Part shown: one piece after another, positions 1-64,000 of the stretch | Position numbering within the stretch: the first letter of the stretch is position 1 | How the letters are laid out: each line of letters starts with the position of its first letter | Source of the DNA: Cryptosporangium aurantiacum | GTDB lineage: Bacteria; Actinomycetota; Actinomycetes; Mycobacteriales; Cryptosporangiaceae | Assembly: GCF_900143005.1 (NCBI RefSeq) | Contig: NZ_FRCS01000009.1 | Coordinates: forward strand, 186,001-250,000 | Direction: 5' to 3' | Length of the DNA: 64,000 bases | Position numbers and translations under genes: made by a program | Notes under the pieces: generated by a model | What the model was told of the DNA's origin: nothing | Seen by the model: the letters and a program-made list of their open reading frames with translations, nothing else | Databases searched by the model: none

Positions 1-302
1 GAGAGGCCCAGTCCCTCGGGCTGGTCCGGCCCGTCGGCGTAGGGCACCGAGACGACCCGGGTGCCGGGCTTCAGGTTCGCCGGGGTGCCGGGGCCGAGGT
101 CGACGATCCGCGCGCAGAACTCGTGGCCGAGCACGATCGGCGTCACCGCGTCGCCGAGGCCCTCGAAGGCCTGCACCAGGTGCAGGTCGGAGCCGCAGAT
201 GCCGGCGGCCTCGGGGGCGGCGAGCACCTGGCCGGCCCCGGGGGTCGGGTCGGGCACGTCGGTGACGAGTACTCCTGAACCGGTGGCGCGGGCGGCCTTC
301 AT
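1..302 (-). CDS. zinc-dependent alcohol dehydrogenase (MDR family), N-terminal part, cut by window edge
   Basis: Only the first ~100 residues are present because the gene runs off the left edge. They read as the GroES-like domain of a zinc-dependent medium-chain dehydrogenase. The motif CGSDLHL supplies the first catalytic zinc cysteine, and LGHEF gives the His-Glu zinc pair. The family oxidises alcohols or polyols, or reduces carbonyls, with NAD(P) in the cytoplasm; substrate cannot be inferred. The ATG is preceded by a purine-rich GGAGGGAGG ribosome site, which fixes the start. A repeated TAGAA-type operator lies just upstream and probably controls the gene. Confidence 0.85.
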   Translation of the reverse strand, partial: MKAARATGSGVLVTDVPDPTPGAGQVLAAPEAAGICGSDLHLVQAFEGLGDAVTPIVLGHEFCARIVDLGPGTPANLKPGTRVVSVPYADGPDQPEGLGL

Positions 303-320
303 CGGACGCCTCCCTCCGTC

Positions 321-348
321 GATTAGAACCTTATTCTAGATTAGAACC
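321..348. promoter_or_regulatory. Operator-like repeats upstream of the alcohol dehydrogenase
   Basis: GATTAGAACC occurs twice (321-330 and 339-348), 18 bp apart. It creates two overlapping inverted repeats: TAGAA-N5-TTCTA at 324-338 and TTCTA-GAT-TAGAA at 334-346. The sequence is much more AT-rich than its surroundings and sits ~20 bp from the dehydrogenase start, so it probably binds a dimeric repressor and overlaps the promoter. The regulator is unknown and may lie left of the window. Confidence 0.6.
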
Positions 349-434
349 GGATCCAACCGTCCGCCGCGGGTGAGGCGGCCGACGGTGAAGGCGACGAGGC
401 TGATCGGCGTCGGCGTCTGAAGGGGAGGTCCGTC

Positions 435-716
435 ATGCTGGGTGCTCTGCTACTCGGGTTCGTCGCGGGCGTCATCGCGCGGATGCTCATGCCCGGCGAC
501 GCGTTCCGCACGATGAGCGGCCCGGTGTCCTGGGCGATCTCGATCGGCCTCGGCCTGGCCGGTGCGCTCGTCGGATACGTCATCTTCACGCTCGGGCTGG
601 GAATCGGCGACGACGACATCTTCGACTGGGGCGGGATCCTCAGCGCGATCATCGGCACGCTGATCGTGCTCCCGATCGCCGGGTGGCTGCTGCGGCGCCG
701 GAGCGTCCACCGGTAG
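435..716 (+). CDS. GlsB/YeaQ/YmgE-family small stress membrane protein
   Basis: A 93-residue hydrophobic protein of the GlsB/YeaQ/YmgE (transglycosylase-associated) family. It begins with a glycine-rich membrane segment containing GFVAGVIARMLMPGD, the family hallmark, followed by two further membrane helices (about residues 30-55 and 65-85) and a basic RRR tail. Members are small integral membrane proteins often induced by general stress; their molecular role is unknown. A strong GGGGAGG ribosome site precedes the ATG. It lies 10 bp upstream of the quinone oxidoreductase-like gene and may be co-transcribed with it. Confidence 0.8.
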   Translation: MLGALLLGFVAGVIARMLMPGDAFRTMSGPVSWAISIGLGLAGALVGYVIFTLGLGIGDDDIFDWGGILSAIIGTLIVLPIAGWLLRRRSVHR

Positions 717-726
717 AACGGACCGC

Positions 727-1680
727 ATGAGAGCCGCGCAGATCGTCGCCTGTGGTCGCCCGCCGGTCGTCAGCGACGTCGCCGAACCTCCGGCGGACGG
801 AACCAGCGTGCTGGTCGAGGTCCTCGCCGCGCCGATCACGCCGCTGGACCTGCTGTGCGCGTCCGGCACGTCGTACTTCGGCACGCCTCCGACGCCGTAC
901 GTCCCCGGCGTGCAGGGCGTGGGCCGCTACGGCGGACGGACCGTCTGGTTCCCCACGTCGGCCGGGATGGCGCCCGGCGACGGCAGCATGGCGCAGATGG
1001 TCGCGATCCCGGCGTCGGACTTGGTGGAGCTGCCGCCCGGGGCGGACCCGGTGGCGATCGCGGCCGCCGGCCTCTCGGCGGTCGCCGCGTACGCGGCGCT
1101 GACCTGGACCGGCGCGCTGACCGCCGGGGAACGGGTCGTGGTCCTCGGCGCCGGCGGGGTCGTCGGCCAGGCTGCCGTGCAACTGGCCCGCCTGGCCGGC
1201 GCCGCGCAGGTCGTCGCCGGTGCCCGGTCGACCGCCGCGCAACGGCGGGCCCGCGCGGCCGGCGCCGACGTCGTCGTGCCGCTGGACACCGACGACGTTG
1301 ACGCGCTGGCCGACCGGTTCGCGCGGGCCTGCCCGGACGGCGCGGACCTCGTGCTCGACGCCCTGTTCGGGGCACCCGCGGCCGCCGCGCTGCGCGCGCT
1401 GCGCCCGGGCGGCCGGCTGGTCAACCTCGGGAGCTCGGCCGGGGCTACCGCCCCGTTCGACTCCGCGACGCTCCGCAGCCGGTCGCTGCGGGTGCTCGGC
1501 TACACCAACAACGCGCTGACGCCTGCCGACCGGGCCGACGCGGTGCGCACGATCGCCGAGGCGGTGGACGCCGGTCGCCTGGACATCGCGCGGGAGGTCG
1601 TGCCGCTCGAGGACGTCGCTGCGGCCTGGGAGCGGCAGGCCACCGGCGCCGCCGAGGGCCGCGTCGTGCTCACGACCTGA
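727..1680 (+). CDS. Quinone oxidoreductase-like MDR dehydrogenase (zinc-free)
   Basis: A 317-residue medium-chain dehydrogenase/reductase. It has an N-terminal GroES-like domain and a Rossmann domain with the nucleotide motif GAGGVVGQAAVQLARLAGA at about residues 140-158. It lacks the zinc-binding GHE and four-cysteine motifs, so it belongs with the zinc-independent NADPH:quinone oxidoreductase-like branch. Substrates could be quinones or enoyl compounds. The gene follows the small membrane protein by 10 bp. Its last 11 bases overlap the 3' end of the convergent HelD-like gene. No clear ribosome site is visible, so it may depend on coupling to the upstream gene. Confidence 0.85.
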   Translation: MRAAQIVACGRPPVVSDVAEPPADGTSVLVEVLAAPITPLDLLCASGTSYFGTPPTPYVPGVQGVGRYGGRTVWFPTSAGMAPGDGSMAQMVAIPASDLVELPPGADPVAIAAAGLSAVAAYAALTWTGALTAGERVVVLGAGGVVGQAAVQLARLAGAAQVVAGARSTAAQRRARAAGADVVVPLDTDDVDALADRFARACPDGADLVLDALFGAPAAAALRALRPGGRLVNLGSSAGATAPFDSATLRSRSLRVLGYTNNALTPADRADAVRTIAEAVDAGRLDIAREVVPLEDVAAAWERQATGAAEGRVVLTT

Positions 1681-4054
1681 ACCCGCGGGCCAGCACGTCC
1701 GGCAGCGGCCCCGGGTGCAGCACGCCGAGGCGCTGGGTCGCCCTGGTCAGCGCCACGTACAGGTCGCTGCCGCCGCGCGGCGACGCGTCGATCATCCCGG
1801 CCGGATCGACCACCAGGACGACGTCGAACTCCAGACCCTTGGCCTGACCGACGCCGAGCACCACGACCCGGGCCGTCAGGTCCGGATCCGGGCCGGCCGA
1901 CGCCTCCGGCAGCGCCGCCGCGACCTCGGCCGCGACGGCGTCCGGCGTGATCACCGCCAGCCGCCGCTCGCCCAGCTCCGCCAGCTCGGCCCGGACGTGT
2001 GCCGCGACGTCGGTCAGTGCCGCCGACGCGTGCCACGGCGGCACCCCGGAGTCCCGCACCGACGACGGCGGCTCGGCGTCCGCGTCCAGCGTCGCCAGCA
2101 GTGGCCCGGTGATCGCCATGATCTCGGCCGGCGTCCGGTAGTTCACCGACAGCCTGGTCAGCCGCCACCGATCACCGACGAACGGCTCGAGCGCCTCGCC
2201 CCAGGCGTTCAACCCGCCCGGGCTGGACGTCTGCGCGACGTCGCCGACCAGCGTCATCGAGCGCGTCGGGCAGCGGCGCATCAGCAGCCGCCAGGCCATC
2301 GGCGAGAGCTCCTGGGCCTCGTCGACGATCACGTGGCCGAACGTCCAGGTCCGGTCCACGGCGGCGCGCTCGGCCACCGTGCGATGGTCGGCGACCCGGC
2401 TCCGCTCGGCGAGCCGCCGCGCGTCGATCAGGTCACCGGCGGTGAGAATCTCCTTGTCCTCGGTCCGCGAGCCGGCGGCCACGTCCAGCACACCCTGCGC
2501 GTACGCGATCTCCGCGTCCCGCGCCTGCGCCGCGCGGGCCTTCGCCGCGTGGTCGTCCTCGCCGAGCAGCTGGGCGGCCTCGTCCAGCAGCGGCACGTCG
2601 GCCACCGTCCAGCCGGTGGGCGCCCCGATCCCGGCCGGGCGGCACAGCAGCGCCTGCTCGTCGGCGGTCAGCAGCCCGTCGGCGGCCGACGCCAGCCGGG
2701 CCGGGTCTCCGAACAACTGGGCGAGCAGCCGCTGCGCGGTCAGCTGCGGCCACAGCGCCTCGCACGCCGCGGCCACGCCCGGGTCGGTCGCGGCGATCGC
2801 GCGCAGGTCCAGCGCGGTCTCGGTGTACGGGTCGACGTCGCTCTCCGGTGACTCCTCGAACCCGAGCCGCGCGAGGTCGCCGCGGGCCGCCGCGTCCAGG
2901 TCCACGTCGCCGAGCAGCTGGGCGGTCTCCGCCTCGAGCCGGTCGGCGAGCCCCTGGGCCTGCGCGGCCAGCTGCCGCGCGACCTCGTCAACGACCAGCC
3001 GGACGAAAATCGGGCGGGCCTTGTTGTGTGGCCGCCCGGTGGCGCGGGCCCGGTCGGCGGCCGCCGTCCAGAAGCCCGGCTCGAGCGTGACGACGTCGTC
3101 GCCGATCCGGACGTCGAACGCCGCACCGGGCGGGGCCTGCCGGTCACGGACCGCGGCCGCGATCACGTCGGCCAGCACCGGCTGTCCCTTGAGCGCGGCG
3201 GCGGCCGGCGGCTCGGACCGGTCCGCGACGACGCCGGGGAACAGCTCGCCGACCGTCGAGAGCAGCACGCTGGTCTCGCCGAGGCCGGGCAGCACCTGAC
3301 CGATGTACCGGAGGAACGTCGCGTTCGGGCCGACGACCAGCACACCGCGGCTCGCGATCCGCGCCGAGTGGTACAGCAGGTACGCCGCGCGGTGCAGCGC
3401 GACCGCGGTCTTGCCGGTGCCCGGCCCGCCCTGGACGACCAGCACACCGTTCTGGTCGCTGCGGATGATCGTGTCCTGCTCGGCCTGGAGCGTCGCGACG
3501 ATGTCGTGCATGCGGCCGGTGCGGCCGGTGTTCACCGCGGCCAGCAACGCGGCGTTGCCCGCGAGATGCTCGCGTCCGGCGTCGGGTGCGCCGTCGAGCA
3601 CCTCGTCGTCGAGCGAGACCACCCGCCTGCCCTTGGTGACGATGTGCCTGCGGCGGTGGACGCCTTCCGGCGCGGCGCTGGTGGCGACGTAGAACGCGCG
3701 GGCGGCCGGGGCGCGCCAGTCCATCAGCAGCGGGTCGGCGTCCGCCTCCTCGGCCGGCAGGCCCACCCGGCCGATGTAGTGCCGGTCGCCGGAACGCAGG
3801 TCCAGGCGGCCGAAACAGAGGCCGTTCTCGGCGGCTTCCAGCCGTGCGAGCCGTGCGGTGTACTCGGTGAACGCGGTGTCGCGTTCGGTGCGGGCCTGCG
3901 GGGAGCCTCCGGGGCTGGCGGCCACTTCGGCCAGCCGTTCGCGGGTCGTGGCGCGGAGGGCGTCCAACCGGGCGTAGAGCAGCGTCAGCCGGTCTTGTTC
4001 GCGGTCGCGGTCGCTCGGGGCGTCGTGCGGGGTCACGTGGTCTGCGAGAGACAA
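1670..4054 (-). CDS. HelD/HelR-like RNA polymerase-associated superfamily 1 ATPase
   Basis: A ~794-residue UvrD-like superfamily 1 protein with the HelD layout: an N-terminal coiled-coil arm (about residues 15-75), a split ATPase core with Walker A GGPGTGKTAVALHR near residue 210, an inserted domain of ~330 residues, and a Walker B/motif II VIVDEAQELSPM near residue 555. HelD proteins remove stalled RNA polymerase from DNA; the Streptomyces homologue HelR also displaces rifamycins. Which role applies here is inferred only. The start is taken as TTG at 4054, preceded by AAGGGTGG; an upstream open frame has no ribosome site. No obvious rifamycin-associated palindrome was found upstream. Confidence 0.85.
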   Translation of the reverse strand: MSLADHVTPHDAPSDRDREQDRLTLLYARLDALRATTRERLAEVAASPGGSPQARTERDTAFTEYTARLARLEAAENGLCFGRLDLRSGDRHYIGRVGLPAEEADADPLLMDWRAPAARAFYVATSAAPEGVHRRRHIVTKGRRVVSLDDEVLDGAPDAGREHLAGNAALLAAVNTGRTGRMHDIVATLQAEQDTIIRSDQNGVLVVQGGPGTGKTAVALHRAAYLLYHSARIASRGVLVVGPNATFLRYIGQVLPGLGETSVLLSTVGELFPGVVADRSEPPAAAALKGQPVLADVIAAAVRDRQAPPGAAFDVRIGDDVVTLEPGFWTAAADRARATGRPHNKARPIFVRLVVDEVARQLAAQAQGLADRLEAETAQLLGDVDLDAAARGDLARLGFEESPESDVDPYTETALDLRAIAATDPGVAAACEALWPQLTAQRLLAQLFGDPARLASAADGLLTADEQALLCRPAGIGAPTGWTVADVPLLDEAAQLLGEDDHAAKARAAQARDAEIAYAQGVLDVAAGSRTEDKEILTAGDLIDARRLAERSRVADHRTVAERAAVDRTWTFGHVIVDEAQELSPMAWRLLMRRCPTRSMTLVGDVAQTSSPGGLNAWGEALEPFVGDRWRLTRLSVNYRTPAEIMAITGPLLATLDADAEPPSSVRDSGVPPWHASAALTDVAAHVRAELAELGERRLAVITPDAVAAEVAAALPEASAGPDPDLTARVVVLGVGQAKGLEFDVVLVVDPAGMIDASPRGGSDLYVALTRATQRLGVLHPGPLPDVLARGFRS

Positions 4055-4136
4055 GATCCACCCTTGCGTCTGGCGGTGTGTCTGGTGTGTCTTGCGTGGC
4101 GTCGGGCCGGGACAAGCGTGCGCGTCACCAACGCCG

Positions 4137-4148
4137 AAGACCAGTCTT
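4137..4148. promoter_or_regulatory. 12-bp palindrome in the helD/isochorismatase intergenic region
   Basis: AAGACCAGTCTT (arms AAGAC/GTCTT around CA) lies in the 214-bp gap between the divergent HelD-like and isochorismatase-family genes. The same gap carries ACGCAAG twice on the minus strand near the HelD start. These could be operator or promoter parts for either gene, but nothing identifies a regulator. Confidence 0.3.
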
Positions 4149-4268
4149 GTTGTTCCCGGCGGCGTGCCATCTCTTTCCGGCGCTCTCCGGGGCGGTGACC
4201 GGATCGTTCCGGTGCCGGGCGCGATCGGCACTATCCGGCCACCCTCTCCTGCGCCGACGATGGCTCCC

Positions 4269-4859
4269 ATGACCAACGCGCTGATCGTCATCGACGTCCA
4301 GGAATCGTTCCGTCAGGACCCGCTGTGGGCCGCGGTGTCCGACCCGGAGGTGGCCGCGAAGGTCGCCCGGCTCGTCGACGCCGCCCGCGGGCGCGGCGAG
4401 CTCGTCGTCTGGGTGCTGCACGCCGAGCCGGGCAGCAACACCCCGTTCGACCCCGACAGCGGGTACGTGCGGTTCCAGGAGCCGCTGGTGCCCGCGCCCG
4501 GCGAACCGCAGCTGACCAAGACGTCCCGGAACGCGTTCACCACGACCAACCTGCAGCAGCTACTCACCACGCGGGGGATCCGGCACCTGACGATCACCGG
4601 CATCCAGACCGAGCAGTGCTGCGAGACCACCGCGCGGCTCGCCGCCGACCTCGGGTACGACGTCACGTTCGTCACCGACGCGACCGCGACGTTCCCGATC
4701 CCGCACCGGTCGGCCCCCGAGGACCGGGACGTCGCCGCGGTGCTCGCCGACCCCCGCACGCTCGGCACCGACGCGATCCTCGCCCGCACCGAGTACGCGC
4801 TGGCCGGCCGATTCGCCACGATCCGGACCACCGACGAACTGGTCGGCGTGGCAGACTGA
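4269..4859 (+). CDS. Isochorismatase-family cysteine hydrolase
   Basis: About 196 residues with the isochorismatase/nicotinamidase fold. The triad is visible: Asp in the N-terminal VIDVQESF, Lys in the TKTSRNAFTT stretch near residue 85, and the nucleophilic Cys in TEQCCETTARLAADLGY near residue 116. The family hydrolyses amides or vinyl ethers in the cytoplasm; the substrate is unknown. Two in-frame ATGs exist at 4260 and 4269 and neither has a good ribosome site; the second better matches family N-termini. The stop is 7 bp before a GlxA-type regulator gene, which probably responds to a substrate or product of this enzyme. Confidence 0.85.
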   Translation: MTNALIVIDVQESFRQDPLWAAVSDPEVAAKVARLVDAARGRGELVVWVLHAEPGSNTPFDPDSGYVRFQEPLVPAPGEPQLTKTSRNAFTTTNLQQLLTTRGIRHLTITGIQTEQCCETTARLAADLGYDVTFVTDATATFPIPHRSAPEDRDVAAVLADPRTLGTDAILARTEYALAGRFATIRTTDELVGVAD

Positions 4860-4866
4860 CCGGATC

Positions 4867-5781
4867 GTGCGCACGGTCGTCTTCCTTCTGGTTCCGGGCC
4901 TGCACCTGCTCGACCTCGCGGGCCCGGCCCAGGTGTTCTCCACGCTCGACGAACTCGGACATCCGGTCACGCTGCGTTACGTCGCCGACCATGACGAGGT
5001 GCTCAGCGCCCAGGGTGTGCCGCTGCGGGCCGCCCGCGACTGGCCGGAGCTGGGCCGCGACGACCTGGTACTGGTCCCCGGCTGGCGTGGCGAGCCGCCG
5101 TCCCTCGGCCCCGCGACGCTCGGCCGCCTGCGGGCCCACCACACCGCGGGCGGCACCGTGGCCAGCGTCTGCGCCGGAGCGGACGCCCTCGGACGCGCCG
5201 GGCTGCTCGACGGGCGGCGCTTCACCACCCACCACGGCATCCAGCGCGAACTCGGCGCCCGGTACCCGCGCGCCACGGTGGTGCCCGACGTGCTGTACGT
5301 CGTCGACGACCGGGTCGTGACGTCGGCGGGCATCGCCAGCGGCATCGACCTCGCGCTGTCGCTGGTCGCGACCTGGCACGGCCCCGCGGTCGCCGCCCGA
5401 GTCGCTCGGGAAATGGTCGTCTACGCCCGGCGCAACGGAGAAGAATCGCAGGTCAGTGCCGTGCTGCGGCACCGCGCGCACCTGCACGACGTCGTCCACC
5501 GCGTGCAGGACCTGATCGACGCCCGGTTCGCCGACCCGTTGCCGCTGCGCGAACTCGCCGACGCCGGCGGCGTGAGCGAACGCACGCTGACCCGCCTCTT
5601 CGACCGGGCCACCGGGATGACGCCGCTGCGCTACCAGCAGCTGCTCCGGATCGAGCGGGCCGAGCACCTGATCGGGCAGGGCAGCACCGTCGAGGCCGCC
5701 GCCAGGACCGTCGGATTCGGCGACGCCCGGATGCTGCGGCGCCTCCGCGGGCGGTCGTCGCCCGTACGCGAACCGGCATAG
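4867..5781 (+). CDS. GlxA-family regulator: DJ-1/PfpI-like domain plus AraC DNA-binding domain
   Basis: A 304-residue transcription factor. Residues ~1-165 form a DJ-1/PfpI-like class I amidotransferase domain with the elbow cysteine in SVCAGADALGRAGLL. Residues ~205-300 carry the AraC double helix-turn-helix (LRELADAGGVSERTLTRLFDRATG and the following RYQQLLRIERAEHLI). In this family the N-terminal domain senses a small metabolite rather than acting as a protease. It starts with GTG 7 bp after the isochorismatase-family gene, so the two form an operon and the hydrolase is the likely partner. A second, unrelated-in-position GlxA regulator lies at 28757. Confidence 0.87.
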   Translation: MRTVVFLLVPGLHLLDLAGPAQVFSTLDELGHPVTLRYVADHDEVLSAQGVPLRAARDWPELGRDDLVLVPGWRGEPPSLGPATLGRLRAHHTAGGTVASVCAGADALGRAGLLDGRRFTTHHGIQRELGARYPRATVVPDVLYVVDDRVVTSAGIASGIDLALSLVATWHGPAVAARVAREMVVYARRNGEESQVSAVLRHRAHLHDVVHRVQDLIDARFADPLPLRELADAGGVSERTLTRLFDRATGMTPLRYQQLLRIERAEHLIGQGSTVEAAARTVGFGDARMLRRLRGRSSPVREPA

Positions 5782-5824
5782 GCTGTGTGGTGCCGTTGGG
5801 TGACCTGTTGGGGGAGAGGCGCGG

Positions 5825-6436
5825 ATGACCACCGTGTTCCGAACGGACCGCGGAACCCGTGAAGGCTACGCACAACTCGTCCGGTTCAACTCCGACCTGT
5901 TCACCGACGCCTGGGGTGACATCGCGCCCTCCGAGTTCGCCGCGGTCGCCTGGCGGATCGCCACCCCGCCGTTCGCCCGCAGCGCCGCGTACGTGCGCTG
6001 GCACCGGCGTGTGCTCTCGGCCGAGGCCGTGCGCAACAGCTGGGACGGGACGCTCGTCGCGCGGGTCCAGCTCGTCGCACCCTCGCCGGTGAACCTCGGC
6101 GCGCTGCCGCCGGTTCCGTCGGGCACGCCGCCGACCAGCCCGTTCGGCGACGACCAGGTGCGCGAACCCGCGGACGGCGCGTGGCGGGGCTGGGCGAATA
6201 CGTTCGGGCAGTTCGTCGCCCCGACCGACCACGACCTGGCCCGCGGCCCGTTCCTCAGGGCTTCGGTGCTGGTCGAGGCGCCGCTGCCGCTGGCCGGGCT
6301 GCCGGACGCGCCGGAAGGCCCGGTCGAGGGGTTCGAGGAGGACGCCGACCGTGCGGTAGGCGTCCTGGTGCGGGCGATGGACCGCCTGCTGGCGCCGGTC
6401 GTGGCCGGCCTGGAGTCCTCGGAGCTGCCGCAGTGA
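5825..6436 (+). CDS. Conserved-looking protein of unknown function
   Basis: A 203-residue soluble protein with no motif I recognise. It is rich in Trp and Arg in its first half (YVRWHRRVL, AVRNSWDG), has a Pro-rich middle and an acidic stretch (GFEEDADRAVGVLVRAMDRLL) in a likely C-terminal helix. No signal peptide or membrane segment is visible. GGGGGAGAGG precedes the ATG as a ribosome site, and codon use is typical of the genome, so it is a real gene. It stands between the GlxA regulator and a response regulator; the first copy of the 18-bp intergenic element lies 15 bp after its stop. Confidence 0.7.
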   Translation: MTTVFRTDRGTREGYAQLVRFNSDLFTDAWGDIAPSEFAAVAWRIATPPFARSAAYVRWHRRVLSAEAVRNSWDGTLVARVQLVAPSPVNLGALPPVPSGTPPTSPFGDDQVREPADGAWRGWANTFGQFVAPTDHDLARGPFLRASVLVEAPLPLAGLPDAPEGPVEGFEEDADRAVGVLVRAMDRLLAPVVAGLESSELPQ

Positions 6437-6450
6437 TGTTCGCGGACTCG

Positions 6451-6468
6451 TAATAACAAGCCCAGACG
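6451..6468 (+). repeat. Intergenic 18-bp element, copy 1
   Basis: TAATAACAAGCCCAGACG, a one-base variant of the element found again at 11439, 11921, 59147 and 60567. It lies between the unknown gene and the receiver gene starting at 6545, in the orientation of both. A -10-like TACAGT follows at about 6497. Confidence 0.75.
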
Positions 6469-6544
6469 CCCCTGTCTCTCCGCCCCCGAGGAATCGCTAC
6501 AGTGGCGCATACCTGACATTCCGCTCATATCCCTGGGGGCTGCG

Positions 6545-7705
6545 GTGGGGCAGCGGATCCTGTTGGTGGACGACGAGCCCGGTGTGCTCGACGGCCTCCG
6601 CCGCCAGCTGGCGAGCCGTTACACGGTCGAAGCCGTGCTGTCCGGTGCCGAGGGGCTGAAGAAGCTCGACCACAGCCGCGGCAGTTCGAACCCGTTCGCG
6701 GTGGTCGTCTCGGACATGATGATGCCGGAGATGGACGGCGCCGAATTCCTCGGCCGGGCCGCCGTGATCGCGCCGGACGCCGTCCTGATGGTGCTGTCGG
6801 GCAAGGCCGACCTGCGCTCGACGATCTCCGCGGTCAACACCGGCCGGCTGTTCCGGTTCATCCCCAAACCCTGCAGCCCGCGCGACCTGCAGGCGGCGAT
6901 CGACGCCGCGCTGGTGCACTACCGGCGGTCGAAGTCCGAGGGCGACCTGCTGGAGAAGACGCTCGCCGGGTCGGTGAAGGTACTCGCCCAGGCCCTCGCG
7001 ATGGCCAGCCCGGAGACCGGGGCCCGGATCACCACGATCACCGAGCTGGTCGGCGGCGCGGCCCGCCGGATGGGCCAGAGCAACAGCTGGGAGCTGCGGA
7101 TGGCGGCGCGGCTCAGCCAGCTCGGACTGGTGTCGATCCCGCCGGACGTGCTGCAGCGGGTCGAGGGCGGTATCGAGGGCAGCGCGGGGGAGAAGGCGAT
7201 GTACCGGGCGCACCCGTCAGTGGCCCGTGACCTGCTGGCCGGCGTCCCGAAGCTGGAGCGGGTGGCCGCCTGGGTCGGCGGTCAGACCGTGGACGCGACC
7301 GCGCCGCCGCCGCGATCGGACCCGGACCCGGATTCGCGGGTCGAGCTGCAGCGCCAGATCTTCCAGGTCGCGGCCGAGTTCCTGGCCGCCAAGGACATCG
7401 GGGAGTGGCCACCGGAGTGCGCGGCCCGGCTGGCCGCGGGCGGCCGGTACCGGCGCGACGTGGTGCAGGCCGTGCTGGAGACCGCGCTGGAGCGGGACGC
7501 GGCGCCGGACGCGCAGTCGGTGACGATCAACCAGCTCGCGGTCGGGATGCGGTTCGTCCGGGACGTGAAGGCGACGACCGGGGCGATCCTGGTGCGGAAG
7601 GGCGACCGGGTCACCGACGCGGTGCGGGTGCGGCTACAGAACTTCAAGACGTACGTGGGTGTGGTGGAGCCGCTGCGCGTCACTCAGCCCAAGGACACGC
7701 TGTGA
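6545..7705 (+). CDS. Response regulator with degenerate HD-GYP-type output domain (paralogue 1)
   Basis: A 386-residue protein. Residues 1-125 are a receiver domain with acidic pair DD at 9-10, phospho-acceptor Asp57 in VVSDMMMPEMDG, and Lys in FRFIPKPCSP. Residues ~140-260 resemble an HD-GYP domain, but the catalytic LHDIGK is replaced by LSQLGL, the early helix histidine is missing and the HHE/GYP region is absent; only AHPSVARDLL survives. A C-terminal segment (LVRKGDRVTDAVRVRLQNF) matches the tail common to such regulators. It is therefore probably not a c-di-GMP phosphodiesterase but a phosphorylation-controlled binding or scaffold protein. GTG start after a TGGGGG site. It is about half identical to the protein at 13094-14227. 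Confidence 0.85.
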   Translation: MGQRILLVDDEPGVLDGLRRQLASRYTVEAVLSGAEGLKKLDHSRGSSNPFAVVVSDMMMPEMDGAEFLGRAAVIAPDAVLMVLSGKADLRSTISAVNTGRLFRFIPKPCSPRDLQAAIDAALVHYRRSKSEGDLLEKTLAGSVKVLAQALAMASPETGARITTITELVGGAARRMGQSNSWELRMAARLSQLGLVSIPPDVLQRVEGGIEGSAGEKAMYRAHPSVARDLLAGVPKLERVAAWVGGQTVDATAPPPRSDPDPDSRVELQRQIFQVAAEFLAAKDIGEWPPECAARLAAGGRYRRDVVQAVLETALERDAAPDAQSVTINQLAVGMRFVRDVKATTGAILVRKGDRVTDAVRVRLQNFKTYVGVVEPLRVTQPKDTL

Positions 7706-8205
7706 TCGCGGCCGGTCAGAGCTGCCGCGGCGTAGGGATCGATGCTGGTGCCGGGGTGCAGTCCGAGCAGGGTGAGGAAACGGCGGCGGGCCGCGGGCAG
7801 GTAGCGCACCGACACGTCGAACGCGGCAGCGACGCTGTTCTGCTCGGCGAACAGGCGCAGCACGCTGTCGCGGGTCTCGGCGATCAGGTCGGCCACGGTC
7901 CAGGAGGGGTGCTCGGTGTAGACGCGGGCGATGATCGCGATCGCCAGCGGCAGCCGTCCGCAGAGTTCGACCAGTTCCTCGACCGCGGAGGGCTCGTCGA
8001 TCGCGCGTTCGGCCGCCACGACGAACATGTCCCGGGCATCGTCGGCGGGGAGTTGATCCGGGCGCAACGACGCGGTCCCACCGGGTAGATCGCCGCGTCG
8101 GCGGCGGCTGGTGATCAGGGTCAGGCACGCAGGGTTGCCGGGGAGCAGCGGTGTCACCTGGTCGGTGCCGGCAGCGTTGTCGAGCGTCGGTGGATGGTCT
8201 ATCGG
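7684..8205 (-). pseudogene. Remnant of an AfsR/STAND-type regulator (NB-ARC fragment)
   Basis: The minus-strand frame holds ~170 residues matching the middle of an NB-ARC domain from actinobacterial SARP/AfsR regulators. LDNAAGTDQVTPLLPG marks the Walker B strand region, LITSRRRR the sensor, LCGRLPLAIAII the GxP motif, and LLGLHPGTSIDPYAAAALTG the arm domain. The Walker A loop and the DNA-binding N-terminus are missing, and the frame stops right after the arm with no repeats. Further upstream the same frame only runs antiparallel to the neighbouring pentapeptide gene. I read it as a decayed gene trimmed at both ends. Its stop overlaps the convergent response regulator end by 22 bp. Confidence 0.7.
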
Positions 8206-8272
8206 CCGCCCGGGCCATGAGGACGGTCGGGTGGTTCGGTGGGCGTGCCGCGCGCCGGTCCGCGATCGCGGG

Positions 8273-9235
8273 TCAGTGCCAGTGGGAGGGGCGGTCCAGG
8301 TGTGCGGGGATGCGCGTGGTGCGGTCGCCGCGGGCGGCGGCCAGCTGCGCCGGGACCAGGTACAGCGCGCCGGTGAGGTTCGCGCCGGACAGGTCGGCGT
8401 CCCGCAGGTCGGCGCCGAGGAGGTCGGCCTGCCGGAGGTCCGCGCCGCGGAGGGCCGCGCCGATGAGGTAGGCCCCGCGGAGGTCGGCGCCGCGCAGGGC
8501 GGCCCCGGCCAGCCGGGCACCGATCAGGTCCGCGCCGGCGAGCTCCGCGCCGGCCGGTCCGGCGGCGCCTGTCGCGGCGGCGCGGCGGCTCGGGGCGGGG
8601 CTGCGGTTGGCGGCGGTGTTGCGGTTGGCCGCGGGGCTCGGGGCGGAGCCGCGGCCGGACCGGCGGTTGCGCGGGAGGCGGTTGCCGGGGACGGCGGTGG
8701 CGCGGGTGCGGCGGCTGGCCTCGCGGAGGAGCGGAACGGCCGCGGCCCGGAGCGCGTCGACGTCGAGGGCTAGCAGCTCCTCCGGCGTGCCGTCGGCGAG
8801 CGTCCGGACGCGTTCGGCGGCCGCGGCCAGCTCGGGGTGCAGCGGGGCGGCGGCCGGGAGCGCGAGTGCCTCCTCCAGGTACCACCGCAGCTCGTGGAGC
8901 TGCCGCAGGACCGCGAAGACCGCGAACATCGGCCCGGCGGTCTCCGGTGCGTCCCGCCAGGAGCGACCGCCGAACGTGTGCTGGGAGACGCGTTGCCCGG
9001 CGCCGAGGCAGTCGAAGACCGTGCAGCCGGTGAACCCGGACGGCCGGAGCCGCCCGTGGATGCCGCAGCGGTGGTCGGGGGTCAGGTTCGCGCACGGTGT
9101 GCCCGCGGTTTTGTCGACGGCGAAGTCCGCGGACCGGGCGAACGGCAGCGCGACGCAGCACAGCGCGAAGCAGTTCGCGCAGTCCGGGCGGAGGTCCGCC
9201 GGGATGACCCGGAGGGCCGGTGCGGGTGCGCTCAT
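8273..9235 (-). CDS. Cys-rich pentapeptide-repeat protein
   Basis: A 320-residue protein in three parts. Residues ~18-85 form a Cys-rich domain ([31 protein letters not shown]) that could bind metal or form disulfides. A middle helical region (85-170) is followed by an Ala/Arg-rich low-complexity linker. Residues ~225-300 hold about 13 tandem A(D/A)LxG pentapeptides forming a right-handed beta helix. The function of this actinobacterial family is unknown; other pentapeptide proteins bind gyrase or act structurally. It starts 4 bp after the AfsR/SARP regulator gene stop, so the two are one operon. Confidence 0.85.
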
Positions 9236-9239
9236 TCGG

Positions 9240-11378
9240 TCAGCATCCGTTCCGATGCGTCGAGTCGGGTTCCGGCGCGCCAGTATGGCCGACGTCGGCG
9301 GGGCCCAGCAGCGCGCGGTAGGCCGCCGCCGGGCGCTGCCCGGTCAGCCACCAGAACCGCAGCCGCGCCGCGACCAGCCGGCGCGCCGCCCCGGTCTGGC
9401 CCGCGGTCACCGCGCGGGCGGTCGCCGCGTCCAGGTCAGCATGCCACGCCTGGAACCGGGCGATCGCGGTCCGCTGCTCCCCGGTCCGCAGCAGCGGTTC
9501 GGTGTGTTCCGCGACCGTCAGCAGGTACGTCGTGTGCGCGGCGGCGACGTGCTCTCGCTCACCGGCCTCGTCCAGGCGGTCGGCGGCGTACGCGCGGACG
9601 GTCGCCGGCAGCCGGTACCGGCGCCCGTCCGGCCCGTCCGCCGGCACCAGCAGCGAGCGGTCGACCAGGTCACCGACCAGGTCCGGCAGCTCACCCGGCG
9701 GCAGGCCGGTGCCGCAGACGACGTCGACCGCCTCCAGGGACGTGGCCCCGGCGAAGACCGCCAGCCGCCGCAGCAGCGTCCGCTGGGAGCGGCTCATCAG
9801 TTCCCAGCTGCCGTCCAGCACCGCTCGCAGCGTCCGGTGCGGCGGGACCCGGCGCCGGCTGCCGCGGCTGAGCAGCGCGAACCGGTCGTCGAGCCGGGAC
9901 GCGACCGCACCCAGGCGCAGCGACCGCAGCCATGCCGCGGCCAGCTCGATCGCCAGCGGTAACCCGTCCAGCGTCCGGCAGATCCGCACCACGTCGCCGA
10001 CCGTGGTGCCGGTCAGCGCGAACCCCGGCTGCGCGGCCGACGCCCGCGCCGTGAACAGCTGCACCGACGGGTAACCGCGGGCGTCGTCGAGCCCCGCGGC
10101 CGACAGCGGCTGCGGTAACGGGGGGATCGGGCACAGCGCCTCCCCGGCCACCCCCAGCGGCTCCCGGCCGGTCACCAGCGCCCGCACACCCGGCGCGGCG
10201 TCCAGCAGGCGCGTCACCAGCGCGGCCAGCGCCTCGACGACGTGCTCGCCGTTGTCGAAGACCAGCAGCGCCCGGCGTCCGCCCAGCAGCTCCACCAGCC
10301 GCGTCACCGGATCCTCGGCGGTGGGCGCCTCGAGGGCCTCTGTCGGGCGAGCCAGCGTCGCCAGCACCGCCTCAGCGACCGTGCCCACGGTGGCACCCGA
10401 ACCGTGCCCGGCCGGCTCCACCAGCCAGACGCCGTCCGGCGCGTCCGGGACCACCGCCGCGGCCTCCAGCGCCAGCCGGGTCTTCCCGGCGCCACCCGGG
10501 CCGGTGAGCGTGATCAACCGGCCACCGGCCAGCAGCTCCGCGACCCGGCGCAGCTCAGCACTTCGGCCGACGAAGCCGGTCAGCGCCGCGGGCAGGTTGC
10601 CGCGGCGGGCCGAAACCCGCGGCCGGGCGTCCTCGCGCAGCGCGGCCAGGTGCGCGTCCTGCACCTCCGGCCCCGGATCCACCCCGAGCCGGTCGACGAG
10701 GAACCGCCGCACCGCCGCGTACCGCTCCAGCGCGTCCGCCCGCCGCCCGGCCGTGGTCAGCGCCCGGATCAGCCGCGCCGCCAGCCCCTCCCGCAGCGGG
10801 TACTCCGCGCAGGCCGCGGTCAGCTCGGTCACCAGCGTCTCCGGGTCCACGCCCCGCGCCAGATCGGCGTCCACCCGGGCCTCGATTGCGGAGAGCCGCA
10901 GCGACCCGGCGCGCGCGGCCACGGCGGCGACGAACGGGGCGCCCCCGGCGTCGGCCAGCACCGGGCCGCGCCAGAGCCCCAGCGCGTCCCGCAGCAGCTT
11001 CGCGCCGCGGTCGGCGTCCCCGGAAAGGACCGCGGCCGAACCGGACGTCGTCAATCGTTCGAACTCGTGCAGGTCCACGCACGCGGGGGAGAGGTCCAGC
11101 CGGTAGCCTGCACCAGGCGAACCGACCGCCTTCCGGCCCGGCGGGCCCGCGCGGTCCAGATCGCGGCGCAGCCGCGACACCGCCGACCGCAGCGCGCTGA
11201 CCGGCGCCGACGGCGGCCGCGTGCCCCACAGGTCGTCGACGAGCCGGTCGGTGGTCACCACACGCCCCGGATCCAGCGCCAACCGGCCCAGCAGAGCGCG
11301 CCGCCGGGCGCCGGTCACCGGCACCGGCAAGCCCTCGGCGTCCCGCAGCTCCAGAGGGCCCAGCAGCCCGAGGCGCAT
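9240..11378 (-). CDS. AfsR/SARP-family transcriptional regulator with NB-ARC ATPase
   Basis: A 712-residue regulator. Residues ~1-95 are the OmpR-like winged helix of SARPs ([24 protein letters not shown]). Residues ~100-250 form the bacterial transcriptional activation domain (DLHEFERL to [14 protein letters not shown]). Residues ~270-560 form an NB-ARC STAND ATPase with Walker [14 protein letters not shown], Walker [11 protein letters not shown] and [14 protein letters not shown] short helical C-terminus follows. Such proteins are ATP-dependent activators of secondary metabolism or development; no target cluster is visible here. The ATG at 11378 has a GGGAGG site. It is followed directly by the pentapeptide gene. 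Confidence 0.88.
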
Positions 11379-11438
11379 CGTCCTCCCGTCGTCGAAAGGC
11401 GGATCGGGTCCATTCTGCCGACCCGCACCCTGGATCAG

Positions 11439-11456
11439 TAATAACAAGCCCATACG
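11439..11456 (+). repeat. Intergenic 18-bp element, copy 2
   Basis: TAATAACAAGCCCATACG in the gap between the divergent AfsR/SARP (start 11378) and ankyrin (start 11526) genes, oriented with the ankyrin gene. The bases that follow, CAAACACACACCC, resemble those following copies 4 and 5, so conservation extends past the 18-bp core. Confidence 0.8.
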
Positions 11457-11525
11457 CAAACACACACCCAACCACCACAAGGGCAGGCTGACGACGGGTG
11501 GGGGAGCCCGCCTAAGGTGGCTTCC

Positions 11526-11915
11526 GTGGCGGAGGAATTGGACGCGGAGACGCTGGCGTTCGCGCATCGGATGTTCGACCTGGCGCGCGGTGGGCATGCC
11601 GAGGAGCTGGCGGCCGAGGTCGATGCGGGTCTGCCGGTGAACCTGACCAACAGCAAGGGCGACACGTTGCTGTTGCTGGCGGCGTACTACGACCATCCGG
11701 AGACCGTCGCGGCGCTGCTGGCCCGGGGTGCGGACGCGAATCGGGTCAACGACCGTGGTCAGACGCCGCTGGCGGCTGCGGTGTTCCGGCGGTCGGAGCC
11801 GAGCGTGAAGGCGTTGCTGGCGGCCGGTGCGGACCCGCACGCGGGTGGACCGTCCGCCCTGGACACGGCACGGTTCTTCGGTATCCCGGAGATGCTGGGA
11901 TTGCTGGAGAACTGA
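11526..11915 (+). CDS. Small ankyrin-repeat protein
   Basis: A ~129-residue soluble protein with three to four ankyrin repeats: AEELAAEVDAGLPVNLTNSKGDTLLLLAAYYDHPETVAALLARGADANRVNDRGQ reads in 33-residue periods (shown here by its first and last units: NSKGDTLLLLAAYYDH and NDRGQTPLAAAVFRRS). It probably mediates protein binding. GTG at 11526 is preferred because a TAAGGT -10 box lies 7 bases upstream, a leaderless arrangement; GTG 11517 is possible. The gene is bracketed by two same-orientation copies of the 18-bp element, and precedes malate dehydrogenase. Confidence 0.85.
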   Translation: MAEELDAETLAFAHRMFDLARGGHAEELAAEVDAGLPVNLTNSKGDTLLLLAAYYDHPETVAALLARGADANRVNDRGQTPLAAAVFRRSEPSVKALLAAGADPHAGGPSALDTARFFGIPEMLGLLEN

Positions 11916-11920
11916 CCACG

Positions 11921-11938
11921 TAGTAACAAGCCCATACG
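11921..11938 (+). repeat. Intergenic 18-bp element, copy 3
   Basis: TAGTAACAAGCCCATACG, one mismatch from the consensus, 5 bp after the ankyrin stop and ~114 bp before the malate dehydrogenase start. A probable -10 box (TAGCGT, about 12013) for malate dehydrogenase lies further downstream, so the element is not itself the core promoter. Confidence 0.8.
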
Positions 11939-12030
11939 TCATAACGCACAACCCAAAGACGCAAACGTCACACCCACGGGACCGGTCCCTCCCTCGGGAG
12001 TGGGGCAGGGGTAGCGTCGTCAGGCGGTAA

Positions 12031-13038
<1,008 letters not shown>

Positions 13039-13053
13039 GTTTCGTTCGTCCGG

Positions 13054-13090
13054 AAGGGCGGCGGTCCCCTGGTGGGGGTCGCCGCCCTTT
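13054..13090 (+). terminator. Intrinsic terminator after mdh
   Basis: Stem AAGGGCGGCG ... CGCCGCCCTTT with additional GTCCCC/GGGGGT pairing and a short loop, ending in TTT. Because the stem is flanked by A and T runs it can act on both strands, and it also lies 4 bp from the end of the convergent response regulator gene. Confidence 0.85.
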
Positions 13091-13093
13091 GGG

Positions 13094-14227
13094 TTATTGG
13101 GGGTCGGTGACGCGGATGGGTTCGTTGACGCCGACGCTGGTGGCGAAGTTGGTGAGGCGGATTTTGACGGCTTCGGTGACGGTGTCGCCTTTGCGGACGA
13201 GGACGGTGCCGGTGGTGGCGAGGACGTCGTGTTGGAAGACCTGGCCGAGGCGGAGGTCGCGGACGGTGAGTTCGCGGATTTCGCCTTGGGTGGTGGCGAC
13301 GGTGGTGGCGGCGTGGAGTACGGCTTGGATGACGTCGGGTCGGTGGCGGCAGGTGCCGGTGAGTCGGCGGGCGGTGGCGGTGGGTTCTTCGGCGTTCTGG
13401 CGGGCGGCGACGAATTTGGTGGCGACGGCGAGGACGTCGATGCATTGGGCTTCTTCGTCGTCGGCGGCGGGGTGGTCGCCGTCGGAGTTTTGGAGGGAGA
13501 TCCAGCGGGCGACGCGTTCCATGCGGGGGATGCGGATGAGTAGGTCGTGGGCGACTTGGGGGTGGGTGGCGTACATGGTGGTTTCGTCGGGGGTGGGGTT
13601 GGCGCCGGTTTCGACGCGTTCGACGACGTCGGGTGGGATGGCGACGAGTCCGATTTGGCTGAGTTTGGCGGCGGCGCGGAGTTCCCAGACGTGGCCGAGG
13701 CGGAGGGTGCGGGCGGCGGTGTCGGTGATGCGGCTGGTGCGGGTGGTGCGGCTGTAGGCGTCGGGGTTGCCGAGGGAGAGGAGTTGGGCGAGGACGTCGA
13801 CGGAGCCGGCGAGGGTTTTCTGGAGGAGTTCGCGTTCGGCGTGGACGAGTTGGTATTGGCGGAGGGCGTCGTCGATGGAGCTGCGGAGTCCGTGGGGGCT
13901 GCAGGGTTTGGCGATGAAGCGGAAGAGGCTGCTCTCGTTGACGGCGGCGATGGTGGAGGGGAGGTCGGCTTGGCCGGAGAGGATCATGAGGACGGCGTCG
14001 GGGGTGATTTCGTGGGCTTTGGCGAGGAATTGGGCGCCGTTCATTTGCGGCATCATCATGTCGGAGACGATGACTGCGAAGGGGTCGGTGCTGTGGCGGT
14101 TGTGTTCGAGGATGGCGATGCCATCGGCGCCGGAGAGTGCGGTTTCGATCGTGTAGTGGCTGGCGAGGTTGCGGCGGACGCCGTCGAGGACGCGTGGTTC
14201 GTCGTCGACCATGAGGATTCGTGCCAT
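13094..14227 (-). CDS. Response regulator with degenerate HD-GYP-type output domain (paralogue 2)
   Basis: A 377-residue paralogue of the 6545-7705 protein with the same layout. The receiver domain has Asp56 in VIVSDMMMPQMNG and Lys in FRFIAKPCSP. The output domain reads LSQIGLVAIPPDVVERV where active HD-GYP enzymes have LHDIGK, and keeps only the ATHPQVAHDLL histidine. The tail TTGTVLVRKGDTVTEAVKIRLTNF is shared. It is probably a non-catalytic signalling output. It is divergent from the histidine kinase at 14342, 114 bp away. Its codons end almost always in C or A rather than G, unlike the paralogue, which matches the strong plus-strand G excess of this stretch. Confidence 0.85.
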   Translation of the reverse strand: MARILMVDDEPRVLDGVRRNLASHYTIETALSGADGIAILEHNRHSTDPFAVIVSDMMMPQMNGAQFLAKAHEITPDAVLMILSGQADLPSTIAAVNESSLFRFIAKPCSPHGLRSSIDDALRQYQLVHAERELLQKTLAGSVDVLAQLLSLGNPDAYSRTTRTSRITDTAARTLRLGHVWELRAAAKLSQIGLVAIPPDVVERVETGANPTPDETTMYATHPQVAHDLLIRIPRMERVARWISLQNSDGDHPAADDEEAQCIDVLAVATKFVAARQNAEEPTATARRLTGTCRHRPDVIQAVLHAATTVATTQGEIRELTVRDLRLGQVFQHDVLATTGTVLVRKGDTVTEAVKIRLTNFATSVGVNEPIRVTDPQ

Positions 14228-14341
14228 GGTTCGTCTACCAGCCTTGTCCGGTTAATTCCCTTTACGCCACTTTAGCCGTATCTTAGGCGAAAGCGTTCGC
14301 CGCTGGGACACCCGCCGGACGCCGGGCACGGGAGGCTGGCG

Positions 14342-16075
14342 ATGGGCGAGCTGGGGCAACCCGCCGACGCGGCGCCGATGGTGCCCTCGGCGGAGGCCAT
14401 GCGGCGTCTGGGCGCCAACGCGCTGCGCTCTCCGCTGGGGCTGGCGCTCGCCGACGCCGAGGGCCGGATCGAGTGGATGAACCCCGCGTTCAGCCAGGCG
14501 ACCGGAGTCAGCCCGGCCGACGCGGTCGGGCGGCATCCGCTCGACCTGCTGCTACCCCGCGCGTCGTTCCCCCCGGACGAGGTGGAGCGGCTGCGCCGCG
14601 AGGTGGCCTCCGGGGGCCGCCTGGACCTGGAGTACGACACCGAGACCAGGGACGGACGCCCCTACAGCGTCAGCCTGCGGATGGGCCCGGGTACCGGGTC
14701 CGACACCGGCGAGTACTTCGTGATCCTCACCGAGGACATCACCGAGCGGCGGCGCAGCGCCGAGGAGGCGCAGCGGATCGCCGAGCGCGCGGAGGCGGTC
14801 GCCCACGAGCTGCACACCGAGCGGGAGCTGCTGGCCAGCGTGCTGTCCACGATCCCGCACGTGGTGTTCTGGAAGGACACCGAGCACCGCTACCTGGGCT
14901 GCAACGAGCCCTACGCGCGGCTGCGCGGCCTGGGAAGCGAGAAGGACCTGGTCGGCAAGCGGGAAGGGGAGCTGGACCAGGACGAGCTGGGGCTGCTGAT
15001 CGCACAGATCGAGGGGCACGTGCTCGACAGCGGTACCCCGGTGGTCGACCAGACGGTGACCGTGACGAGCCCGGACGGGCCGGCGCAGGTGCTGCTGCTC
15101 AGTGTCCTGCCCCGGCACGCGGAGGCGAGCACCCCCGGCGGGGTGATCGGGGTCGGGGCCGACGTCACCCGGATCACCGCGCTGGAACGCCAGCTGGCGC
15201 AGGCCACCCGGCTGGAGTCGATCGGCCAGCTGGCCGCGGGCCTGGCGCACGAGATCAACACGCCGGTGCAGTACGTCTCGGACAACGTGCTGTTCCTGGC
15301 CGACTCGTTCACCGACGTGCTGGAGGCGCTGCGGTCGATCGCGAACGTGGCGCGCGGCGCCGAGCAGGATCCCCGCGGGGACGCGCCGGCGCCGTCGGTG
15401 GACGATCTGCGGGCCCGGCTGTCACTGCTGGTGGACGGGCTGGACCTGGACTTCCTCGGCACCGAGATCCCCAGCGCGCTCGAGCAGACCCTGGAAGGGG
15501 TGGGCCGGGTCGCGGAGATCGTCCGGGCGATGAAGGAGTTCTCCCACCCGGGGCAGGGCCGCACCGACACCGATCTCAACCGGGCGGTGGAGTCGACCGT
15601 GCAGGTGTCGCGCAACGAGTGGAAATACGTGGCCCACATGGAGATGGAGCTGGATCCGGCGGTGGGTCTGGTGCCCTGTTACGAGGGAGAGCTCAAACAG
15701 GTGGTGCTGAACCTGATCGTCAACGCCGCGCACGCGATCGCCGAGCAGCAGGCGCGCCGCGGGGAGCAGGAGCAGGGGCGGATCGGGATCAGTACCCGGC
15801 GGGTCGGTGATTCGGTCCAGATCGCGGTGAGCGATACCGGCACCGGGATGGACGAGGCGACGCGGATGCGGATCTTCGACCCGTTCTTCACCACGAAGGA
15901 AGTCGGGAAGGGCACCGGGCAAGGGCTGGCGATGGCGCACAGCTGTGTGGTGGGCAAGCACGGCGGGTCGATCGAGGTCGACTCGGTGGTCGGCGAGGGG
16001 ACGACGTTCCGGCTGATCCTGCCGGGGACGGTGGATCAGCCGGATCCGGGGCCGGATCCGATGGCGGGGTGGTGA
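14342..16075 (+). CDS. Double-PAS soluble sensor histidine kinase
   Basis: A 577-residue kinase without membrane segments. PAS domain 1 spans ~25-135 (ending ILTEDITERRRSAEE), a coiled coil ~136-165, and PAS domain 2 ~166-280 (VFWKDTEHRYLGCNEPYARL). The phospho-acceptor His303 is in LAAGLAHEINTPVQYVSDN, typical of NtrB/HPK4-like kinases. ATP-binding motifs are N-box LNLIVNAAHAI, G1 VSDTGTGMDE, F-box FDPFFTTKEVGKGTGQGLAMAHS. It probably senses a cytoplasmic signal. GGGAGG precedes the ATG. The receiver-HDOD gene starts 4 bp after its stop and is the obvious phosphotransfer partner; the divergent receiver gene may be another. Confidence 0.92.
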   Translation: MGELGQPADAAPMVPSAEAMRRLGANALRSPLGLALADAEGRIEWMNPAFSQATGVSPADAVGRHPLDLLLPRASFPPDEVERLRREVASGGRLDLEYDTETRDGRPYSVSLRMGPGTGSDTGEYFVILTEDITERRRSAEEAQRIAERAEAVAHELHTERELLASVLSTIPHVVFWKDTEHRYLGCNEPYARLRGLGSEKDLVGKREGELDQDELGLLIAQIEGHVLDSGTPVVDQTVTVTSPDGPAQVLLLSVLPRHAEASTPGGVIGVGADVTRITALERQLAQATRLESIGQLAAGLAHEINTPVQYVSDNVLFLADSFTDVLEALRSIANVARGAEQDPRGDAPAPSVDDLRARLSLLVDGLDLDFLGTEIPSALEQTLEGVGRVAEIVRAMKEFSHPGQGRTDTDLNRAVESTVQVSRNEWKYVAHMEMELDPAVGLVPCYEGELKQVVLNLIVNAAHAIAEQQARRGEQEQGRIGISTRRVGDSVQIAVSDTGTGMDEATRMRIFDPFFTTKEVGKGTGQGLAMAHSCVVGKHGGSIEVDSVVGEGTTFRLILPGTVDQPDPGPDPMAGW

Positions 16076-16079
16076 GCGC

Positions 16080-17276
16080 GTGCTGCGGGTGATGTTCATC
16101 GACGACGAGCCGAACATCCTGTCGGGGCTGCGGCGGATGCTGCGCACCCAGCGCGGTGAGTGGGACATGCAGTTCGCCAACTCGGGCGCGGAGGGGCTGG
16201 CGCTGATGGCCGAGCAGCCGGTCGACGTCCTGGTGTGCGACATGCGGATGCCGGGGATGGACGGGGTCCAGGTGATGGCCGCGGTGCGGGAGCGGCACCC
16301 GTCCACGGCGCGGATCATCCTGACCGGGCAGACCGATCGGGAGTCGGTGATCGCCGCGCTCGGGCTGACCCAGCGGTTCCTGCTCAAGCCGTGCCGCCCG
16401 GAGGATCTGGTGGCGGCGATCGAGCAGGTGGTGGCGGTGCGGCAGGCCGTCACCGAGGGGCAGATCCAGGCGTTTCTGGGGTCGGTGCATTCCTTGCCGC
16501 GGCCACCCGCGGTGTACACGCAGATCGTGGAGATGGCCGCGCGGCCGGACTGCGACGTGGCGGATCTGGTCCAGATCATCGAGCACGACATCGCGACGGC
16601 CACCGAGGTGCTCAAGCTGGTGAACTCCGGGGTGTTCTGTTCGCCGCACCCGGTGGACACGCTCGCGGGTGCGGTGGTGCTGCTGGGGTTCGACGCGATT
16701 CAGGCGCTGGCGCTGGCCAGTTCGGCGTTGCGGTCGGACGTGCCGACGCCGGAGAGCTTCGATCTGGACGCGTTGGCGCACTACAGCATGGTGGTGGCGG
16801 CGATGTGCCGGAAGATCGCGGCGGGTGAGGGTGCGGACCGCAACGGCGTCAGCGCCGCATTCCTGTCCGGTTTGTTGCACAGTGTCGGGTTGTTGGTGCA
16901 GGTGGGGGCGAACCCGCGGGGCTGGGACGTGGTCCGTGCGGGGTGCCGGGATCCGTGGGCGCAGGCCGAGGCGGAGGTGCAGGTGTTCGGCTGCACCTCG
17001 ACGCAGGCCAGCGCGTACCTGCTGGGCTTGTGGGGGTTCGCCGAGCCGATCGTCCACACGGTGCTGGAGCAGCCGGTGCGGCCGGGCGATCCGGTGGCCA
17101 CCCCGGCGGCGCACACGCTGGCGTACGCGCGGATGCGGGCGGGCTACCCGGCGACCGAGGTGGTGCCCGGGACGTACCTGACGGAAGTGCGGCTGGCGCG
17201 CTGGGACGAGTGGTGCGCGGACCTCAAGGAGGACCTGGCGACCGTGGTCTGGCCCCCCGTTCCGGTTCCCCGATAA
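16080..17276 (+). CDS. Response regulator with HDOD output domain
   Basis: A 398-residue protein. Residues 1-120 form a receiver with Asp54 in VLVCDMRMPGMDG and Lys in RFLLKPCRPED. Residues ~135-335 form an HDOD domain (SLPRPPAVYTQIVEMAA, VVLLGFDAIQALALASS), a non-enzymatic relative of HD phosphohydrolases that acts in signal relay. The GTG start lies 4 bp after the histidine kinase stop, so the two genes form a classic two-component operon. With the two degenerate HD-GYP paralogues nearby this makes three receivers around one kinase. A small inverted repeat (ATAATG-TG-CATTAT) overlaps the stop. Confidence 0.9.
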   Translation: MLRVMFIDDEPNILSGLRRMLRTQRGEWDMQFANSGAEGLALMAEQPVDVLVCDMRMPGMDGVQVMAAVRERHPSTARIILTGQTDRESVIAALGLTQRFLLKPCRPEDLVAAIEQVVAVRQAVTEGQIQAFLGSVHSLPRPPAVYTQIVEMAARPDCDVADLVQIIEHDIATATEVLKLVNSGVFCSPHPVDTLAGAVVLLGFDAIQALALASSALRSDVPTPESFDLDALAHYSMVVAAMCRKIAAGEGADRNGVSAAFLSGLLHSVGLLVQVGANPRGWDVVRAGCRDPWAQAEAEVQVFGCTSTQASAYLLGLWGFAEPIVHTVLEQPVRPGDPVATPAAHTLAYARMRAGYPATEVVPGTYLTEVRLARWDEWCADLKEDLATVVWPPVPVPR

Positions 17277-17314
17277 TGTGCATTATGTAAAGTAGGGGTT
17301 CGGGAGGGTCTCCC

Positions 17315-17965
17315 TCAGGCGGCCACGGCGACGGCTTTCGAGCGTTCGGTGGCGAGCTTGACCGCGAGCCCCGCGAGCACGGTGCCCATCAGGTACCGCT
17401 GGATCTTCAGCCAGGTCGGGCGGGCGCCGAGGAACGTGGCGATCGCGCCGGCGGAGACGACGATCAGCGCGTTGACGGTGAGTGCGACGGCGATCTGGAC
17501 GCTGCCCAGCGTGAGGCTCTGCAGCGCGACGTGGCCGAGTGCCGGGTCGACGAACTGCGGCAGCAGCGAGATGTAGAGGATCGCGATCTTGGGGTTGAGC
17601 AGGTTGGTGACCAGTCCCATCGTGAACAGCCGGCGGGCGGGGTCGGGTGGCAGCGGCGCGGGGTCGAACACGTTGGCGCCGCCGGGGCGCAGGGTCTGCC
17701 AGGCGAGGTAGAGCAGGTAGGCGGCGCCGGCGAGTTTGATCGCGGTGTAGAGCGCGGGGACGACGGTGAAGATCGCGACGAGCCCGGCGGTGGCCGCGGT
17801 GAGGTAGACGAGGAATCCGGCCGCGACGCCGGTGAGTGAGACCAGTCCGGCGCGGCGGCCCTGGGTGAGGGTGCGGGAGACCAGGTAGATCATGTTCGGG
17901 CCGGGGGTCAGGACGAGCCCGAGGGCGACGGCGGCGATGCCGAGTAGCGCGCCGGTGGTGATCAC
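17315..17965 (-). CDS. LysE/RhtB-family amino-acid exporter
   Basis: A 216-residue membrane protein with six predicted helices and the family signature PGPNMIYLVSRTLTQGRRAGLVSL near the N-terminus and NLLNPKIAILYISLLPQF in the middle. The family exports amino acids or related small molecules across the plasma membrane. It starts at GTG 17965 after an AGGAGG ribosome site. It is convergent with the receiver-HDOD gene. An inverted repeat upstream at 18032-18056 may be its operator. Confidence 0.9.
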   Translation of the reverse strand: MITTGALLGIAAVALGLVLTPGPNMIYLVSRTLTQGRRAGLVSLTGVAAGFLVYLTAATAGLVAIFTVVPALYTAIKLAGAAYLLYLAWQTLRPGGANVFDPAPLPPDPARRLFTMGLVTNLLNPKIAILYISLLPQFVDPALGHVALQSLTLGSVQIAVALTVNALIVVSAGAIATFLGARPTWLKIQRYLMGTVLAGLAVKLATERSKAVAVAA

Positions 17966-18031
17966 GGGGCCTCCTGGTGCGGTGGTGCGGTTCTCCCCCG
18001 TCAGCCAACCGGAGCGGGCGCGGCGATCGCC

Positions 18032-18056
18032 AGTCCATTTCGCCCGGTAGTGGACT
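18032..18056. promoter_or_regulatory. Inverted repeat upstream of the LysE-family gene
   Basis: AGTCCA (18032-18037) and TGGACT (18051-18056) form a perfect 6-bp inverted repeat with 13 bp between arms. It lies 67 bp before the LysE start, in the gap after the acetyltransferase gene. It could be an operator; a weak hairpin is the alternative. A GGCCACCCCCCGC direct duplication follows at about 18077-18103. Confidence 0.35.
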
Positions 18057-18112
18057 CGATGAACCCGACGGGGTCAGCGCGGCCACCCCCCGCGGCCACC
18101 CCCCGCGGCCAC

Positions 18113-19348
18113 TCAGTACACGGGGAAGACTTCGCCGCCCGGGTAGAACGGCTCCCGTTCCCCGCGGAACGCCGCCGCGGCTCGCGCCACCGCACCGGGC
18201 CGCAGTTCCTCGACCCGTCCGGCCGCGGCCAGCGCGGCGAGGCTCGTGCCGCCGAGGTACACCGCGCCGAGCTCGGCCGCGGACAGCCGCAGGTCGGCGG
18301 GTGCGCCGGTCGGTTCGCAGGAGACGCCGCCGGGGTCGGCGGCGAGGTGGTGGCGGCCGCTGTTCCATGGGCAGAACCGGTCGGTGACCTCGAGGACGAC
18401 GTCGACCGGGGCGGAGTAGGCGCGGGCCCGCAGTGCGCGGCCGAGGTCGACGAGCCGCACGTGGAGCTGGTCGTGGACGGTGGCCGCGGCGGCGCCGTGG
18501 TCGAGCAGCAGGTGCAGCAGCGGTTCGTCGGGCGCGGCGTCGCACTCGACGGCCGGGTGCAGGTCGAGGTCGAGCAGGTAACGCCAGAGGGCCGCGTGGG
18601 AGGCCGGGGTGGTGGCGGCCAGCTCGACGAGGTGGACTTTCTGGTGTCCCAGCCGGTAGATCGCGTACCCGTCGGGTGCGCCGTGGACGACGACGCGGAG
18701 TGCGGTGGCGCCGTCGCGCTGGTGTTCAGGGTCGTCGAAGCGGGTGTGCCAGAACCGGTCCGGGCGGTCGAGCCACCCGACTGTGGTGGTGCGGACGGCC
18801 TCGTAGACCGGGGTGATCAGCGGCCGGGCGTCGGCGACCGGCACCCGCCGGACCGCGCCGAGGGCTCCCCCGGCCGGTGCTCCCCCGGCGGCCGGGGTGA
18901 ACGCGGCGTTGCGGCTGTCGACGGTCAGCCGCAGCCGGGTGCCGGCGATGCCGTACCCGAAGCGCCCGTAGATCGCGGCCTCGGACGCGGTGAGCACGGC
19001 GATCGGCTCGGCACCGCTCTCGTGCAGTTCGGTGAGCTGCCGCCGGGTCAGCGCGGTGAGCAGCCCGCGGCGGCGGTGGGTGGGGCTCACGCCGACCCAG
19101 TTGACGGCGGCGATCGGGGTGGGGCGGCCGCCGGGAAGGGTCAGGAGCCGCCGGTGGTAGCCGGTGGCGCCGACCGGCTGGTCCCCGTCGAACGCCCCGA
19201 GCATCCGGTCGAGGTCGGGGCCGATCAGGGCGCGGAGGTCCTCGACGTCCTGGTCGGAGTAGTCCTGGCCCCAGGTGTCGGCGACCATGCGCAGCCACGC
19301 GGTGAGCTCGTCCGGGTGGATCGTCCGTATCGGGTAAGGGTCCGTCAC
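18113..19348 (-). CDS. Eis-like GNAT N-acetyltransferase
   Basis: About 411 residues in the Eis arrangement: N-terminal GNAT domain with acetyl-CoA loop VSPTHRRRGLLTALTRRQL and ASEAAIYGRFGYG, a second GNAT-like domain, and a C-terminal sterol-carrier-like region that ends in the conserved aromatic-rich GGEVFPVY. Eis proteins acetylate amines, including aminoglycosides in mycobacteria; the substrate here is not known. The GTG at 19348 fits family N-termini. An alternative GTG at 19399 overlaps the upstream hydrolase stop as GTGA and would add 17 residues. The gene is translationally close to the alpha/beta hydrolase and likely shares its transcript. Confidence 0.87.
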   Translation of the reverse strand: MTDPYPIRTIHPDELTAWLRMVADTWGQDYSDQDVEDLRALIGPDLDRMLGAFDGDQPVGATGYHRRLLTLPGGRPTPIAAVNWVGVSPTHRRRGLLTALTRRQLTELHESGAEPIAVLTASEAAIYGRFGYGIAGTRLRLTVDSRNAAFTPAAGGAPAGGALGAVRRVPVADARPLITPVYEAVRTTTVGWLDRPDRFWHTRFDDPEHQRDGATALRVVVHGAPDGYAIYRLGHQKVHLVELAATTPASHAALWRYLLDLDLHPAVECDAAPDEPLLHLLLDHGAAAATVHDQLHVRLVDLGRALRARAYSAPVDVVLEVTDRFCPWNSGRHHLAADPGGVSCEPTGAPADLRLSAAELGAVYLGGTSLAALAAAGRVEELRPGAVARAAAAFRGEREPFYPGGEVFPVY

Positions 19349-19395
19349 CTCACCAGTTGTACAGTCCGGTAACGGCGGGCGGTGCTGCTCGTCGC

Positions 19396-20154
19396 TCACG
19401 GGGTGAGCGGAGCGAGCTTCGTCGGGTGTTCGCCGCCGAGGAAGTCCAGCAGCAGCTGGTTGACCAGCGCGGGTTTCTCCATCGGCAGCCCATGGGAGGT
19501 GCCGGGCACGACCGCCAGCTGGGCCTCCGGCAGCGCCCGGGCCACTGCGGCGCTGTGCTCGACCGTGACGAAGTCGTCGTCGCCCTGCATGACCAGCGTC
19601 GGCGCGGTGATCCCGGGCAGCGCGCTCAGGCCGGGCCCGGGGTCTTCGCGCCACATCCGCAGGATCTTGGCCAGGACGACGTCGAAGTGTTCCGGACCGT
19701 CCGGGGAGAGCCGGTCGTAACCCGGGCGGGCGAACTCCCCGAAGTCTCCGTCGTCCAGCATCGACGCGAGTTCCGGGCGCGCGCCGGACGGGTCGAGGTA
19801 CTGGCCGATGAGGACCAGCTTCTCCACCAGGTCCGGCCGGTCCAGCGCGACGTAGGCGCCGACCAGCGCGCCGTCGCTCCACCCGACCACGTGCGCGGAG
19901 GCCAGGCCGAGGGTCTCGGCGAACCCGATCGTGTCGGCGGCCATCAGCCGGTAGGTGTACCGGCCGTCGACGTCGCCGGTGCGGCCGTGGCCGCGTCGCT
20001 CGGGCACGATTACCTGGTACTGCTCGGACAGCGCGGCGATCTGCGGTGCCCAGCTGTCGGCGGTGGCCAGGCCGCCGTGCAGCAGGAGGACCGGATCCCC
20101 GGTGCCGTGCGTCTCGTAGTAGGTGCGGAGGCCGGCGACGGTCGCGTAGCTCAT
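19396..20154 (-). CDS. Alpha/beta hydrolase
   Basis: A 252-residue alpha/beta hydrolase. The oxyanion motif is LLLHGGLA, the nucleophile elbow GWSDGALVG with Ser in the GxSxG context, the acid Asp in MQGDDDFV, and the base His in GTSHGLPMEKP. Such enzymes hydrolyse esters, lactones or related bonds in the cytoplasm. The start at 20154 has GGAG four bases before it; ATG 20166 is an alternative. Its end overlaps a possible start of the downstream acetyltransferase, so the two are one operon. Confidence 0.87.
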   Translation of the reverse strand: MSYATVAGLRTYYETHGTGDPVLLLHGGLATADSWAPQIAALSEQYQVIVPERRGHGRTGDVDGRYTYRLMAADTIGFAETLGLASAHVVGWSDGALVGAYVALDRPDLVEKLVLIGQYLDPSGARPELASMLDDGDFGEFARPGYDRLSPDGPEHFDVVLAKILRMWREDPGPGLSALPGITAPTLVMQGDDDFVTVEHSAAVARALPEAQLAVVPGTSHGLPMEKPALVNQLLLDFLGGEHPTKLAPLTP

Positions 20155-20200
20155 GCACTCCAGCATGCCCTGCCGCCCACAGAGCGCGGCGCAGAGAGCA

Positions 20201-20272
20201 CCGGCCCCACCGGACGCTGGGGGGCATCCGATGGGGCCGGCGGGCAAGGTCGGCAGGGGTTTACGCCGACCT
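20201..20272 (-). terminator. Two consecutive hairpins after the secreted-protein gene
   Basis: A perfect 8-bp stem AGGTCGGC/GCCGACCT (20247-20254 and 20265-20272) lies 17 bp beyond the stop of the small secreted-protein gene. A second, stronger stem CCGGCCCCACCGGA pairing with TCCGATGGGGCCGG (20201-20214, 20227-20240, one mismatch) follows. Together they probably end that transcript before the hydrolase gene. Confidence 0.7.
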
Positions 20273-20288
20273 GGGGTTTCTCAGGCGG

Positions 20289-20666
20289 TCAGTCGCAGCG
20301 CTCGGCGCGCAGGACCCAGACGCCGCGGTAGTGCCAGCCGCCGCTCTCCCAGGAGCGGTGGAACGGCGAACCCCACTGGCTGCGCCAGGAGCCCCGGTAG
20401 CCGGTGCGGACGAAGTCGCAGTCGTAGTCCTCCCAGAAGCCCCGGTACTCCCCGACGCGACCGGCCCAGTTGCACTGCCGGTAGCTGCGGAAGACGCCGA
20501 CGACCTGGTCGTCGTCGCCGTTCCAGCCCCAGCCGTTCGCGCTGACCGTGCCGGCGTGACCTGCCGGGGTGGCCGCCTGGGCGGTGCCGGCCATGCCTGC
20601 CACGCCCCCGGCGACGGCGAGGCCCGCCAGCGCCAGGGCGGCTCCACGTGCAGTCTTAGATGCCAT
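20289..20666 (-). CDS. Small secreted protein of unknown function
   Basis: A 125-residue protein with a clear Sec signal peptide: a positively charged start, a hydrophobic Ala/Gly/Leu stretch to about residue 25, and a likely cleavage site AQA-AT near residues 30-32. The mature part is rich in Trp, Arg and Gly (GWGWNGDDDQ, GFWEDYDCDF, SWESGGWHYRGVW) with three cysteines. I do not recognise the family. GAGGAGGGAC is a strong ribosome site. The 284-bp upstream gap shared with the TetR gene is AT-richer than average and contains TACCGT and other possible -10 boxes; regulation by that TetR is possible but unproven. Confidence 0.75.
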   Translation of the reverse strand: MASKTARGAALALAGLAVAGGVAGMAGTAQAATPAGHAGTVSANGWGWNGDDDQVVGVFRSYRQCNWAGRVGEYRGFWEDYDCDFVRTGYRGSWRSQWGSPFHRSWESGGWHYRGVWVLRAERCD

Positions 20667-20950
20667 GTATGTCCCTCCTCAAGATGTTTCGGGCAGGGAG
20701 TACACAAGCACGGTAGATGTGAGTTTTGTGAGAAAAGGTTCCGTGGATTCGCGGCGCGGCGCGCGCCACGCCCGAGTAATGCCCGTACGGGGGAGGCCGG
20801 TTCCCGCACTTTCAGCCAATCAGTTACCGGATGTTCGTCTCCACAGTGGGCAAAACGCCGGGTCGTAACCGATGGTGTCGAACCGAACCGGAGTGACCGG
20901 ACGTACCAGTGAGAAACGGGTGTGCTGGACCGGACGGAGGCGCTGACGAC

Positions 20951-21565
20951 ATGCCGAAAAGGGTGGATCATCAGCAACGGCGGCGGGAGATCGCCGACGC
21001 ACTGCTCCGGGTCGTGGGCGTCCACGGTCTGCACGGGATGAGCCTGCGGGAGGTGGCCGCCGAGGCGGGCGTCTCGCTGCGCCTGGTCCAGTACTACTTC
21101 CCCAGCAAGGAGCAGCTGCTGCTGTTCACCGCCGGCTACCTGACCCGGCGACTGTCCGATCAGGTCACCCGCCGGGTGGCGGCGGCCGGGCCGGCGCCCT
21201 CACCGCGGTCGGTGATCGAGGCGACGCTGGCCGCGCTGCTGCCCACCGACCCGGACACCCGCCGGTTCCACCTCGCCCATGCCGCGTTCGCGGTGCTGGC
21301 GATGACCGACTCCACGATCGCCGCCCAGGCCGTGCTCGCCGGGCCCGACGCCCGCGAGGAACTGCTGGTCCAGCAGCTGCGGACCGTGCTGCGGCCCCCC
21401 GCCGACCCGCGCGCCGAGGCCGTCGGGCTGCTGGCGATGTCCAGCGGCCTGGCGACCAGCGTGCTCGGGGGTGTCCGCAGCGTCGACGAGGCGCTCGGCG
21501 TGCTGCGCCACCACCTCGACCGGGTGCTCCCGGCGCGCGCACCGGCCCGCGTCGGCGGCTGGTGA
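20951..21565 (+). CDS. TetR/AcrR-family transcriptional regulator
   Basis: About 204 residues. The N-terminal helix-turn-helix is seen in RREIADALLRVVGVHG, MSLREVAAEAGVSLRLVQYYF and PSKEQLLLF. The C-terminal ligand domain resembles the BetI/TetR_C_6 type (LAHAAFAVLAMTDSTIA). ATG 20951 follows CGGAGG at 11 bases. It is divergent from the small secreted protein and convergent with the SRPBCC gene. Which of the neighbours it controls cannot be told. Confidence 0.85.
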   Translation: MPKRVDHQQRRREIADALLRVVGVHGLHGMSLREVAAEAGVSLRLVQYYFPSKEQLLLFTAGYLTRRLSDQVTRRVAAAGPAPSPRSVIEATLAALLPTDPDTRRFHLAHAAFAVLAMTDSTIAAQAVLAGPDAREELLVQQLRTVLRPPADPRAEAVGLLAMSSGLATSVLGGVRSVDEALGVLRHHLDRVLPARAPARVGGW

Positions 21566-21569
21566 CCCG

Positions 21570-22376
21570 TCAGGCCCGCAGGTCCGCCGCGAGCGCGTCG
21601 AGGCGGTCGCGGCAGGCCCGGTAGGCCTGCTCGGCACTTCTGGGGGACGCCGCCGAGCCGGCCACCGTGAGCACCGCGCGTGCCCCACCGGGACCGGGGC
21701 TCAGTTCCCAGCCGAGCGTGGCGCCCGGCTCGCCGGCCCAGCGGTAGCGCAGCGACGTCGGTGCCTGTTCCTGCCGGTCACCGGCCGGGTCCAGACCGTC
21801 CGGAGCGGACAGCCGCTCCCACACCGTGCCGACCGGCTTGGTCAGCTGGCGGACGAACCGCACCCGCCACCCGCCGCCGGGTGTGGTCTCGGTGACGCCT
21901 TCGCGCAGCCCGAACGCGTCCAGGTAGTGGTCGTGGGTCGCGGCGGTCCAGCCGGCCGACGGCTCGGCGGTGGGCCGTCCGTCCAGGCTCGCGTCCAGGA
22001 CGTCGATACAGGCCACCCAGCCGGTCGCGAAACTCGCCGCGCCGGGGCCGTCGTCGAACGTGTGCACCAGCGTGAGCAGGCTACCCTCGCCGTCCGGGGC
22101 CAGTTCCCAGCGCAGCACGTCCTCCTCCCAGGTGAACGCGAACACCCGCTCTGGCTCGAACGCGACGACCTGCCCGTCCGAGGGCGGAGCCTCCTCCTCG
22201 CGGAACGTGAACGTCAGTTTCCCGCCCGGCTCGAATCCGCCGGACACGTCGGCCGGGAACCAGCGGCTCAGCTCCGCGGGGGTGATCAGTGCCCGCCAGA
22301 CCCGGGCCGGTGGGTGGGCCAGCCGCCGTTCGATCCGCAGCACGTGCCGGCCGTCGACGTGCGTCAGTCGTTCCAC
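21570..22376 (-). CDS. Two-domain SRPBCC (AHSA1-like) protein
   Basis: About 268 residues with two START-like AHSA1 domains. The first (~10-150) has RIERRLAHPPARVWRALITPAELSRWF and the family LVHTFDDGPGAASFATGW. The second (~165-265) has FVRQLTKPVGTVWERLS. These helix-grip folds bind hydrophobic ligands. GTG 22376 is chosen because AAGGAG stands seven bases upstream; an in-frame ATG at 22415 lies inside the operator. Genes of this kind are usually paired with an ArsR regulator, but none is adjacent. Confidence 0.82.
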   Translation of the reverse strand: MERLTHVDGRHVLRIERRLAHPPARVWRALITPAELSRWFPADVSGGFEPGGKLTFTFREEEAPPSDGQVVAFEPERVFAFTWEEDVLRWELAPDGEGSLLTLVHTFDDGPGAASFATGWVACIDVLDASLDGRPTAEPSAGWTAATHDHYLDAFGLREGVTETTPGGGWRVRFVRQLTKPVGTVWERLSAPDGLDPAGDRQEQAPTSLRYRWAGEPGATLGWELSPGPGGARAVLTVAGSAASPRSAEQAYRACRDRLDALAADLRA

Positions 22377-22412
22377 CGGAGGGCTCCTTCTTCTCGGGTA
22401 CCGGGCCTCGAA

Positions 22413-22446
22413 CATAACACTCTGGCTATATGCCTCGCCAGTTATG
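22413..22446. promoter_or_regulatory. Inverted-repeat operator upstream of the SRPBCC gene
   Basis: CATAAC (22413-22418) and GTTATG (22441-22446) are a perfect inverted repeat, with inner arms CTGGC (22422-22426) and GCCAG (22437-22441). The centre CTATATGCCT is AT-rich. The location 37-70 bp before the SRPBCC start, and the shape, fit the operator of an ArsR- or TetR-like repressor encoded elsewhere. Confidence 0.6.
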
Positions 22447-22506
22447 TAAGACCGGCGGGTGGGAATCCGGTTCCACGGACCGAACACCCTGGCGCAGGAT
22501 CGAGGC

Positions 22507-23100
22507 ATGGGAAAGCTGTACGAACGGATCGACGAGCGGCTCCGGACCTTCATCGGGGCCCAGCCGGTGTTCTTCGTCGCCACCGCCCCGCTGTCCGGCG
22601 ACGGCCACGTCAACCTCTCCCCGAAGGGCCGCTCCGGTTCCCTCGCGGTGCTTGACGAGCAGACCGTCGCCTACCTCGACTTCGGCGGCAGCCACGCCGA
22701 AACCATCGCCCACCTGCGGGAGAACGGCCGCATCACGCTGATGTGGTGCGCGTTCACCGGGCCGCCGACCGTGCTGCGGATCCACGGGCGCGGCGAGCCG
22801 GTGTACCGCGACGACCCCCGGTTCGGTGCGCTGGTGGCCACGATGGCCGACGCCGACGCGACCGGGGTGCGGGCGGTCATCGTCGTCACCGCCGACCGGA
22901 TCAGCGACAGCTGCGGCTTCGCCGTCCCGTTCATGGACTACCGCGAGGACCGCTCCCTGCACGCCGACTACTTCGGACGCAAGGGCGAGGACGGCTTCGC
23001 CGCGTACTGCGCGAGCAAGGAGTACAACCGCGAGAGCATCGACGGGCTGCCCGCGGTGCCGCTGCCGCTCCCACCGCGCCCGGCCGCCGAACCGGCCTGA
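22507..23100 (+). CDS. Pyridoxamine 5'-phosphate oxidase-family flavin/F420-type protein
   Basis: A 197-residue split-barrel protein. The N-terminal half carries the typical strand pattern FFVATAPLSGDGHVNLSPKG and LRENGRITLMWCAFTGPPTVLRIHGRGEPV, and the C-terminal half has DRISDSCGFAVPFMDY. Members bind FMN, F420 or haem and reduce small molecules. The ATG has no ribosome site but a CAGGAT -10-like box exactly six bases upstream, which suggests a leaderless message. It is divergent from the SRPBCC gene across the shared operator region. Confidence 0.85.
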   Translation: MGKLYERIDERLRTFIGAQPVFFVATAPLSGDGHVNLSPKGRSGSLAVLDEQTVAYLDFGGSHAETIAHLRENGRITLMWCAFTGPPTVLRIHGRGEPVYRDDPRFGALVATMADADATGVRAVIVVTADRISDSCGFAVPFMDYREDRSLHADYFGRKGEDGFAAYCASKEYNRESIDGLPAVPLPLPPRPAAEPA

Positions 23101-23118
23101 CGCGCCGAACCGGCCTGG

Positions 23119-23231
23119 CCCCGCCCGGCCGAGGCCCGCGCCGGGGTGGCCCCGCCCGGCCGGGGCCGGCGCCGGGGTGGCCGCGTCAGGCCGGGGCCGG
23201 CGCGGGGGTGGCCGCGTCAGGCCGGGGCCGG
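23119..23231. repeat. 31-bp tandem repeat, ~3.7 copies
   Basis: Units begin at 23119, 23150, 23181 and 23212. Each follows the pattern CC(C/G)CG(C/T)C(C/A)GG, CCGGGGCCGG-like core, then GCGGGGGTGG. Units 1-2 and 3-4 are the most alike. The last unit contains the stop codon and final residues of the MFS gene, so copy number could change that protein's tail. Confidence 0.8.
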
Positions 23232-24404
23232 TGGCACCGCCTCGGCAAGCGCGGCCGTGCGGCGGCGCCGTGCACCCGCGGCGGACAGATGCAGCGCGGA
23301 CGCGAGCAGCCCGACGACCACGCACCCGGCCCACAGCGGCGCGTCGCCGTAGGCGCCGAGCACCAGGCCGCCCGCCACCGGCGCCACCGCGAACGCCAGC
23401 CCACCGGCCAGGCCGTAGAGACCCTGGTAGCGGCCCCGTGCGGTGGCCGGGGACAGGGCGGCCAGCAGCGTCGCGGTGGCCGGGACCATCGCGATCTCGG
23501 CGAGCGTCCACACCACGACCGTGCCCGCGTACCCGGCGGTGGAGTCGGCCAGCGCGGTCAGTCCGAACCCCGCCCCGGCCACCGCGGCGGTGACCGCCAG
23601 CAACCGGGACGGGTCGCGGCCGGTGAGCAGCCGCGGCGCGAACAGCTGCCCGGCGGCGATCAGCGCGGTGTTCACCGCGATCACCAGCCCGAACGCGCGC
23701 GCGGGCAACCCGTCGGCGGCCATCGACAGCGGCAGCGCGGTCAGGTGCTGCCCGAAGATCAGCGTGATCAGGAACCCGGTTCCGCACAGGCCGAGAAACA
23801 CCGGGTCCGGGCCGGGCGCGCCGTCGCGGTCGGTGTCCTCGGGAGCGTCCGGCCGGGTCTCGGGCACGGTGGCCGCCACCAGCGCGGCCAGCGCCAGGCT
23901 GGAGGCCACGTCCACCGCGAACACCAGCCGCAGGTCGACGCCCGCGAGCAGCCCGCCGCCGAGCGCGGCCGCGCCGTTGGCGAGGTTCTGCGCCCAGTAC
24001 AGCAGGCTGAACGCGCGCATCCGCGCGTCGGCGGGCACCACGTCGACGGCCACCGCGGCTAGCGCCGGCTCGTGCAGCCCGCGGGTGGTGCCGAACGCGA
24101 ACGCCGCGGCGACGATCAGCGGCACCGGCCGGGCGGCGCCGAGCACGGCCAGCGCGGCGGCGTTGCCCAGCGCCGCGGCGATCAGCGTCGGACGTCGTCC
24201 CCACCGGTCGGCCAGCTGGCCGCCGAGCAGCGCACCGGCCATCGCGCCGAACCCGAACGCGCTCATCACCAGGCCGATCGCGGCCGGCCCGAGACCGCGT
24301 TCGGCCGACAGGTAGAACGCGAGCAGGAACAGCACGACCGACCCGGCCCGGTTGACGACCTGAACCGTCCAGACGCTCCAATACGTCCGGGGTAGCCCTC
24401 CCAT
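23217..24404 (-). CDS. MFS transporter
   Basis: A 395-residue major facilitator with about 12 membrane helices. The loop 2-3 signature is GGQLADRWGRRPTLI, and the central loop (PETRPDAPEDTDRDGAPGPD) is charged. It resembles drug/solute efflux MFS proteins; the substrate is unknown. A near-perfect palindrome 13 bp upstream probably controls it. Its 3' end lies within the 31-bp tandem repeat, giving an Ala/Pro tail. Confidence 0.87.
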   Translation of the reverse strand: MGGLPRTYWSVWTVQVVNRAGSVVLFLLAFYLSAERGLGPAAIGLVMSAFGFGAMAGALLGGQLADRWGRRPTLIAAALGNAAALAVLGAARPVPLIVAAAFAFGTTRGLHEPALAAVAVDVVPADARMRAFSLLYWAQNLANGAAALGGGLLAGVDLRLVFAVDVASSLALAALVAATVPETRPDAPEDTDRDGAPGPDPVFLGLCGTGFLITLIFGQHLTALPLSMAADGLPARAFGLVIAVNTALIAAGQLFAPRLLTGRDPSRLLAVTAAVAGAGFGLTALADSTAGYAGTVVVWTLAEIAMVPATATLLAALSPATARGRYQGLYGLAGGLAFAVAPVAGGLVLGAYGDAPLWAGCVVVGLLASALHLSAAGARRRRTAALAEAVPPAPA

Positions 24405-24416
24405 GCCCGGCAGGGT

Positions 24417-24438
24417 CGCACGCGAATATTCGCGTGCG
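24417..24438. promoter_or_regulatory. 22-bp perfect palindrome upstream of the MFS gene
   Basis: Arms CGCACGCGAAT (24417-24427) and ATTCGCGTGCG (24428-24438) are exact complements with no spacer. A further partial half-site, CGAATATG, follows at about 24442. The position, 13 bp before the MFS start, fits a repressor operator overlapping the promoter or 5' end. No regulator gene is adjacent. Confidence 0.65.
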
Positions 24439-24511
24439 GGCCGAATATGTACCGGGTACTGTGCTGCTCCGCAGGGAAAACACGGACTCGGTACGGGATC
24501 GGAGGTGGGGT

Positions 24512-24583
24512 ATGGCCGCCGCTGTGGTTGACGCTGCCCCGCGCAGCGTCCGGCCGTCCCTCGTCCTTCCGGTCGCCGGCTGA
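24512..24583 (+). CDS. Possible 23-residue leader ORF upstream of rsgA
   Basis: ATG at 24512 follows an excellent GGAGGTGG ribosome site and reads MAAAVVDAAPRSVR... before a TGA at 24581. A small hairpin (CCCGC-CTTC-GCGGG) and a purine-rich AAAGGG follow before the rsgA start 56 bp downstream. The peptide has no run of a single amino acid that would suggest classical attenuation. It could be a leader peptide, or a chance ORF. Confidence 0.4.
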   Translation: MAAAVVDAAPRSVRPSLVLPVAG

Positions 24584-24638
24584 GCGTCCCCGCCTTCGCG
24601 GGCTCGCCGGGACCACCATCCCGTAAAGGGTTCCTGCG

Positions 24639-25676
24639 TTGTCTTCTTCACTTGAGCTTTTCGGTTGGGATTCCACCTGGGCGGACGCGTTCGCGCCGCA
24701 CGCCGCCGGTGGGCTGACCCCGGGCCGGGTCGTGCGCGTCGACCGCGGCCAGTGCGACGTGATCACCGCGGCCGGCCCGGTCCGTGCGGAGTTCACCCGC
24801 ACCGACGTGTGCACCGGCGACTGGGTGGCACTCTCGGGCCTCTACCTGCACGCGGTGCTGCCGCGGCGGACCGCGCTGGTGCGGGCCGCGGCGTCCGGGC
24901 TCTCGCACGGGCAGGTGCTGGCCGCCAACGTCGACGTGGTCGCGGTCATCGTGCCCTGCACCGTCGAGGTCGACCTGGGCCGCGCCGAACGTCTGCTGGC
25001 GCTGGCCTGGGAGAGCGGCGCCCGGCCCGTCGTGGTGCTGACCAAGACCGACGCCTGCCCGGACGTCGCCCGGGTGCGCGAACAGATCGACACCGTCGCC
25101 GTCGGCGCGGACGTCGTCGCGGTGAGCGCCGTGGCCGGTGACGGGCTCGACGCGCTGGCCGACGCGCTGACCGGCACCGTCGTGCTCGTCGGGCAGTCCG
25201 GGGTCGGCAAGTCCACGCTGGCCACCGCGCTGACCGGCACCGACCTGGCGGTCCAGGACGTCCGCGAGGTCGACGGCAAGGGCAGGCACACCACGGTCCG
25301 CCGCGAGATGATCCCGCTGCGCGGCGGGCGGGGCGTCCTGATCGACACCCCCGGGCTGCGCGGCGTCGGCCTGTACGACGCCGAGGACGGCCTGCACCGG
25401 GCGTTCGCCGACATCGACGCGCTCGCCGCGGACTGCCGGTTCGGCGACTGCGCGCACGGCAGCGAACCCGGCTGCGCGGTCCGGGCCGCGATCGACGCCG
25501 GGTTGCTGCCCGCGCGGCGGCTGGACAGCTACCGCAAGCTGATCCGGGAGAACGAGTGGGCCGCGGCCCGCACCGACGCCCGGCTGCGTTCGGAGCTGCG
25601 GTCCCGGGAGCGGGCGTTCCACAAGGCGTACCGCAACCAGTTCAACCGGCCCGGCCGGGATCGGCGAACCCGCTGA
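24639..25676 (+). CDS. rsgA: Ribosome small-subunit-dependent GTPase RsgA
   Basis: A 345-residue circularly permuted GTPase. An N-terminal OB-fold (1-95) is followed by G4 TKTD at 135-138, then G1 GQSGVGKST at 185-193, and G3 DTPGLRGVG near 230. The C-terminal zinc knuckle is CRFGDCAHGSEPGC. RsgA helps late maturation of the 30S subunit. The start is TTG 24639 with AAAGGG upstream; no better in-frame start exists before the OB-fold. The tail is basic (RNQFNRPGRDRRTR), suited to RNA binding. Confidence 0.92.
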   Translation: MSSSLELFGWDSTWADAFAPHAAGGLTPGRVVRVDRGQCDVITAAGPVRAEFTRTDVCTGDWVALSGLYLHAVLPRRTALVRAAASGLSHGQVLAANVDVVAVIVPCTVEVDLGRAERLLALAWESGARPVVVLTKTDACPDVARVREQIDTVAVGADVVAVSAVAGDGLDALADALTGTVVLVGQSGVGKSTLATALTGTDLAVQDVREVDGKGRHTTVRREMIPLRGGRGVLIDTPGLRGVGLYDAEDGLHRAFADIDALAADCRFGDCAHGSEPGCAVRAAIDAGLLPARRLDSYRKLIRENEWAAARTDARLRSELRSRERAFHKAYRNQFNRPGRDRRTR

Positions 25677-25897
25677 CGTGATCTGGTTCGCGATCCGCCG
25701 CGCGGCGTGGGTCCGGAGTGCGGCGGCGTCCCGCGACGCCGCCGTGCCCCGGGTGGGCTCAAACGTGCCGCGGCCGGTCCGCGACGAGCGGGCCGGCCGG
25801 ATTTTGTCGGTGGGCAGCGGTAGCGTGCCAACGCTTCCGTGAAGCAGGCGCGGTGGTGTCCTCGAGGAGGGGGCACCACCGCACCGACCCCAACGGG

Positions 25898-25928
25898 TTG
25901 ACCTGAAGCTCACTTCAGCTTTTACCGT
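25898..25928 (+). promoter_or_regulatory. MerR-type promoter for the ABC transporter
   Basis: A -35 box TTGACC (25898-25903) and a -10 box TACCGT (25923-25928) are separated by 19 bp instead of the usual 17. The over-long spacer contains the inverted repeat CTGAAG-CTCA-CTTCAG (25903-25918). This combination is the hallmark of promoters activated by MerR-family regulators. The ABC transporter starts ~45 bp downstream. No MerR-family gene was found nearby. Confidence 0.65.
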
Positions 25929-25972
25929 TCCGGGCAGGGAACACGTCGGCCGCGACTTCGAGGGTGAGCATC

Positions 25973-27988
25973 ATGAGCATGGAAATGACCGCGTGGAACT
26001 CGCTGTACCACGCGATGCACGCCAGCGAGGAGCGAAGGCCGTTCTCCCTGGCGACGCTGCGGCGCATCGGCGGGTTCGCCCGCCCGCACCGCCGGCTGCT
26101 TGCCTTGTTCCTCGGATTGTCGGTCGTCGGGGCGCTGCTGGCGGTGGCCACCCCCGTGCTGGCCGGGCGCGTCGTCAACGCGATCGTCGGCGGGGAGCCG
26201 TTCGGCGTCGTGGGGCGGCTCGCGGGGCTGATCGCGGTGATCGCGGTCGCCGAGGCGGCCCTGAGTCTGGGCACCCGCTGGCTGTCGGCCAGCATCGGTG
26301 AAGGTCTGATCCTCCACCTGCGCACCGCCGTCTTCGACCACGTGCAGCGGATGCCGATCGCGTTCTTCACCCGCACCCGCACCGGCGCGCTGGTCAGCCG
26401 CCTGAACAACGACGTCATCGGCGCGCAGCGCGCGTTCAGCGACACGCTGTCCGGTGTGGTCGGCAACCTGGTGACGCTGGTCCTCACGCTGGTGGTCATG
26501 CTCGGCATCTCCTGGCAGATCACGCTGCTGGCGCTGGTGCTGCTGCCGGTGTTCGTCCTGCCCGCGCGGCGGATGGGCCGCCGCCTGGCGCGCCTGGAAC
26601 GCGAGGCCGCCAACCACAACGCGGTGATGAGCACCCAGATGACCGAGCGGTTCTCCGCGCCCGGCGCCACCCTGGTCAAGCTCTACGGCCGCCCGCACCG
26701 GGAGTCCGCGGCGTTCGCCGACCGCGCCGGGCGGGTCCGCGACATCGGTGTGCGCACCGCGATGGTGCAGTCGGTGTTCATCACCGCGCTGACGCTGGTG
26801 TCCGCGCTCGCCCTCGCCCTGGTCTACGGGCTGGGCGGCTTCTACGCGCTGCGCGACCAGCTCGACCCCGGTGCGGTGGTCGCGATGGCGCTGCTGCTCA
26901 CCCGCCTCTACGCGCCGCTGACCGCGCTGGCCAGCGCCCGGGTCGAGGTGATGAGCGCGCTGGTCAGCTTCGAGCGGGTCTTCGAGGTCCTCGACCTGCC
27001 GCCGCTGATCACCGAGAAGCCCGACGCCCGGCCGGTGCCCGAGGGCCCGGTGTCGGTGGAGTTCGACCACGTCCGGTTCAGCTACCCGTCGGCCGACAAG
27101 GTGTCGCTGGCGTCGCTGGAGGAGGTCGCGACGCTCGACACCCGCGGCGGCGCCGAGGTGCTGCACGACGTCTCGTTCCGCGTCGGCGCCGGGCAGATGG
27201 TGGCGCTGGTCGGCTCGTCCGGCGCCGGGAAGTCCACGATCGCGCAGCTGATCCCCCGGCTCTACGACGTCGACGCGGGCGCCGTACGGCTGGCCGGGCA
27301 GGACGTCCGCGACCTGACCACCGAGTCGGTGCGCGACACGCTCGGCCTGGTCACCCAGGACGGTCACCTCTTCCACGAGACGATCCGGGAGAACCTGCTG
27401 CTGGCGTGGCCGGAGGCGACCGAGGGTGACCTGTGGGACGCACTGGGGCGCGCCCGGCTCGACGAGCTCGTCGCGTCGCTGCCCGACGGGCTGGAGACCG
27501 TCGTCGGTGAACGCGGCTACCGGCTGTCCGGCGGGGAGCGGCAGCGCCTGACGATCGCCCGGCTGCTGCTGGCCCGGCCGCGGGTGGTGATCCTCGACGA
27601 GGCGACCGCGCACCTGGACTCCACGTCCGAGGCCGCGGTGCAGGCGGCACTGGCCGAGGCGCTCGACGGGCGCACCGCGGTCGTGATCGCGCACCGGCTG
27701 TCCACGGTGCGGGCCGCCGACCAGATCCTCGTGGTGGAGGCGGGGCGCATCGTCGAGCGCGGCACGCACCCCGAGCTGCTCGCACTCGGCGGACGCTACG
27801 CCGAGCTCCACGCCACCCAGTTCGCCACCCAAGACAGCCCGCGGCGGCCCTCGGAGAACGGTGCTGACGGCCGCGCCGACGGACTTGAGACCGGCGCAAA
27901 GGTCGCGGCGTCCGTCGGCGCGGACGCCAGCGCCGCCCTCCGAGGGCTCCAGGTCGGAGCAGACCGATCCCGCGGGATGTCTGACTAA
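25973..27988 (+). CDS. ABC exporter, fused permease-ATPase (half transporter)
   Basis: A 671-residue type IV ABC exporter. Residues ~40-330 form the six-helix membrane domain; the ATPase has Walker A GSSGAGKST at ~413-421, Q-loop LVTQDGHLF, signature LSGGERQRLTIARLLLARP and Walker B VVILDEATAHLD. It exports lipids, peptides or drugs, normally as a dimer. ATG 25973 has GAGGG upstream; GTG 25964 is an alternative. The tail after residue ~620 is disordered and Ala/Asp/Arg-rich. A MerR-type promoter upstream suggests induction by a drug, metal or redox signal. Confidence 0.9.
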   Translation: MSMEMTAWNSLYHAMHASEERRPFSLATLRRIGGFARPHRRLLALFLGLSVVGALLAVATPVLAGRVVNAIVGGEPFGVVGRLAGLIAVIAVAEAALSLGTRWLSASIGEGLILHLRTAVFDHVQRMPIAFFTRTRTGALVSRLNNDVIGAQRAFSDTLSGVVGNLVTLVLTLVVMLGISWQITLLALVLLPVFVLPARRMGRRLARLEREAANHNAVMSTQMTERFSAPGATLVKLYGRPHRESAAFADRAGRVRDIGVRTAMVQSVFITALTLVSALALALVYGLGGFYALRDQLDPGAVVAMALLLTRLYAPLTALASARVEVMSALVSFERVFEVLDLPPLITEKPDARPVPEGPVSVEFDHVRFSYPSADKVSLASLEEVATLDTRGGAEVLHDVSFRVGAGQMVALVGSSGAGKSTIAQLIPRLYDVDAGAVRLAGQDVRDLTTESVRDTLGLVTQDGHLFHETIRENLLLAWPEATEGDLWDALGRARLDELVASLPDGLETVVGERGYRLSGGERQRLTIARLLLARPRVVILDEATAHLDSTSEAAVQAALAEALDGRTAVVIAHRLSTVRAADQILVVEAGRIVERGTHPELLALGGRYAELHATQFATQDSPRRPSENGADGRADGLETGAKVAASVGADASAALRGLQVGADRSRGMSD

Positions 27989-28096
27989 TCCGTGGGGGCG
28001 TGCGCGGCGACGGGATCCGGCGATGGCGGGAATCCGGCGATCCTCGTCGTTCTCGCCACTTCTCGCGCGTCCACTGCGGTCCTAGCGTCGGGCCGC

Positions 28097-28582
28097 GTGA
28101 ACGCCACGATCTTTCTGAGCCTGCACGTCCTCGCCGCGATCCTCACGATCGGACCGGTCACGGTCGCGGCCAGCATGTTCCCCCGGTATCTGCGCGCCGC
28201 CGCCGAGGATCCGCACGCGGTGACGATCCTCGGCGCGCTGCACCGGATCTGCCGCGTCTACACGGTCATCGGGCTCACCGTGCCGGCGTTCGGGCTCGCG
28301 ACCGCTGCCGCGCTCGGCGTCCTGACCGACGCGTGGCTGCTCACGTCGATCGTGCTCACCGCGATCGCGGCGGGCGTCCTCTGCCTCGTCGTGCTGCCTC
28401 AGCAGGCAGCCGCGCTCGGGGGTTACACGACTTCCGGTGCCGCAGGCTCACCCTCCACCGGAGGTGCAGCCGATACTCGCGCTGCTGCGCGGCTCGGGGC
28501 GGCCACCGGTGTGTTCAACCTGCTCTGGGCGGTCGTGGTCGTGCTGATGATCGTCCGCCCCGGCTCCACCACCGGCGTCTGA
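28097..28582 (+). CDS. Four-helix integral membrane protein (DUF2269-like)
   Basis: About 161 residues with four predicted membrane helices: IFLSLHVLAAILTIGPVTVAAS, VYTVIGLTVPAFGLATAAAL, LLTSIVLTAIAAGVLCLVVL and GVFNLLWAVVVVLMIV. It resembles the DUF2269 group of small membrane proteins; function unknown. GTG 28097 is chosen because TAGCGT lies eight bases upstream, fitting a leaderless start, and the protein then begins with the first helix. A very strong bidirectional hairpin separates it from the convergent GlxA gene. Confidence 0.7.
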   Translation: MNATIFLSLHVLAAILTIGPVTVAASMFPRYLRAAAEDPHAVTILGALHRICRVYTVIGLTVPAFGLATAAALGVLTDAWLLTSIVLTAIAAGVLCLVVLPQQAAALGGYTTSGAAGSPSTGGAADTRAAARLGAATGVFNLLWAVVVVLMIVRPGSTTGV

Positions 28583-28696
28583 CGCGAAACCGGGCCGTGC
28601 CCCTCCCCGCGCGAGGCCGGGTTACGGCGGCACGGCCCGGCGCCGGGTTCGGCCGACGCCCGGGCCGTGCCCCGCCCGACGCCGGGTTACGCGGCC

Positions 28697-28736
28697 GACG
28701 CGCCCCGGGCGTGCCCCGCCACGCCCGGGGCGCGTC
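28697..28736. terminator. Bidirectional hairpin with 17-bp perfect stem
   Basis: GACGCGCCCCGGGCGTG (28697-28713) pairs perfectly with 28720-28736 around a CCCCGC loop. It lies between the convergent membrane protein and GlxA regulator genes. Surrounding bases repeat GCCGGGTTACG three times. No T run follows, as is common for actinobacterial hairpin terminators. Confidence 0.8.
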
Positions 28737-28756
28737 GCTCGCCGGACGGGGCCGGG

Positions 28757-29707
28757 TTACGCGGCCGGCGTGGCGCGGAACTTTGACCGGTAGGCCGCGG
28801 GGCTGACGCCGACGAGACGCTTGAATCGGTCCCGGAACGTGCTCGGCGACGGGAAGCCGGTCTGCGCCGCGATCCGCTCGACCGGATGCCCGGTCGTCTC
28901 CAGCAGGTGCTGTGCCCGGCGCAGCCGCACCCGGGTCAGCCACTGCTGCGGCGTCGTCCCGGTCTGTTCGCGGAAGCGGCGGCTCAGCGTCCGGGGGCTG
29001 AGCGACGCCTGCCGGGCGATCCGGTCGAGGGTGAGCTCCTGCCCCAGGTTCTCCTCCAGCCAGGCCAGCAGCGGCTGCAGCGACAGGCCGTCGGGTGCCG
29101 GTGGTTCGTGGGCGATGAACTGGGCCTGCCCGCCGTCGCGTTCCAGCGGCGTCACCGAGAACCGGGCGGCGTCGGCCGCGACCGCCGACCCGTAGTCCCG
29201 GCGCACCAGGTGCAGGCACAGGTCGAGGCCGGCCGCGGCCCCGGCGGAGGTGAGGATCTGACCGTTGTCGACGAACAGCACGCCCGGGTCGACGTCGATC
29301 GCCGGGTAGCGGGCGGCCAGCTCGGCGGCGCCCACCCAGTGCGTCGTGGCTCGTAGCCCGTCGAGCAGGCCGGCGTCGGCCAGCGTGAACGCCCCCGCGC
29401 ACACCGAGGCGATGCGGGTGCCGCGCGCGGCCGCGGCGCGCAGCGCGTCCCGGACGTCGCCGGGAATCGGGGCGCCCTCGTCGGCCACGCCCGGCACCAC
29501 GATCGTGTCGGCGTCGGCGAGCGCGGCCAGGCCGTGCCGGACCCGGATCGTGAACGTCCCGGCGTCCACCTCGCCGGCCGGCCCGCAGACCAGGACGCGG
29601 TAGCCCGGGGACCCGTCGGGCAGGCGGGTCCACCCGAAGACGTCCACCGGGATCGCCAGGTCGAACGGGATGACGCACTGCAGGGCGAGGACCGCGACCG
29701 TGTGCAC
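28757..29707 (-). CDS. GlxA-family regulator (DJ-1/PfpI plus AraC domain)
   Basis: A 316-residue regulator. The DJ-1/PfpI-like domain (~1-170) has the elbow Cys in ASVCAGAFTLADAGLLDG and TTHW after it; the AraC domain (~215-312) has LTLDRIARQASLSPRTLSRRFREQTGTTPQQWL and the second helix-turn-helix IAAQTGFPSPSTFRDRFKRLVGVSPAAYR. GTG 29707 has a TACGTT box six bases upstream and so looks leaderless. It is divergent from the reductase gene at 29836, which may be its target. Confidence 0.9.
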   Translation of the reverse strand: MHTVAVLALQCVIPFDLAIPVDVFGWTRLPDGSPGYRVLVCGPAGEVDAGTFTIRVRHGLAALADADTIVVPGVADEGAPIPGDVRDALRAAAARGTRIASVCAGAFTLADAGLLDGLRATTHWVGAAELAARYPAIDVDPGVLFVDNGQILTSAGAAAGLDLCLHLVRRDYGSAVAADAARFSVTPLERDGGQAQFIAHEPPAPDGLSLQPLLAWLEENLGQELTLDRIARQASLSPRTLSRRFREQTGTTPQQWLTRVRLRRAQHLLETTGHPVERIAAQTGFPSPSTFRDRFKRLVGVSPAAYRSKFRATPAA

Positions 29708-29835
29708 GGCCAGAACGTACCGCGTCGCCGGATTTGGGCCAGCCAGATCCCGGCCAGCCGGTCTTCGGCAGCCGAACGGGTCGGGCCTTCCCAACCGGGT
29801 TGCGCGGGCCGGTCAACCTCGCTACGCACAGAGCC

Positions 29836-30390
29836 ATGCCGCGGAAGCTCGTACTGAAGATGTCGGTCTCGCTCGACGGATTCGTGGGGAGGAACGACGG
29901 TGACGTCGAGTGGATCTTTCCGAGCATCGACGAGGAACTGCAGGAGTGGATGGTCGACATGCTCGGCCAGGCGGGTGCGCACGTGATGGGGCGGGTCACC
30001 TACGGCGACATGGCCGCGCACTGGCCGACGTCCGACGAGCCCTACGCCGCGCCGATGAACGACATTCCGAAGGTGGTGTTCTCCCGGACGATGACCGAAG
30101 GGTCGTGGCCGGAGACCACCGTGGTGCGCGGTGACCTCGTCACCGAGGTGAACCGGCTCAAGGAGGAGGACGGCGACGAGCTGCTCGCGCACGGCGGCGC
30201 CGGGTTCGCCCGCGCGCTGATCCAGCGCGGGCTGGTCGACGAGTACCGGCTGGTGATCCATCCGGTGGCGCTCGGCTCCGGTCTGCCGCTGTTCACCAGC
30301 CCGACCGACCTGACGCTGGTCAGCTCCGAACCGTTCCCGGGCGGCGCGATGGCGGTCACCTACGCGCCCGCGGAGAAGACCGCAGGCTAG
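29836..30390 (+). CDS. Dihydrofolate reductase-like (RibD C-terminal domain) protein
   Basis: A 184-residue protein of the RibD-C/dihydrofolate-reductase-like family common in actinobacteria. It begins KLVLKMSVSLDGFVG, has MGRVTYGDMAAHWP and the NADPH-type GGAGFARALIQRGLVDEYRLVIHPVALGSG. The true reaction of this family is not established; it is not the folate enzyme. It is divergent from a GlxA regulator, a pairing that suggests control by it. Confidence 0.87.
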   Translation: MPRKLVLKMSVSLDGFVGRNDGDVEWIFPSIDEELQEWMVDMLGQAGAHVMGRVTYGDMAAHWPTSDEPYAAPMNDIPKVVFSRTMTEGSWPETTVVRGDLVTEVNRLKEEDGDELLAHGGAGFARALIQRGLVDEYRLVIHPVALGSGLPLFTSPTDLTLVSSEPFPGGAMAVTYAPAEKTAG

Positions 30391-30433
30391 CCCCCGGTCA
30401 CCCCGGGTGTTTACACTCGTCTACGTTCAGTCC

Positions 30434-30712
30434 GTGGACGAGACCTACCGGTTCGACGAGCGTTCGTACGACGCCCTCGACGCCGCCGGAATCGGCTGGC
30501 AGGCCGCACTGCAGGTGCTCCGCGCACCGCGGCGGGTCCGCCAGCACGTCGGCGCGGTGCTCCGGGTGGCCGCCGCGACCCGCGACGGCCGGTGGGTGGC
30601 CGTGGCGCTGGTCGAGGAGGACCCCGACCAGTACTTGGTCGTCTCGGCCCGCGAGTTGGACGGCGACGAGGCCAGCCTGGTTGCCGGCATGCTCGGAAGG
30701 AGCGACGTATGA
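30434..30712 (+). CDS. Putative toxin of a type II toxin-antitoxin pair
   Basis: A ~92-residue protein (DETYRFDERSYDALDAAGI..., RAPRRVRQHVGAVLRVAAAT, RWVAVALVEEDPDQYLVVSAREL). The pattern of a short helical start and a curved sheet with basic residues resembles BrnT/RelE-like toxins, but no catalytic residue can be named. The order toxin then antitoxin also matches brnTA. GTG 30434 has TACGTT exactly six bases upstream (leaderless); a GTG at 30407 is possible. Its stop overlaps the antitoxin start as ATGA. Assignment rests on context more than motif. Confidence 0.6.
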   Translation: MDETYRFDERSYDALDAAGIGWQAALQVLRAPRRVRQHVGAVLRVAAATRDGRWVAVALVEEDPDQYLVVSARELDGDEASLVAGMLGRSDV

Positions 30713-30999
30713 GCCGCGACGACGCGATGAAAGCGCTGGCCGACACCGACTGGTCAGGGGCGACGGTCGAGTCGGTCGAGCGGCCCGCGACCGTGGTGCA
30801 CTCCACCCGGTTGCCGGCCGCGCTCTCCGAGCAGCTGGAGGCCGAAGCCGCGCGGCGCAAGATCACGCCCTCGGCGCTGGTCCGGGAGTACGTCGAGGCG
30901 TGCCTGACGCAGCTGTCGGCCTCCGGCGACACGACGGTCACCGTCCGGCTGGCCGACCTGCACCGCGCGATCGACCAGCTCGCCCGCAACGTGGCCTGA
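30709..30999 (+). CDS. Ribbon-helix-helix antitoxin
   Basis: A 96-residue protein. The centre carries a ribbon-helix-helix DNA-binding unit: strand VVHSTRLPAALSEQLEAEAA followed by RKITPSALVREYVEACL. A C-terminal helix (VRLADLHRAIDQLARNVA) is long enough to wrap a toxin. Its ATG overlaps the toxin stop by 4 bp, so the proteins are translated together. It probably represses the operon promoter as well as neutralising the toxin. Confidence 0.72.
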   Translation: MSRDDAMKALADTDWSGATVESVERPATVVHSTRLPAALSEQLEAEAARRKITPSALVREYVEACLTQLSASGDTTVTVRLADLHRAIDQLARNVA

Positions 31000-31015
31000 C
31001 CGCGCCGCCGCCCGG

Positions 31016-31525
31016 CTACGCGTCCAGGCTGTCCAGGAAGCTCTCCAGGTGCATCCGTACCCGCGCGACCTGGTCCTCGACGGTCAGCGATTCCTCGATC
31101 CGCCCGCCGACCGCGGGCTTCTTCCGGCCGCGCAGGTACAGCGAGCACGCCAGGTCGCTGCAGACGTAGGTGCCGACCGAGTTGCCCTGGCGTCCGGCCG
31201 CGCCGGTCTTGCGCGCGGTCATCAGCGCCACCCCGCTGCCCGGGTGCTGGGTCAGGCAGAACGAGCACAGGCTGCGCCGCAGGTAGCCGCGCTGCCCGGC
31301 GGCTGACCGCAGGACGATCCCGACCAGCGCGTCCCCCTGCCGGGCGTTTCCGCGCTCGGCGACCAGGTAGCTGCGGTCGGGCGCCGACAGGTCGCTCCAG
31401 CCGAGGAAATCCAAGTCGTCCCACGGGCGGGTGTCCAGGTCACGTGGCATCGGCAGCCGGGTGGCCTCGCCCTTGGAGCAGTTGACGAACGACCCGCGGA
31501 TCTCCTTCTCGGTGAGTCTTCTCAT
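31016..31525 (-). CDS. FBP-domain protein (FusB-type EF-G-binding zinc finger)
   Basis: A 169-residue protein with the FBP C-terminal treble-clef seen in FusB/FusC. The zinc ligands are CSFC and CSDLAC, within LRRSLCSFCLTQHPGSG and VGTYVCSDLACSLYLRGRKK. FusB-type proteins bind elongation factor G and can release it from the ribosome, which protects against fusidic acid; actinobacterial members are uncharacterised. ATG 31525 matches family starts. It is divergent from a TetR gene with a palindromic operator between them, so it may be TetR-controlled. Confidence 0.85.
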   Translation of the reverse strand: MRRLTEKEIRGSFVNCSKGEATRLPMPRDLDTRPWDDLDFLGWSDLSAPDRSYLVAERGNARQGDALVGIVLRSAAGQRGYLRRSLCSFCLTQHPGSGVALMTARKTGAAGRQGNSVGTYVCSDLACSLYLRGRKKPAVGGRIEESLTVEDQVARVRMHLESFLDSLDA

Positions 31526-31542
31526 GCGGCGGACGCTACTTC

Positions 31543-31580
31543 GCCTAGGATCTCTAGGCAAAGACTTAAACCTCCTAGGC
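31543..31580. promoter_or_regulatory. TetR-type operator between FBP and TetR genes
   Basis: GCCTAG-N5-CTAGGC (31543-31559) is a perfect 17-bp palindrome. A third half-site CCTAGGC (31574-31580) touches the TetR start. The 56-bp gap between divergent start codons is almost filled by these, so one repressor could shut both genes. Confidence 0.7.
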
Positions 31581-31581
31581 G

Positions 31582-32163
31582 GTGGGCGTGGTACGGCAGG
31601 GCCTCACACCGGAGAAGGTCGTCGCCGCGGCCGCCGACCTCGCCGACGACATCGGCTTCGACCGGGTGACGGTCTCCGGGCTGGCCCGGCAGCTCGGGGT
31701 CCGGGACGCCAGCCTCTACTCGCACGTCCGCAACCTCGATGACCTGCGCAGCCGGATCACGCTGCTGGCAGCGACCGAGCTGGCCGCCCTGCTCGGCGAC
31801 GCGGTGGCCGGCCGCGCCGGGCGGGACGCGCTGGGCGCGTTCGGAGCGGCGTACCGGGGGTACGCGCTGCGCCATCCCGGCCGGTACGCATCCACCAACC
31901 GGCGGCTGGACCCCGGGGACTTCGCCGGCTCCCCGGGCCCGCAGCGGATCCTCGAGATCACCTCGGCGATGTTCCGCTCCTACGGCCTGGCCGACCCGGA
32001 CCTCACCGACGCGGTCCGGCTGGTCCGCAGCACGTTCCACGGGTTCACCGCGCTGGAGGCCGCGGGCGGGTTCGGCCACCCGCGGGACCTCGACACCTCC
32101 TGGGACCGCGCGATCGACGCGCTGGATCAGCTGCTGCGCTCCTGGCCGGTCAGCCGGGCCTGA
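31582..32163 (+). CDS. TetR/AcrR-family regulator with WHG-type C-terminal domain
   Basis: A ~193-residue regulator. The helix-turn-helix is PEKVVAAAADLADDIGFDRVTVSGLARQLGVRDASLYSHVRN split over helices 1-3 (key parts VTVSGLARQLGV and ASLYSHV). The C-terminal domain contains STFHGFTALEAAGGFG, the WHG-type ligand domain. Starts GTG 31582 or 31588 are equivalent. It is followed after 35 bp by a flavin monooxygenase gene and is probably that enzyme's regulator and its own repressor through the CCTAGG sites. Confidence 0.87.
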   Translation: MGVVRQGLTPEKVVAAAADLADDIGFDRVTVSGLARQLGVRDASLYSHVRNLDDLRSRITLLAATELAALLGDAVAGRAGRDALGAFGAAYRGYALRHPGRYASTNRRLDPGDFAGSPGPQRILEITSAMFRSYGLADPDLTDAVRLVRSTFHGFTALEAAGGFGHPRDLDTSWDRAIDALDQLLRSWPVSRA

Positions 32164-32198
32164 CCCGCCGCGCGGGGTGACTATGTGACTATTTGCCC

Positions 32199-33305
32199 AT
32201 GTCCATCGCGATCATCGGTGCCGGGCTCGGTGGGCTCACGCTCGCGTGTGTCCTGCGGCGCCACGGCCGGCCCGCCACCGTCTACGAGCTGGACGCCTCC
32301 CCGACCGCTCGCGCCCAGGGCGGCATGCTCGACCTCCACACCGAGTCCGGGCAGGCCGCGCTGCGGGCGGCCGGCCTGTACGAGCAGTTCCGGGCCATCG
32401 TCCACCCGGGCGGCGAGGCGATGCGGATCCTCGACCGCGACGCGAACGTCCGGCGGGAGGAGACCGACGGCGGCACCGGGGACCGGCCCGAGGTGAACCG
32501 CCGCGAGCTGCGGAACCTGCTGCTGGACGCCCTGCCCGGGGATGCCGTGCGGTGGGGCGCGAAAGTCACCGGTGCCCGCCCGGCCGGCGGCGGGCGGCAC
32601 GAGGTGACGTTCGCCGACGGTTCCACGATCGTCACCGACGTGCTGGTCGGCGCGGACGGGGCCTGGTCACGGATCCGGCCGCTGGTCTCCGGCGCCGTTC
32701 CCGCCTATACCGGGCTGTCGTACGTCGAATTCAGTTTGTTCGACGCGGACGCCCGCCACCCGGAGGCGGCCGCGGTCCTCGGCGGCGGGCTGATGTTCGC
32801 GCTCGGCGACGGGAAAGGGCTGCTCGGCCACCGCGACCCGGACGGCAGCCTGCACGTGTACGCGGCGTTCCGGGCCCGGGCGGACGCGGAGCCGCCGGAC
32901 CTGCTGGACCTGTTCGCCGGCTGGCACCCCAGCTTGCGGGCGATGATCGCCGAGGCCGACGGCGCGTTCACCGTCCGCCCGATCCATGCGCTGCCGGTCG
33001 GGCACCGCTGGCACCGCATCCCCGGCGTGACGCTGCTCGGCGACGCCGCGCACGTGATGTCGCCGTTCGCCGGGGAGGGCGCGAACCTCGCGATGCTCGA
33101 CGGCGCCGAGCTCGCCGCCGCGCTGATCGGTCACCCCGGCGACGTCGAGGCGGCGCTGACCGCCTACGAGGAGCTGCTGTTCCCGCGGGCGGAGGCGGCG
33201 GCCGCGGAGTCCGCGGCGAACCTGGCGGTGTGTTTCCGCGAGGACGCCCCGGACGGCCTGCTGGATCTGTTCGAGTCCTACGAGGAGCTGGGCGTCCGCA
33301 CCTAG
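32199..33305 (+). CDS. FAD-dependent monooxygenase (group A, TetX-like)
   Basis: A 368-residue flavoprotein. The dinucleotide motif is IIGAGLGGLTLACVLRRHG with YELDAS after it. The DG motif is VLVGADGAWSRIRPLVSG, and GDAAHVMSPFAGEGANLAMLDG binds the ribityl chain. Architecture and length match TetX-like and other aromatic/xenobiotic hydroxylases using NAD(P)H and O2. It follows the TetR gene by 35 bp. A role in inactivating or breaking down an aromatic compound is likely; tetracycline is only one possibility. Confidence 0.87.
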   Translation: MSIAIIGAGLGGLTLACVLRRHGRPATVYELDASPTARAQGGMLDLHTESGQAALRAAGLYEQFRAIVHPGGEAMRILDRDANVRREETDGGTGDRPEVNRRELRNLLLDALPGDAVRWGAKVTGARPAGGGRHEVTFADGSTIVTDVLVGADGAWSRIRPLVSGAVPAYTGLSYVEFSLFDADARHPEAAAVLGGGLMFALGDGKGLLGHRDPDGSLHVYAAFRARADAEPPDLLDLFAGWHPSLRAMIAEADGAFTVRPIHALPVGHRWHRIPGVTLLGDAAHVMSPFAGEGANLAMLDGAELAAALIGHPGDVEAALTAYEELLFPRAEAAAAESAANLAVCFREDAPDGLLDLFESYEELGVRT

Positions 33306-33314
33306 CGTGGGGCC

Positions 33315-34436
33315 ATGGAGCCGTACCGGATCGAGATCCCGCAGCCCGTCCTCGACGACCTCGCCGACCGCCTCGCCCGCACCCGCTGGACCACCCCGCT
33401 GCCCGGCCCGGACTGGCAGCGCGGTGTGCCGGTCGACTACCTCCGTGACCTGGCGGCCTACTGGGCCGACGGCTACGACTGGCGCGCCCACGAAGCCGAA
33501 CTGAACCGGCATCCGCAGTTCGTCACCGAGATCGACGGGCAGCGGCTGCACTTCCTGCACGTGCGCTCGCCGCACGAGAACGCGCTGCCGCTGCTGCTCA
33601 GCCACGGCTGGCCCGGTTCGGTCGTGGAGTTCCTCGACGTGATCGGCCCGCTCACCGAACCCTCCGACCCGGCCGACGCGTTCCACCTGATCATTCCGTC
33701 GCTGCCCGGGTTCGGGCCGTCCGGGCCGGTGCGCGAGCCCGGGTGGGGCGTCGAGCGGATCGCCGCGGCGTTCGCCGAGCTGATGCGGCTGCTGGGCTAC
33801 GACCGGTACGGCGCGCAGGGCGGTGACTTCGGTGCGGTGATCACGCCCGCGCTCGGCCGGCTGGACGCCGCGCACGTCGTCGGGGTGCACGTCAACGCGG
33901 CGACCGGCGGGTTCATGGCGCCCGGCCTGGTGGAGCCCGACGACAGTTTCAGCGCGGTGGAGAAGGAGCGGCTGGAGCGGGTCCGGTACTACCGGCGCGA
34001 AGGCAACGGCTACTTCAAGCAGCAGGGCACCCGGCCGCAGACGCTCGCCTACGGCCTGTCCGATTCGCCGGTCGGGCAGCTGGCGTGGATCGTCGAGAAG
34101 TTCTACGAGTGGACGCACGGCGAGGGTGTGCCGGTCGACCGGGACCGGCTGCTGACCAACGTCATGCTGTACTGGCTGACCGACACCGCCGGGTCGTCGG
34201 CGAACCTCTACTACGAGATCCTCCACAGCCGGGGCCTCCGCCCGGGGTCCGGCCGGTCGCCGGTGCCGACCGGGGTCGCGGTGTTCGCCGAGGACATGGC
34301 GATCCGCCGGTACGCCGAGGCCGCGAACACGATCGTGCACTGGACCGACTTCCCCACCGGCGGGCACTTCGCCGCCCTCGAGACCCCGGACCTGCTGGTC
34401 GGTGACGTCCGGAAATTCTTCCGGGCGCTGCGCTAA
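33315..34436 (+). CDS. Epoxide hydrolase (EHN-domain family)
   Basis: A 373-residue microsomal-type epoxide hydrolase. The N-terminal EHN domain (1-105) is followed by the alpha/beta core. HGWPGSVVEF forms the oxyanion region, Asp in AQGGDFGAVI is the nucleophile, and His in TGGHFAALETPD is the base. It opens epoxides to diols. The ATG is six bases after TAGCGT, which itself overlaps the TAG stop of the monooxygenase gene, so a leaderless internal promoter is likely. The order monooxygenase then epoxide hydrolase suggests consecutive oxidation and ring opening of a substrate. Confidence 0.9.
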   Translation: MEPYRIEIPQPVLDDLADRLARTRWTTPLPGPDWQRGVPVDYLRDLAAYWADGYDWRAHEAELNRHPQFVTEIDGQRLHFLHVRSPHENALPLLLSHGWPGSVVEFLDVIGPLTEPSDPADAFHLIIPSLPGFGPSGPVREPGWGVERIAAAFAELMRLLGYDRYGAQGGDFGAVITPALGRLDAAHVVGVHVNAATGGFMAPGLVEPDDSFSAVEKERLERVRYYRREGNGYFKQQGTRPQTLAYGLSDSPVGQLAWIVEKFYEWTHGEGVPVDRDRLLTNVMLYWLTDTAGSSANLYYEILHSRGLRPGSGRSPVPTGVAVFAEDMAIRRYAEAANTIVHWTDFPTGGHFAALETPDLLVGDVRKFFRALR

Positions 34437-34518
34437 CCCGCCGCGCACGATCGCGGACGCGGCGCTCGCGGAGGAAAACGGCCGTGGTCACGGATTACTG
34501 ACCGGTAGGGTCTGGTTC

Positions 34519-35301
34519 GTGGACGCGTTTTATCGGAGCCTCGGCGACGGCCGGTACGAGAGCAGCGTGGCGACGGCGGGGCCGTGGAGCCCGGAGTCGC
34601 AGCACGCCGGGCCACCCTCGGGGTTGCTCGGCGCGGTGCTGGAGCAGCACGCCCCGCGGGAGGGCTTCCGGATCGCCCGGGTGACGCTGGAGATCCCCCG
34701 CCCGGTGCCGGTCGCCGAGCTGGAGGTCCGGGCCACCGTGCGGCATTCGACCGCCCGCACCGAGCTGCTCGACGGTGAGATCACCGCCGGTGGCCGCACG
34801 GTGATGCTGGCCCGCGCGTGGCGGGTCGTGGCCAGCCCGCACGACACCCCGACGCTGCGGCACGGCCCGCCGCCGCCAGGGGTGCCGGACGATCAGACCG
34901 CGGTGCTGGAGGTCCCCGGTATCCACACCGGCGGGTACCTCTCGGCGATGGAGTGGCGGTTCGCCGACGGGGCCGCGTTCCTCGACGACGGTCCCGGCAC
35001 GGCGTGGGTCCGGCAGCGGATCCCGCTGATCGCCGACGCCGAGGACACCCCGCTCACCCGGGCGCTGACGCTCGCCGACAGCAACTGGGCGGTCGGCTCG
35101 GAGCTCGACGTCGTCCGCCAATTGGTGATCAACACCGATGTGACGGTCGCGTTGCACCGCGACCCGGTCGGCGAATGGCTGTGCCTGCGGTCGGAGACCG
35201 CGGCCAGCCCGGACGGCTCGGGGCTGGCCGCGGGCCGCCTCGACGACCTCGCCGGTGACTGCGGCCGGGTCCTGCAGACCCTGCTGGTCGCCGGGCGTTA
35301 A
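34519..35301 (+). CDS. Acyl-CoA thioesterase-like double hotdog protein
   Basis: A 260-residue protein resembling TesB-type/acyl-CoA thioesterase-family double hotdogs: WSPESQHAGPPSGLLGAVLEQH is the N-terminal hotdog helix, and LTLADSNWAVGSELD plus NTDVTVALHRDPVGEWLCLRSE form the second. Such enzymes hydrolyse acyl-CoA thioesters. GTG 34519 is chosen because TAGGGT lies seven bases upstream. Its 3' end overlaps by 4 bp the end of the convergent XRE-cupin gene. Confidence 0.82.
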   Translation: MDAFYRSLGDGRYESSVATAGPWSPESQHAGPPSGLLGAVLEQHAPREGFRIARVTLEIPRPVPVAELEVRATVRHSTARTELLDGEITAGGRTVMLARAWRVVASPHDTPTLRHGPPPPGVPDDQTAVLEVPGIHTGGYLSAMEWRFADGAAFLDDGPGTAWVRQRIPLIADAEDTPLTRALTLADSNWAVGSELDVVRQLVINTDVTVALHRDPVGEWLCLRSETAASPDGSGLAAGRLDDLAGDCGRVLQTLLVAGR

Positions 35302-35885
35302 CCGCCCGCGGGGCGGGCCCGCACGTGCATGCGTTCGCCCTGCGGGCCGAACAACGCGAGGATCTCCACCGGTTGCGGGCCGGGGTTGGTGATCGCGTGC
35401 GGCGTCCGGCAGTCGAATTCGACGACTTCGCCGACGCCGAGCGTGAAGTCGTGTTCGCCGAGGACCAGCCGGAGCCGCCCGGACAGCACGTAGAGCCACT
35501 CGTAGCCCTCGTGGACCCGCTGCTCGGTGGGGTCGACGCTGGGCGGGGTCGGCGGGATGACCTGCTTGTAGGCGCGCACACCACCCAGGTGCTGCGAGAG
35601 CGGGATCGTCGTGCGGCCGTGCACGGTGTAGGGCCGCATGTGCACGCGCGGGTCGCCGGTGGTGGGGGCGCCGACCAGCTCGTCGAGCTGCACCTGGTGC
35701 GCGCGGGCCAGCGGCAGCAGCAGCTCCAGCGTCGGTTTGCGCTGCCCGGATTCCAGCCGGGACAGCGTGCTCACCGAGATGCCGGTGATCTCGGCCAGCT
35801 CGGTCAGCGTCGTCCCGCGCTCGGCGCGCAGCGCGCGCAGCCGCGACCCCACGGCGGTCAGGACCCGGTCGAAGTCGTCGCTCAC
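35298..35885 (-). CDS. XRE-family regulator with cupin domain
   Basis: About 195 residues. Residues ~5-65 hold the Cro/CI helix-turn-helix (LRALRAERGTTLTELAEITG, VSTLSRLESGQRKPTLELLL). Residues ~100-185 form a cupin sensor with HEGYEWLYVLSGRLRLVLGE and FDCRTPHAITNPGPQPVEILALF. Such proteins sense small molecules and control neighbouring metabolic genes. GTG 35885 begins the fold. It is divergent from the flavoenzyme-methyltransferase fusion, with tandem operators in between. Confidence 0.9.
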   Translation of the reverse strand: MSDDFDRVLTAVGSRLRALRAERGTTLTELAEITGISVSTLSRLESGQRKPTLELLLPLARAHQVQLDELVGAPTTGDPRVHMRPYTVHGRTTIPLSQHLGGVRAYKQVIPPTPPSVDPTEQRVHEGYEWLYVLSGRLRLVLGEHDFTLGVGEVVEFDCRTPHAITNPGPQPVEILALFGPQGERMHVRARPAGG

Positions 35886-35891
35886 CCCACT

Positions 35892-35931
35892 AGTTTGCCA
35901 CTTCGGCAAGAAAGTTTGTCAGTTCTGCGAG
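35892..35931. promoter_or_regulatory. Tandem operator between XRE-cupin and flavoenzyme genes
   Basis: AGTTTGCCACTTCGGCAAG (35892-35910) is repeated as AGTTTGTCAGTTCTGCGAG (35913-35931), 14 of 19 bases identical and exactly 21 bp apart, two helical turns. The first copy includes the perfect inverted repeat TTGCC-N5-GGCAA. This is well suited to two regulator dimers bound on the same DNA face. Confidence 0.7.
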
Positions 35932-35952
35932 TCCGGGTGCACGCTTCCGGCC

Positions 35953-37620
35953 ATGACGACACACTCCGAGGCAGTAGACGTGATGGTGATTGGTGGCGGC
36001 GCGGCCGGTCTGAGCGGCGCGGTCGTCCTGGGCCGGGCCCGCCGGTCGGTGCTGCTGGTCGACGCCGGTGAGCAGCGCAACTTGCCCGCGGACGGCGTCC
36101 ACAATTACTTGACCGCGGAGGGGATGCCTCCGCACGCCCTCGCCGCCGCGGGCCGGAAGGAAGCCGAAGGCTACGGTGTGCGGATCCTCGCCGGTCGGGT
36201 CACCGCCGCGGAGCCGCACGCCGGCGGGTTCCGGGTCACCCTCGAGGACGGCACGCGCGTGCAGGCGGCGCGGCTGCTGCTCGCGACCGGGATCACCGAC
36301 GAGCTGCCGCCGATCCCGGGCCTGGCCGACCGCTGGGGCCGTGACCTGCTGCACTGCCCGTACTGCCACGGCTGGGAGGTCCGCGACCGTCCGCTGGGCA
36401 TCGTGTCCACCGGCCCGTTCGCGGTGGAGCAGGCGCTGCTGTGGCGGCAGTGGAGCGACGACGTCACGCTGTTCCTGCACACCGGCCCGGAACCCACCGA
36501 CGAGCAGTACGAACAGCTGGCCGCGCGGGGTGTCGCGGTCGTCGACGGGGAGATCACCGGTGTGGAGGTGACCGACGACCGGCTCACCGGTGTCGTGCTG
36601 GCCGGCGGCCGGGTGGTCGCGCGCGCGGCGCTGGTCACCGCGACCACGATGAACGCGACGCTGCGCGGCCTGGAGGGGCTGGGCCTGGAACTCGAGGACC
36701 TGCTGCGCGACGGTCACCGGATCGGGCGCTACCTGCCGGCCGACCCGACCGGGAAGACCGCCGCGGCCGGGGTGTGGGCCGCCGGGAACCTGACCGTGCC
36801 GATGGCGCAGGTGATCGCGTCCGCGGCGGCCGGGACGATGGCCGGCGCGATGATCAACATGGACCTGGTGGCCGAGGACACGCGGCGCGCGGTCGCGGCG
36901 CGGCCGTTGCGCGCCGAGGAAGAATCTACGGTCAGCGCACGGGTGCTCGGCGACCGCCGGCACGGGGTGGAGGAGACGATGGCCGACGATCTCGCGGCGA
37001 CCTGGGACGCCCGCTACGCCGAGAGCGACCGGATCTGGAGCGGCGACCCGAACACCGCATTGGTCACGGAAGCCGGTGACCTGCCGCCGGGCCGCGCGCT
37101 GGACCTGGGCTGCGGTGAGGGCGGCGACGCGGTCTGGCTGGCCCGGCGCGGCTGGACGGTGACCGCGGTCGACATCTCCCGGGTGGCGCTGGAACGCGCC
37201 GCGCAGCACGCCGCGGACGCCGGGATCGCCGACCGGATCGACTTCCAGCGGCACAACCTCGCCGAGTCGTTCCCGGACGGCGAGTACGACCTGGTGTCCG
37301 CCCAGTTCCTGCACTCCTGGGGTGACATGCCGCGGGACGCGATCCTGGCGCGGGCCGCGGCGGCCGTCGCGCCGGGCGGGATCCTGCTGATCGAGGGCCA
37401 CTCCGGCGCGCCGCACTGGGAGAACCCCGACGGCACCCACGGCAGCCACGAGCACCCCGGACACGAACTGCCCGGCCCGGACCAGGTGATCGCCTCCCTG
37501 CAGCTCCCGGACGCGGAGTGGGAGCTGCTGGTCGTCGACGAGCACGCGCGGGAACGGACGCTGCCGGACGGGCGGACGATCCACCACGTCGACAACACGG
37601 TCAAGTACCGCCGCCGGTGA
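35953..37620 (+). CDS. Fusion of thioredoxin-reductase-like flavoenzyme and SAM methyltransferase
   Basis: A 555-residue two-domain protein. Residues ~1-305 are a thioredoxin-reductase-like FAD/NAD(P) enzyme: MVIGGGAAGLSGAVVLGRARR binds FAD, the redox-region motif is HCPYCHGWEVRD, and GVWAAGNLTVPMAQVIASAAAG is the C-terminal FAD motif. After a linker (AEEESTVSARVLGDRRHG) residues ~335-555 form a class I methyltransferase with SAM motif ALDLGCGEGGDAVWLARRGW. The fusion is read without a stop, and an internal start (ATGGCC at 36979) could also yield the methyltransferase alone. I know of similar actinobacterial fusions but no assigned function. It is controlled probably by the divergent XRE-cupin protein. 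Confidence 0.9.
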   Translation: MTTHSEAVDVMVIGGGAAGLSGAVVLGRARRSVLLVDAGEQRNLPADGVHNYLTAEGMPPHALAAAGRKEAEGYGVRILAGRVTAAEPHAGGFRVTLEDGTRVQAARLLLATGITDELPPIPGLADRWGRDLLHCPYCHGWEVRDRPLGIVSTGPFAVEQALLWRQWSDDVTLFLHTGPEPTDEQYEQLAARGVAVVDGEITGVEVTDDRLTGVVLAGGRVVARAALVTATTMNATLRGLEGLGLELEDLLRDGHRIGRYLPADPTGKTAAAGVWAAGNLTVPMAQVIASAAAGTMAGAMINMDLVAEDTRRAVAARPLRAEEESTVSARVLGDRRHGVEETMADDLAATWDARYAESDRIWSGDPNTALVTEAGDLPPGRALDLGCGEGGDAVWLARRGWTVTAVDISRVALERAAQHAADAGIADRIDFQRHNLAESFPDGEYDLVSAQFLHSWGDMPRDAILARAAAAVAPGGILLIEGHSGAPHWENPDGTHGSHEHPGHELPGPDQVIASLQLPDAEWELLVVDEHARERTLPDGRTIHHVDNTVKYRRR

Positions 37621-37626
37621 CCGTCC

Positions 37627-38442
37627 TCAGAGGGACGCGTCGAGGAAGGTGATCAGCGCGCGGGCCAGCGCGACCCGGTGGTCGGCCAGCGCGTGGTCGG
37701 TCGGCCACACGTGCGCGGTGAGCCGGGCGTCCGCGTAGGCCGCCACCAGCGGGTCGTGGTGGTCGCCGGGCGGGGACACGTCGTCGCGGGACCCGGCGAC
37801 CAGCAGCACCGGCCGCCCGGCCAGCGCCGGTCCGAGCGTGGTCAGCCGCCACCCCTCGGGCGCGGCGACCATCTCCTCGACCAGGGCCTCGCTGCTGGTG
37901 CCGGCCAGCGGCCCGACCGCACCGGCCCAGCCGGTGACGTACGCGGCGCGGGCGTCGGGGCCGGAGCGGGCGTCGGCGGCGGCCACGCCGAAGTCGAATC
38001 CGGCCAGGGACGCGACCGCGCCGATGGCGGGGTCGGCGGCCGCGGTGTGCAGCGCGACGAAACCGCCCATGCTGTGCCCGGCCAGCGCGATCCGCTGCGG
38101 GTCGAGGCGGTGCGCGGCGTCCGCGGTGCGGATCGCCGCCACCGCCGCGGCGGCGTCGTCCCGGACGTTGCCCCAGGAGAACCCGCCCGGGCTCCCCCAC
38201 GCGCCGCGGTAGTGGAACACCAGCGTCGCGTACCCGGCGCGGCGCAGCGCCTGCGCGAGGTCGAAGTTCCGCTCGTTACCGGGAAAGCCGTGCAGGACGA
38301 CGACGACCGGGTGCGGCCCCGGCCCGGCCGGGACGTGCAGGACGCCGAGCAGGTCCAGGCCGGCGCTGGGCACCGCGAACGGCACCGTCACGGCGGGCGG
38401 CTGGGTGTCCGCGGGGGGATCAGTGATCAGCGGGTCGGTCAC
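37627..38442 (-). CDS. Alpha/beta hydrolase (dienelactone hydrolase/acyl-peptidase-like)
   Basis: A 271-residue hydrolase. VVVVLHGFPGNERNFD gives the oxyanion strand, LAGHSMGGFVALH the Ser nucleophile, AGSRDDVSPP the acid, and WPTDHALADHRV the His. It could act on esters or peptides. GTG 38442 has TAGGCT exactly six bases upstream, so the transcript is probably leaderless. It is convergent with the flavoenzyme fusion, with 6 bp between stops. Confidence 0.85.
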   Translation of the reverse strand: MTDPLITDPPADTQPPAVTVPFAVPSAGLDLLGVLHVPAGPGPHPVVVVLHGFPGNERNFDLAQALRRAGYATLVFHYRGAWGSPGGFSWGNVRDDAAAAVAAIRTADAAHRLDPQRIALAGHSMGGFVALHTAAADPAIGAVASLAGFDFGVAAADARSGPDARAAYVTGWAGAVGPLAGTSSEALVEEMVAAPEGWRLTTLGPALAGRPVLLVAGSRDDVSPPGDHHDPLVAAYADARLTAHVWPTDHALADHRVALARALITFLDASL

Positions 38443-38504
38443 CGCCGGAGCCTAACCCGGCCGGTCAGCGGCTCCGCTGCCACAGTCCCCGCCCCGACCG
38501 CCGG

Positions 38505-38536
38505 CCGATCGGCCAGGGATCACCCTGGCCGATCGG
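38505..38536 (-). terminator. Terminator after the ABC permease gene
   Basis: CCGATCGGCCAGGG (38505-38518) pairs perfectly with CCCTGGCCGATCGG (38523-38536) around ATCA. It starts 12 bp beyond the permease stop on the minus strand and separates the ABC operon from the hydrolase gene. Confidence 0.85.
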
Positions 38537-38547
38537 GCGCAGCGGGG

Positions 38548-40911
38548 TTATTCGGTGCGTAGCGCCGTCGCGGTGCGGGTCTTGGCCGCCCACCCGGCGG
38601 GCAGCAGCGCACCGGCTCCGGCGAGCGCCAGCCCGCCCAGCGCGAAGATCGTCAGCTGCACCGGGTGGAACACGGTCATGATCACCGGCGGCAGTTCCAC
38701 CCCGGCGCCGTGCCCCATCGCCGGAACCATGATGCCGTGCATCAGCACCCCCGCCGGGACACCGATCAGGCCGCCGGCCAGCCCGATCAACGCGACCGAC
38801 GAGAGAACCGCGGTGAGGGTCTGCCGGGGTGTCATCCCGAGCGCCTTGTGGATCCCGATGTCGTGGACGCGGGCCCGGACGTCCAGCACGACCGCGTTGA
38901 GGACACCGAGCCCGGCGACGGTCACCAGCATCAGCGTCAGCAGACCGGCCAGCGCGTCGATGATGAGGATCAGCTCGTCGACGCCCTCGCTCTCGATGTG
39001 CACGCCGAGGCCCAGCGGTTCCAGGGCGGTGGTCAGCGTCTGCGCGTAAGCGGTCACGTCGGTGCCGTCGGCGACACCGACCTGCCATGTGCCCGGCTGC
39101 AGGTCAGCGGCGCCCTGGGTCATGACCAGCCCGTCGTTGTCGCCCGGGTCGAACACCTCACCGACGATTGTCAGCGTCACCGCGGCCCCTTCGTCGGGGG
39201 TGACCGTGATCGTGTCGCCGAGTTCCCGGTCGGTGTTGCGCAGCACCTCGGTGGGGACGACCGCCTCACCGGGCTTGGTGAACCAGCGCCCGGACACCAG
39301 CTCGTAGCCGGCCCAGCCGGGGTTCGCGGTGTACTGGGCGTACGTGGTGTTTCCCGAGATGCCGGGGACGGCCGCTTCGGTCTCCTTGACGCCGACGTAC
39401 CGGCCGGTGCCTTCCTGGGCGTCGAGGACCGCGGTGACCTTCGCCGGGTCGACGGGGTCCGGTTTGGCCGGTGGTCCCTCCCGCTCCCCGCCCGGCGGCA
39501 TGTTCTGCGGGCCGAAGCTGTCGACGATGATCTGCGCACCGGAGTGCTCGGCGGCGACCTGGATCCGGTTGAGCGACGTCGCGAGCCCTGCCGCCAGCGT
39601 CACCGCGGCCGCACCGAACGCGATCGCGACGACCATCGCACCCGCGCGCAGCGGAGCGCTGAACGGACGGGCCAGACCCAGGGTGACCGGCCGCGGCAGC
39701 GGGAGCCGCCCGGCCAGCCGCGCCGCGTACTGCCCGCGGCGTGCCGCCGGGGTACGGCCCACCGCGAGCGCGTCGACCGCCGAGAGCCGGCCGGCGCGTC
39801 CGGCGGCGGCCGACGCGGTGACCGTCACGATCAGCAGCACCCCGCCGAGCACGACGACGTCGACCCACGGCGCGATCGTCAACGCGACCGTGCCATAGAG
39901 GTCCTCGGTGCGGGTCAGCAGCGGGACCGCGATCAGGTTCCCCGCGACGGCGCCGATGCCCGCGCCGATCACCGCCGGGATCAGCGCCTGCGCCACGTAG
40001 GCGCGGACGACCTGCGCGGGCGTGAACCCGAGGGCCTTGAGGATCCCGATCCGGCGCAGCGTCGACCCGACCGCCCCGGCGATCACCGTCCCCACGATCA
40101 GGACCGACAGCAGCAGGCTCAACCCGCCGAACGCCAGCAGGAACGGCACGAACAGCGACGTCTGCACGTTCGCGGCCTTCTTCACGGTCAGCCACGTCTT
40201 GGCGCTGGTCACGGCGCCGTCCGGCAGCGCGGCGGCGACGGTTTTGCGGGCGGTGGTGAGCTGCGCGTCGGTGCCGGCGTCGCTGAACCGGTAGAGCATC
40301 TGGTAGCTCGTCACCGGCGGCTTCAGCGCGGCCAGGCCCGCCGGGGTCATCCACGCGTCGGCGGTGTCGCTCACCGACCGGGCCAGACCGACGACGGTGA
40401 CTTCCCGGCGGTTCGGGCTCTCGCCCAGCCGCACGGTCTGTCCGACCGCGGTGCGGAAACCGCTGCCGCCGCGCACCACGACCTCGTCGGGGTTCTGCGC
40501 CCACCGGCCGTCGGTGAGCGTCACCCGGTCGACGCTGTCACCCGGCCCGGTGCGTCCGACGACCGTCCACATCGGGCCGCGGGCCCCTTCCGGGTCCGAC
40601 ATGCCCGGCGGGGGCGGCGGGAGCATCATGACCTGCGCGGTCGGGAACGGGCCCGCGGTCTCGGTGACGCCGTCGGCGTCGGCGGTCGCGGCCAGCTGCG
40701 CGGCCGTGGCCTTCTTCGGGTCGGTCAGGACGTTGAGGTGCGCGCCGTTCTGCGCGACGAACGCGTGGTCGAACGGCGCGTTCGACGCCACCAGCAGGCC
40801 GACGCCGAGCAGCCCCGCGGTGACCGCCGCGGCCGTCGCGAGCGTGATCACGACGGTCTGCACCCAGCGGCGGTGCACGCCGGAGCGGACGACCTTGCTC
40901 AGCGCGCTCAT
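38548..40911 (-). CDS. ABC transporter permease (FtsX/MacB-like, two-lobed)
   Basis: A 787-residue FtsX-family permease. After an N-terminal helix (VVITLATAAAVTAGLLGVGLLVA) comes an extracellular domain (~40-250), then three helices with the FtsX motif (LRRIGILKALGFTPAQVVRAYV), a second helix and extracellular domain, and a final three-helix FtsX unit (VHDIGIHKALGMTPRQTLTAVL). This is the MacB/LolCDE-type mechanotransmission architecture, exporting or extracting lipids and peptides. Its ATG overlaps the ATPase stop as ATGA. A two-component system lies divergently upstream and probably controls the pair. Confidence 0.9.
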   Translation of the reverse strand: MSALSKVVRSGVHRRWVQTVVITLATAAAVTAGLLGVGLLVASNAPFDHAFVAQNGAHLNVLTDPKKATAAQLAATADADGVTETAGPFPTAQVMMLPPPPPGMSDPEGARGPMWTVVGRTGPGDSVDRVTLTDGRWAQNPDEVVVRGGSGFRTAVGQTVRLGESPNRREVTVVGLARSVSDTADAWMTPAGLAALKPPVTSYQMLYRFSDAGTDAQLTTARKTVAAALPDGAVTSAKTWLTVKKAANVQTSLFVPFLLAFGGLSLLLSVLIVGTVIAGAVGSTLRRIGILKALGFTPAQVVRAYVAQALIPAVIGAGIGAVAGNLIAVPLLTRTEDLYGTVALTIAPWVDVVVLGGVLLIVTVTASAAAGRAGRLSAVDALAVGRTPAARRGQYAARLAGRLPLPRPVTLGLARPFSAPLRAGAMVVAIAFGAAAVTLAAGLATSLNRIQVAAEHSGAQIIVDSFGPQNMPPGGEREGPPAKPDPVDPAKVTAVLDAQEGTGRYVGVKETEAAVPGISGNTTYAQYTANPGWAGYELVSGRWFTKPGEAVVPTEVLRNTDRELGDTITVTPDEGAAVTLTIVGEVFDPGDNDGLVMTQGAADLQPGTWQVGVADGTDVTAYAQTLTTALEPLGLGVHIESEGVDELILIIDALAGLLTLMLVTVAGLGVLNAVVLDVRARVHDIGIHKALGMTPRQTLTAVLSSVALIGLAGGLIGVPAGVLMHGIMVPAMGHGAGVELPPVIMTVFHPVQLTIFALGGLALAGAGALLPAGWAAKTRTATALRTE

Positions 40912-41603
40912 CGCAGCGGCGCCAAGGCGGTATCCGCGGCGATCCGGCCGTCGACGACCTCGATCGTGCGGGTCGCGCACTGCTCGGCCAGCGTCCGGTC
41001 GTGGGTGACCAGGACGATCGTCTGCCCGTCGGCGTGCAGGGCGGTGAGCAGCCGCCGGACCTCGGTGCCGGATGCGGTGTCCAGCGCGCCGGTGGGTTCG
41101 TCGGCCAGCAGCAGCGCGGGGCGGTTCATCAGCGCGCGGGCCACCGCGACCCGCTGCCGCTCACCGCCGGAGAGCCGCCCGGGGTAGGCGCGGGCGTGCC
41201 GGTCGATGCCGAGGCCGCGCAGCAGTTCGGTGGCGCGGGTGTGGGTTTCGCGCTTGGCGCCGCCGGCCAGCTGGGCGGACAGCACGATGTTGTCGAACAC
41301 GGTCAGGTCGTCCAGCAGGTTGAAGAACTGGAACACCAGCCCGATCGTGGCGCGCCGGTACCGGGCGGAGGCGGCCTCGCTGAGCGTGTCGATGCGTTTC
41401 CCGCCGACCGTGACCGTGCCGCTCGTGGGTTTGTCCAGGCCCGCGATGAGGTTGAGCAGCGTGGACTTGCCGCTGCCGGAGGGGCCGAGGATCGCCAGTG
41501 CCTCCCCGGTCGCGACGCTCAGCGACACGTCGTCGAGCGCGGGCGGTCCGCTGTCGTAGCGGCGGCTGACGTTCTGCAGTGCGATGAGCGGTTCGGTGCT
41601 CAT
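40908..41603 (-). CDS. ABC transporter ATP-binding protein (MacB/LolD-like)
   Basis: A 231-residue ATPase with Walker A LGPSGSGKSTLLNLIAG at ~40-55, Q-loop VFQFFNLLDDLTVFDN, signature LSGGERQRVAVARALMNRP and Walker B LLLADEPTGALDTASG. These are the LolD/MacB-type sequences that partner FtsX-like permeases. It is translationally coupled to the permease through a 4-bp overlap. The message starts in the 204-bp gap shared with the histidine kinase gene. Confidence 0.92.
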   Translation of the reverse strand: MSTEPLIALQNVSRRYDSGPPALDDVSLSVATGEALAILGPSGSGKSTLLNLIAGLDKPTSGTVTVGGKRIDTLSEAASARYRRATIGLVFQFFNLLDDLTVFDNIVLSAQLAGGAKRETHTRATELLRGLGIDRHARAYPGRLSGGERQRVAVARALMNRPALLLADEPTGALDTASGTEVRRLLTALHADGQTIVLVTHDRTLAEQCATRTIEVVDGRIAADTALAPLR

Positions 41604-41807
41604 GAAAGGCTCCGTCTTCGGCGTCCGATGTGGTGCGGTGGACGCTAGGAGCCGCGCCGGTGCCGACGCGTCGGCCGCGGTGCGGCTTTCCGGTCGTCCG
41701 CGGGGACCACCCGGGGGCGTGTCATCCTTGCGGCGTAGTCCGCGCAGCGGCGCGGGTGATCCGCGGGACCGACGCCGCGGGTCGCGCTCGCGGCGGAGAA
41801 TGAGCCG

Positions 41808-43184
41808 GTGATCCAGGAACGGCTCCGCGCCACGGCCGGCGCGGTGCGCACGCTGACCGGCCGGGCGCTGCGGCGCTCCGGGCCGCTTCCACCGCTGTCG
41901 CGGCACAACTGGCTGTTCGACCTCGGCCTGGCGTTCGGCCTCGGACTGATCGCGATCCTCACCCTCGGCGAGGACGGGCCCGACCAGCCCGCGCGGCGGG
42001 TCGGGCCGGACGGCTTCGAGCCGCTGCCACCGGAACCCGTCCGGCCGCCGATCGAGCCCGACGAGACCGCGCCCTGGTCGGACTGGTCCGGTCAGGCGCT
42101 GATGTGCGTGCTGATCGTCGCGCCGCTGGTGTTCCGCCGCCGCTACCCGCTCTCGATGCTGTGGGTCGTGCTGGTCACCGCACAGTTCGTCGTCGACGAA
42201 CCGGAACTGCTGCGGCTCTCGTTCTACGTCTGCGTCATCGCGGCGTACAGCGCCGCGGTTTACAGCCCGTACCGGCTGCCGGCGCTGGCGAGCCTGCCCG
42301 CCGCCGCGTTGTTCTACGCCGAGTTGCAGAGAGACGCCGCCGAACCGCACGTCGCCGGAGCGTTCGCCCCGGTTGACGCCGTGCCGTCCAACGCGGTGCC
42401 GTTCCTCATCCTGGTGCCGATCGGCGTCGCCGCGTACGGGCTGCGCAGCTGGCGGTCCCGGGCCGACGCCGAACGGGCCCGCGCCGCGGCGCTGGAACAG
42501 GAACGCGCCGAAGCGGTCCGCCGTGCCACCGCCCGGGAACGGGCCCGGATCGCCCGCGAACTGCACGACGTCGTGACGCACAACGTGAGCGTGATGGTGA
42601 TCCAGGCCGGTGCCGCCCGTAAAGTCCTCGACAGCGCACCCGACCAGGCCCGCGACGCGCTGCTGGCGGTGGAGGCCGGTGGGCGCGCGGCGATGACCGA
42701 ACTGCGGCACGTGATGGGGCTGCTGACGATCGACACCGACGACGCCGAACCCGACCTCGCGCCGCAACCGGGCCTCGCGCAGGTCGAACCGCTGATCGAC
42801 CGGGTACGGGCCGCGGGCGTCGCGGTGGAGCTGGTGGTCACCGGCGCACCGGGCCCCTTACCGGAAGGAATCGACCTGGCCGCGTACCGGGTGGTGCAGG
42901 AAGCGCTGACCAACACCGTGAAACACGCGGCGGGCGCCCCTGCGGTGGTGCGCATCGACTACGGTGCCGACCGGCTGTGGATCGAGGTCACCGACGCCGG
43001 CGGCCTGGCGTCCGAATCGCACTCCGACGGGCTGGGGCAGGGGCTGATCGGCTTGCGCGAACGCCTCGCCGTGTACGGGGGAACCCTGCAGGCCGGGCCC
43101 CGGATCCGCGGCGGGTACCGGGTCGAGGCGGTCATCCCCCTCCGGAACGCCGACGTGCCCCGGCTGCCGGTGGAGACCCGATGA
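41808..43184 (+). CDS. NarL/LiaS-type sensor histidine kinase (HPK7)
   Basis: A 458-residue kinase with about five membrane helices in residues ~36-212, including an acidic extracellular loop (about 55-95). The dimerisation/phosphorylation motif RARIARELHDVVTHNVSVM gives His253, followed by a short HATPase domain with QEALTNTVKHA and GLGQGLIGLRERLAVYGG. It probably senses a membrane-linked signal, perhaps a compound handled by the ABC transporter. GTG 41808 has a GAGAAT box six bases upstream. The response regulator overlaps its stop. Confidence 0.92.
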   Translation: MIQERLRATAGAVRTLTGRALRRSGPLPPLSRHNWLFDLGLAFGLGLIAILTLGEDGPDQPARRVGPDGFEPLPPEPVRPPIEPDETAPWSDWSGQALMCVLIVAPLVFRRRYPLSMLWVVLVTAQFVVDEPELLRLSFYVCVIAAYSAAVYSPYRLPALASLPAAALFYAELQRDAAEPHVAGAFAPVDAVPSNAVPFLILVPIGVAAYGLRSWRSRADAERARAAALEQERAEAVRRATARERARIARELHDVVTHNVSVMVIQAGAARKVLDSAPDQARDALLAVEAGGRAAMTELRHVMGLLTIDTDDAEPDLAPQPGLAQVEPLIDRVRAAGVAVELVVTGAPGPLPEGIDLAAYRVVQEALTNTVKHAAGAPAVVRIDYGADRLWIEVTDAGGLASESHSDGLGQGLIGLRERLAVYGGTLQAGPRIRGGYRVEAVIPLRNADVPRLPVETR

Positions 43185-43849
43185 GCGACCCGGTGCGGGT
43201 CGTGGTCGCCGACGACCAGGCGCTGGTGCGGACCGGGTTCCGGATGATCCTCACCGCGGACGGCATCGACGTCGTCGCCGAGGCCACGACCGGCACGGAG
43301 GCGGTCGACGCGGTCCGCCGCACCCGGCCGGACGTGGTGCTGATGGACATCCGGATGCCCGAACTCGACGGGCTGGAGGCGACCCGCCGCATCCTCGCGG
43401 CCGACGCGGATGGCCCCCGCGTGCTGATGCTGACGACGTTCGACCTCGACCAGTACGTGTACGCGGCGCTGTCGGCGGGCGCCAGCGGATTCCTGCTCAA
43501 GGACGTCACACCGGAGCAGCTGACCGCCGCCGTGCGGCTGGTGCGATCCGGGGACGCCCTGCTGGCCCCCTCGATCACCCGGCGGCTGGTCGAGCGGTTC
43601 GCCCGGCGCGACGAGGACGCCGCCGCGGTGCACCGTGACCTGGCGGGGCTCACCCCCCGGGAACGGGAGGTGCTGCGGCTGCTCGCCCGCGGCCTGAGCA
43701 ACGCCGAGCTCGCCGCGCAGCTGCACCTGTCGGAGGCGACCGTGAAAACCCACGTCGCGCGGATCCTCGGCAAGCTCCACCTGCGCGACCGGGTGCAAGC
43801 AGTGGTCGTGGCCTACGAAACGGGTCTCGTGGCCCCGGGTGAGACCTAG
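43181..43849 (+). CDS. NarL/FixJ-type response regulator
   Basis: A 222-residue regulator. The receiver has DD at 11-12, phospho-acceptor Asp56 in VVLMDIRMPELDG, and Lys in GFLLKDVTPEQ. The LuxR-type helix-turn-helix (~155-215) reads LTPREREVLRLLARGLSNAELAAQLHLSEATVKTHVARIL. Its ATG overlaps the kinase stop as ATGA. The divergent ABC transporter operon is the most likely target. Confidence 0.94.
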   Translation: MSDPVRVVVADDQALVRTGFRMILTADGIDVVAEATTGTEAVDAVRRTRPDVVLMDIRMPELDGLEATRRILAADADGPRVLMLTTFDLDQYVYAALSAGASGFLLKDVTPEQLTAAVRLVRSGDALLAPSITRRLVERFARRDEDAAAVHRDLAGLTPREREVLRLLARGLSNAELAAQLHLSEATVKTHVARILGKLHLRDRVQAVVVAYETGLVAPGET

Positions 43850-43898
43850 GCTTCGCCGTTTTCGGGGCCCTCCGTGCCTCTCACGGCGTTTTCGCTGG

Positions 43899-45113
43899 TC
43901 AGAACTGCCGATCGCGGCCCGCGAACCAGCCGGCGACCAGTTGCGCGGTCATCAGCGCCCCGAGGAACGTCAGCGGGGCCCGCCAGCCGCCGGTGTGGTC
44001 GTAGAGCGTGCCGACGATCACCGGGCCGGGGATCGACAGCAGATACCCGGCGCTCTGCGTGAACGCCGAGAGCCGCACGACGGTGCCCGCGTCACCGCCG
44101 CGCAAGCCGATCATCGTCAGCGCGAGCGGAAACGCGCAGTTCGCGACGCCCAGCAGCACCGCCCACACCCAGGGCGCCCCGGCCGGGGCGGCGAACAGGC
44201 CCGCGTACCCGGCGAGCCCGAACACGGCGAGCAGCACCGCGAGGACGCTCTGGCTGCGCAGCCGCCCCGCGGCCGCCGACAGCGCGTAGGACAGCGGGAC
44301 CCCCAGCAGCGAGGTGACCGCGAACAGCAGACCCGCGGTCTGCGCGGACAGGCCCGCGTCGCGGAACACCTGCGGAAGCCAGCCGATGATGACGTAGGCC
44401 GAGGTGGCTTGCAGCCCGAAGTACGTGGCGAGCGCCCACGCGGTCGGGTTGGCGCTCATCCGGACGGGGCTCGCGGCGGCCGCGGGCTCGGCCGCGCCGC
44501 GCACCGTGGCGGGGGCCGGGCGGCAGACCAGGGCGAGCCACGGGGCCAGGGCCAGCGCGGCGAACACCGCCCACACCCCGAGGCCGACCCGCCAGTCGTC
44601 GCCGGCCGCGGACGCGATCGGCACCGTGACCGCCGCTGCCGTCGTCGCGCCGACGTTCAGCGCGGTCGAGTAGACGCCGGTCATCGCGCCGATCCGGTTC
44701 CCGAACCGCTCCTTGACCACGACCGGCAGCAGCACGTTGACCAGCGCGATCCCCGCGAGCGCCAGCCCGGACAGCACCAGGAACAGCGGAACACCACCGA
44801 CCAGCGGACGCACCGCCAGCCCGGCGGTGAGCGCCCCGATCCCGGCGAGGATCACCGCGTCCGGGCCGAACCGGCGCGCCAGCCGCGGAGCGGTCACCCC
44901 CACCACCGCAAAACACAACGCCGGGACCGACGTGAGCAGGCCTGCGAGGCCCGCGCTCATCCCGAGGTCCGCGCGGATCTCCTCGAGGACCGGACCGAGG
45001 CTGGTGACGGCGGGCCGCAAGTTGAGGGCGGCCAGGATCAGCGCTGTCATCGCCAGCCACGGGGTGGCCGCGCGGGAAGTCACGGTGTTACGCGTCTGAA
45101 CGTCGGTCGTCAC
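43899..45113 (-). CDS. CynX/NimT-family MFS transporter
   Basis: A 404-residue 12-helix transporter resembling CynX/NimT: LAALNLRPAVTSLGPVLEEIRADLGMS is characteristic of the first helix and loop. The family has been linked to cyanate and nitroimidazole handling; the real substrate is unknown. GTG 45113 has a TATGAT -10 box exactly six bases upstream. The promoter overlaps that of the divergent GntR gene, and both are covered by one palindrome, so GntR almost certainly represses it. Confidence 0.9.
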   Translation of the reverse strand: MTTDVQTRNTVTSRAATPWLAMTALILAALNLRPAVTSLGPVLEEIRADLGMSAGLAGLLTSVPALCFAVVGVTAPRLARRFGPDAVILAGIGALTAGLAVRPLVGGVPLFLVLSGLALAGIALVNVLLPVVVKERFGNRIGAMTGVYSTALNVGATTAAAVTVPIASAAGDDWRVGLGVWAVFAALALAPWLALVCRPAPATVRGAAEPAAAASPVRMSANPTAWALATYFGLQATSAYVIIGWLPQVFRDAGLSAQTAGLLFAVTSLLGVPLSYALSAAAGRLRSQSVLAVLLAVFGLAGYAGLFAAPAGAPWVWAVLLGVANCAFPLALTMIGLRGGDAGTVVRLSAFTQSAGYLLSIPGPVIVGTLYDHTGGWRAPLTFLGALMTAQLVAGWFAGRDRQF

Positions 45114-45114
45114 A

Positions 45115-45137
45115 ATCCCATCATAGAATCATGGGAT
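45115..45137. promoter_or_regulatory. GntR operator covering two divergent leaderless promoters
   Basis: A 23-bp palindrome with outer arms ATCCCAT (45115-45121) and ATGGGAT (45131-45137) and inner AT/AT pairs around G45126. It includes the minus-strand -10 TATGAT (45125-45120), the plus-strand -10 TAGAAT (45124-45129), and the first two bases of the GntR start codon. The two -10 boxes share two base pairs, so the promoters cannot both be occupied. Confidence 0.8.
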
Positions 45138-45810
45138 GAATCTCGGCCCCGTGTCCCGGCCCGCCGGGCTCTCCGACCAGGTCATCGCCACCCTCCGCGC
45201 CCAGATCACCTCCGGCGCCTGGCCCATCGGCTCCCGCATCCCCACCGAACCCGAGCTCGTCGCCCAGCTCGGCGTCGCCCGCAACACCGTCCGCGAAGCC
45301 GTCCGCGCCCTCGCCCACAACGGGCTCCTCGACATCCGCCAGGGCTCCGGCACCTACGTGGTGGCGACCAGCGAACTCGCCGGCGTGATGCGCCGACGTT
45401 TCGCCCACGCCGCCCAGCGTGACGTCACCGAACTCCGCGGCGCCCTGGAAGCCACCGCCGCCGGGCTCGCCGCGACCCGCCGCACCCCCGACGACCTGCG
45501 CCACCTCGACACACTGCTCGCCGACCGCGAACGCGCCTGGGCCTCCGGCGACCGCGACGCGTTCGTCACCGCCGACACCACGTTCCACCTCGCGGTCGTC
45601 GCCGCCGCCCACAACGAAGTACTCGGCGAGCTCTACGCCGACCTCAGCGCGGTGATCCGCGAATCACTCCGGGAACACTTCAGCCCGCAGCTCCGCCCGG
45701 AGGAATACATGGACCACGCCCGCCTCGTCGACGCCATCCGCGCCGGCGACGCCTCCGCGGCCGCCGCCGAAGCCGCCGCCCACACCGAGAGCATCCGCTT
45801 CGCGTTCTGA
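45136..45810 (+). CDS. GntR-family regulator, FadR/FCD subfamily
   Basis: A 224-residue regulator. The winged helix is SDQVIATLRAQITSGAWPIGSRIPTE... with ELVAQLGVARNTVREAVRALAHNGLLDIRQGSGTYV (motifs PTEPELVAQLGVARNTVREA). The FCD ligand domain (~85-215) has the metal-site residues in FHLAVVAAAHNE and EEYMDHARLVDAI. ATG 45136 has TAGAAT six bases upstream. It autoregulates and controls the divergent transporter through the 45115-45137 palindrome. Codons end mostly in C. Confidence 0.93.
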   Translation: MNLGPVSRPAGLSDQVIATLRAQITSGAWPIGSRIPTEPELVAQLGVARNTVREAVRALAHNGLLDIRQGSGTYVVATSELAGVMRRRFAHAAQRDVTELRGALEATAAGLAATRRTPDDLRHLDTLLADRERAWASGDRDAFVTADTTFHLAVVAAAHNEVLGELYADLSAVIRESLREHFSPQLRPEEYMDHARLVDAIRAGDASAAAAEAAAHTESIRFAF

Positions 45811-45987
45811 GTCCGGGGCAGGGCGTGGGCGACGGCGTCCGACCGGCGCGCGAAGCGTCTCGCGGGGGCGCTGGGTGTGGTCTCGGGGGTGGTGGTGCTG
45901 GCGGCGGTCGTGATCGCGCTGGCGAACGTGTCCACGGTGGCCGATCCGGAGCCGGCGCTGCTCGCCCTGTTCCAGGGCGGCGGGTAA
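45811..45987 (+). other. In-frame membrane-segment ORF after the GntR stop (no start codon)
   Basis: The GntR frame continues past its TGA for 58 sense codons to TAA 45985. It encodes a basic stretch DRRAKRLAGALG, a convincing membrane helix VVSGVVVLAAVVIALANVS, and an acidic tail. No ATG or GTG lies in a useful place; an ACG sits where the start would be. It may be a small membrane protein gene with a lost or non-standard start, or a readthrough extension. The 308-bp stretch to the integrase otherwise holds AT-rich DNA and the repeats noted next. Confidence 0.4.
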
Positions 45988-46063
45988 TCGTCAATCGTTC
46001 CGGTTGGACTTAACGTTTAAACGAACGAAACAGAAGAAGTGTTTACCCGCGCGGAGCGCGGAA

Positions 46064-46092
46064 GGTTCCGATAGGATTCAATTATTGGAACC
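46064..46092. repeat. Inverted repeat in AT-rich DNA upstream of the integrase
   Basis: GGTTCCGATA and ATTGGAACC (46064-46073 and 46084-46092) form an inverted repeat around GGATTCAATT. Just upstream, CGTTTAAACG (46014-46023) is a perfect 10-bp palindrome. The stretch 45990-46120 is distinctly AT-richer than the chromosome around it. The repeats could be recombinase core or arm sites, or the integrase operator. Confidence 0.45.
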
Positions 46093-46118
46093 TGATTCGG
46101 GCAAAACGGTAAGCGGGG

Positions 46119-47210
46119 ATGAAGGCCTTGAAAGACGGATCAAGCGAAATCGTTTTCGCGCATCACGTCGCCGGCGAAGTCGCACGACCGTCCGAGGTCG
46201 ACCACACGATCTCCGCGGAGACGGCCCGGAGGATCGCCAGCGCGATTCCCGCGAACACCGTCCGCGCGTATGCCGGGGACCGCGCGGCGTTCCGCCGCTG
46301 GTGCGCCCTCGTCGGACGCACCCCACTCCCGGCCACCGCCGAGACGGCCGCGGAGTACGCCACCTACCTGGCAGTCGGCGGCGCCCTGCAGGCCGACGGC
46401 TCCCGCAACGGCCCGGCGGCGCCGCGCACGATCGAGCGGGCACTGTCGGCGATCCGCACCGAACACCGCGAGAACGGCTACGGCGACGGTCCGGACCTGC
46501 TCGGCGCCCGCCGCGTCATCAAGTCCCACCGCCGGGACCGCAGCGACCGGGGTATCCGGGACCGGCAGGCTGCCGTACTCACCGTCGACAACCTCCGCGC
46601 GATGGTCGACGCGTGCGACCCGGACACGCTCGCCGGCACCCGCGACCGCGCGTTGATCGTGCTCGGCTTCAGCATGATGGTCCGCCGCTCCGAACTGGTC
46701 GCGCTGAACACCCTCGGGGACATCACCGACACGCACTACGGCCTCGACGTGCTGATCCGGTGGTCGAAGACCGACCAGGACGCCATCGGCGAGCAGGTGC
46801 CGGTGCACTACGGGTCGAATCCACGGACCTGCCCGGTGCGGCTGCTCCGAGCCTGGCGGCGACGGCTCGCGGAGGTCCGCCCGGAGGAGGGTCCGCTGTG
46901 GATGCCGATCGACAAGCTGGACCGGCTCCCCCACATGCCCGGCTACTGCGGGAAACGCGGCACCGGCCGGCTGTCCGGCAAGGCGGTCGGCCTGATCCTG
47001 CAGGACGCCGCCCGGAAGGCCGGTGTCAGCACCGAGAAACTCTCGGCCCACTCGCTGCGCGCGAGCGGCGCCACTGCCGCGTACCTGGCGGGCAGCGATG
47101 TGCTGGTGATCTCCCGTCGTGGCCGGTGGAAAGACGGCTCACCGGTGGTCTACCGGTACATCCGGGAAGCCGACCGGGGAAAGGTCGACCCGATGGCCGG
47201 GGTGCTGTGA
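46119..47210 (+). CDS. Tyrosine recombinase / phage-type integrase
   Basis: A 363-residue tyrosine recombinase. The N-terminal SAM-like core-binding domain (~35-125) has PANTVRAYAGDRAAFRRWC. Catalytic residues in the C-terminal domain are Arg near 189 (MMVRRSELVAL), His311 and Arg314 (SAHSLRASGAT), Trp337 (RRGRWKDG) and a Tyr in VVYRYI (345 or 347). It cuts and rejoins DNA at specific sites. No other phage or plasmid genes are nearby and no tRNA flanks it, so it may be a stranded element or act on its own locus. The 3' end is overlapped by the GIY-YIG gene on the other strand. Confidence 0.88.
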   Translation: MKALKDGSSEIVFAHHVAGEVARPSEVDHTISAETARRIASAIPANTVRAYAGDRAAFRRWCALVGRTPLPATAETAAEYATYLAVGGALQADGSRNGPAAPRTIERALSAIRTEHRENGYGDGPDLLGARRVIKSHRRDRSDRGIRDRQAAVLTVDNLRAMVDACDPDTLAGTRDRALIVLGFSMMVRRSELVALNTLGDITDTHYGLDVLIRWSKTDQDAIGEQVPVHYGSNPRTCPVRLLRAWRRRLAEVRPEEGPLWMPIDKLDRLPHMPGYCGKRGTGRLSGKAVGLILQDAARKAGVSTEKLSAHSLRASGATAAYLAGSDVLVISRRGRWKDGSPVVYRYIREADRGKVDPMAGVL

Positions 47211-48139
47211 CCAGCCGCGCGGCCTAGGGGTATCAGAGCGGCCCGGCGTAGGCGGCCCCGAGCACGGCCAGCACCGCCACCGGGGTCCAGCTCGTCGCCA
47301 CGCGGCCTCGTCGGACGTTTCGCCAGCGGCGACGCGACCGCGTCGAGCCGGATGAGCTGCTCCTGAATCGACGGATCGCCGGTCACCCAGGAGGCGAACT
47401 CCGATCCCTCGTGCGGCAACCCCGCGTACTGCGCAAGGCCCCGCCAGGGCGCGACGACGATCCGGAGCCACGGTACGGCGCTGATGTACGCGGCCACGGC
47501 ATCCGGGGTCGGCGCGGTGAGCGCCTCATAGGCGCCGGCCACGCAGGTGTTGATCTCCTCGTGAAGGTCGGCGTCGTGGTGGACCGGCGGGAGTGCGGGG
47601 CGGGCGTCGCGCAGAAGCCAGTCGCAGATCTCGGAGTACCGGAACGTGCGCTGCACCTCCTCCGAGTACCTCGAGGAGTCGACGGGCCGCGTCGCCAGCG
47701 TGTGGACGACGTCCCACGTCTTCGGCGAGAGGGCGTAGTCGACCGGCCACGGGGCTGCCAGGCCGGCGCCGGCGGACCGGAGTTCCTCCGCGAGCCGCCG
47801 CCACCCGGCGGTCCGCTGCGCGGCGCGTCTCTGCTCCCGTAACGCGCACAGCGCGGTGGCGACGCCGGCCTCGTTGAGCAGGTCGGCGCCGGCCAGCGCG
47901 TGTTCGGCGATCGCGGTGAGTTCGGCGTCGGCCAGTTCCTCGGCCGGCACGTTGTCGCGGAGCGGGGTGATGCGCGGGACCAGTCCGGCGGCGCGCAGGT
48001 CGTCGAGCCAGCGTCGCATCGCCGGTGAGGGAGGGTGTCCGCGGTGTCCTGCGAGGCGCGCGGCGAGGGTTCCGGTGGTGCGGCCGATGTAGCGCAGCGC
48101 GTCGGTGCGGGGGTCGAAAAGTCCGTACACGATGGCCAT
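47150..48139 (-). CDS. GIY-YIG nuclease-domain protein, 3' end possibly frameshifted
   Basis: About 329 residues. The N-terminal GIY-YIG domain (MAIVYGLFDPRTDALRYIGRTTGTLAARLAGH) carries the VYG and YIG strands and the following Arg, and usually cleaves DNA. The rest (~90-300) is unrecognised. The last ~45 codons look wrong: third-position GC drops and the frame overlaps the integrase by 61 bp. One base fewer in GCGAAACGT near 47310 would instead give a coherent hydrophobic tail (WTPVAVLAVLGAAYAGPL) ending at 47233 before the integrase. So the real end may be 47233. The ATG 48139 begins the domain. Confidence 0.72.
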   Translation of the reverse strand: MAIVYGLFDPRTDALRYIGRTTGTLAARLAGHRGHPPSPAMRRWLDDLRAAGLVPRITPLRDNVPAEELADAELTAIAEHALAGADLLNEAGVATALCALREQRRAAQRTAGWRRLAEELRSAGAGLAAPWPVDYALSPKTWDVVHTLATRPVDSSRYSEEVQRTFRYSEICDWLLRDARPALPPVHHDADLHEEINTCVAGAYEALTAPTPDAVAAYISAVPWLRIVVAPWRGLAQYAGLPHEGSEFASWVTGDPSIQEQLIRLDAVASPLAKRPTRPRGDELDPGGGAGRARGRLRRAALIPLGRAAGHSTPAIGSTFPRSASRMYR

Positions 48140-48287
48140 GAGCTGAGCGTGGCGGAACGGTACGACGGTTCCGGCCATGCGCGAACGGCGGTTTACTTCC
48201 GGGGCGGGCTGTGATTGCCTGAACCGCGCCCGCGGGAACCTGTTCTACTTGTCGCGCGGTGTGCGATGCGTCCGGAAGGAGACCGCG

Positions 48288-48347
48288 ATGAACCACGGCG
48301 ACGACGCCGCGCTGACCGCGCGTCTCACCGAGGCACGCGGCCGCTGA
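48288..48347 (+). CDS. Possible 19-residue ORF upstream of the catabolic operon
   Basis: ATG 48288 follows a near-ideal GGAAGGAGACCGCG ribosome site and encodes MNHGDDAALTARLTEARGR before TGA. The dioxygenase gene starts 22 bp later with its own CGAGGAG site. It may be a small protein or a translated leader that primes the operon. Confidence 0.45.
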   Translation: MNHGDDAALTARLTEARGR

Positions 48348-48369
48348 CCCGCTAACCCCGAGGAGTCCG

Positions 48370-49458
48370 ATGGAGTCCTTCGTCCAGCTGCGCCGCGGGA
48401 ACACGCCCCGGCGGATCCACGCCGATCTCGACGGCCTCAAGGATGACGAACTGGGCCGCAGCGGTTTCACCGGCCGCACCGCGCATCTGTACCGGCGGCA
48501 CGACCCGACCGACTACCGGGCGGTGGGGCCGCTGGCCGGCGTCGATGTGCTGGTGGACGGGTTGACGCCGGCGGACGGGACCGACGGGGCGGGGACGCCG
48601 CTGTTGCTGTTCGACAACCCGGACTGCCGGATTTCGCTGAGTGGCCGGGCGGCACCGCACCCGTTCTACGTGCGGAACGTCGACGGTGACGAGCTGTACT
48701 TCGTCCATCAGGGAACGGGCACGTTCGTGACCGAGTTCGGGGACCTGGCCTACCGGCCGGGTGACTACGTGTACCTGCCGAAGGCCACCACCTACCGGCA
48801 GGTTCCCGACGCGCCGACGACCGCGGTGATCGTGGAGACCACCGACGAGCTGCGGGTGCCGCCGGCGGGGGCGCTGGGGCGGTTCTTCCCGTTCGACAGC
48901 GCGCTGGCGGTGGTGCCGGAGCCGCGGGTCGTGGAGGACGACGGGCGCGACGAGTACGAGGTGCGGCTGTATCACTCCGGTGGGTGCACGCAGCTGTTCT
49001 ATCCGCATGACCCGTGTGACGTCGAAGGGTGGCGGGGAGACAATTTCCCGTTCACGTTCAACGTCGCCGACTACACGGTGGTGGCGTCCGAGAGCGTGCA
49101 CCTGCCGCCGACCGTGCACTTATTTTTGCAGGCCACGGGCGTGGCGGTGCTGAATTTCCTGCCGCGTCCGGCGGAGGCGGTACCGGGCACCGAACGGTAT
49201 CCGTGGTACCACCGCAACGCCGACCACGACGAGATCGCGTTCTTCCACGGCGGCAGCGTGTTCGGCGTCGACGTGCCGCCGGGGCTGCTGTCGCACACCC
49301 CGCAGGGCCTGCACCACGGCGCGCCGGAGAACGCGCGGGAACGGGCCCGCCGCCGGTTCGCCGAGTACGACCGGGTGGAGTGGAAGATCATCGCGGTCGA
49401 CACCCGCCGCCGCCTGACCCCGAGCCCGGAACTGCTGGCTGCCGTGGGCCGCGGATGA
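48370..49458 (+). CDS. Homogentisate 1,2-dioxygenase-like protein
   Basis: A 362-residue double-cupin enzyme of the homogentisate dioxygenase family. Family motifs are HPFYVRNVDGDELYFVHQGTG in the N-terminal cupin and WYHRNADHDE plus LHHGAPENARERARRRF in the C-terminal one. The His of YHRN, a nearby acid and the His of HHGAPE are the likely Fe(II) ligands. The protein is ~80 residues shorter than classical enzymes and the His-to-Glu spacing differs by one, so a related ring-cleavage substrate is possible. It is the first main gene of a four-gene operon with 4-bp overlaps. Confidence 0.85.
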   Translation: MESFVQLRRGNTPRRIHADLDGLKDDELGRSGFTGRTAHLYRRHDPTDYRAVGPLAGVDVLVDGLTPADGTDGAGTPLLLFDNPDCRISLSGRAAPHPFYVRNVDGDELYFVHQGTGTFVTEFGDLAYRPGDYVYLPKATTYRQVPDAPTTAVIVETTDELRVPPAGALGRFFPFDSALAVVPEPRVVEDDGRDEYEVRLYHSGGCTQLFYPHDPCDVEGWRGDNFPFTFNVADYTVVASESVHLPPTVHLFLQATGVAVLNFLPRPAEAVPGTERYPWYHRNADHDEIAFFHGGSVFGVDVPPGLLSHTPQGLHHGAPENARERARRRFAEYDRVEWKIIAVDTRRRLTPSPELLAAVGRG

Positions 49459-50627
49459 GCTACGACCGGATCCCGTACCTGGTGGTGTTCCCCGACAGCT
49501 CCACCCACCGGGACACCTACGGCGGCGTCGGTGAGCACGTCGCGCTGGAGAGCTATCTGCTCAGGCCGCACCGGCCGAGCGACACGGTGCTGGTGTTCAT
49601 GCACCCGATCGGCGGCGGCGCGTATCTGCCGATGGTGACGGCGCTGGCCCGCGCCGGGCATCACGTCATCTACTGCGGCAGCCGGTACCGGGGGGTGGAT
49701 TCGGCGCTGATCATGGAGAAGGTCGTCGAGGACCTCGGCGCGTGCGTGCGGGACGCCCGCGACCGCCTCGGGTACGCGAACGTCGTGCTGGCCGGGTGGA
49801 GCGGCGGCGGGGCGCTGTCGCTCTACTACCAGCAGCAGGCGCGGCACCCGACGGTGACCGCGCCACCGGGCGGCGGCCCACCGGACCTCACGGCCCTGAA
49901 CCTGATCCCGGCCGACGCGGTGCTGCTGCTGGCCGCGCACGTCAGCCGGCACGGGACGCTGACCGAGTGGCTCGACGCGTCGGTCCTCGACGAGTCCGAC
50001 CCGACCGTCCGGAACCCCGCGCTGGACCTGTACGGCGCGGACGGGCCGCAGCCGCCCTACGGCGCGGCGTTCCTCGAGACCTACCGGGCGGCGCAGATCG
50101 CCCGCAACCGGCGGATCACCGCGTGGGTGCGGTCCGAGCTGGACCGGCTGCCCGCCGACGAGGAACGGGGCTTCGTGGTGCACGGCACGATGGCCGACCC
50201 GCGCTGGCTGGACCCGGCGGTCGACCCCAACGACCGGCAGCCGGGCCGCTGTTATCTGGGAGATCCGCGGATCGTGAACAACGGCCCGGTCGGCCTGGCG
50301 CGATTCACCACGCTCCGCAGCTGGCTGTCCCAGTGGAGTTACGACGAGGCCCGCGGCGACGGGGTGCGCTGCGCCGCCGACGTCGGGGTCCCGACGCTGG
50401 TGATCGGTAACAGCGCCGACGACGCCTGCACCCCCAGCCACACCCGGCGGCTGTTCGACGCGGTCGGCCACCCCGACCGGGCCCTGCACGTCGTCCAGGG
50501 CGCCACCCACTACTACGCCGGACCTGACCAGCAACCCAGGCGCGCCGAGGCGGTCGGCGTCGTCACCGGCTGGCTCGCCGACCGCGGCCTCGCACCGGCC
50601 GCTCTGCTCCGGGAGGGAGCCTCGTGA
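49455..50627 (+). CDS. Alpha/beta hydrolase in catabolic operon
   Basis: A 390-residue alpha/beta hydrolase. VLVFMHPIGGGAYLPMV is the oxyanion region, LAGWSGGGALSLYYQQ the Ser nucleophile, GNSADDACTPSHTRRLF the acid, and QGATHYYAGPDQQPRRA the His. A large lid insert lies between residues ~135 and 300. It might hydrolyse an ester, thioester or C-C bond generated in the pathway. Its ATG overlaps the dioxygenase stop, and its stop overlaps the next start, so it is part of the coupled operon. Confidence 0.85.
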   Translation: MSYDRIPYLVVFPDSSTHRDTYGGVGEHVALESYLLRPHRPSDTVLVFMHPIGGGAYLPMVTALARAGHHVIYCGSRYRGVDSALIMEKVVEDLGACVRDARDRLGYANVVLAGWSGGGALSLYYQQQARHPTVTAPPGGGPPDLTALNLIPADAVLLLAAHVSRHGTLTEWLDASVLDESDPTVRNPALDLYGADGPQPPYGAAFLETYRAAQIARNRRITAWVRSELDRLPADEERGFVVHGTMADPRWLDPAVDPNDRQPGRCYLGDPRIVNNGPVGLARFTTLRSWLSQWSYDEARGDGVRCAADVGVPTLVIGNSADDACTPSHTRRLFDAVGHPDRALHVVQGATHYYAGPDQQPRRAEAVGVVTGWLADRGLAPAALLREGAS

Positions 50628-51826
50628 CCATCCGCGACGCGGTCCGATCGTTCATCAACGACGAAGTCATCCCCGCCGAGCCCGCGCTCGCCGCGGCCGG
50701 CGGCGGCGAACCCCTCGACGGGTTACGGGCCAGCGCGAAAAAACAGGGCCTGTGGGCGCTGGGCCACCCGGCCGAACTCGGCGGCGGCGGCCTGTCGTTC
50801 CGCGAGTTCGTGCTGGTCAACGAAATCATCGGCCGGTCCCGGTGGGGGCAGCTGGCGCTGGGCACGGTGTCCATGCAGGACTCGATCATGCTGCACCGGT
50901 TCGCGACCGAACAGCAGCAGGCGCGCTGGCTGAACCCGCTGGTCGCCGGGGAGATCATGCCGAGCGTGGGGATGACCGAGCCGGAGGTCGCCGGGTCCGA
51001 CCCGACGCTGATCCGCGCCACCGCCCGCCTCGACGGCGACGAATGGGTGATCGACGCCCACAAGTGGTTCACGACCGGCGCGTCGGTCGCGGCGTTCACG
51101 ACGGTGTTCGTCCGCACCGAACCGGACGACGCACCACCGCACCGGGCGCTCTCGGCGATCATCGTCCCGAAAGGCACCCCGGGGTTCGAGATCGTGCGGG
51201 TCGTCCCGACGATGGGCGGCACCAGCGGCGACCACTGCGAGCTGCGGCTGACCGGGGTGCGGGTGCCGCGGGAGAACCTGCTGGGCGAGCGCGGCGGCGG
51301 GTTCGCGGTCGCGCAGGTGCGGCTGGGGCCGGGGCGGATCTTCCACGCGATGCGCTGGCTCGGGCAGGCCCAGCGGGCGTTCGAGCTGATGCTCGACCGC
51401 GCCGGGACCCGGTACGCGCACGGGTCGGTGCTCGGCGAGAAAGGTGAGATCCAGCGGTACATCGCGGAGTCGGCGGCGGAGATCCAGGCGGCGCGGCTGC
51501 TGGTGCTCGACGCCGCCGACGCCTACGACGCCGACGGCCGCGCACGGGACCAGATCGCGATCGCGAAGTTCTGGGTGGCGCGGGTGCTGCACGAGGTCAT
51601 CGACCGCGCGATCCAGGTCCACGGTGCGCTCGGCGTCACCGGCGACACACCCCTGGAGGAGATGTACCGGGAGGCCCGCTACGCGCGGATCTACGACGGG
51701 CCCGACGAGGTGCACCGGATGACCGTGGCGCGGCGGCTGCTGGCCGACCCGAGCCGCGCCCCGTGGCTGCGCACCGACCGCACCGACGCTGCCGACGGGA
51801 CCGGGGGTGCGGGCAGTGCCGGCTGA
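50624..51826 (+). CDS. Acyl-CoA dehydrogenase, ACAD10/ACAD11-like
   Basis: A 400-residue flavoprotein dehydrogenase. It has FAD/substrate motifs MTEPEVAGSDPTLIRATARL and DAHKWFTTGASVAAFTTVFVRT, and the C-terminal QVHGALGVTGDTPLEEMYREARYARIYDGPDEVHRMTVARRLL. The usual catalytic YEGT(S/N)E is replaced by YDGPDEV, a feature of the ACAD10/11 and LvaC-like clade. Those enzymes work with a kinase on 4-hydroxyacyl-CoA, removing phosphate to give enoyl-CoA. The GTG start overlaps the hydrolase stop (GTGA), and the gene overlaps the kinase gene. Confidence 0.88.
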   Translation: MTIRDAVRSFINDEVIPAEPALAAAGGGEPLDGLRASAKKQGLWALGHPAELGGGGLSFREFVLVNEIIGRSRWGQLALGTVSMQDSIMLHRFATEQQQARWLNPLVAGEIMPSVGMTEPEVAGSDPTLIRATARLDGDEWVIDAHKWFTTGASVAAFTTVFVRTEPDDAPPHRALSAIIVPKGTPGFEIVRVVPTMGGTSGDHCELRLTGVRVPRENLLGERGGGFAVAQVRLGPGRIFHAMRWLGQAQRAFELMLDRAGTRYAHGSVLGEKGEIQRYIAESAAEIQAARLLVLDAADAYDADGRARDQIAIAKFWVARVLHEVIDRAIQVHGALGVTGDTPLEEMYREARYARIYDGPDEVHRMTVARRLLADPSRAPWLRTDRTDAADGTGGAGSAG

Positions 51827-53189
51827 CCCGGCGTACCCGGCGCCGGCCGACCCGGGGGTCGAGCCCGCGCGGGAGGCGCTGCGGGTCCGCCTGTCGCAGC
51901 TGTGGGGCACCCGGGTGACGGTGGTGGCCTCGGCGCGGCTGACCGGCGGCGCCAGCCGCGAGACCCTCCGGGTCCGCGTCGCCGCCGACGGCCGGTCCCG
52001 TGACCTGGTGCTGCGCCGCGACGTGCTGCCGCAGGCCCCGCCGGACGCGCTGGCGCGCGAGGCCGCCGCGTTGCGCGCCGCGGCGGCCGCTGGTGTGCCG
52101 GTCCCGGCGGTGGTCGACGCCGGGCCCGCGCTGGGCGGTCACCCGTACCTGGTGATGGAGTACGTCGACGGGGAGGTCCTGCCGCGACGGTTGCTGCGTG
52201 ACGCGGCGTACGCGACGGTCCGGACGACACTCGCCGGTGCCCTCGGGGAGATCGCCGCCCGCATCCACACCGCCGACCCGGCGGGGGTCGCCGGTCTGAC
52301 CCGCCCGGACCCGCTGGGCCTGCTGCGGGAACTGGCCGACGACGACGACACACCGCGGCCCGCGGTCGAGCTGGGGCTGGCGTGGCTGGCCGCCCGCACC
52401 CCGCCCGCGGCACCGGACACGCTCGTCCACGGTGACCTGCGCAACGGCAACGTCCTGGTCGGACCGGAGGGGGTACGCGCGGTCCTGGACTGGGAACTGG
52501 TGCACGCCGGTGACCCGGTGGAGGACCTGGGCTGGTTGTGCGTGAAGGCGTGGCGGTTCGGGTCGCCCGAGCCGGTCGGCGGGTTCGGGTCCCGCGCCCA
52601 GCTGCTCGACGGGTACGAGCAGGTCGCGGGGTGGCGGCCGGCCGAGGAGCAGCTGCGCTGGTGGGAGGTGTACGGGACGCTGCGCTGGGTGCTGCTGTGC
52701 CGCCGGCAGGCGCTGGCGTTCCTGCGCGGGGACCGGGAGTCGCTGGAGCACGCGGTGATCGGGCGGCGGGTCTGCGAGGCCGAGTTCGACCTGCTGCTGG
52801 CGCTCGGGCTGACCGAGCCGTCGCCCCCACCGGCCGACCCGGCACCCGGGCCGCGGGGCGCCGGGCGCAGCCCGCACGACGCCCCGGACGCCGGGCACCT
52901 GATCGCGACGGTCGCCGGGGCGTTCACCGACGGGACGTTCGGCGACGCCTACCTGACGCGGGTCGCGGCCAACGCGCTGCGCATCGCCGGGCGTGAACTG
53001 GCGCTGGGGCCGGTGCTCGCCGACCGGCACCGCGCCCGCCTAGACGCGCTCGGCCTGACCGACGACGCGGCGCTGGCCGCCGCGATCCGCGGCGGCGACA
53101 CCACCGGCCCGGTCACCACCGCCGTGGTGGACGCCGTCCGCGACAAGCTGGCAGTGGCCAACCCCCGCTACCTCGGGCAGCCCGGCTGA
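51807..53189 (+). CDS. APH-like kinase fused to C-terminal DUF6285-like domain (ACAD10/11 kinase partner)
   Basis: A ~460-residue protein. Residues ~25-335 form an aminoglycoside-phosphotransferase-like kinase: nucleotide loop LTGGASRETLRV, Lys-bearing strand, hinge YLVMEYVDGEVLPRRLL, catalytic loop HGDLRNGNVLV, and metal Asp in LDWELVHAGDPVEDLGWLC. After a Pro-rich linker, residues ~350-460 form a separate helical domain (SPHDAPDAGHLIATVAGAF, AANALRIAGRELALGP) resembling DUF6285. In the Pseudomonas levulinate pathway LvaA kinase needs the separate small protein LvaB; this may be a fused version. GTG 51807 or 51816 both fit. It is coupled to the dehydrogenase by a 20-bp overlap. Confidence 0.85.
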   Translation: MRAVPADPAYPAPADPGVEPAREALRVRLSQLWGTRVTVVASARLTGGASRETLRVRVAADGRSRDLVLRRDVLPQAPPDALAREAAALRAAAAAGVPVPAVVDAGPALGGHPYLVMEYVDGEVLPRRLLRDAAYATVRTTLAGALGEIAARIHTADPAGVAGLTRPDPLGLLRELADDDDTPRPAVELGLAWLAARTPPAAPDTLVHGDLRNGNVLVGPEGVRAVLDWELVHAGDPVEDLGWLCVKAWRFGSPEPVGGFGSRAQLLDGYEQVAGWRPAEEQLRWWEVYGTLRWVLLCRRQALAFLRGDRESLEHAVIGRRVCEAEFDLLLALGLTEPSPPPADPAPGPRGAGRSPHDAPDAGHLIATVAGAFTDGTFGDAYLTRVAANALRIAGRELALGPVLADRHRARLDALGLTDDAALAAAIRGGDTTGPVTTAVVDAVRDKLAVANPRYLGQPG

Positions 53190-53193
53190 CGCG

Positions 53194-53880
53194 CTACTTC
53201 CACCTGATCAGCGTGCCGTCGCCGCGCAGCCCGTAGACGTGCAGCATCGCCTCGGCGTTCTGGACGCGCGAGGAGAACGTCGTGATCCGCTGGTGGACAC
53301 CGACGTCGACGCTGACCACCGGCCCGGGCAGCACCCCGGCGGCGAGCGTCGTCGCCGGGCCGGGGCCGGTGGCGGTCTGCACGAGCAGCATCCACCGGCC
53401 GGAGCCGCAGGACACGATCACCGCGAGCTCGTCGTGGCCGTCGCCGGTGAGGTCACCGAACCCGAACGCGCTCTCGCCGCCAGTCCGGTACCGAACACCG
53501 CCGACGGTGACCTCCTGGCCGCCGCCGCGGAACCGGAGCGTCGCGGCGGGGCAGCCACCGGGGCGCGCGGGGACCTCGATCGTGAAGTCCGGGTAGATGT
53601 CCGACGGGTCCAGGCCTCGGGCTGGGCCGGCGGGTGACGTGGACGGCGCGGCGGGCCGGACACCGGGCACGATCCGCGCGGTGTCCGGGTCACCGTCGAG
53701 GACGATCAGCCACCCCAGGCCCGCGCCGGTGAGCAGCACCAGCACCGCGGCCAGCGCCCACCGGCCCCGGCGGCGCCGCCGCACGGTCTCCCGCACGGCG
53801 TCCGGGCCCGGCGGGGGCGGCACCGGCGCCGCGGTGCGCAGCCGCGCGAACGCACTCTCCAGATCGGGGAACTCGGACAC
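53194..53880 (-). CDS. Membrane-anchored protein co-operonic with ECF sigma (possible anti-sigma)
   Basis: A 228-residue protein with a short cytoplasmic N-terminus (~40 residues, LESAFARLRTAAP and a basic RRRRRGR), one membrane helix (~42-63) and an exported domain. The exported part has FGFGDLTGDGHDELAVIVSCG, an FG-GAP/calcium-like loop, and a paired Cys. It begins 3 bp after the sigma factor stop. The arrangement suggests membrane-linked control of the sigma factor, but the N-terminus lacks a zinc-binding anti-sigma motif. The GTG at 53880 is the only reasonable start. Confidence 0.75.
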   Translation of the reverse strand: MSEFPDLESAFARLRTAAPVPPPPGPDAVRETVRRRRRGRWALAAVLVLLTGAGLGWLIVLDGDPDTARIVPGVRPAAPSTSPAGPARGLDPSDIYPDFTIEVPARPGGCPAATLRFRGGGQEVTVGGVRYRTGGESAFGFGDLTGDGHDELAVIVSCGSGRWMLLVQTATGPGPATTLAAGVLPGPVVSVDVGVHQRITTFSSRVQNAEAMLHVYGLRGDGTLIRWK

Positions 53881-53883
53881 TCC

Positions 53884-54372
53884 TCAGCCCTCCGTCGTGA
53901 GTGCGGTGGTTTCGGCCAGCGCGCGGCGCAGCGTCACCCGGCCCCGGGACAGCCAGGATTTGACGGTGCCTTCGGGGACGCCGGCGTCGGCGGCGATCTC
54001 GGCGACCGACAGGTCGGCGACGTGGCGCAGCACCACCGCGCGCCGCTGGTCGGGTGGTAACGCGGCGAGCGCCCGCACCAGATCGACGGTCTCTCCGCCG
54101 TCCTGGCCGGTCGGCGGTGCGGCCAGCGCGGCCCGGTGCGCGAGCGCGGTGCGGGCCCGCCGCCACCGGCTGACCGCCAGCCGCCACGCGACCCGCCGCA
54201 CCCACCCGGCCGGGTCGTCGTAGGCGCGCACCTGGTCCCAGCGTTCCCAGGCGCGGCAGAACGCCTCCTGGGTGAGGTCGTTGGCGTCGGCGGCCGCCCC
54301 GAAGTACGCGTAGAGCTGGACGCTGATCGGCCGGAAATGCGCGGCGTAGAACGCGTCGAACTGCTCCTCCAC
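53884..54372 (-). CDS. SigE-family ECF RNA polymerase sigma factor
   Basis: A 162-residue sigma-70 factor of the actinobacterial SigE-type ECF group. Region 2 is FDAFYAAHFRPISVQLYAYFG and ANDLTQEAFCRAWERWDQVR...AGWVRRVAWRLAVSRWRR; region 4 is LAALPPDQRRAVVLRHVADLSVAEIAADAGVPEGTVKSWLSRGR. It directs RNA polymerase to a specific promoter set, probably in an envelope stress response. It is the first gene of a two-gene operon with the membrane protein downstream. Confidence 0.92.
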   Translation of the reverse strand: MEEQFDAFYAAHFRPISVQLYAYFGAAADANDLTQEAFCRAWERWDQVRAYDDPAGWVRRVAWRLAVSRWRRARTALAHRAALAAPPTGQDGGETVDLVRALAALPPDQRRAVVLRHVADLSVAEIAADAGVPEGTVKSWLSRGRVTLRRALAETTALTTEG

Positions 54373-54492
54373 AGCGCGTTCCTTCCGCGTTGCCGGTGAC
54401 CGATGCCCACTACACGCCGGCCGGCCCGCCCGGGTTGCGTCAGGTGGCGCGTTCCCGTGCGACGAGCGCCTCGATGCCGTCGAGCAGCCGGA

Positions 54493-55464
54493 TCAGGACG
54501 CGAGCCAGGCCGCGATCCCGGCGCGCAGGCGCTCCTTCGTGGACGCCGGCGCGAACGACGCGTCCACCCCGGCCATGGCCAGCCGCGCCAGCTCCGCATC
54601 CGTCGCCCCGAACACCTCCCGCACGCGCGCGTACTCCCCGGTCAGCGTCGCCCCGATCACCGCCGGGACATCCGTGTTCAGCGTCACGGCCAGGCCCGCC
54701 TCGACCAGCGCCGGCAGCGGATGCTCCGCCCAGGAACGCACCAGCCCCAGCGCCACGTTCGATGACGGGCACACCTCCAGCGGCACACCCCCGTCCCGCA
54801 CCGCGGCCACCAGCTCCGGATCCTCAAGGATCCGGATGCCGTGCCCGAGCCGCTCGGCGTGCCCGGCCGTCAACGCCTCCCGAATCGACGCCGCGCCGCA
54901 CGCCTCCCCGGCGTGATGCACCAGGTGCAGCCCGGCGTCCCGGGCCTCGTCGCACACCGCGGCGAACGGCGCCAGCGGGTAACTCTCCTCACCGGCGACG
55001 CCCACGCCCACGACGTCCGCAGACGATTGGGCCAGGGCCAGTGACGCGCGGAACCGGCCGACCGGCCGGCGGCGGGAATGATCCAGCAGGACCCGCACCT
55101 CGATGCCGTGCGCGGCCTGGCCGGCCTTCAGGCCGGCCAGGACCGCCTCCAGGGGCATCCGCGGATCACCCAGACGCTCCCCGTGGGACGCCGCGGTGAA
55201 CGTCACCTCCACAGAGCCGACGCCCTGCGCGGCCTCATCGGCGCAGAACTCCTCGGCCACCCGGGTGAAGTCCTCCGGCTCACGCAGGCAACTACGCACC
55301 AGCGCACCGTGGTCGGCGAACGCCCGGAACCCGTCGAACCGGCCACCCGGGGCCGGCAGCGTCACCCCGTGGGCGGCGGCGAGCTCGGCGAGGGTACCCG
55401 GACGCAGCGTGCTCTCCAGGTGGACGTGCAGGTGGGCCTTGGGCAGCAGGGTCAGATCGCGCAC
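54493..55464 (-). CDS. Adenosine deaminase-like amidohydrolase with altered Asp pair
   Basis: A 323-residue metal-dependent deaminase. Zinc ligands are HLHVHLE near the start, His in LVHHAGEACGA and Asp in TLNTDVPAV; catalytic His is in RLGHGIRI. Classical adenosine deaminases read NTDDP here, with the second Asp contacting the purine; this protein has Val, so its substrate may be a modified purine nucleoside such as an aminodeoxyfutalosine-type compound. GTG 55464 is chosen at the first beta strand. It is followed, upstream on the same strand, by the isochorismatase-family gene with 11 bp between. Confidence 0.87.
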   Translation of the reverse strand: MRDLTLLPKAHLHVHLESTLRPGTLAELAAAHGVTLPAPGGRFDGFRAFADHGALVRSCLREPEDFTRVAEEFCADEAAQGVGSVEVTFTAASHGERLGDPRMPLEAVLAGLKAGQAAHGIEVRVLLDHSRRRPVGRFRASLALAQSSADVVGVGVAGEESYPLAPFAAVCDEARDAGLHLVHHAGEACGAASIREALTAGHAERLGHGIRILEDPELVAAVRDGGVPLEVCPSSNVALGLVRSWAEHPLPALVEAGLAVTLNTDVPAVIGATLTGEYARVREVFGATDAELARLAMAGVDASFAPASTKERLRAGIAAWLAS

Positions 55465-55475
55465 GTCGCCAGACC

Positions 55476-56060
55476 CTACGAGCCGCCCTCCGCCACCAGC
55501 GACCGGATTTCCGCCGTGGTGGCCTGCTGCCCGAGGATCCGGAACACCCAGGACGTCGTCAGCGCGTGCGCGTCCGGGTTGACGTCGGTGACCGCGTCCG
55601 AGGCGATCACCACCGAATAGCCGTGCGCGTACGCCTCCCGGGCCGAGGTGTCCACCCCGATGCTCGTCGCCACCCCGGCCAGCACCACCTGGGTGACGCC
55701 CCGGCGCCGCAGCCGCAGGTCCAGGTCGGTGCCGTGAAACGCGCCCCACGTGCGTTTGGTGACCCGCAGATCCTCCGGGTGACCGTCCAGCTCCGCGACC
55801 AGGTCCTCGAACCCCGCCGGCAGCTCACCACCACCGGACCCGAACTCCGTCCGGCCGGGCGGGGCGTCCGGGCCGGTCAGCGACGTGTTGGTGACCAGCA
55901 CCACCGGTTTGCCCGCCGCGCGGAACGCCGCCGCCAGCTGCGCGGTGTTCGCCACCACCTCCGGCCCGGGCAGCGGCCCGAGACCGGGCCGGCCGACGGT
56001 GCCGTTCTGCAGATCGATGACGACCAGCGCGACGCGCGGGTCCAGGTCGGTCAGCGGCAT
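55476..56060 (-). CDS. Isochorismatase-fold protein lacking the catalytic cysteine
   Basis: A 194-residue isochorismatase-fold protein. The triad Asp (VVIDLQNG) and Lys (VTKRTWGAF) are present. Where family enzymes have Cys (as in TEQCC in the homologue at 4269), this one reads GVATSIGVDTSAREAY, with Gly in the nucleophile place. It is therefore unlikely to be a normal amidohydrolase; a different reaction or a binding role is possible. It stands between MarR and adenosine deaminase genes, all on the minus strand, and is probably co-transcribed with them. Confidence 0.82.
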   Translation of the reverse strand: MPLTDLDPRVALVVIDLQNGTVGRPGLGPLPGPEVVANTAQLAAAFRAAGKPVVLVTNTSLTGPDAPPGRTEFGSGGGELPAGFEDLVAELDGHPEDLRVTKRTWGAFHGTDLDLRLRRRGVTQVVLAGVATSIGVDTSAREAYAHGYSVVIASDAVTDVNPDAHALTTSWVFRILGQQATTAEIRSLVAEGGS

Positions 56061-56082
56061 GAAGAGCCTTTCGCTCGGCGGG

Positions 56083-56520
56083 TCACGGGCGCGCCGCCCG
56101 CTCCAGGAGGGCCATCGCCGCGATCACCGTGCGCCGCTCGTCCTCGGTGAGCCGCTCGTGCAAGGCCTGCACCAGCCACTCCTCCCGCGCCACCCGGTTG
56201 CCCTCGTGCCACGCCCGGCCCGCGCCGGTCAGCGACACCACCTGCCGCCGCCCGTCGTCGGGGTCGGGGTCACGGCGGATCAGGCCCTGGGTGTCGAGGA
56301 CCGCGAGGGTCGCGGCCATCGACTGCGGCCGCACCCCCTCCTTCGCCGCCAGCGCGCTCGCCGACGCCGGGCCGTCCTTGCCCAGCACGGTCAGGACCGA
56401 CGCCTGCGACGGCGTCAGCCCCCGGATGTCGGACACGTCCCGCCAGCGGCGCCGCAGACGGCTGAACGCCACCTGGACGTCCCGGGCGGCACGGACCGCG
56501 GAACCCTCCACGCCGCTCAC
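56083..56520 (-). CDS. MarR-family transcriptional regulator
   Basis: A 145-residue MarR protein. The winged helix is LTPSQASVLTVLGKDGPASASALAAKEGVRPQSMAATLAVLDTQGLIRRDPDPDDGRRQVVSLT in pieces (key SALAAKEGVRPQSMAATL and DPDDGRRQVVSLT wing). It starts with GTG 56520. A long inverted repeat immediately upstream (56529-56560) is its likely operator. It heads the three-gene group with the isochorismatase-fold and deaminase genes and may respond to their substrate. Confidence 0.92.
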   Translation of the reverse strand: MSGVEGSAVRAARDVQVAFSRLRRRWRDVSDIRGLTPSQASVLTVLGKDGPASASALAAKEGVRPQSMAATLAVLDTQGLIRRDPDPDDGRRQVVSLTGAGRAWHEGNRVAREEWLVQALHERLTEDERRTVIAAMALLERAARP

Positions 56521-56528
56521 CGTAAAAC

Positions 56529-56560
56529 CATCAGGTGAAACTGACCAGTCTTACCTGATG
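56529..56560. promoter_or_regulatory. MarR operator at the end of the DUF4180 gene
   Basis: CATCAGGT (56529-56536) and ACCTGATG (56553-56560) are perfect outer arms; inside, ACTG-AC-CAGT (56540-56549) is a second inverted repeat on the same centre. The 32-bp element ends 9 bp from the MarR start and overlaps the last codons of the upstream DUF4180 gene. Confidence 0.72.
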
Positions 56561-56895
56561 AATTCACCGAGGCGTTCCTCCAGCGCCGCCTCGTCCGGCA
56601 CGAACCACAACTGCCGGCCACGGTTGCTCTCCCGCACAAAATCCCGCAACGCCTCACTGGCCGCCACATAGCGGCTGATGTCACCCACCACCGCCAGACC
56701 CAGCCGGTAGTTCGCGAACTTCTGCACCACCGCACCGGCCACCCCCGACCGCAACCGGAAGAACTCCGGCCCCAGCCGCTCCACCGGCACCACCACCCAC
56801 TCCGCACGCTCCGCGAACGCATCCCCGATCAGGTCCATCACCGCCCGCTCGTCACCCAGAACCGCACCCTCGGCGTCCACCCGCAACAACTGCAC
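56551..56895 (-). CDS. DUF4180-domain protein
   Basis: A 114-residue protein of the DUF4180 family: DLIGDAFAERAEWVVVPVERLGPEFFRLRSGVAGAVVQKFANYRLGLAVVGDIS is the family core (key EWVVVPVERLGPEFF and QKFANYRLGLAVVGD). Function is unknown; no signal peptide or membrane segment. GTG 56895 is 1 bp after the stop of the HTH gene, so the two are an operon. The family recurs next to DNA-binding proteins, which hints at a regulatory partner role. Confidence 0.85.
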   Translation of the reverse strand: MQLLRVDAEGAVLGDERAVMDLIGDAFAERAEWVVVPVERLGPEFFRLRSGVAGAVVQKFANYRLGLAVVGDISRYVAASEALRDFVRESNRGRQLWFVPDEAALEERLGEFIR

Positions 56896-56896
56896 C

Positions 56897-57325
56897 TCAG
56901 CCCACCTCTCCCGACAACGCCTCGATCAGCCGCAGCAACTCCGCCGTCCGGCCCACCGACCCGAACACCACCACCCGCAGGCTCCGGCGCTCCTCGTCGT
57001 ACACCGTCTGCACCCGCAGCGGCCCACCGCCCGCCGCGCCCTGATCTGCCGCGCTCTGACCCGCCGCCGCCAGCACCAGCGTCGAGAACCGGCTCATCCC
57101 CGCCGCGTCGACGCCGTCGATCTGCACCACCGCCGACACCTCGACATGCGCAGCCACCGCCGGCGCCGGGCGACCCGTGAACGCCTCCAGATCCGCCGCC
57201 GCGACCCGGTACTGACGCCCGATCCGCGACGCCGGCAACCGGCCCTCCCGCACGTACCCGCGCACCGTCTTCACGTGCAGACCCAGCAGCTCCGCCACTT
57301 GCTCCACGGAGTACCACTCCCTCAT
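56897..57325 (-). CDS. Excisionase-type HTH protein upstream of DUF4180
   Basis: A 142-residue protein. Residues 1-55 are an excisionase/MerR-like winged helix-turn-helix: WYSVEQVAELLGLHVKTVRGYVREGRLPASRIGRQYRVAAADLEAF in parts (VEQVAELLGLHVKTVRGYV, then RIGRQYRV). The remainder is an alpha/beta domain (VQIDGVDAAGMSRFSTLVL, VVVFGSVGRTAELLRLIEAL) of unknown type. The ATG follows GGGAGG directly. A 15-bp palindrome overlaps this ribosome site, so the protein may repress its own translation or transcription. Confidence 0.8.
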   Translation of the reverse strand: MREWYSVEQVAELLGLHVKTVRGYVREGRLPASRIGRQYRVAAADLEAFTGRPAPAVAAHVEVSAVVQIDGVDAAGMSRFSTLVLAAAGQSAADQGAAGGGPLRVQTVYDEERRSLRVVVFGSVGRTAELLRLIEALSGEVG

Positions 57326-57327
57326 CC

Positions 57328-57342
57328 TCCCTTTATAAGGGA
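57328..57342. promoter_or_regulatory. 15-bp palindrome overlapping the HTH gene ribosome site
   Basis: TCCCTT-TAT-AAGGGA is a perfect inverted repeat starting 3 bp from the start codon of the HTH gene. AGGGAAG recurs just beyond it. Binding would block transcription start or ribosome access. Confidence 0.6.
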
Positions 57343-57413
57343 AGAACAGGGAAGGATAAAGCCAATAAGCGCCCGGCTCGCGCACCAGAGTATGACCGAG
57401 TTACCCTGAGAGT

Positions 57414-57668
57414 GTGACCAAGCGGATCACCATCAGCGTCCCCGACGACGTCGCCGCCCACCTCGAAGGCGTCGGCGCCCGCCGCGTCTCCGGCTACGTC
57501 ACCGACGCCATCCGCCACCTCGTCCGCCGCGAAGAACAACTCCGCCAACTCGACGAAGTCTTCGCACGCACCGGCAACCCCCAGGCCCCCGACCGCGAAC
57601 GCGCCGAACGCTTCCTCGACGACGTCGCCGCCTGGCAATCAACCCAGCGCAGCGGCCAACGCGCGTGA
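57414..57668 (+). CDS. Antitoxin-like CopG/ribbon-helix-helix protein
   Basis: An 84-residue protein beginning TKRITISVPDDVAAHLEG, a typical ribbon-helix-helix strand and helix, then VSGYVTDAIRHLVRREEQL and a charged C-terminal helix that would bind the toxin. GTG 57414 has TACCCT exactly six bases upstream, so the operon message seems leaderless. Its stop overlaps the toxin GTG (GTGA). It probably autorepresses. Confidence 0.8.
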   Translation: MTKRITISVPDDVAAHLEGVGARRVSGYVTDAIRHLVRREEQLRQLDEVFARTGNPQAPDRERAERFLDDVAAWQSTQRSGQRA

Positions 57669-58114
57669 CCGCCGCGGAAGCGCGAACCCTCAGCCAGGTC
57701 GGACTCGTCTTCGACCACCACCCGCTGACCGCCTACGCCACCAGCAAAGACCTCATCGCACCCTCACTCGTCGCCTCCGTACTCGAACGCGGCCAAGCCA
57801 TCGCCGTCAGCCCCCTCGTCCTCGCCGAGGCCTACTGCGGGTTAGACCACAGCGAAGCCGACGTCCTCGACCTCCTCACCGGCGGAGCACTCGCCGCCGC
57901 CCTCATCGTCGAACCCTTCGACGGCGACACCGCACGCCTCCTCGGACGCGACTCCGCACCCACCCTCGGCAACACCGGCGGAGGCCACCGCCCCACCCTC
58001 GCCACCCTCCACACCGCGCAACTCGCCGTCCGCCACGCCGCCGGCGTCGTCACCGGCGAACCCGCACCCCTGCGCGCGCTCCTCGGCCCCGACTGGCCCG
58101 TCCTCGAGGTCTGA
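57665..58114 (+). CDS. PIN-like toxin of a VapBC-type pair
   Basis: A 149-residue protein with a PIN-like outline: a first strand with Asp (GLVFDHHPLTAYATS), the helix Glu in LVLAEAYCGLD, and a late helix ATLHTAQLAVRHAAGVVTGE. PIN RNases use three to four acidic residues; here the late position reads His-Thr where Asp is usual, so activity is uncertain. The gene is coupled to the antitoxin by a 4-bp overlap. Codons end almost only in C or A. Confidence 0.68.
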   Translation: MTAAEARTLSQVGLVFDHHPLTAYATSKDLIAPSLVASVLERGQAIAVSPLVLAEAYCGLDHSEADVLDLLTGGALAAALIVEPFDGDTARLLGRDSAPTLGNTGGGHRPTLATLHTAQLAVRHAAGVVTGEPAPLRALLGPDWPVLEV

Positions 58115-58195
58115 CACCGCCAACAATCGAAAGCGCCCGGACACCCCGGCCAAAACCCGCCAGAACCCGCACCCCAGCACCCCTACCGTCGACCC

Positions 58196-59110
58196 GTGAC
58201 CGCAACGACCCAACCACGCGCCGACCAAACCACCACCAACCTGCGCACCCTCGGCGCCGTCAGCTTCACCGTCGCCGCCTGGGCCTCCGCCTTCATCGGC
58301 ATCCGCTGGGTCGGCGAACACTACACCGCAGGCCCCCTCGCCTTCGGCCGCCTCCTCGTCGGCACCCTCGCACTCGGCGCCGCCCTCGCCGCCACCCGCC
58401 GCTGGGTACCCCCCACCCGCCGCGAATGGGCACTCATCCTGCTCTGCGGCATCGCCTGGTTCGGCATCTACAACGTCGCCCTCAACGACGCCGAACGCCG
58501 CGTCGACGCCGGCACCGCCGCCATGCTCGTCAACCTCGGCCCCATCCTCATCGCCCTGTTCGCCGGACTCCTGCTCCGCGAAGGCTTCCCCCGCTGGCTC
58601 CTCATCGGCGCCGCCGTCGCCTTCACCGGCGTCATCCTCATCGGCGTCCCCTCCGCCCGCCAGAGCGACGCCGACGCCCTCGGGGTCGCACTCTGCCTCG
58701 TCGCCGCCGTCACCTACGCCATCGGCGTCCTCGCCCAGAAACCCACCCTCCGGCGCCTCCCCGCCCTCCAAGTCACCTGGCTCGCCTGCACCATCGGAAC
58801 CCTCACCTGCGTCCCCTACGCACCCGGTTTCGCCCGCGAACTCACCGACAGCCCTACCGGAGCCACCGCAGGCCTCGTGTACCTCGGACTCGTCCCGACC
58901 GCACTGGCCTTCGGCACCTGGGCCTACGCACTCAGCCGCATGGACGCCGGACGACTCGGCATCACCACCTACGTCGTCCCGCCGCTCGCCGTCCTCGGCG
59001 GATGGGCACTCCTCGGCGAAACACCGGCCGCGCTCGCGCTCGTCGGCGGAGCCGTGTGCCTGGCCGGCGTGGCCCTGTCCCGCCGCCGCGAAAAGGTCAG
59101 TGCCGCGTAG
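58196..59110 (+). CDS. EamA/DMT-family transporter
   Basis: A 304-residue protein with ten predicted membrane helices in two EamA repeats (~20-145 and ~160-295). Motifs are FTVAAWASAFIGIRWVGEHY, NVALNDAERRVDAGTAAMLVNLGPIL and TYVVPPLAVLGGWALLGE. The family exports metabolites, often amino acids. GTG 58196 has TACCGT exactly six bases upstream. It is convergent with the LCP gene, and the fourth 18-bp element lies between them. Confidence 0.9.
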   Translation: MTATTQPRADQTTTNLRTLGAVSFTVAAWASAFIGIRWVGEHYTAGPLAFGRLLVGTLALGAALAATRRWVPPTRREWALILLCGIAWFGIYNVALNDAERRVDAGTAAMLVNLGPILIALFAGLLLREGFPRWLLIGAAVAFTGVILIGVPSARQSDADALGVALCLVAAVTYAIGVLAQKPTLRRLPALQVTWLACTIGTLTCVPYAPGFARELTDSPTGATAGLVYLGLVPTALAFGTWAYALSRMDAGRLGITTYVVPPLAVLGGWALLGETPAALALVGGAVCLAGVALSRRREKVSAA

Positions 59111-59146
59111 GTCGCGTTGTGGCTTGTTCGAGCGGGTGTGTTCGTC

Positions 59147-59164
59147 CGTATGGGCTTGTTATTA
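59147..59164 (-). repeat. Intergenic 18-bp element, copy 4
   Basis: TAATAACAAGCCCATACG on the minus strand, an exact match to copy 2, followed on that strand by GACGAACACACCC, which resembles the extension after copy 2. It lies between the convergent EamA and LCP stops, 12 bp beyond the LCP gene. Confidence 0.8.
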
Positions 59165-59176
59165 CGAGTACGGGAC

Positions 59177-60505
59177 TCAGCTCGCCGGGGTCACCCAGGT
59201 CGGGTTGGCCTGCACGAACGCGTCCACCGTGTCGTTGTTCATCGCCCGGAACAGCTCGAGGCTCGTGTCGCTGAGCTTCTCGTACCAGATGCCGTTGACC
59301 GTCTCGGCGTTGAACTTGCCACCGTTGGTCTTGATCATCGTCATCTGGTCGGGCTTGATCCCCTTGAGCGTGAACACCCAGTCGGTGATCGGCACGTTGT
59401 TGTTGTAGAACGTGACGGCCTCCCCGACGGAGTTCAGCAGGTCGTTGATCTTCGCCGGGTTCGTGATCACACCCGACGACGTCGCCTTCTGCAGGATCGC
59501 CTTGATCAGCTGCTGCTGGTGCCGCTGACGACCGTAGTCACCGTCGTTGTTGGCGAGCAGATCACGCTGCCGGGCGTAGTCCAGCGCCTGCCAGTCCTTG
59601 AAGTCGTGACAGCCCGGGTAGTACACCTGCGGCCGCATGTTCTCCCGCAGCCCGGCCGGCGTGCCGTCGTCGTTGATGTAGTACGGAACCCCGACCTTGC
59701 CGGTCGTCTTGTCCCATCCGATGTGAATCGACGTGACCTTCTCGTCGACGCACATCCGGACGCCGCCCAGCGCGCGGACCACACCGCGGAGCCCCTCGAA
59801 GTTCACGATCGCCGCGCCGTCGAACTTCATGCCGCCGGCCAGGTCGCTGACCGTGTTCGCGACCAGCTCCATCCCCTTCTCGCGGCCGCCACCGGAGCGG
59901 AACCCGTACTGGAACGCGGCGTTGATCTTGTCCCTGCCGCCGGGGTACTGCGTGTCCGGGAACTCCGGGATGTCCACCAAGCTGTCCCGCGGGATCGACG
60001 CCAGGTAGACCTTGTCGTGCGCCGCGTTGATGTGCGCCACGATGATCGAATCGGCGCGGACGTTGTCCGGAGCGTCGGGCCGCTCGTCGGTGCCGATCAG
60101 CAGCAGGTTGATCGGGCCCTCGATCGAGTTGCCGGTGTCGGCGGAGTCGCCGAGCCCGCCGTCCTCGGTGATCTTGCCCGCGTAGTGGTCGACCGCGGCG
60201 GGGACGACGACCAGCATGCCGGCGCTGAACAGAACGAGGACCGTGCCGAGCGCGATCGCCAGCCAGGTCCAGCGCGGGGCGCCGCGCCACGTCCCGGTCT
60301 GCCGCGGACGGATCGGGGGTGGAGGGCTGTCGGGCTGTGGTTCCGCTCGCGGTCTCGGATCGTCGTCGACGCGCTCCGGCGAGCCCAGGCTACTCAGGGT
60401 TCCACCCGGACGTACCGCCGACGCATCAGCTACCTCACTTTCCCGGCCGTTCCCGGCTACCTTCTCCGATCGCGGAGCTATCTGACCGGATAACCGCGCA
60501 AACAC
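59177..60505 (-). CDS. LytR-CpsA-Psr (LCP) family cell-wall glycopolymer ligase
   Basis: A 442-residue LCP protein. Residues ~1-78 are a Pro-rich cytoplasmic tail, ~79-103 one membrane helix, and the rest the extracellular LCP domain: LLLIGTDER, ADSIIVAHINAAHDKVYLASIPRDSLVDIP, GRDKINAAF and DYARQRDLL with the Arg residues that bind pyrophosphate. LCP enzymes attach polymers such as teichoic acid or arabinogalactan to peptidoglycan. GTG 60505 has AAGGA about ten bases upstream; no other start precedes the membrane helix. The gene is bracketed by element copies 4 and 5, both in gene orientation. Confidence 0.9.
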   Translation of the reverse strand: MFARLSGQIAPRSEKVAGNGRESEVADASAVRPGGTLSSLGSPERVDDDPRPRAEPQPDSPPPPIRPRQTGTWRGAPRWTWLAIALGTVLVLFSAGMLVVVPAAVDHYAGKITEDGGLGDSADTGNSIEGPINLLLIGTDERPDAPDNVRADSIIVAHINAAHDKVYLASIPRDSLVDIPEFPDTQYPGGRDKINAAFQYGFRSGGGREKGMELVANTVSDLAGGMKFDGAAIVNFEGLRGVVRALGGVRMCVDEKVTSIHIGWDKTTGKVGVPYYINDDGTPAGLRENMRPQVYYPGCHDFKDWQALDYARQRDLLANNDGDYGRQRHQQQLIKAILQKATSSGVITNPAKINDLLNSVGEAVTFYNNNVPITDWVFTLKGIKPDQMTMIKTNGGKFNAETVNGIWYEKLSDTSLELFRAMNNDTVDAFVQANPTWVTPAS

Positions 60506-60566
60506 TCATTCAATCCTTAACCGATCCCCCGGTGCGGGGTGTAGTTGGGGGTGGCATGTGTTCGCG

Positions 60567-60584
60567 TGTATGGGCTTGTTATTT
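60567..60584 (-). repeat. Intergenic 18-bp element, copy 5
   Basis: On the minus strand AATAACAAGCCCATACAC, 62 bp upstream of the LCP start and in its orientation, then GCGAACACATGCCACC, again similar to the extension after copies 2 and 4. The 270-bp LCP/VOC gap also holds a nine-codon GTG ORF near 60668 and a CCCCG/CGGGG hairpin at about 60731-60750, neither convincing. Confidence 0.75.
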
Positions 60585-60775
60585 TGCGCTTGACGCCCTC
60601 GGGGCCGCCGCACTGTAATGGGGCCCGGTGGCGCCGTGCGCCGCCCGATTCCAAGGGGATGATCACGTGACGTCTACGTTCACAGGACGCGGCTAACCCC
60701 TCCCGGCACCTGCGCGCCTTTCCCCCTTTGCCCCGTGTTTCCCCTCGGGGTCCCCTTTTGTTGCCGGGAGGCATG

Positions 60776-61171
60776 ATGTCCACGCACACGTCTGTCGAGT
60801 TCAACCACACGATCGTCGGGGTCCGCGACCGCGAGCAGTCCGCCGCGTTCCTCGCCCGCGTCCTGGGCCTGGAGGTCGGCGCCGCCTGGGGTCCGTTCCT
60901 GCCGGTCTCGACCGGTAACGGCGTGACGCTCGACTTCGCCACGCTGCCGCCGCACGTCGAGGTGACACCGCAGCACTACGCGTTCCTCGTCCCCGAGGAG
61001 GCGTTCGACGGCATCTTCGCCCGCATCCGGGAGGAGTGCGACGAGTTCTGGGCCGATCCGGCGCGCAGCCGGCCGGGGCAGATCAACCACAACGACGGTG
61101 GCCGGGGTGTCTACTTCCTCGACCCGTCCGGGCACTACCTCGAAGTGATCACCCGCTCCTACGGCGGCTAG
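60776..61171 (+). CDS. VOC-superfamily (glyoxalase/bleomycin-resistance-like) protein
   Basis: A ~131-residue VOC protein. His in EFNHTIVGVRDREQSAAF, strands around VTLDFATLPPHVEVTPQHYAF, and the late Glu in VYFLDPSGHYLEVITRSYG are the likely metal ligands. It may isomerise, cleave or sequester a small molecule. Two consecutive ATGs (60773, 60776) follow GGGAGGC; the second gives better spacing. A large hairpin 10 bp past the stop probably ends the message. Confidence 0.87.
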   Translation: MSTHTSVEFNHTIVGVRDREQSAAFLARVLGLEVGAAWGPFLPVSTGNGVTLDFATLPPHVEVTPQHYAFLVPEEAFDGIFARIREECDEFWADPARSRPGQINHNDGGRGVYFLDPSGHYLEVITRSYGG

Positions 61172-61181
61172 CCCTTGAGCT

Positions 61182-61228
61182 GCCACAGATGGGTGGTGTG
61201 GGCGGGCGTTGACACCACCATCTGTGGC
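61182..61228 (+). terminator. Large hairpin after the VOC gene
   Basis: GCCACAGATGGGTGGTGT (61182-61199) pairs with ACACCACCATCTGTGGC (61212-61228), with one bulged G and a 12-base loop. It is the most stable structure in this stretch. It overlaps the earliest possible start of the next gene, so it may control that gene rather than only terminate. Confidence 0.7.
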
Positions 61229-61238
61229 GCCGGAAACG

Positions 61239-62048
61239 GTGCCGTCGGATGATGTTCGACCGGATGTCCGATTCCGGTGGGACGTGATCGGTCTCGTGTT
61301 CTTGTCCCCGGGACCGGCCGCTCTGGTCTACGGTCTCCCCGAGGCCGGCAACGGCGCCGGTCTCGTCAGCTTCCCCGCGTCCCGGATGATGCACGGCGTG
61401 GCGACCGATGAGGGCCCCGTACCGGCGGGCTTCGTACTGGCCGGCTTCGTGGCCGGATCCCCGTGGGAACCGCCCCGGGAGAAGTGGACCGCGACCCTGC
61501 CGGGCTCCGTGCCGACGGTCAGCGACTGCCTCGCCGATCTTCTGCCGGCCGACCGGGATCCCCTCGTCGAACCGTGGCAACACTCGATGTTCGAGCCGTG
61601 GCACCGCTCCGTCCGGTACGCGGTCGACGCCGTCCGGCACGCCCCGGCGGGTTCGGACCCGATCCACGTGCTGAGCATGAGCGTGCCGGCGACGGCCGCC
61701 GCTGAACTCGCCGCAATGCTCGAGCAGTGGATCGGCCACCTTCCTCATCCGGTCCGCGTCAACCTCGCACACCGCGCCGCTCCCCCGCCCGGCACGGTGC
61801 TGGGCTTCGAGGTCCTCGGTTTCGGAGCCGGCCGCTTCCACACCTGGCTCTGCTACGACGTGCACAGCCAGGCGCACGACCTGCTCGGGATTCGGCCCGG
61901 GGACAGCGGGCTGCTCGCCGAGCTGCACGACGCGCAGCGGGTCGCTGACATGGCCAATAGCAAGCGCGGCACCGAGGAAGGCACACCGGAGGAGATCACC
62001 TGGTTCCCCGCGCTGCTCACCCTGCACGACGTCCCGGCCCGCGGCTAG
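61239..62048 (+). CDS. Protein of unknown function
   Basis: About 269 residues, soluble, with no recognised domain. Visible features are FRWDVIGLVFLSPGPAALVYGLP near the start, GAGLVSFPASRMMHGVATDE, and the aromatic-rich GRFHTWLCYDVHSQAHDLLG. The in-frame TTG 61209 lies inside the hairpin loop and reads TTGACA, which looks more like a -35 box; GTG 61239 is taken as start, with GTG 61224 an alternative. The end overlaps the convergent CopD/CtaG gene by 4 bp. Coding quality is good, so the gene is real. Confidence 0.65.
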   Translation: MPSDDVRPDVRFRWDVIGLVFLSPGPAALVYGLPEAGNGAGLVSFPASRMMHGVATDEGPVPAGFVLAGFVAGSPWEPPREKWTATLPGSVPTVSDCLADLLPADRDPLVEPWQHSMFEPWHRSVRYAVDAVRHAPAGSDPIHVLSMSVPATAAAELAAMLEQWIGHLPHPVRVNLAHRAAPPPGTVLGFEVLGFGAGRFHTWLCYDVHSQAHDLLGIRPGDSGLLAELHDAQRVADMANSKRGTEEGTPEEITWFPALLTLHDVPARG

Positions 62049-64000
62049 CGGGCGCGGCTCGTGTCCGTGCCCGTGCTCTTCTGCCGGCGACGACCGGTGA
62101 GCGTGGCGGCGAGCCGGTCGGCGACCAGCGCGGCGAACACGACCGCGGAGGTCACCCACAGCACGGTGCCGCCGACGACCTGGTCCGCTCCGGCGCTGGT
62201 ACTCCCCCACGGCCACGGCAGGGCGAGCACCCGCAGCAGGCCGATGTACCAGTCCGCGGCGACCAGCCGGGACCCGTGGATGAGCAGCAGCCCCGCGGTT
62301 ACGGCGGCCCCGCCCGCGCACACCGCGACCGCGATCCGGGCCCGGTTCGTGCGGCGGCCCGACGGCCGCGGATCGGGACCGGCCAGCCACCAGAACAGCA
62401 GGTAACCGGTGCCGAGCAGGGCGCCGGAGACGGCCAGATCGACGGCGTACGACCAGCGGCTCTCCTCGAACACGCCGGTGAAGTACGTGCCGAACAGCGC
62501 CGCGGACCAGAGCCCGGCCACCGCGACCGGCGTGGTGAGCACCCGGACCGGGCGCGAGCGCAGCGCCGCCGGTAACCGGTCGCCGGGGCCGGTCACCGGG
62601 CCGGTGCCCGGCCGCAGCACCCGCAGCGCCAGCGTCAGCGGCGCGCCCCAGACCAGCAGCAGCGGCGCGACGATCCCGAGCAGCACGTGCTGGATGACCG
62701 TGACGCTGAAGAACGCGGGCGCGTACCGGGCGACGCCGCTGCTGGTCGCCACCGCGACCACGGCGACCCCGGCCAGCCACGCGGCGCTGCGGCGGAACGG
62801 CCAGGGCGTGCCGGCCCGGTGTGCCCGCTGCTCCAACCGCAGGTACCCGGCGACCGCGACCGCGCACAGCGTCAGAACAAGCAGGTCGGGACGCCAATCG
62901 GCGGCCAGCTGCCAGAGCGACACCACCGGCGGTAGGTCGTAGCCGAGCATCTGCTGGCCCGCCGACTCGTGGTGCACGGTGGCGTCCCCGGCGTCCAGCG
63001 GGGCCGGGGTGCGGGCCAGCGCGACGGACAGGCCGACGGCCGCGCCCAGCAGCAGCAGCTCGAGTACGGCGAACCGGACGAACGGGTCGCGCCGATCCCG
63101 GCCGAGCGCGGGCACGGTCTGGGTCCGGCGCCAGTGCCCGACGCCGGCCAGGGCGGCCAGGACGACGAGCTGCACGGCGACCAGCTGCCCGTACGCGCTG
63201 CTCAGGCCGGTGCCGCTCGGCGCGAGCACGAGGTAGGCGCTCAGCGCGGCGGTCGCCGCGGCCGCGATCAGGCAGAGCAGCGCCGCGCGGCCGTAGCGGG
63301 TCGCCACCGCGTGTAGCGTCTCGCGGTCGTGGACGGCCCGGGTGAGCACGGCGGCCAGGCCACCGGTCCACAGCGTGAGCGCGACCAGCGACAGCAGCGC
63401 GGACGCGACCGCGGTGCGGTGGTCGGCGGTCGATACGGCGGGGCCGACGAATGCCGGCGGAACGATGCCGATGACGGCCACGATCAACGCCGCCACACCG
63501 AACCGGCGGCACAGCGCCGCCGCGGCGAGCGCGGCCACGACCGTCAGCAGGCCCGCCTGCCCGTCCGGCGTCCGCAGCCCCACGTTGCCGAGGGCGTCCG
63601 CGGTGAGGATGCCGGTGACCGGGAGGCCCCGCAGGTCCGAGAGCGTGAACAGCCAGGCCGCGGCGGCGGCGACCGCCCAGACGGCGGCGGCCCGCAGCGC
63701 GACCCGCCGGTGGATCCCCACCACCGGCGACCCCTCCCGGGCCACCGCAGACGGGGCCACCGCAGAACGGGCCACCGCAGAACGGGGCGCCCAGAACACC
63801 GCGGCGACCAGGTTGCCGACGACCAGCGACGCGGCGAGCAGGCCGATCAGCTGGGACAGCGGCAGCCCCCAGCTGGTCAGTGCCCCCGGGCTCGGCAGCC
63901 CCGGGTCGACGGATCGGCCGACGCCGTCGCCGTAACCGAGCGCGAGCGCCGTGGTGACGACGGCGGCAGCGACGGCCGCGGCGGCGACCAGGCGCGCGGC
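62045..64000 (-). CDS. Fused CopD-like and CtaG-like membrane protein, N-terminus cut by window edge
   Basis: At least 651 residues are present and the frame is open to the right edge, so the start is missing. The upstream half is a CopD-like copper-transport membrane region with many helices and His-rich loops (TADHRTAVASALLSLVALTLWTGG, ending ATVHHESAG). The downstream half is CtaG-like (cytochrome c oxidase assembly, PF09678 type): FFSVTVIQHVLLGIVAPLLLVWGAP, TYFTGVFEESRW and LIHGSRLVAADWY. The fusion is common in actinobacteria and likely handles copper for oxidase assembly. An in-frame 15-bp repeat encodes VARSA units near 63739-63783. Confidence 0.85.
   Translation of the reverse strand, partial: AARLVAAAAVAAAVVTTALALGYGDGVGRSVDPGLPSPGALTSWGLPLSQLIGLLAASLVVGNLVAAVFWAPRSAVARSAVAPSAVAREGSPVVGIHRRVALRAAAVWAVAAAAAWLFTLSDLRGLPVTGILTADALGNVGLRTPDGQAGLLTVVAALAAAALCRRFGVAALIVAVIGIVPPAFVGPAVSTADHRTAVASALLSLVALTLWTGGLAAVLTRAVHDRETLHAVATRYGRAALLCLIAAAATAALSAYLVLAPSGTGLSSAYGQLVAVQLVVLAALAGVGHWRRTQTVPALGRDRRDPFVRFAVLELLLLGAAVGLSVALARTPAPLDAGDATVHHESAGQQMLGYDLPPVVSLWQLAADWRPDLLVLTLCAVAVAGYLRLEQRAHRAGTPWPFRRSAAWLAGVAVVAVATSSGVARYAPAFFSVTVIQHVLLGIVAPLLLVWGAPLTLALRVLRPGTGPVTGPGDRLPAALRSRPVRVLTTPVAVAGLWSAALFGTYFTGVFEESRWSYAVDLAVSGALLGTGYLLFWWLAGPDPRPSGRRTNRARIAVAVCAGGAAVTAGLLLIHGSRLVAADWYIGLLRVLALPWPWGSTSAGADQVVGGTVLWVTSAVVFAALVADRLAATLTGRRRQKSTGTDTSRAR
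63739..63783. repeat. 15-bp in-frame tandem repeat, three copies
   Basis: GGCCACCGCAGA(C/A)(G/C)G units start at 63739, 63754 and 63769. They lie inside the CopD/CtaG-like gene and translate to repeated AVARS/AVAPS in a predicted loop. The copy number could vary between strains without breaking the frame. Confidence 0.75.

What the first reader, a model, noticed from the sequence alone, without database searches (positions are those of the whole stretch)
6451..60584. Five-copy intergenic element TAATAACAAGCCCATACG of unknown role
Exact or one- to two-base variants occur at 6451, 11439, 11921 (plus strand) and 59147, 60567 (minus strand), always between genes. The element is AT-rich against a very GC-rich background. 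In three copies conservation extends a further ~15 bases as (G/C)(A)AACACA(C/T)CC. Four copies point toward the start codon of the next gene, 62-114 bp away: a receiver protein, ankyrin protein, malate dehydrogenase and LCP ligase. Recognisable -10 boxes lie further downstream, so it is not the core promoter. It matches no DnaA box, parS or regulator site I know.
Basis: seen in the sequence. Interest (0 to 1): 0.78.

Follow-up and report, generated by a model that had tools for sequence, protein, structure and literature searches.

The report
Replication fork trap without known protein
A short repeated DNA signpost that points toward the place where chromosome copying ends looks like a one-way barrier that keeps the copying machinery from running past the finish line, in a group of bacteria in which the known proteins for that job were not found.

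Summary
The five copies are real. They belong to a sharp set of 9-13 copies per genome (up to 1 mismatch) in all four genus members held, with 1 of 196 other relatives showing two stray 1-mismatch hits. They are not gene-regulatory. In single-contig genome G002 (9.196 Mb) all 13 copies point at dif, which lies opposite dnaA. The window is that terminus: dif at 17271, three + copies to its left, two - copies to its right. Inner copies are conserved at orthologous places while flanks diverge. The innermost opposed copies, C (11921) and D (59147), bound zones of intense strand-asymmetric composition: in 720 kb of G002 the two largest steps lie 284 and 343 bp from C and D. In 11 of 14 non-motif genomes examined a comparable step sits at or near dif instead. 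Best reading: polar Ter-type sites forming a 47-54 kb replication fork trap. Tus and RTP were not detected, so the terminator protein is unknown and this is probably a third, independent fork trap. Protein binding and fork arrest are inferred. A separate abundant octamer, CGGGGGAG, fits the FtsK-guide role, against the main rival.

The parts
6451..6468 (+). Ter-like site A (TAATAACAAGCCCAGACG), outer member on the left side, no downstream extension
   Evidence: orthologous copy in G001, G002, G003
11439..11469 (+). Ter-like site B: core 11439-11456 plus extension at about 11461-11469
11921..11951 (+). Ter-like site C, innermost left site: core 11921-11938 plus extension at about 11943-11951
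11995..20000 (+). zone of G/T excess on the + strand just inside site C (GC skew up to about +0.31 in 2-kb windows), fading inward; right edge approximate
17271..17291 (+). dif-like XerC/XerD site CGATAATGTGCATTATGTAAA in a convergent gap
   Evidence: same site in G001, G002, G003
46119..47210 (+). tyrosine recombinase (363 aa), conserved at the same place in all four genus members; speculative candidate for a terminus protein, no evidence that it binds the sites
54000..58990 (-). mirror zone of G/T excess on the - strand just inside site D (GC skew down to about -0.31 in 2-kb windows); left edge approximate
59134..59164 (-). Ter-like site D, innermost right site: core 59147-59164 plus extension at about 59134-59142
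60554..60584 (-). Ter-like site E: core 60567-60584 plus extension at about 60554-60562

Best explanation
The element is a polar replication-terminator (Ter-type) site. A sequence-specific protein, not yet identified, is proposed to bind the asymmetric 16-17 bp core AATAACAAGCCCANACR. Forks travelling from origin to terminus pass; forks that have crossed the terminus and travel back toward the origin are stopped. Innermost sites C (11921) and D (59147), backed by B, A and E, enclose a trap of about 47 kb holding dif. Most fork fusions would then happen at C or D, leaving a strand-asymmetric mutation footprint just inside each. SHOWN: the copies, their polarity about dif, dif opposite dnaA, orthologous conservation, and compositional steps at C and D. 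INFERRED: protein binding, fork arrest, its direction, and the cause of the footprint.
For: (1) 13 of 13 copies in G002 point at dif, over 35% of the chromosome, 6 of them within 100 kb of dif; dnaA at 1.4 kb of the 9.196 Mb contig, dif at 52.5%. (2) Same convergent arrangement round dif in G000 (5 of 5 in the window), G003 (5 of 5 on contig C40) and G001 (2 beside dif; 2 on another contig, placed by synteny). (3) Sharp set: 13 copies of the invariant 13-mer start in G000, then a gap to chance-like 3-mismatch hits. (4) Core identity 0.92-0.97 against 0.34-0.47 for ungapped +-30 nt flanks at sites A-E in four species. (5) In 720 kb of G002 the two largest 4-kb strand-bias steps of 14,230 positions are 284 bp from C and 343 bp from D; the next largest in size is 0.22 against 0.38 and 0.34. 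GC3 skew reaches 0.6-0.8 in genes of both strands. (6) Top two steps in G000, G002 and G003 are all at C and D, while in 11 of 14 non-motif genomes the strongest or (G075) second step is within 4.1 kb of dif. (7) Arrays this long in one orientation per replichore are only tolerable if they pass origin-to-terminus forks (inference).
Against: No binding protein found: no Tus or RTP at E<=1 in 4 of 4 genomes, and 48 of 62 called window ORFs scanned with Pfam gave no terminator. The 19 outer copies tested show no compositional step (-0.09 to +0.11). The sign of the footprint is opposite to ordinary leading-strand G excess for the fork that would be arrested, so it needs an extra assumption (overrun of the fused fork, or exposed leading-strand template). 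In G000 and G003 the C step lies 0.6-0.9 kb inside C. Two G002 copies (3.108 and 4.680 Mb) lie inside ORFs. Polarity of most outer copies in the draft genomes could not be checked.
Confidence: 0.8

Rival explanations
1. The element guides a DNA translocase (FtsK, KOPS-like) toward dif rather than stopping replication forks.
For: Polarity toward dif and crowding near dif are what KOPS show (KOPS properties recalled).
Against: Only 13 copies in 9.2 Mb, too few to steer FtsK along a chromosome. An unrelated octamer CGGGGGAG is far more abundant and polar (86 toward, 4 away within about 380 kb left and 340 kb right of dif) and fits the KOPS role. Sub-octamers of the element are polar only through the full copies. 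A translocase guide does not explain why compositional steps sit at C and D rather than at dif.
Confidence: 0.07
2. The element is a terminus-domain organiser (matS-like, or an SMC/nucleoid protein site) with no fork arrest.
For: Terminus-centred, protein-site-like, few copies.
Against: It is asymmetric and strictly oriented; MatP/matS sites are palindromic and unoriented (recalled). Does not predict steps at C and D only.
Confidence: 0.06
3. It is a transcription regulator's binding site.
For: Intergenic; four of five window copies face a start codon.
Against: 10 of 12 outer copies face gene ends; neighbours share no function; direction follows the replichore in 13 of 13.
Confidence: 0.03
4. 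Copies are ends or targets of a mobile element that inserts with replication-linked orientation near the terminus (Tn7-like or retroelement-like).
For: Such elements can show replication-oriented, terminus-biased insertion (recalled).
Against: No second end and no shared sequence beyond the element; same orthologous places in four species with diverged flanks; no match in Rfam.
Confidence: 0.02

Closest known systems
Tus/Ter fork trap of Escherichia coli and relatives
   Same: Asymmetric sites (23 bp in E. coli) in two opposed sets enclosing the terminus and dif; sites spread over a large part of the chromosome (about 43% in E. coli per PMC13220808 passages; 35% here); innermost sites look the most used; several outer ones look inert.
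   Different: Core 16-17 bp with a different sequence; no Tus homologue found; no gene was recognised as its terminator; trap about 47-54 kb against the 400-kb terA-terC region cited in PMC10025158.
RTP/ter fork trap of Bacillus subtilis
   Same: Opposed polar sites round dif; sites concentrated near the terminus; several sites beside one another.
   Different: RTP sites are about 32 bp of two imperfect inverted half-sites bound by dimers (PMC13220808, PMC10331603 passages); this core has no inverted symmetry. No RTP homologue found.
KOPS / SRS (FtsK or SpoIIIE orienting octamers)
   Same: Point toward dif.
   Different: Long, rare element; a separate abundant octamer CGGGGGAG fills that description here.
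matS (MatP sites of the Ter macrodomain)
   Same: Terminus-enriched protein-site-like element.
   Different: matS is palindromic and unoriented (recalled); this is asymmetric and oriented.

Membership tests
Replication fork trap (functional class) | Two sets of asymmetric sites of opposite orientation flanking the terminus | tested here: met
   13 of 13 in G002; 5 of 5 in the window; 5 of 5 near dif in G003
Replication fork trap (functional class) | Enclosed region lies opposite the origin and holds dif | tested here: met
   dnaA at 1.4 kb, dif at 4.828 of 9.196 Mb in G002; dif at window 17271 between C and D
Replication fork trap (functional class) | Sites arrest forks from one side only | not testable with these tools
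   Only an indirect footprint: compositional steps at C and D
Replication fork trap (functional class) | A dedicated terminator protein binds the sites | tested here: inconclusive
   Known families absent; unknown protein not found; not all genes could be examined
Tus/Ter | Tus homologue (PF05472) | tested here: not met
   0 of 4 genus genomes at E<=1; the E. coli control rang
RTP/ter | RTP homologue (PF02334) | tested here: not met
   0 of 4 genus genomes at E<=1; the B. subtilis control rang
RTP/ter | Site made of two imperfect inverted half-sites | tested here: not met
   Site logo shows one asymmetric core with an A-rich extension; no inverted repeat covering sites A-E in the three stretches scanned
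KOPS | Short, very abundant octamer skewed toward dif chromosome-wide | tested here: not met
   13 copies in 9.2 Mb; the skewed octamer CGGGGGAG is unrelated
dif site (XerC/XerD) at 17271 | Near-palindromic dif consensus, single, at the terminus, conserved in relatives | tested here: met

The most novel reading that the evidence does not exclude
A third, independently evolved bacterial replication fork trap, in a high-GC Gram-positive genus without Tus or RTP, using an unknown terminator protein. It doubles as a natural experiment: the compositional scar that most related genomes sampled carry at or near dif has moved to the trap boundaries here, suggesting that the scar marks where forks stop or fuse, and that in many actinomycetes without this element forks normally stop at or near dif.
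Probability: 0.6. Interest if true: 0.92.

Novelty: new variant of a known kind. Interest (0 to 1): 0.85.

Why it matters
Only two chromosomal fork-trap systems are described in the reviews whose passages I read (Tus/Ter and RTP/ter; PMC10331603, PMC13220808), and both call fork traps a feature of a small group of bacteria. A third one in another phylum would show that the solution keeps re-evolving and would offer a new polar helicase-stopping protein. The footprint also bears on an open question: PMC3317982 (passages) notes that an unknown termination mechanism near dif remains possible in species without Tus or RTP. Comparing this genus (steps at C and D, none at dif) with relatives (step at or near dif) makes that directly testable by replication profiling.

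Tried and rejected
Promoter or regulator site: rejected on the direction of outer copies. KOPS: rejected. Mobile remnant: rejected. Tus and RTP: no hit. Known RNA: no Rfam hit in the window. Ankyrin protein between B and C as terminator: rejected, because it is widespread (30 of 61 genomes incl. 4 genus members). SARP/BTAD regulator beside B: not found by tblastn in the G003 terminus stretch examined. The two G082 hits: 1 mismatch each, both pointing away from its dif, read as chance. The genome-contig scan gave 12 single exact matches in unrelated organisms (Bacteroidota, CPR, Firmicutes and others), read as chance; the tool said records of the own or very near genomes may be left out. No call named the organism: the 16S search of the own draft found nothing, dif was not found in family mate G004, which is in 550 contigs, and a paper search for my guess from recall (Cryptosporangium) told nothing. 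De novo search for polar 10-mers round dif in G082, G075, G137 and G018 gave nothing comparable, while the same script recovered the element in the window.

Full report
OBSERVATION. The motif occurs five times in the window, at the places and strands given, and 0 times in 100 shuffles. In the whole own genome (G000, 9.58 Mb, 44 contigs) there are 11 copies within 3 mismatches of the 18-mer. A looser search found 13 copies sharing AATAACAAGCCCA or its AG variant, then only four hits at 3 mismatches; the reversed control pattern gave 13 hits in that 3-mismatch search and 0 in the tighter one. So the set is sharp.

DISTRIBUTION. Among 200 relatives (own genome included), copies within 1 mismatch occur in 4 of 4 genus members (11, 9, 13 and 12 copies in G000, G001, G002, G003) and in 1 of 196 others (G082, two 1-mismatch hits). 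In a class-wide draw of 394 genomes the exact core occurs only in the own genome; that draw held no other genus member.

POLARITY. In G002, one contig of 9,195,993 bases, dnaA lies at 1.4 kb and a dif-like site at 4,828,397, 52.5% of the way round. Seven copies left of dif are all on the + strand and six right of it all on the - strand (two-sided sign test 2.4e-4). They span 3.19 Mb (35%); six are within 100 kb of dif. The window is the same region: A 6451, B 11439, C 11921 (+), dif 17271, D 59147, E 60567 (-). G003 has A, B, C, dif, D, E on one contig; G001 has B, C, dif on one contig and D, E on another. Gene order between the sites is largely kept.

CONSERVATION AND ANATOMY. At sites A-E core identity among four species is 0.92-0.97, while ungapped +-30 nt flanks are 0.34-0.47, a figure that indels would lower. 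Across 16 inner (B-E) and 20 outer copies nearly every core position is invariant. Inner copies carry T at position +13 and an extension about AACACRCC at +21 to +29, on the side facing dif, where the fork to be blocked would arrive. Outer copies carry mostly G or A at +13 and no extension. I read the inner form as the strong site (inference).

NOT A GENE SIGNAL. Copies are mostly intergenic: for G002 I count 10 of 13 fully between called ORFs (non-coding fraction 0.114), for G000 9 of 11 (about 0.10). They lie in co-directional, divergent and convergent gaps, and 10 of 12 outer copies face a gene end.

FOOTPRINT. Just inside C the + strand is rich in G and T; just inside D the - strand is. 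In 720 kb of G002, 4-kb GC skew has sd 0.053, yet reaches +0.34 inside D and -0.26 inside C (G002 is inverted relative to the window). Third-position skew there is 0.6-0.8 in genes of either strand, so gene direction is not the cause. A scan of 14,230 positions puts the two largest steps 284 bp from C and 343 bp from D; 19 outer copies show none. Change-points in four genomes lie 74-902 bp from C or D in 8 of 8 cases, within search windows of 3-5 kb on each side. In G000, G002 and G003 the two largest steps in the terminus stretch are all at C and D.

COMPARISON. A dif-like site was found in 21 of 25 other genomes searched; I fetched 14 of the 21. The strongest step is within 1 kb of dif in 7 (G149, G110, G124, G161, G062, G082, G018), at 2.1-4.1 kb in 3 (G089, G068, G054), second strongest at 0.9 kb in 1 (G075), and absent or minor in 3 (G029, G143, G137). 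So what leaves this scar at or near dif elsewhere leaves it at C and D here. The rule fits fork stops: the right side of a stop gains G/T on +, the left side on -. The sign is not that of ordinary leading-strand excess for the arrested fork. It could come from the second fork overrunning the fusion point, as in the completion model (PMC10025158, passages), or from a bared leading-strand template. I cannot choose between these.

KOPS RIVAL. The most dif-ward octamer in the 720 kb is CGGGGGAG (86 toward, 4 away). It is unrelated to the element and turns round in the terminus region; its numbers inside the trap are too small to place the turn exactly.

BINDER. Tus (PF05472) and RTP (PF02334) were not detected in any of the four genomes at E<=1, with controls ringing. 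48 of 62 called window ORFs were scanned with Pfam. The one notable candidate is a tyrosine recombinase at 46119-47210, 73-82% identical at the same place in all four genus members and 35-43% in 4 of 57 others, far below the XerC/XerD cut-offs. It is only a candidate. The ankyrin gene is widespread.

LITERATURE. Passages of PMC8707476, PMC13220808, PMC3317982, PMC3025954 and PMC10025158, and passages plus part 1 of section 5 of PMC10331603, were read. They describe Tus/Ter and RTP/ter, call fork traps rare, and treat them as convergent. Searches listed no paper whose title or abstract start reports a fork trap in actinomycetes; only open-licence papers are held, and I read listings, not every text.

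VERDICT. A polar, terminus-centred, conserved site set with a compositional footprint at its innermost members, best read as a new fork trap with an unknown protein. Arrest itself remains to be shown.

Noticed in passing
G082 L132-L133, G149 L163-L164, G018 L147-L148, G161 L179-L180 and others: In 11 of 14 non-motif genomes examined, strong strand-asymmetric composition (C/A-rich left, G/T-rich right) radiates about 8-12 kb from dif or within 4.1 kb of it; it looks like a scar of fork stopping or fusion at dif.
   Followed up: partly
G018:C1, about 21.5 kb left and 50 kb right of dif (L147, L162 area): G018 shows further steps (0.225 and 0.322) away from dif, which might mark other fork barriers.
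   Followed up: no
G002 C1:4445001-5165000: Octamer CGGGGGAG / GGGGGAGC is strongly oriented toward dif (86:4 and 57:2): a candidate KOPS for this genus.
   Followed up: partly
window 46119-47210 (+): Tyrosine recombinase, not XerC/XerD by model cut-offs, kept at the same place inside the terminus region in all four genus members.
   Followed up: partly
window 6545-7705, 13094-14212, 14342-16075, 16080-17276: Cluster of response regulators with HD or HDOD output domains and a PAS kinase beside dif.
   Followed up: no
window 57665-58114 (+): 149-aa protein without a Pfam or NCBIfam match at 0.001, 88-90% identical in the three relatives, next to site D.
   Followed up: partly
window 8273-9235 (-): Protein with C-terminal pentapeptide-repeat similarity (below model cut-offs) near sites A-C.
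   Followed up: no
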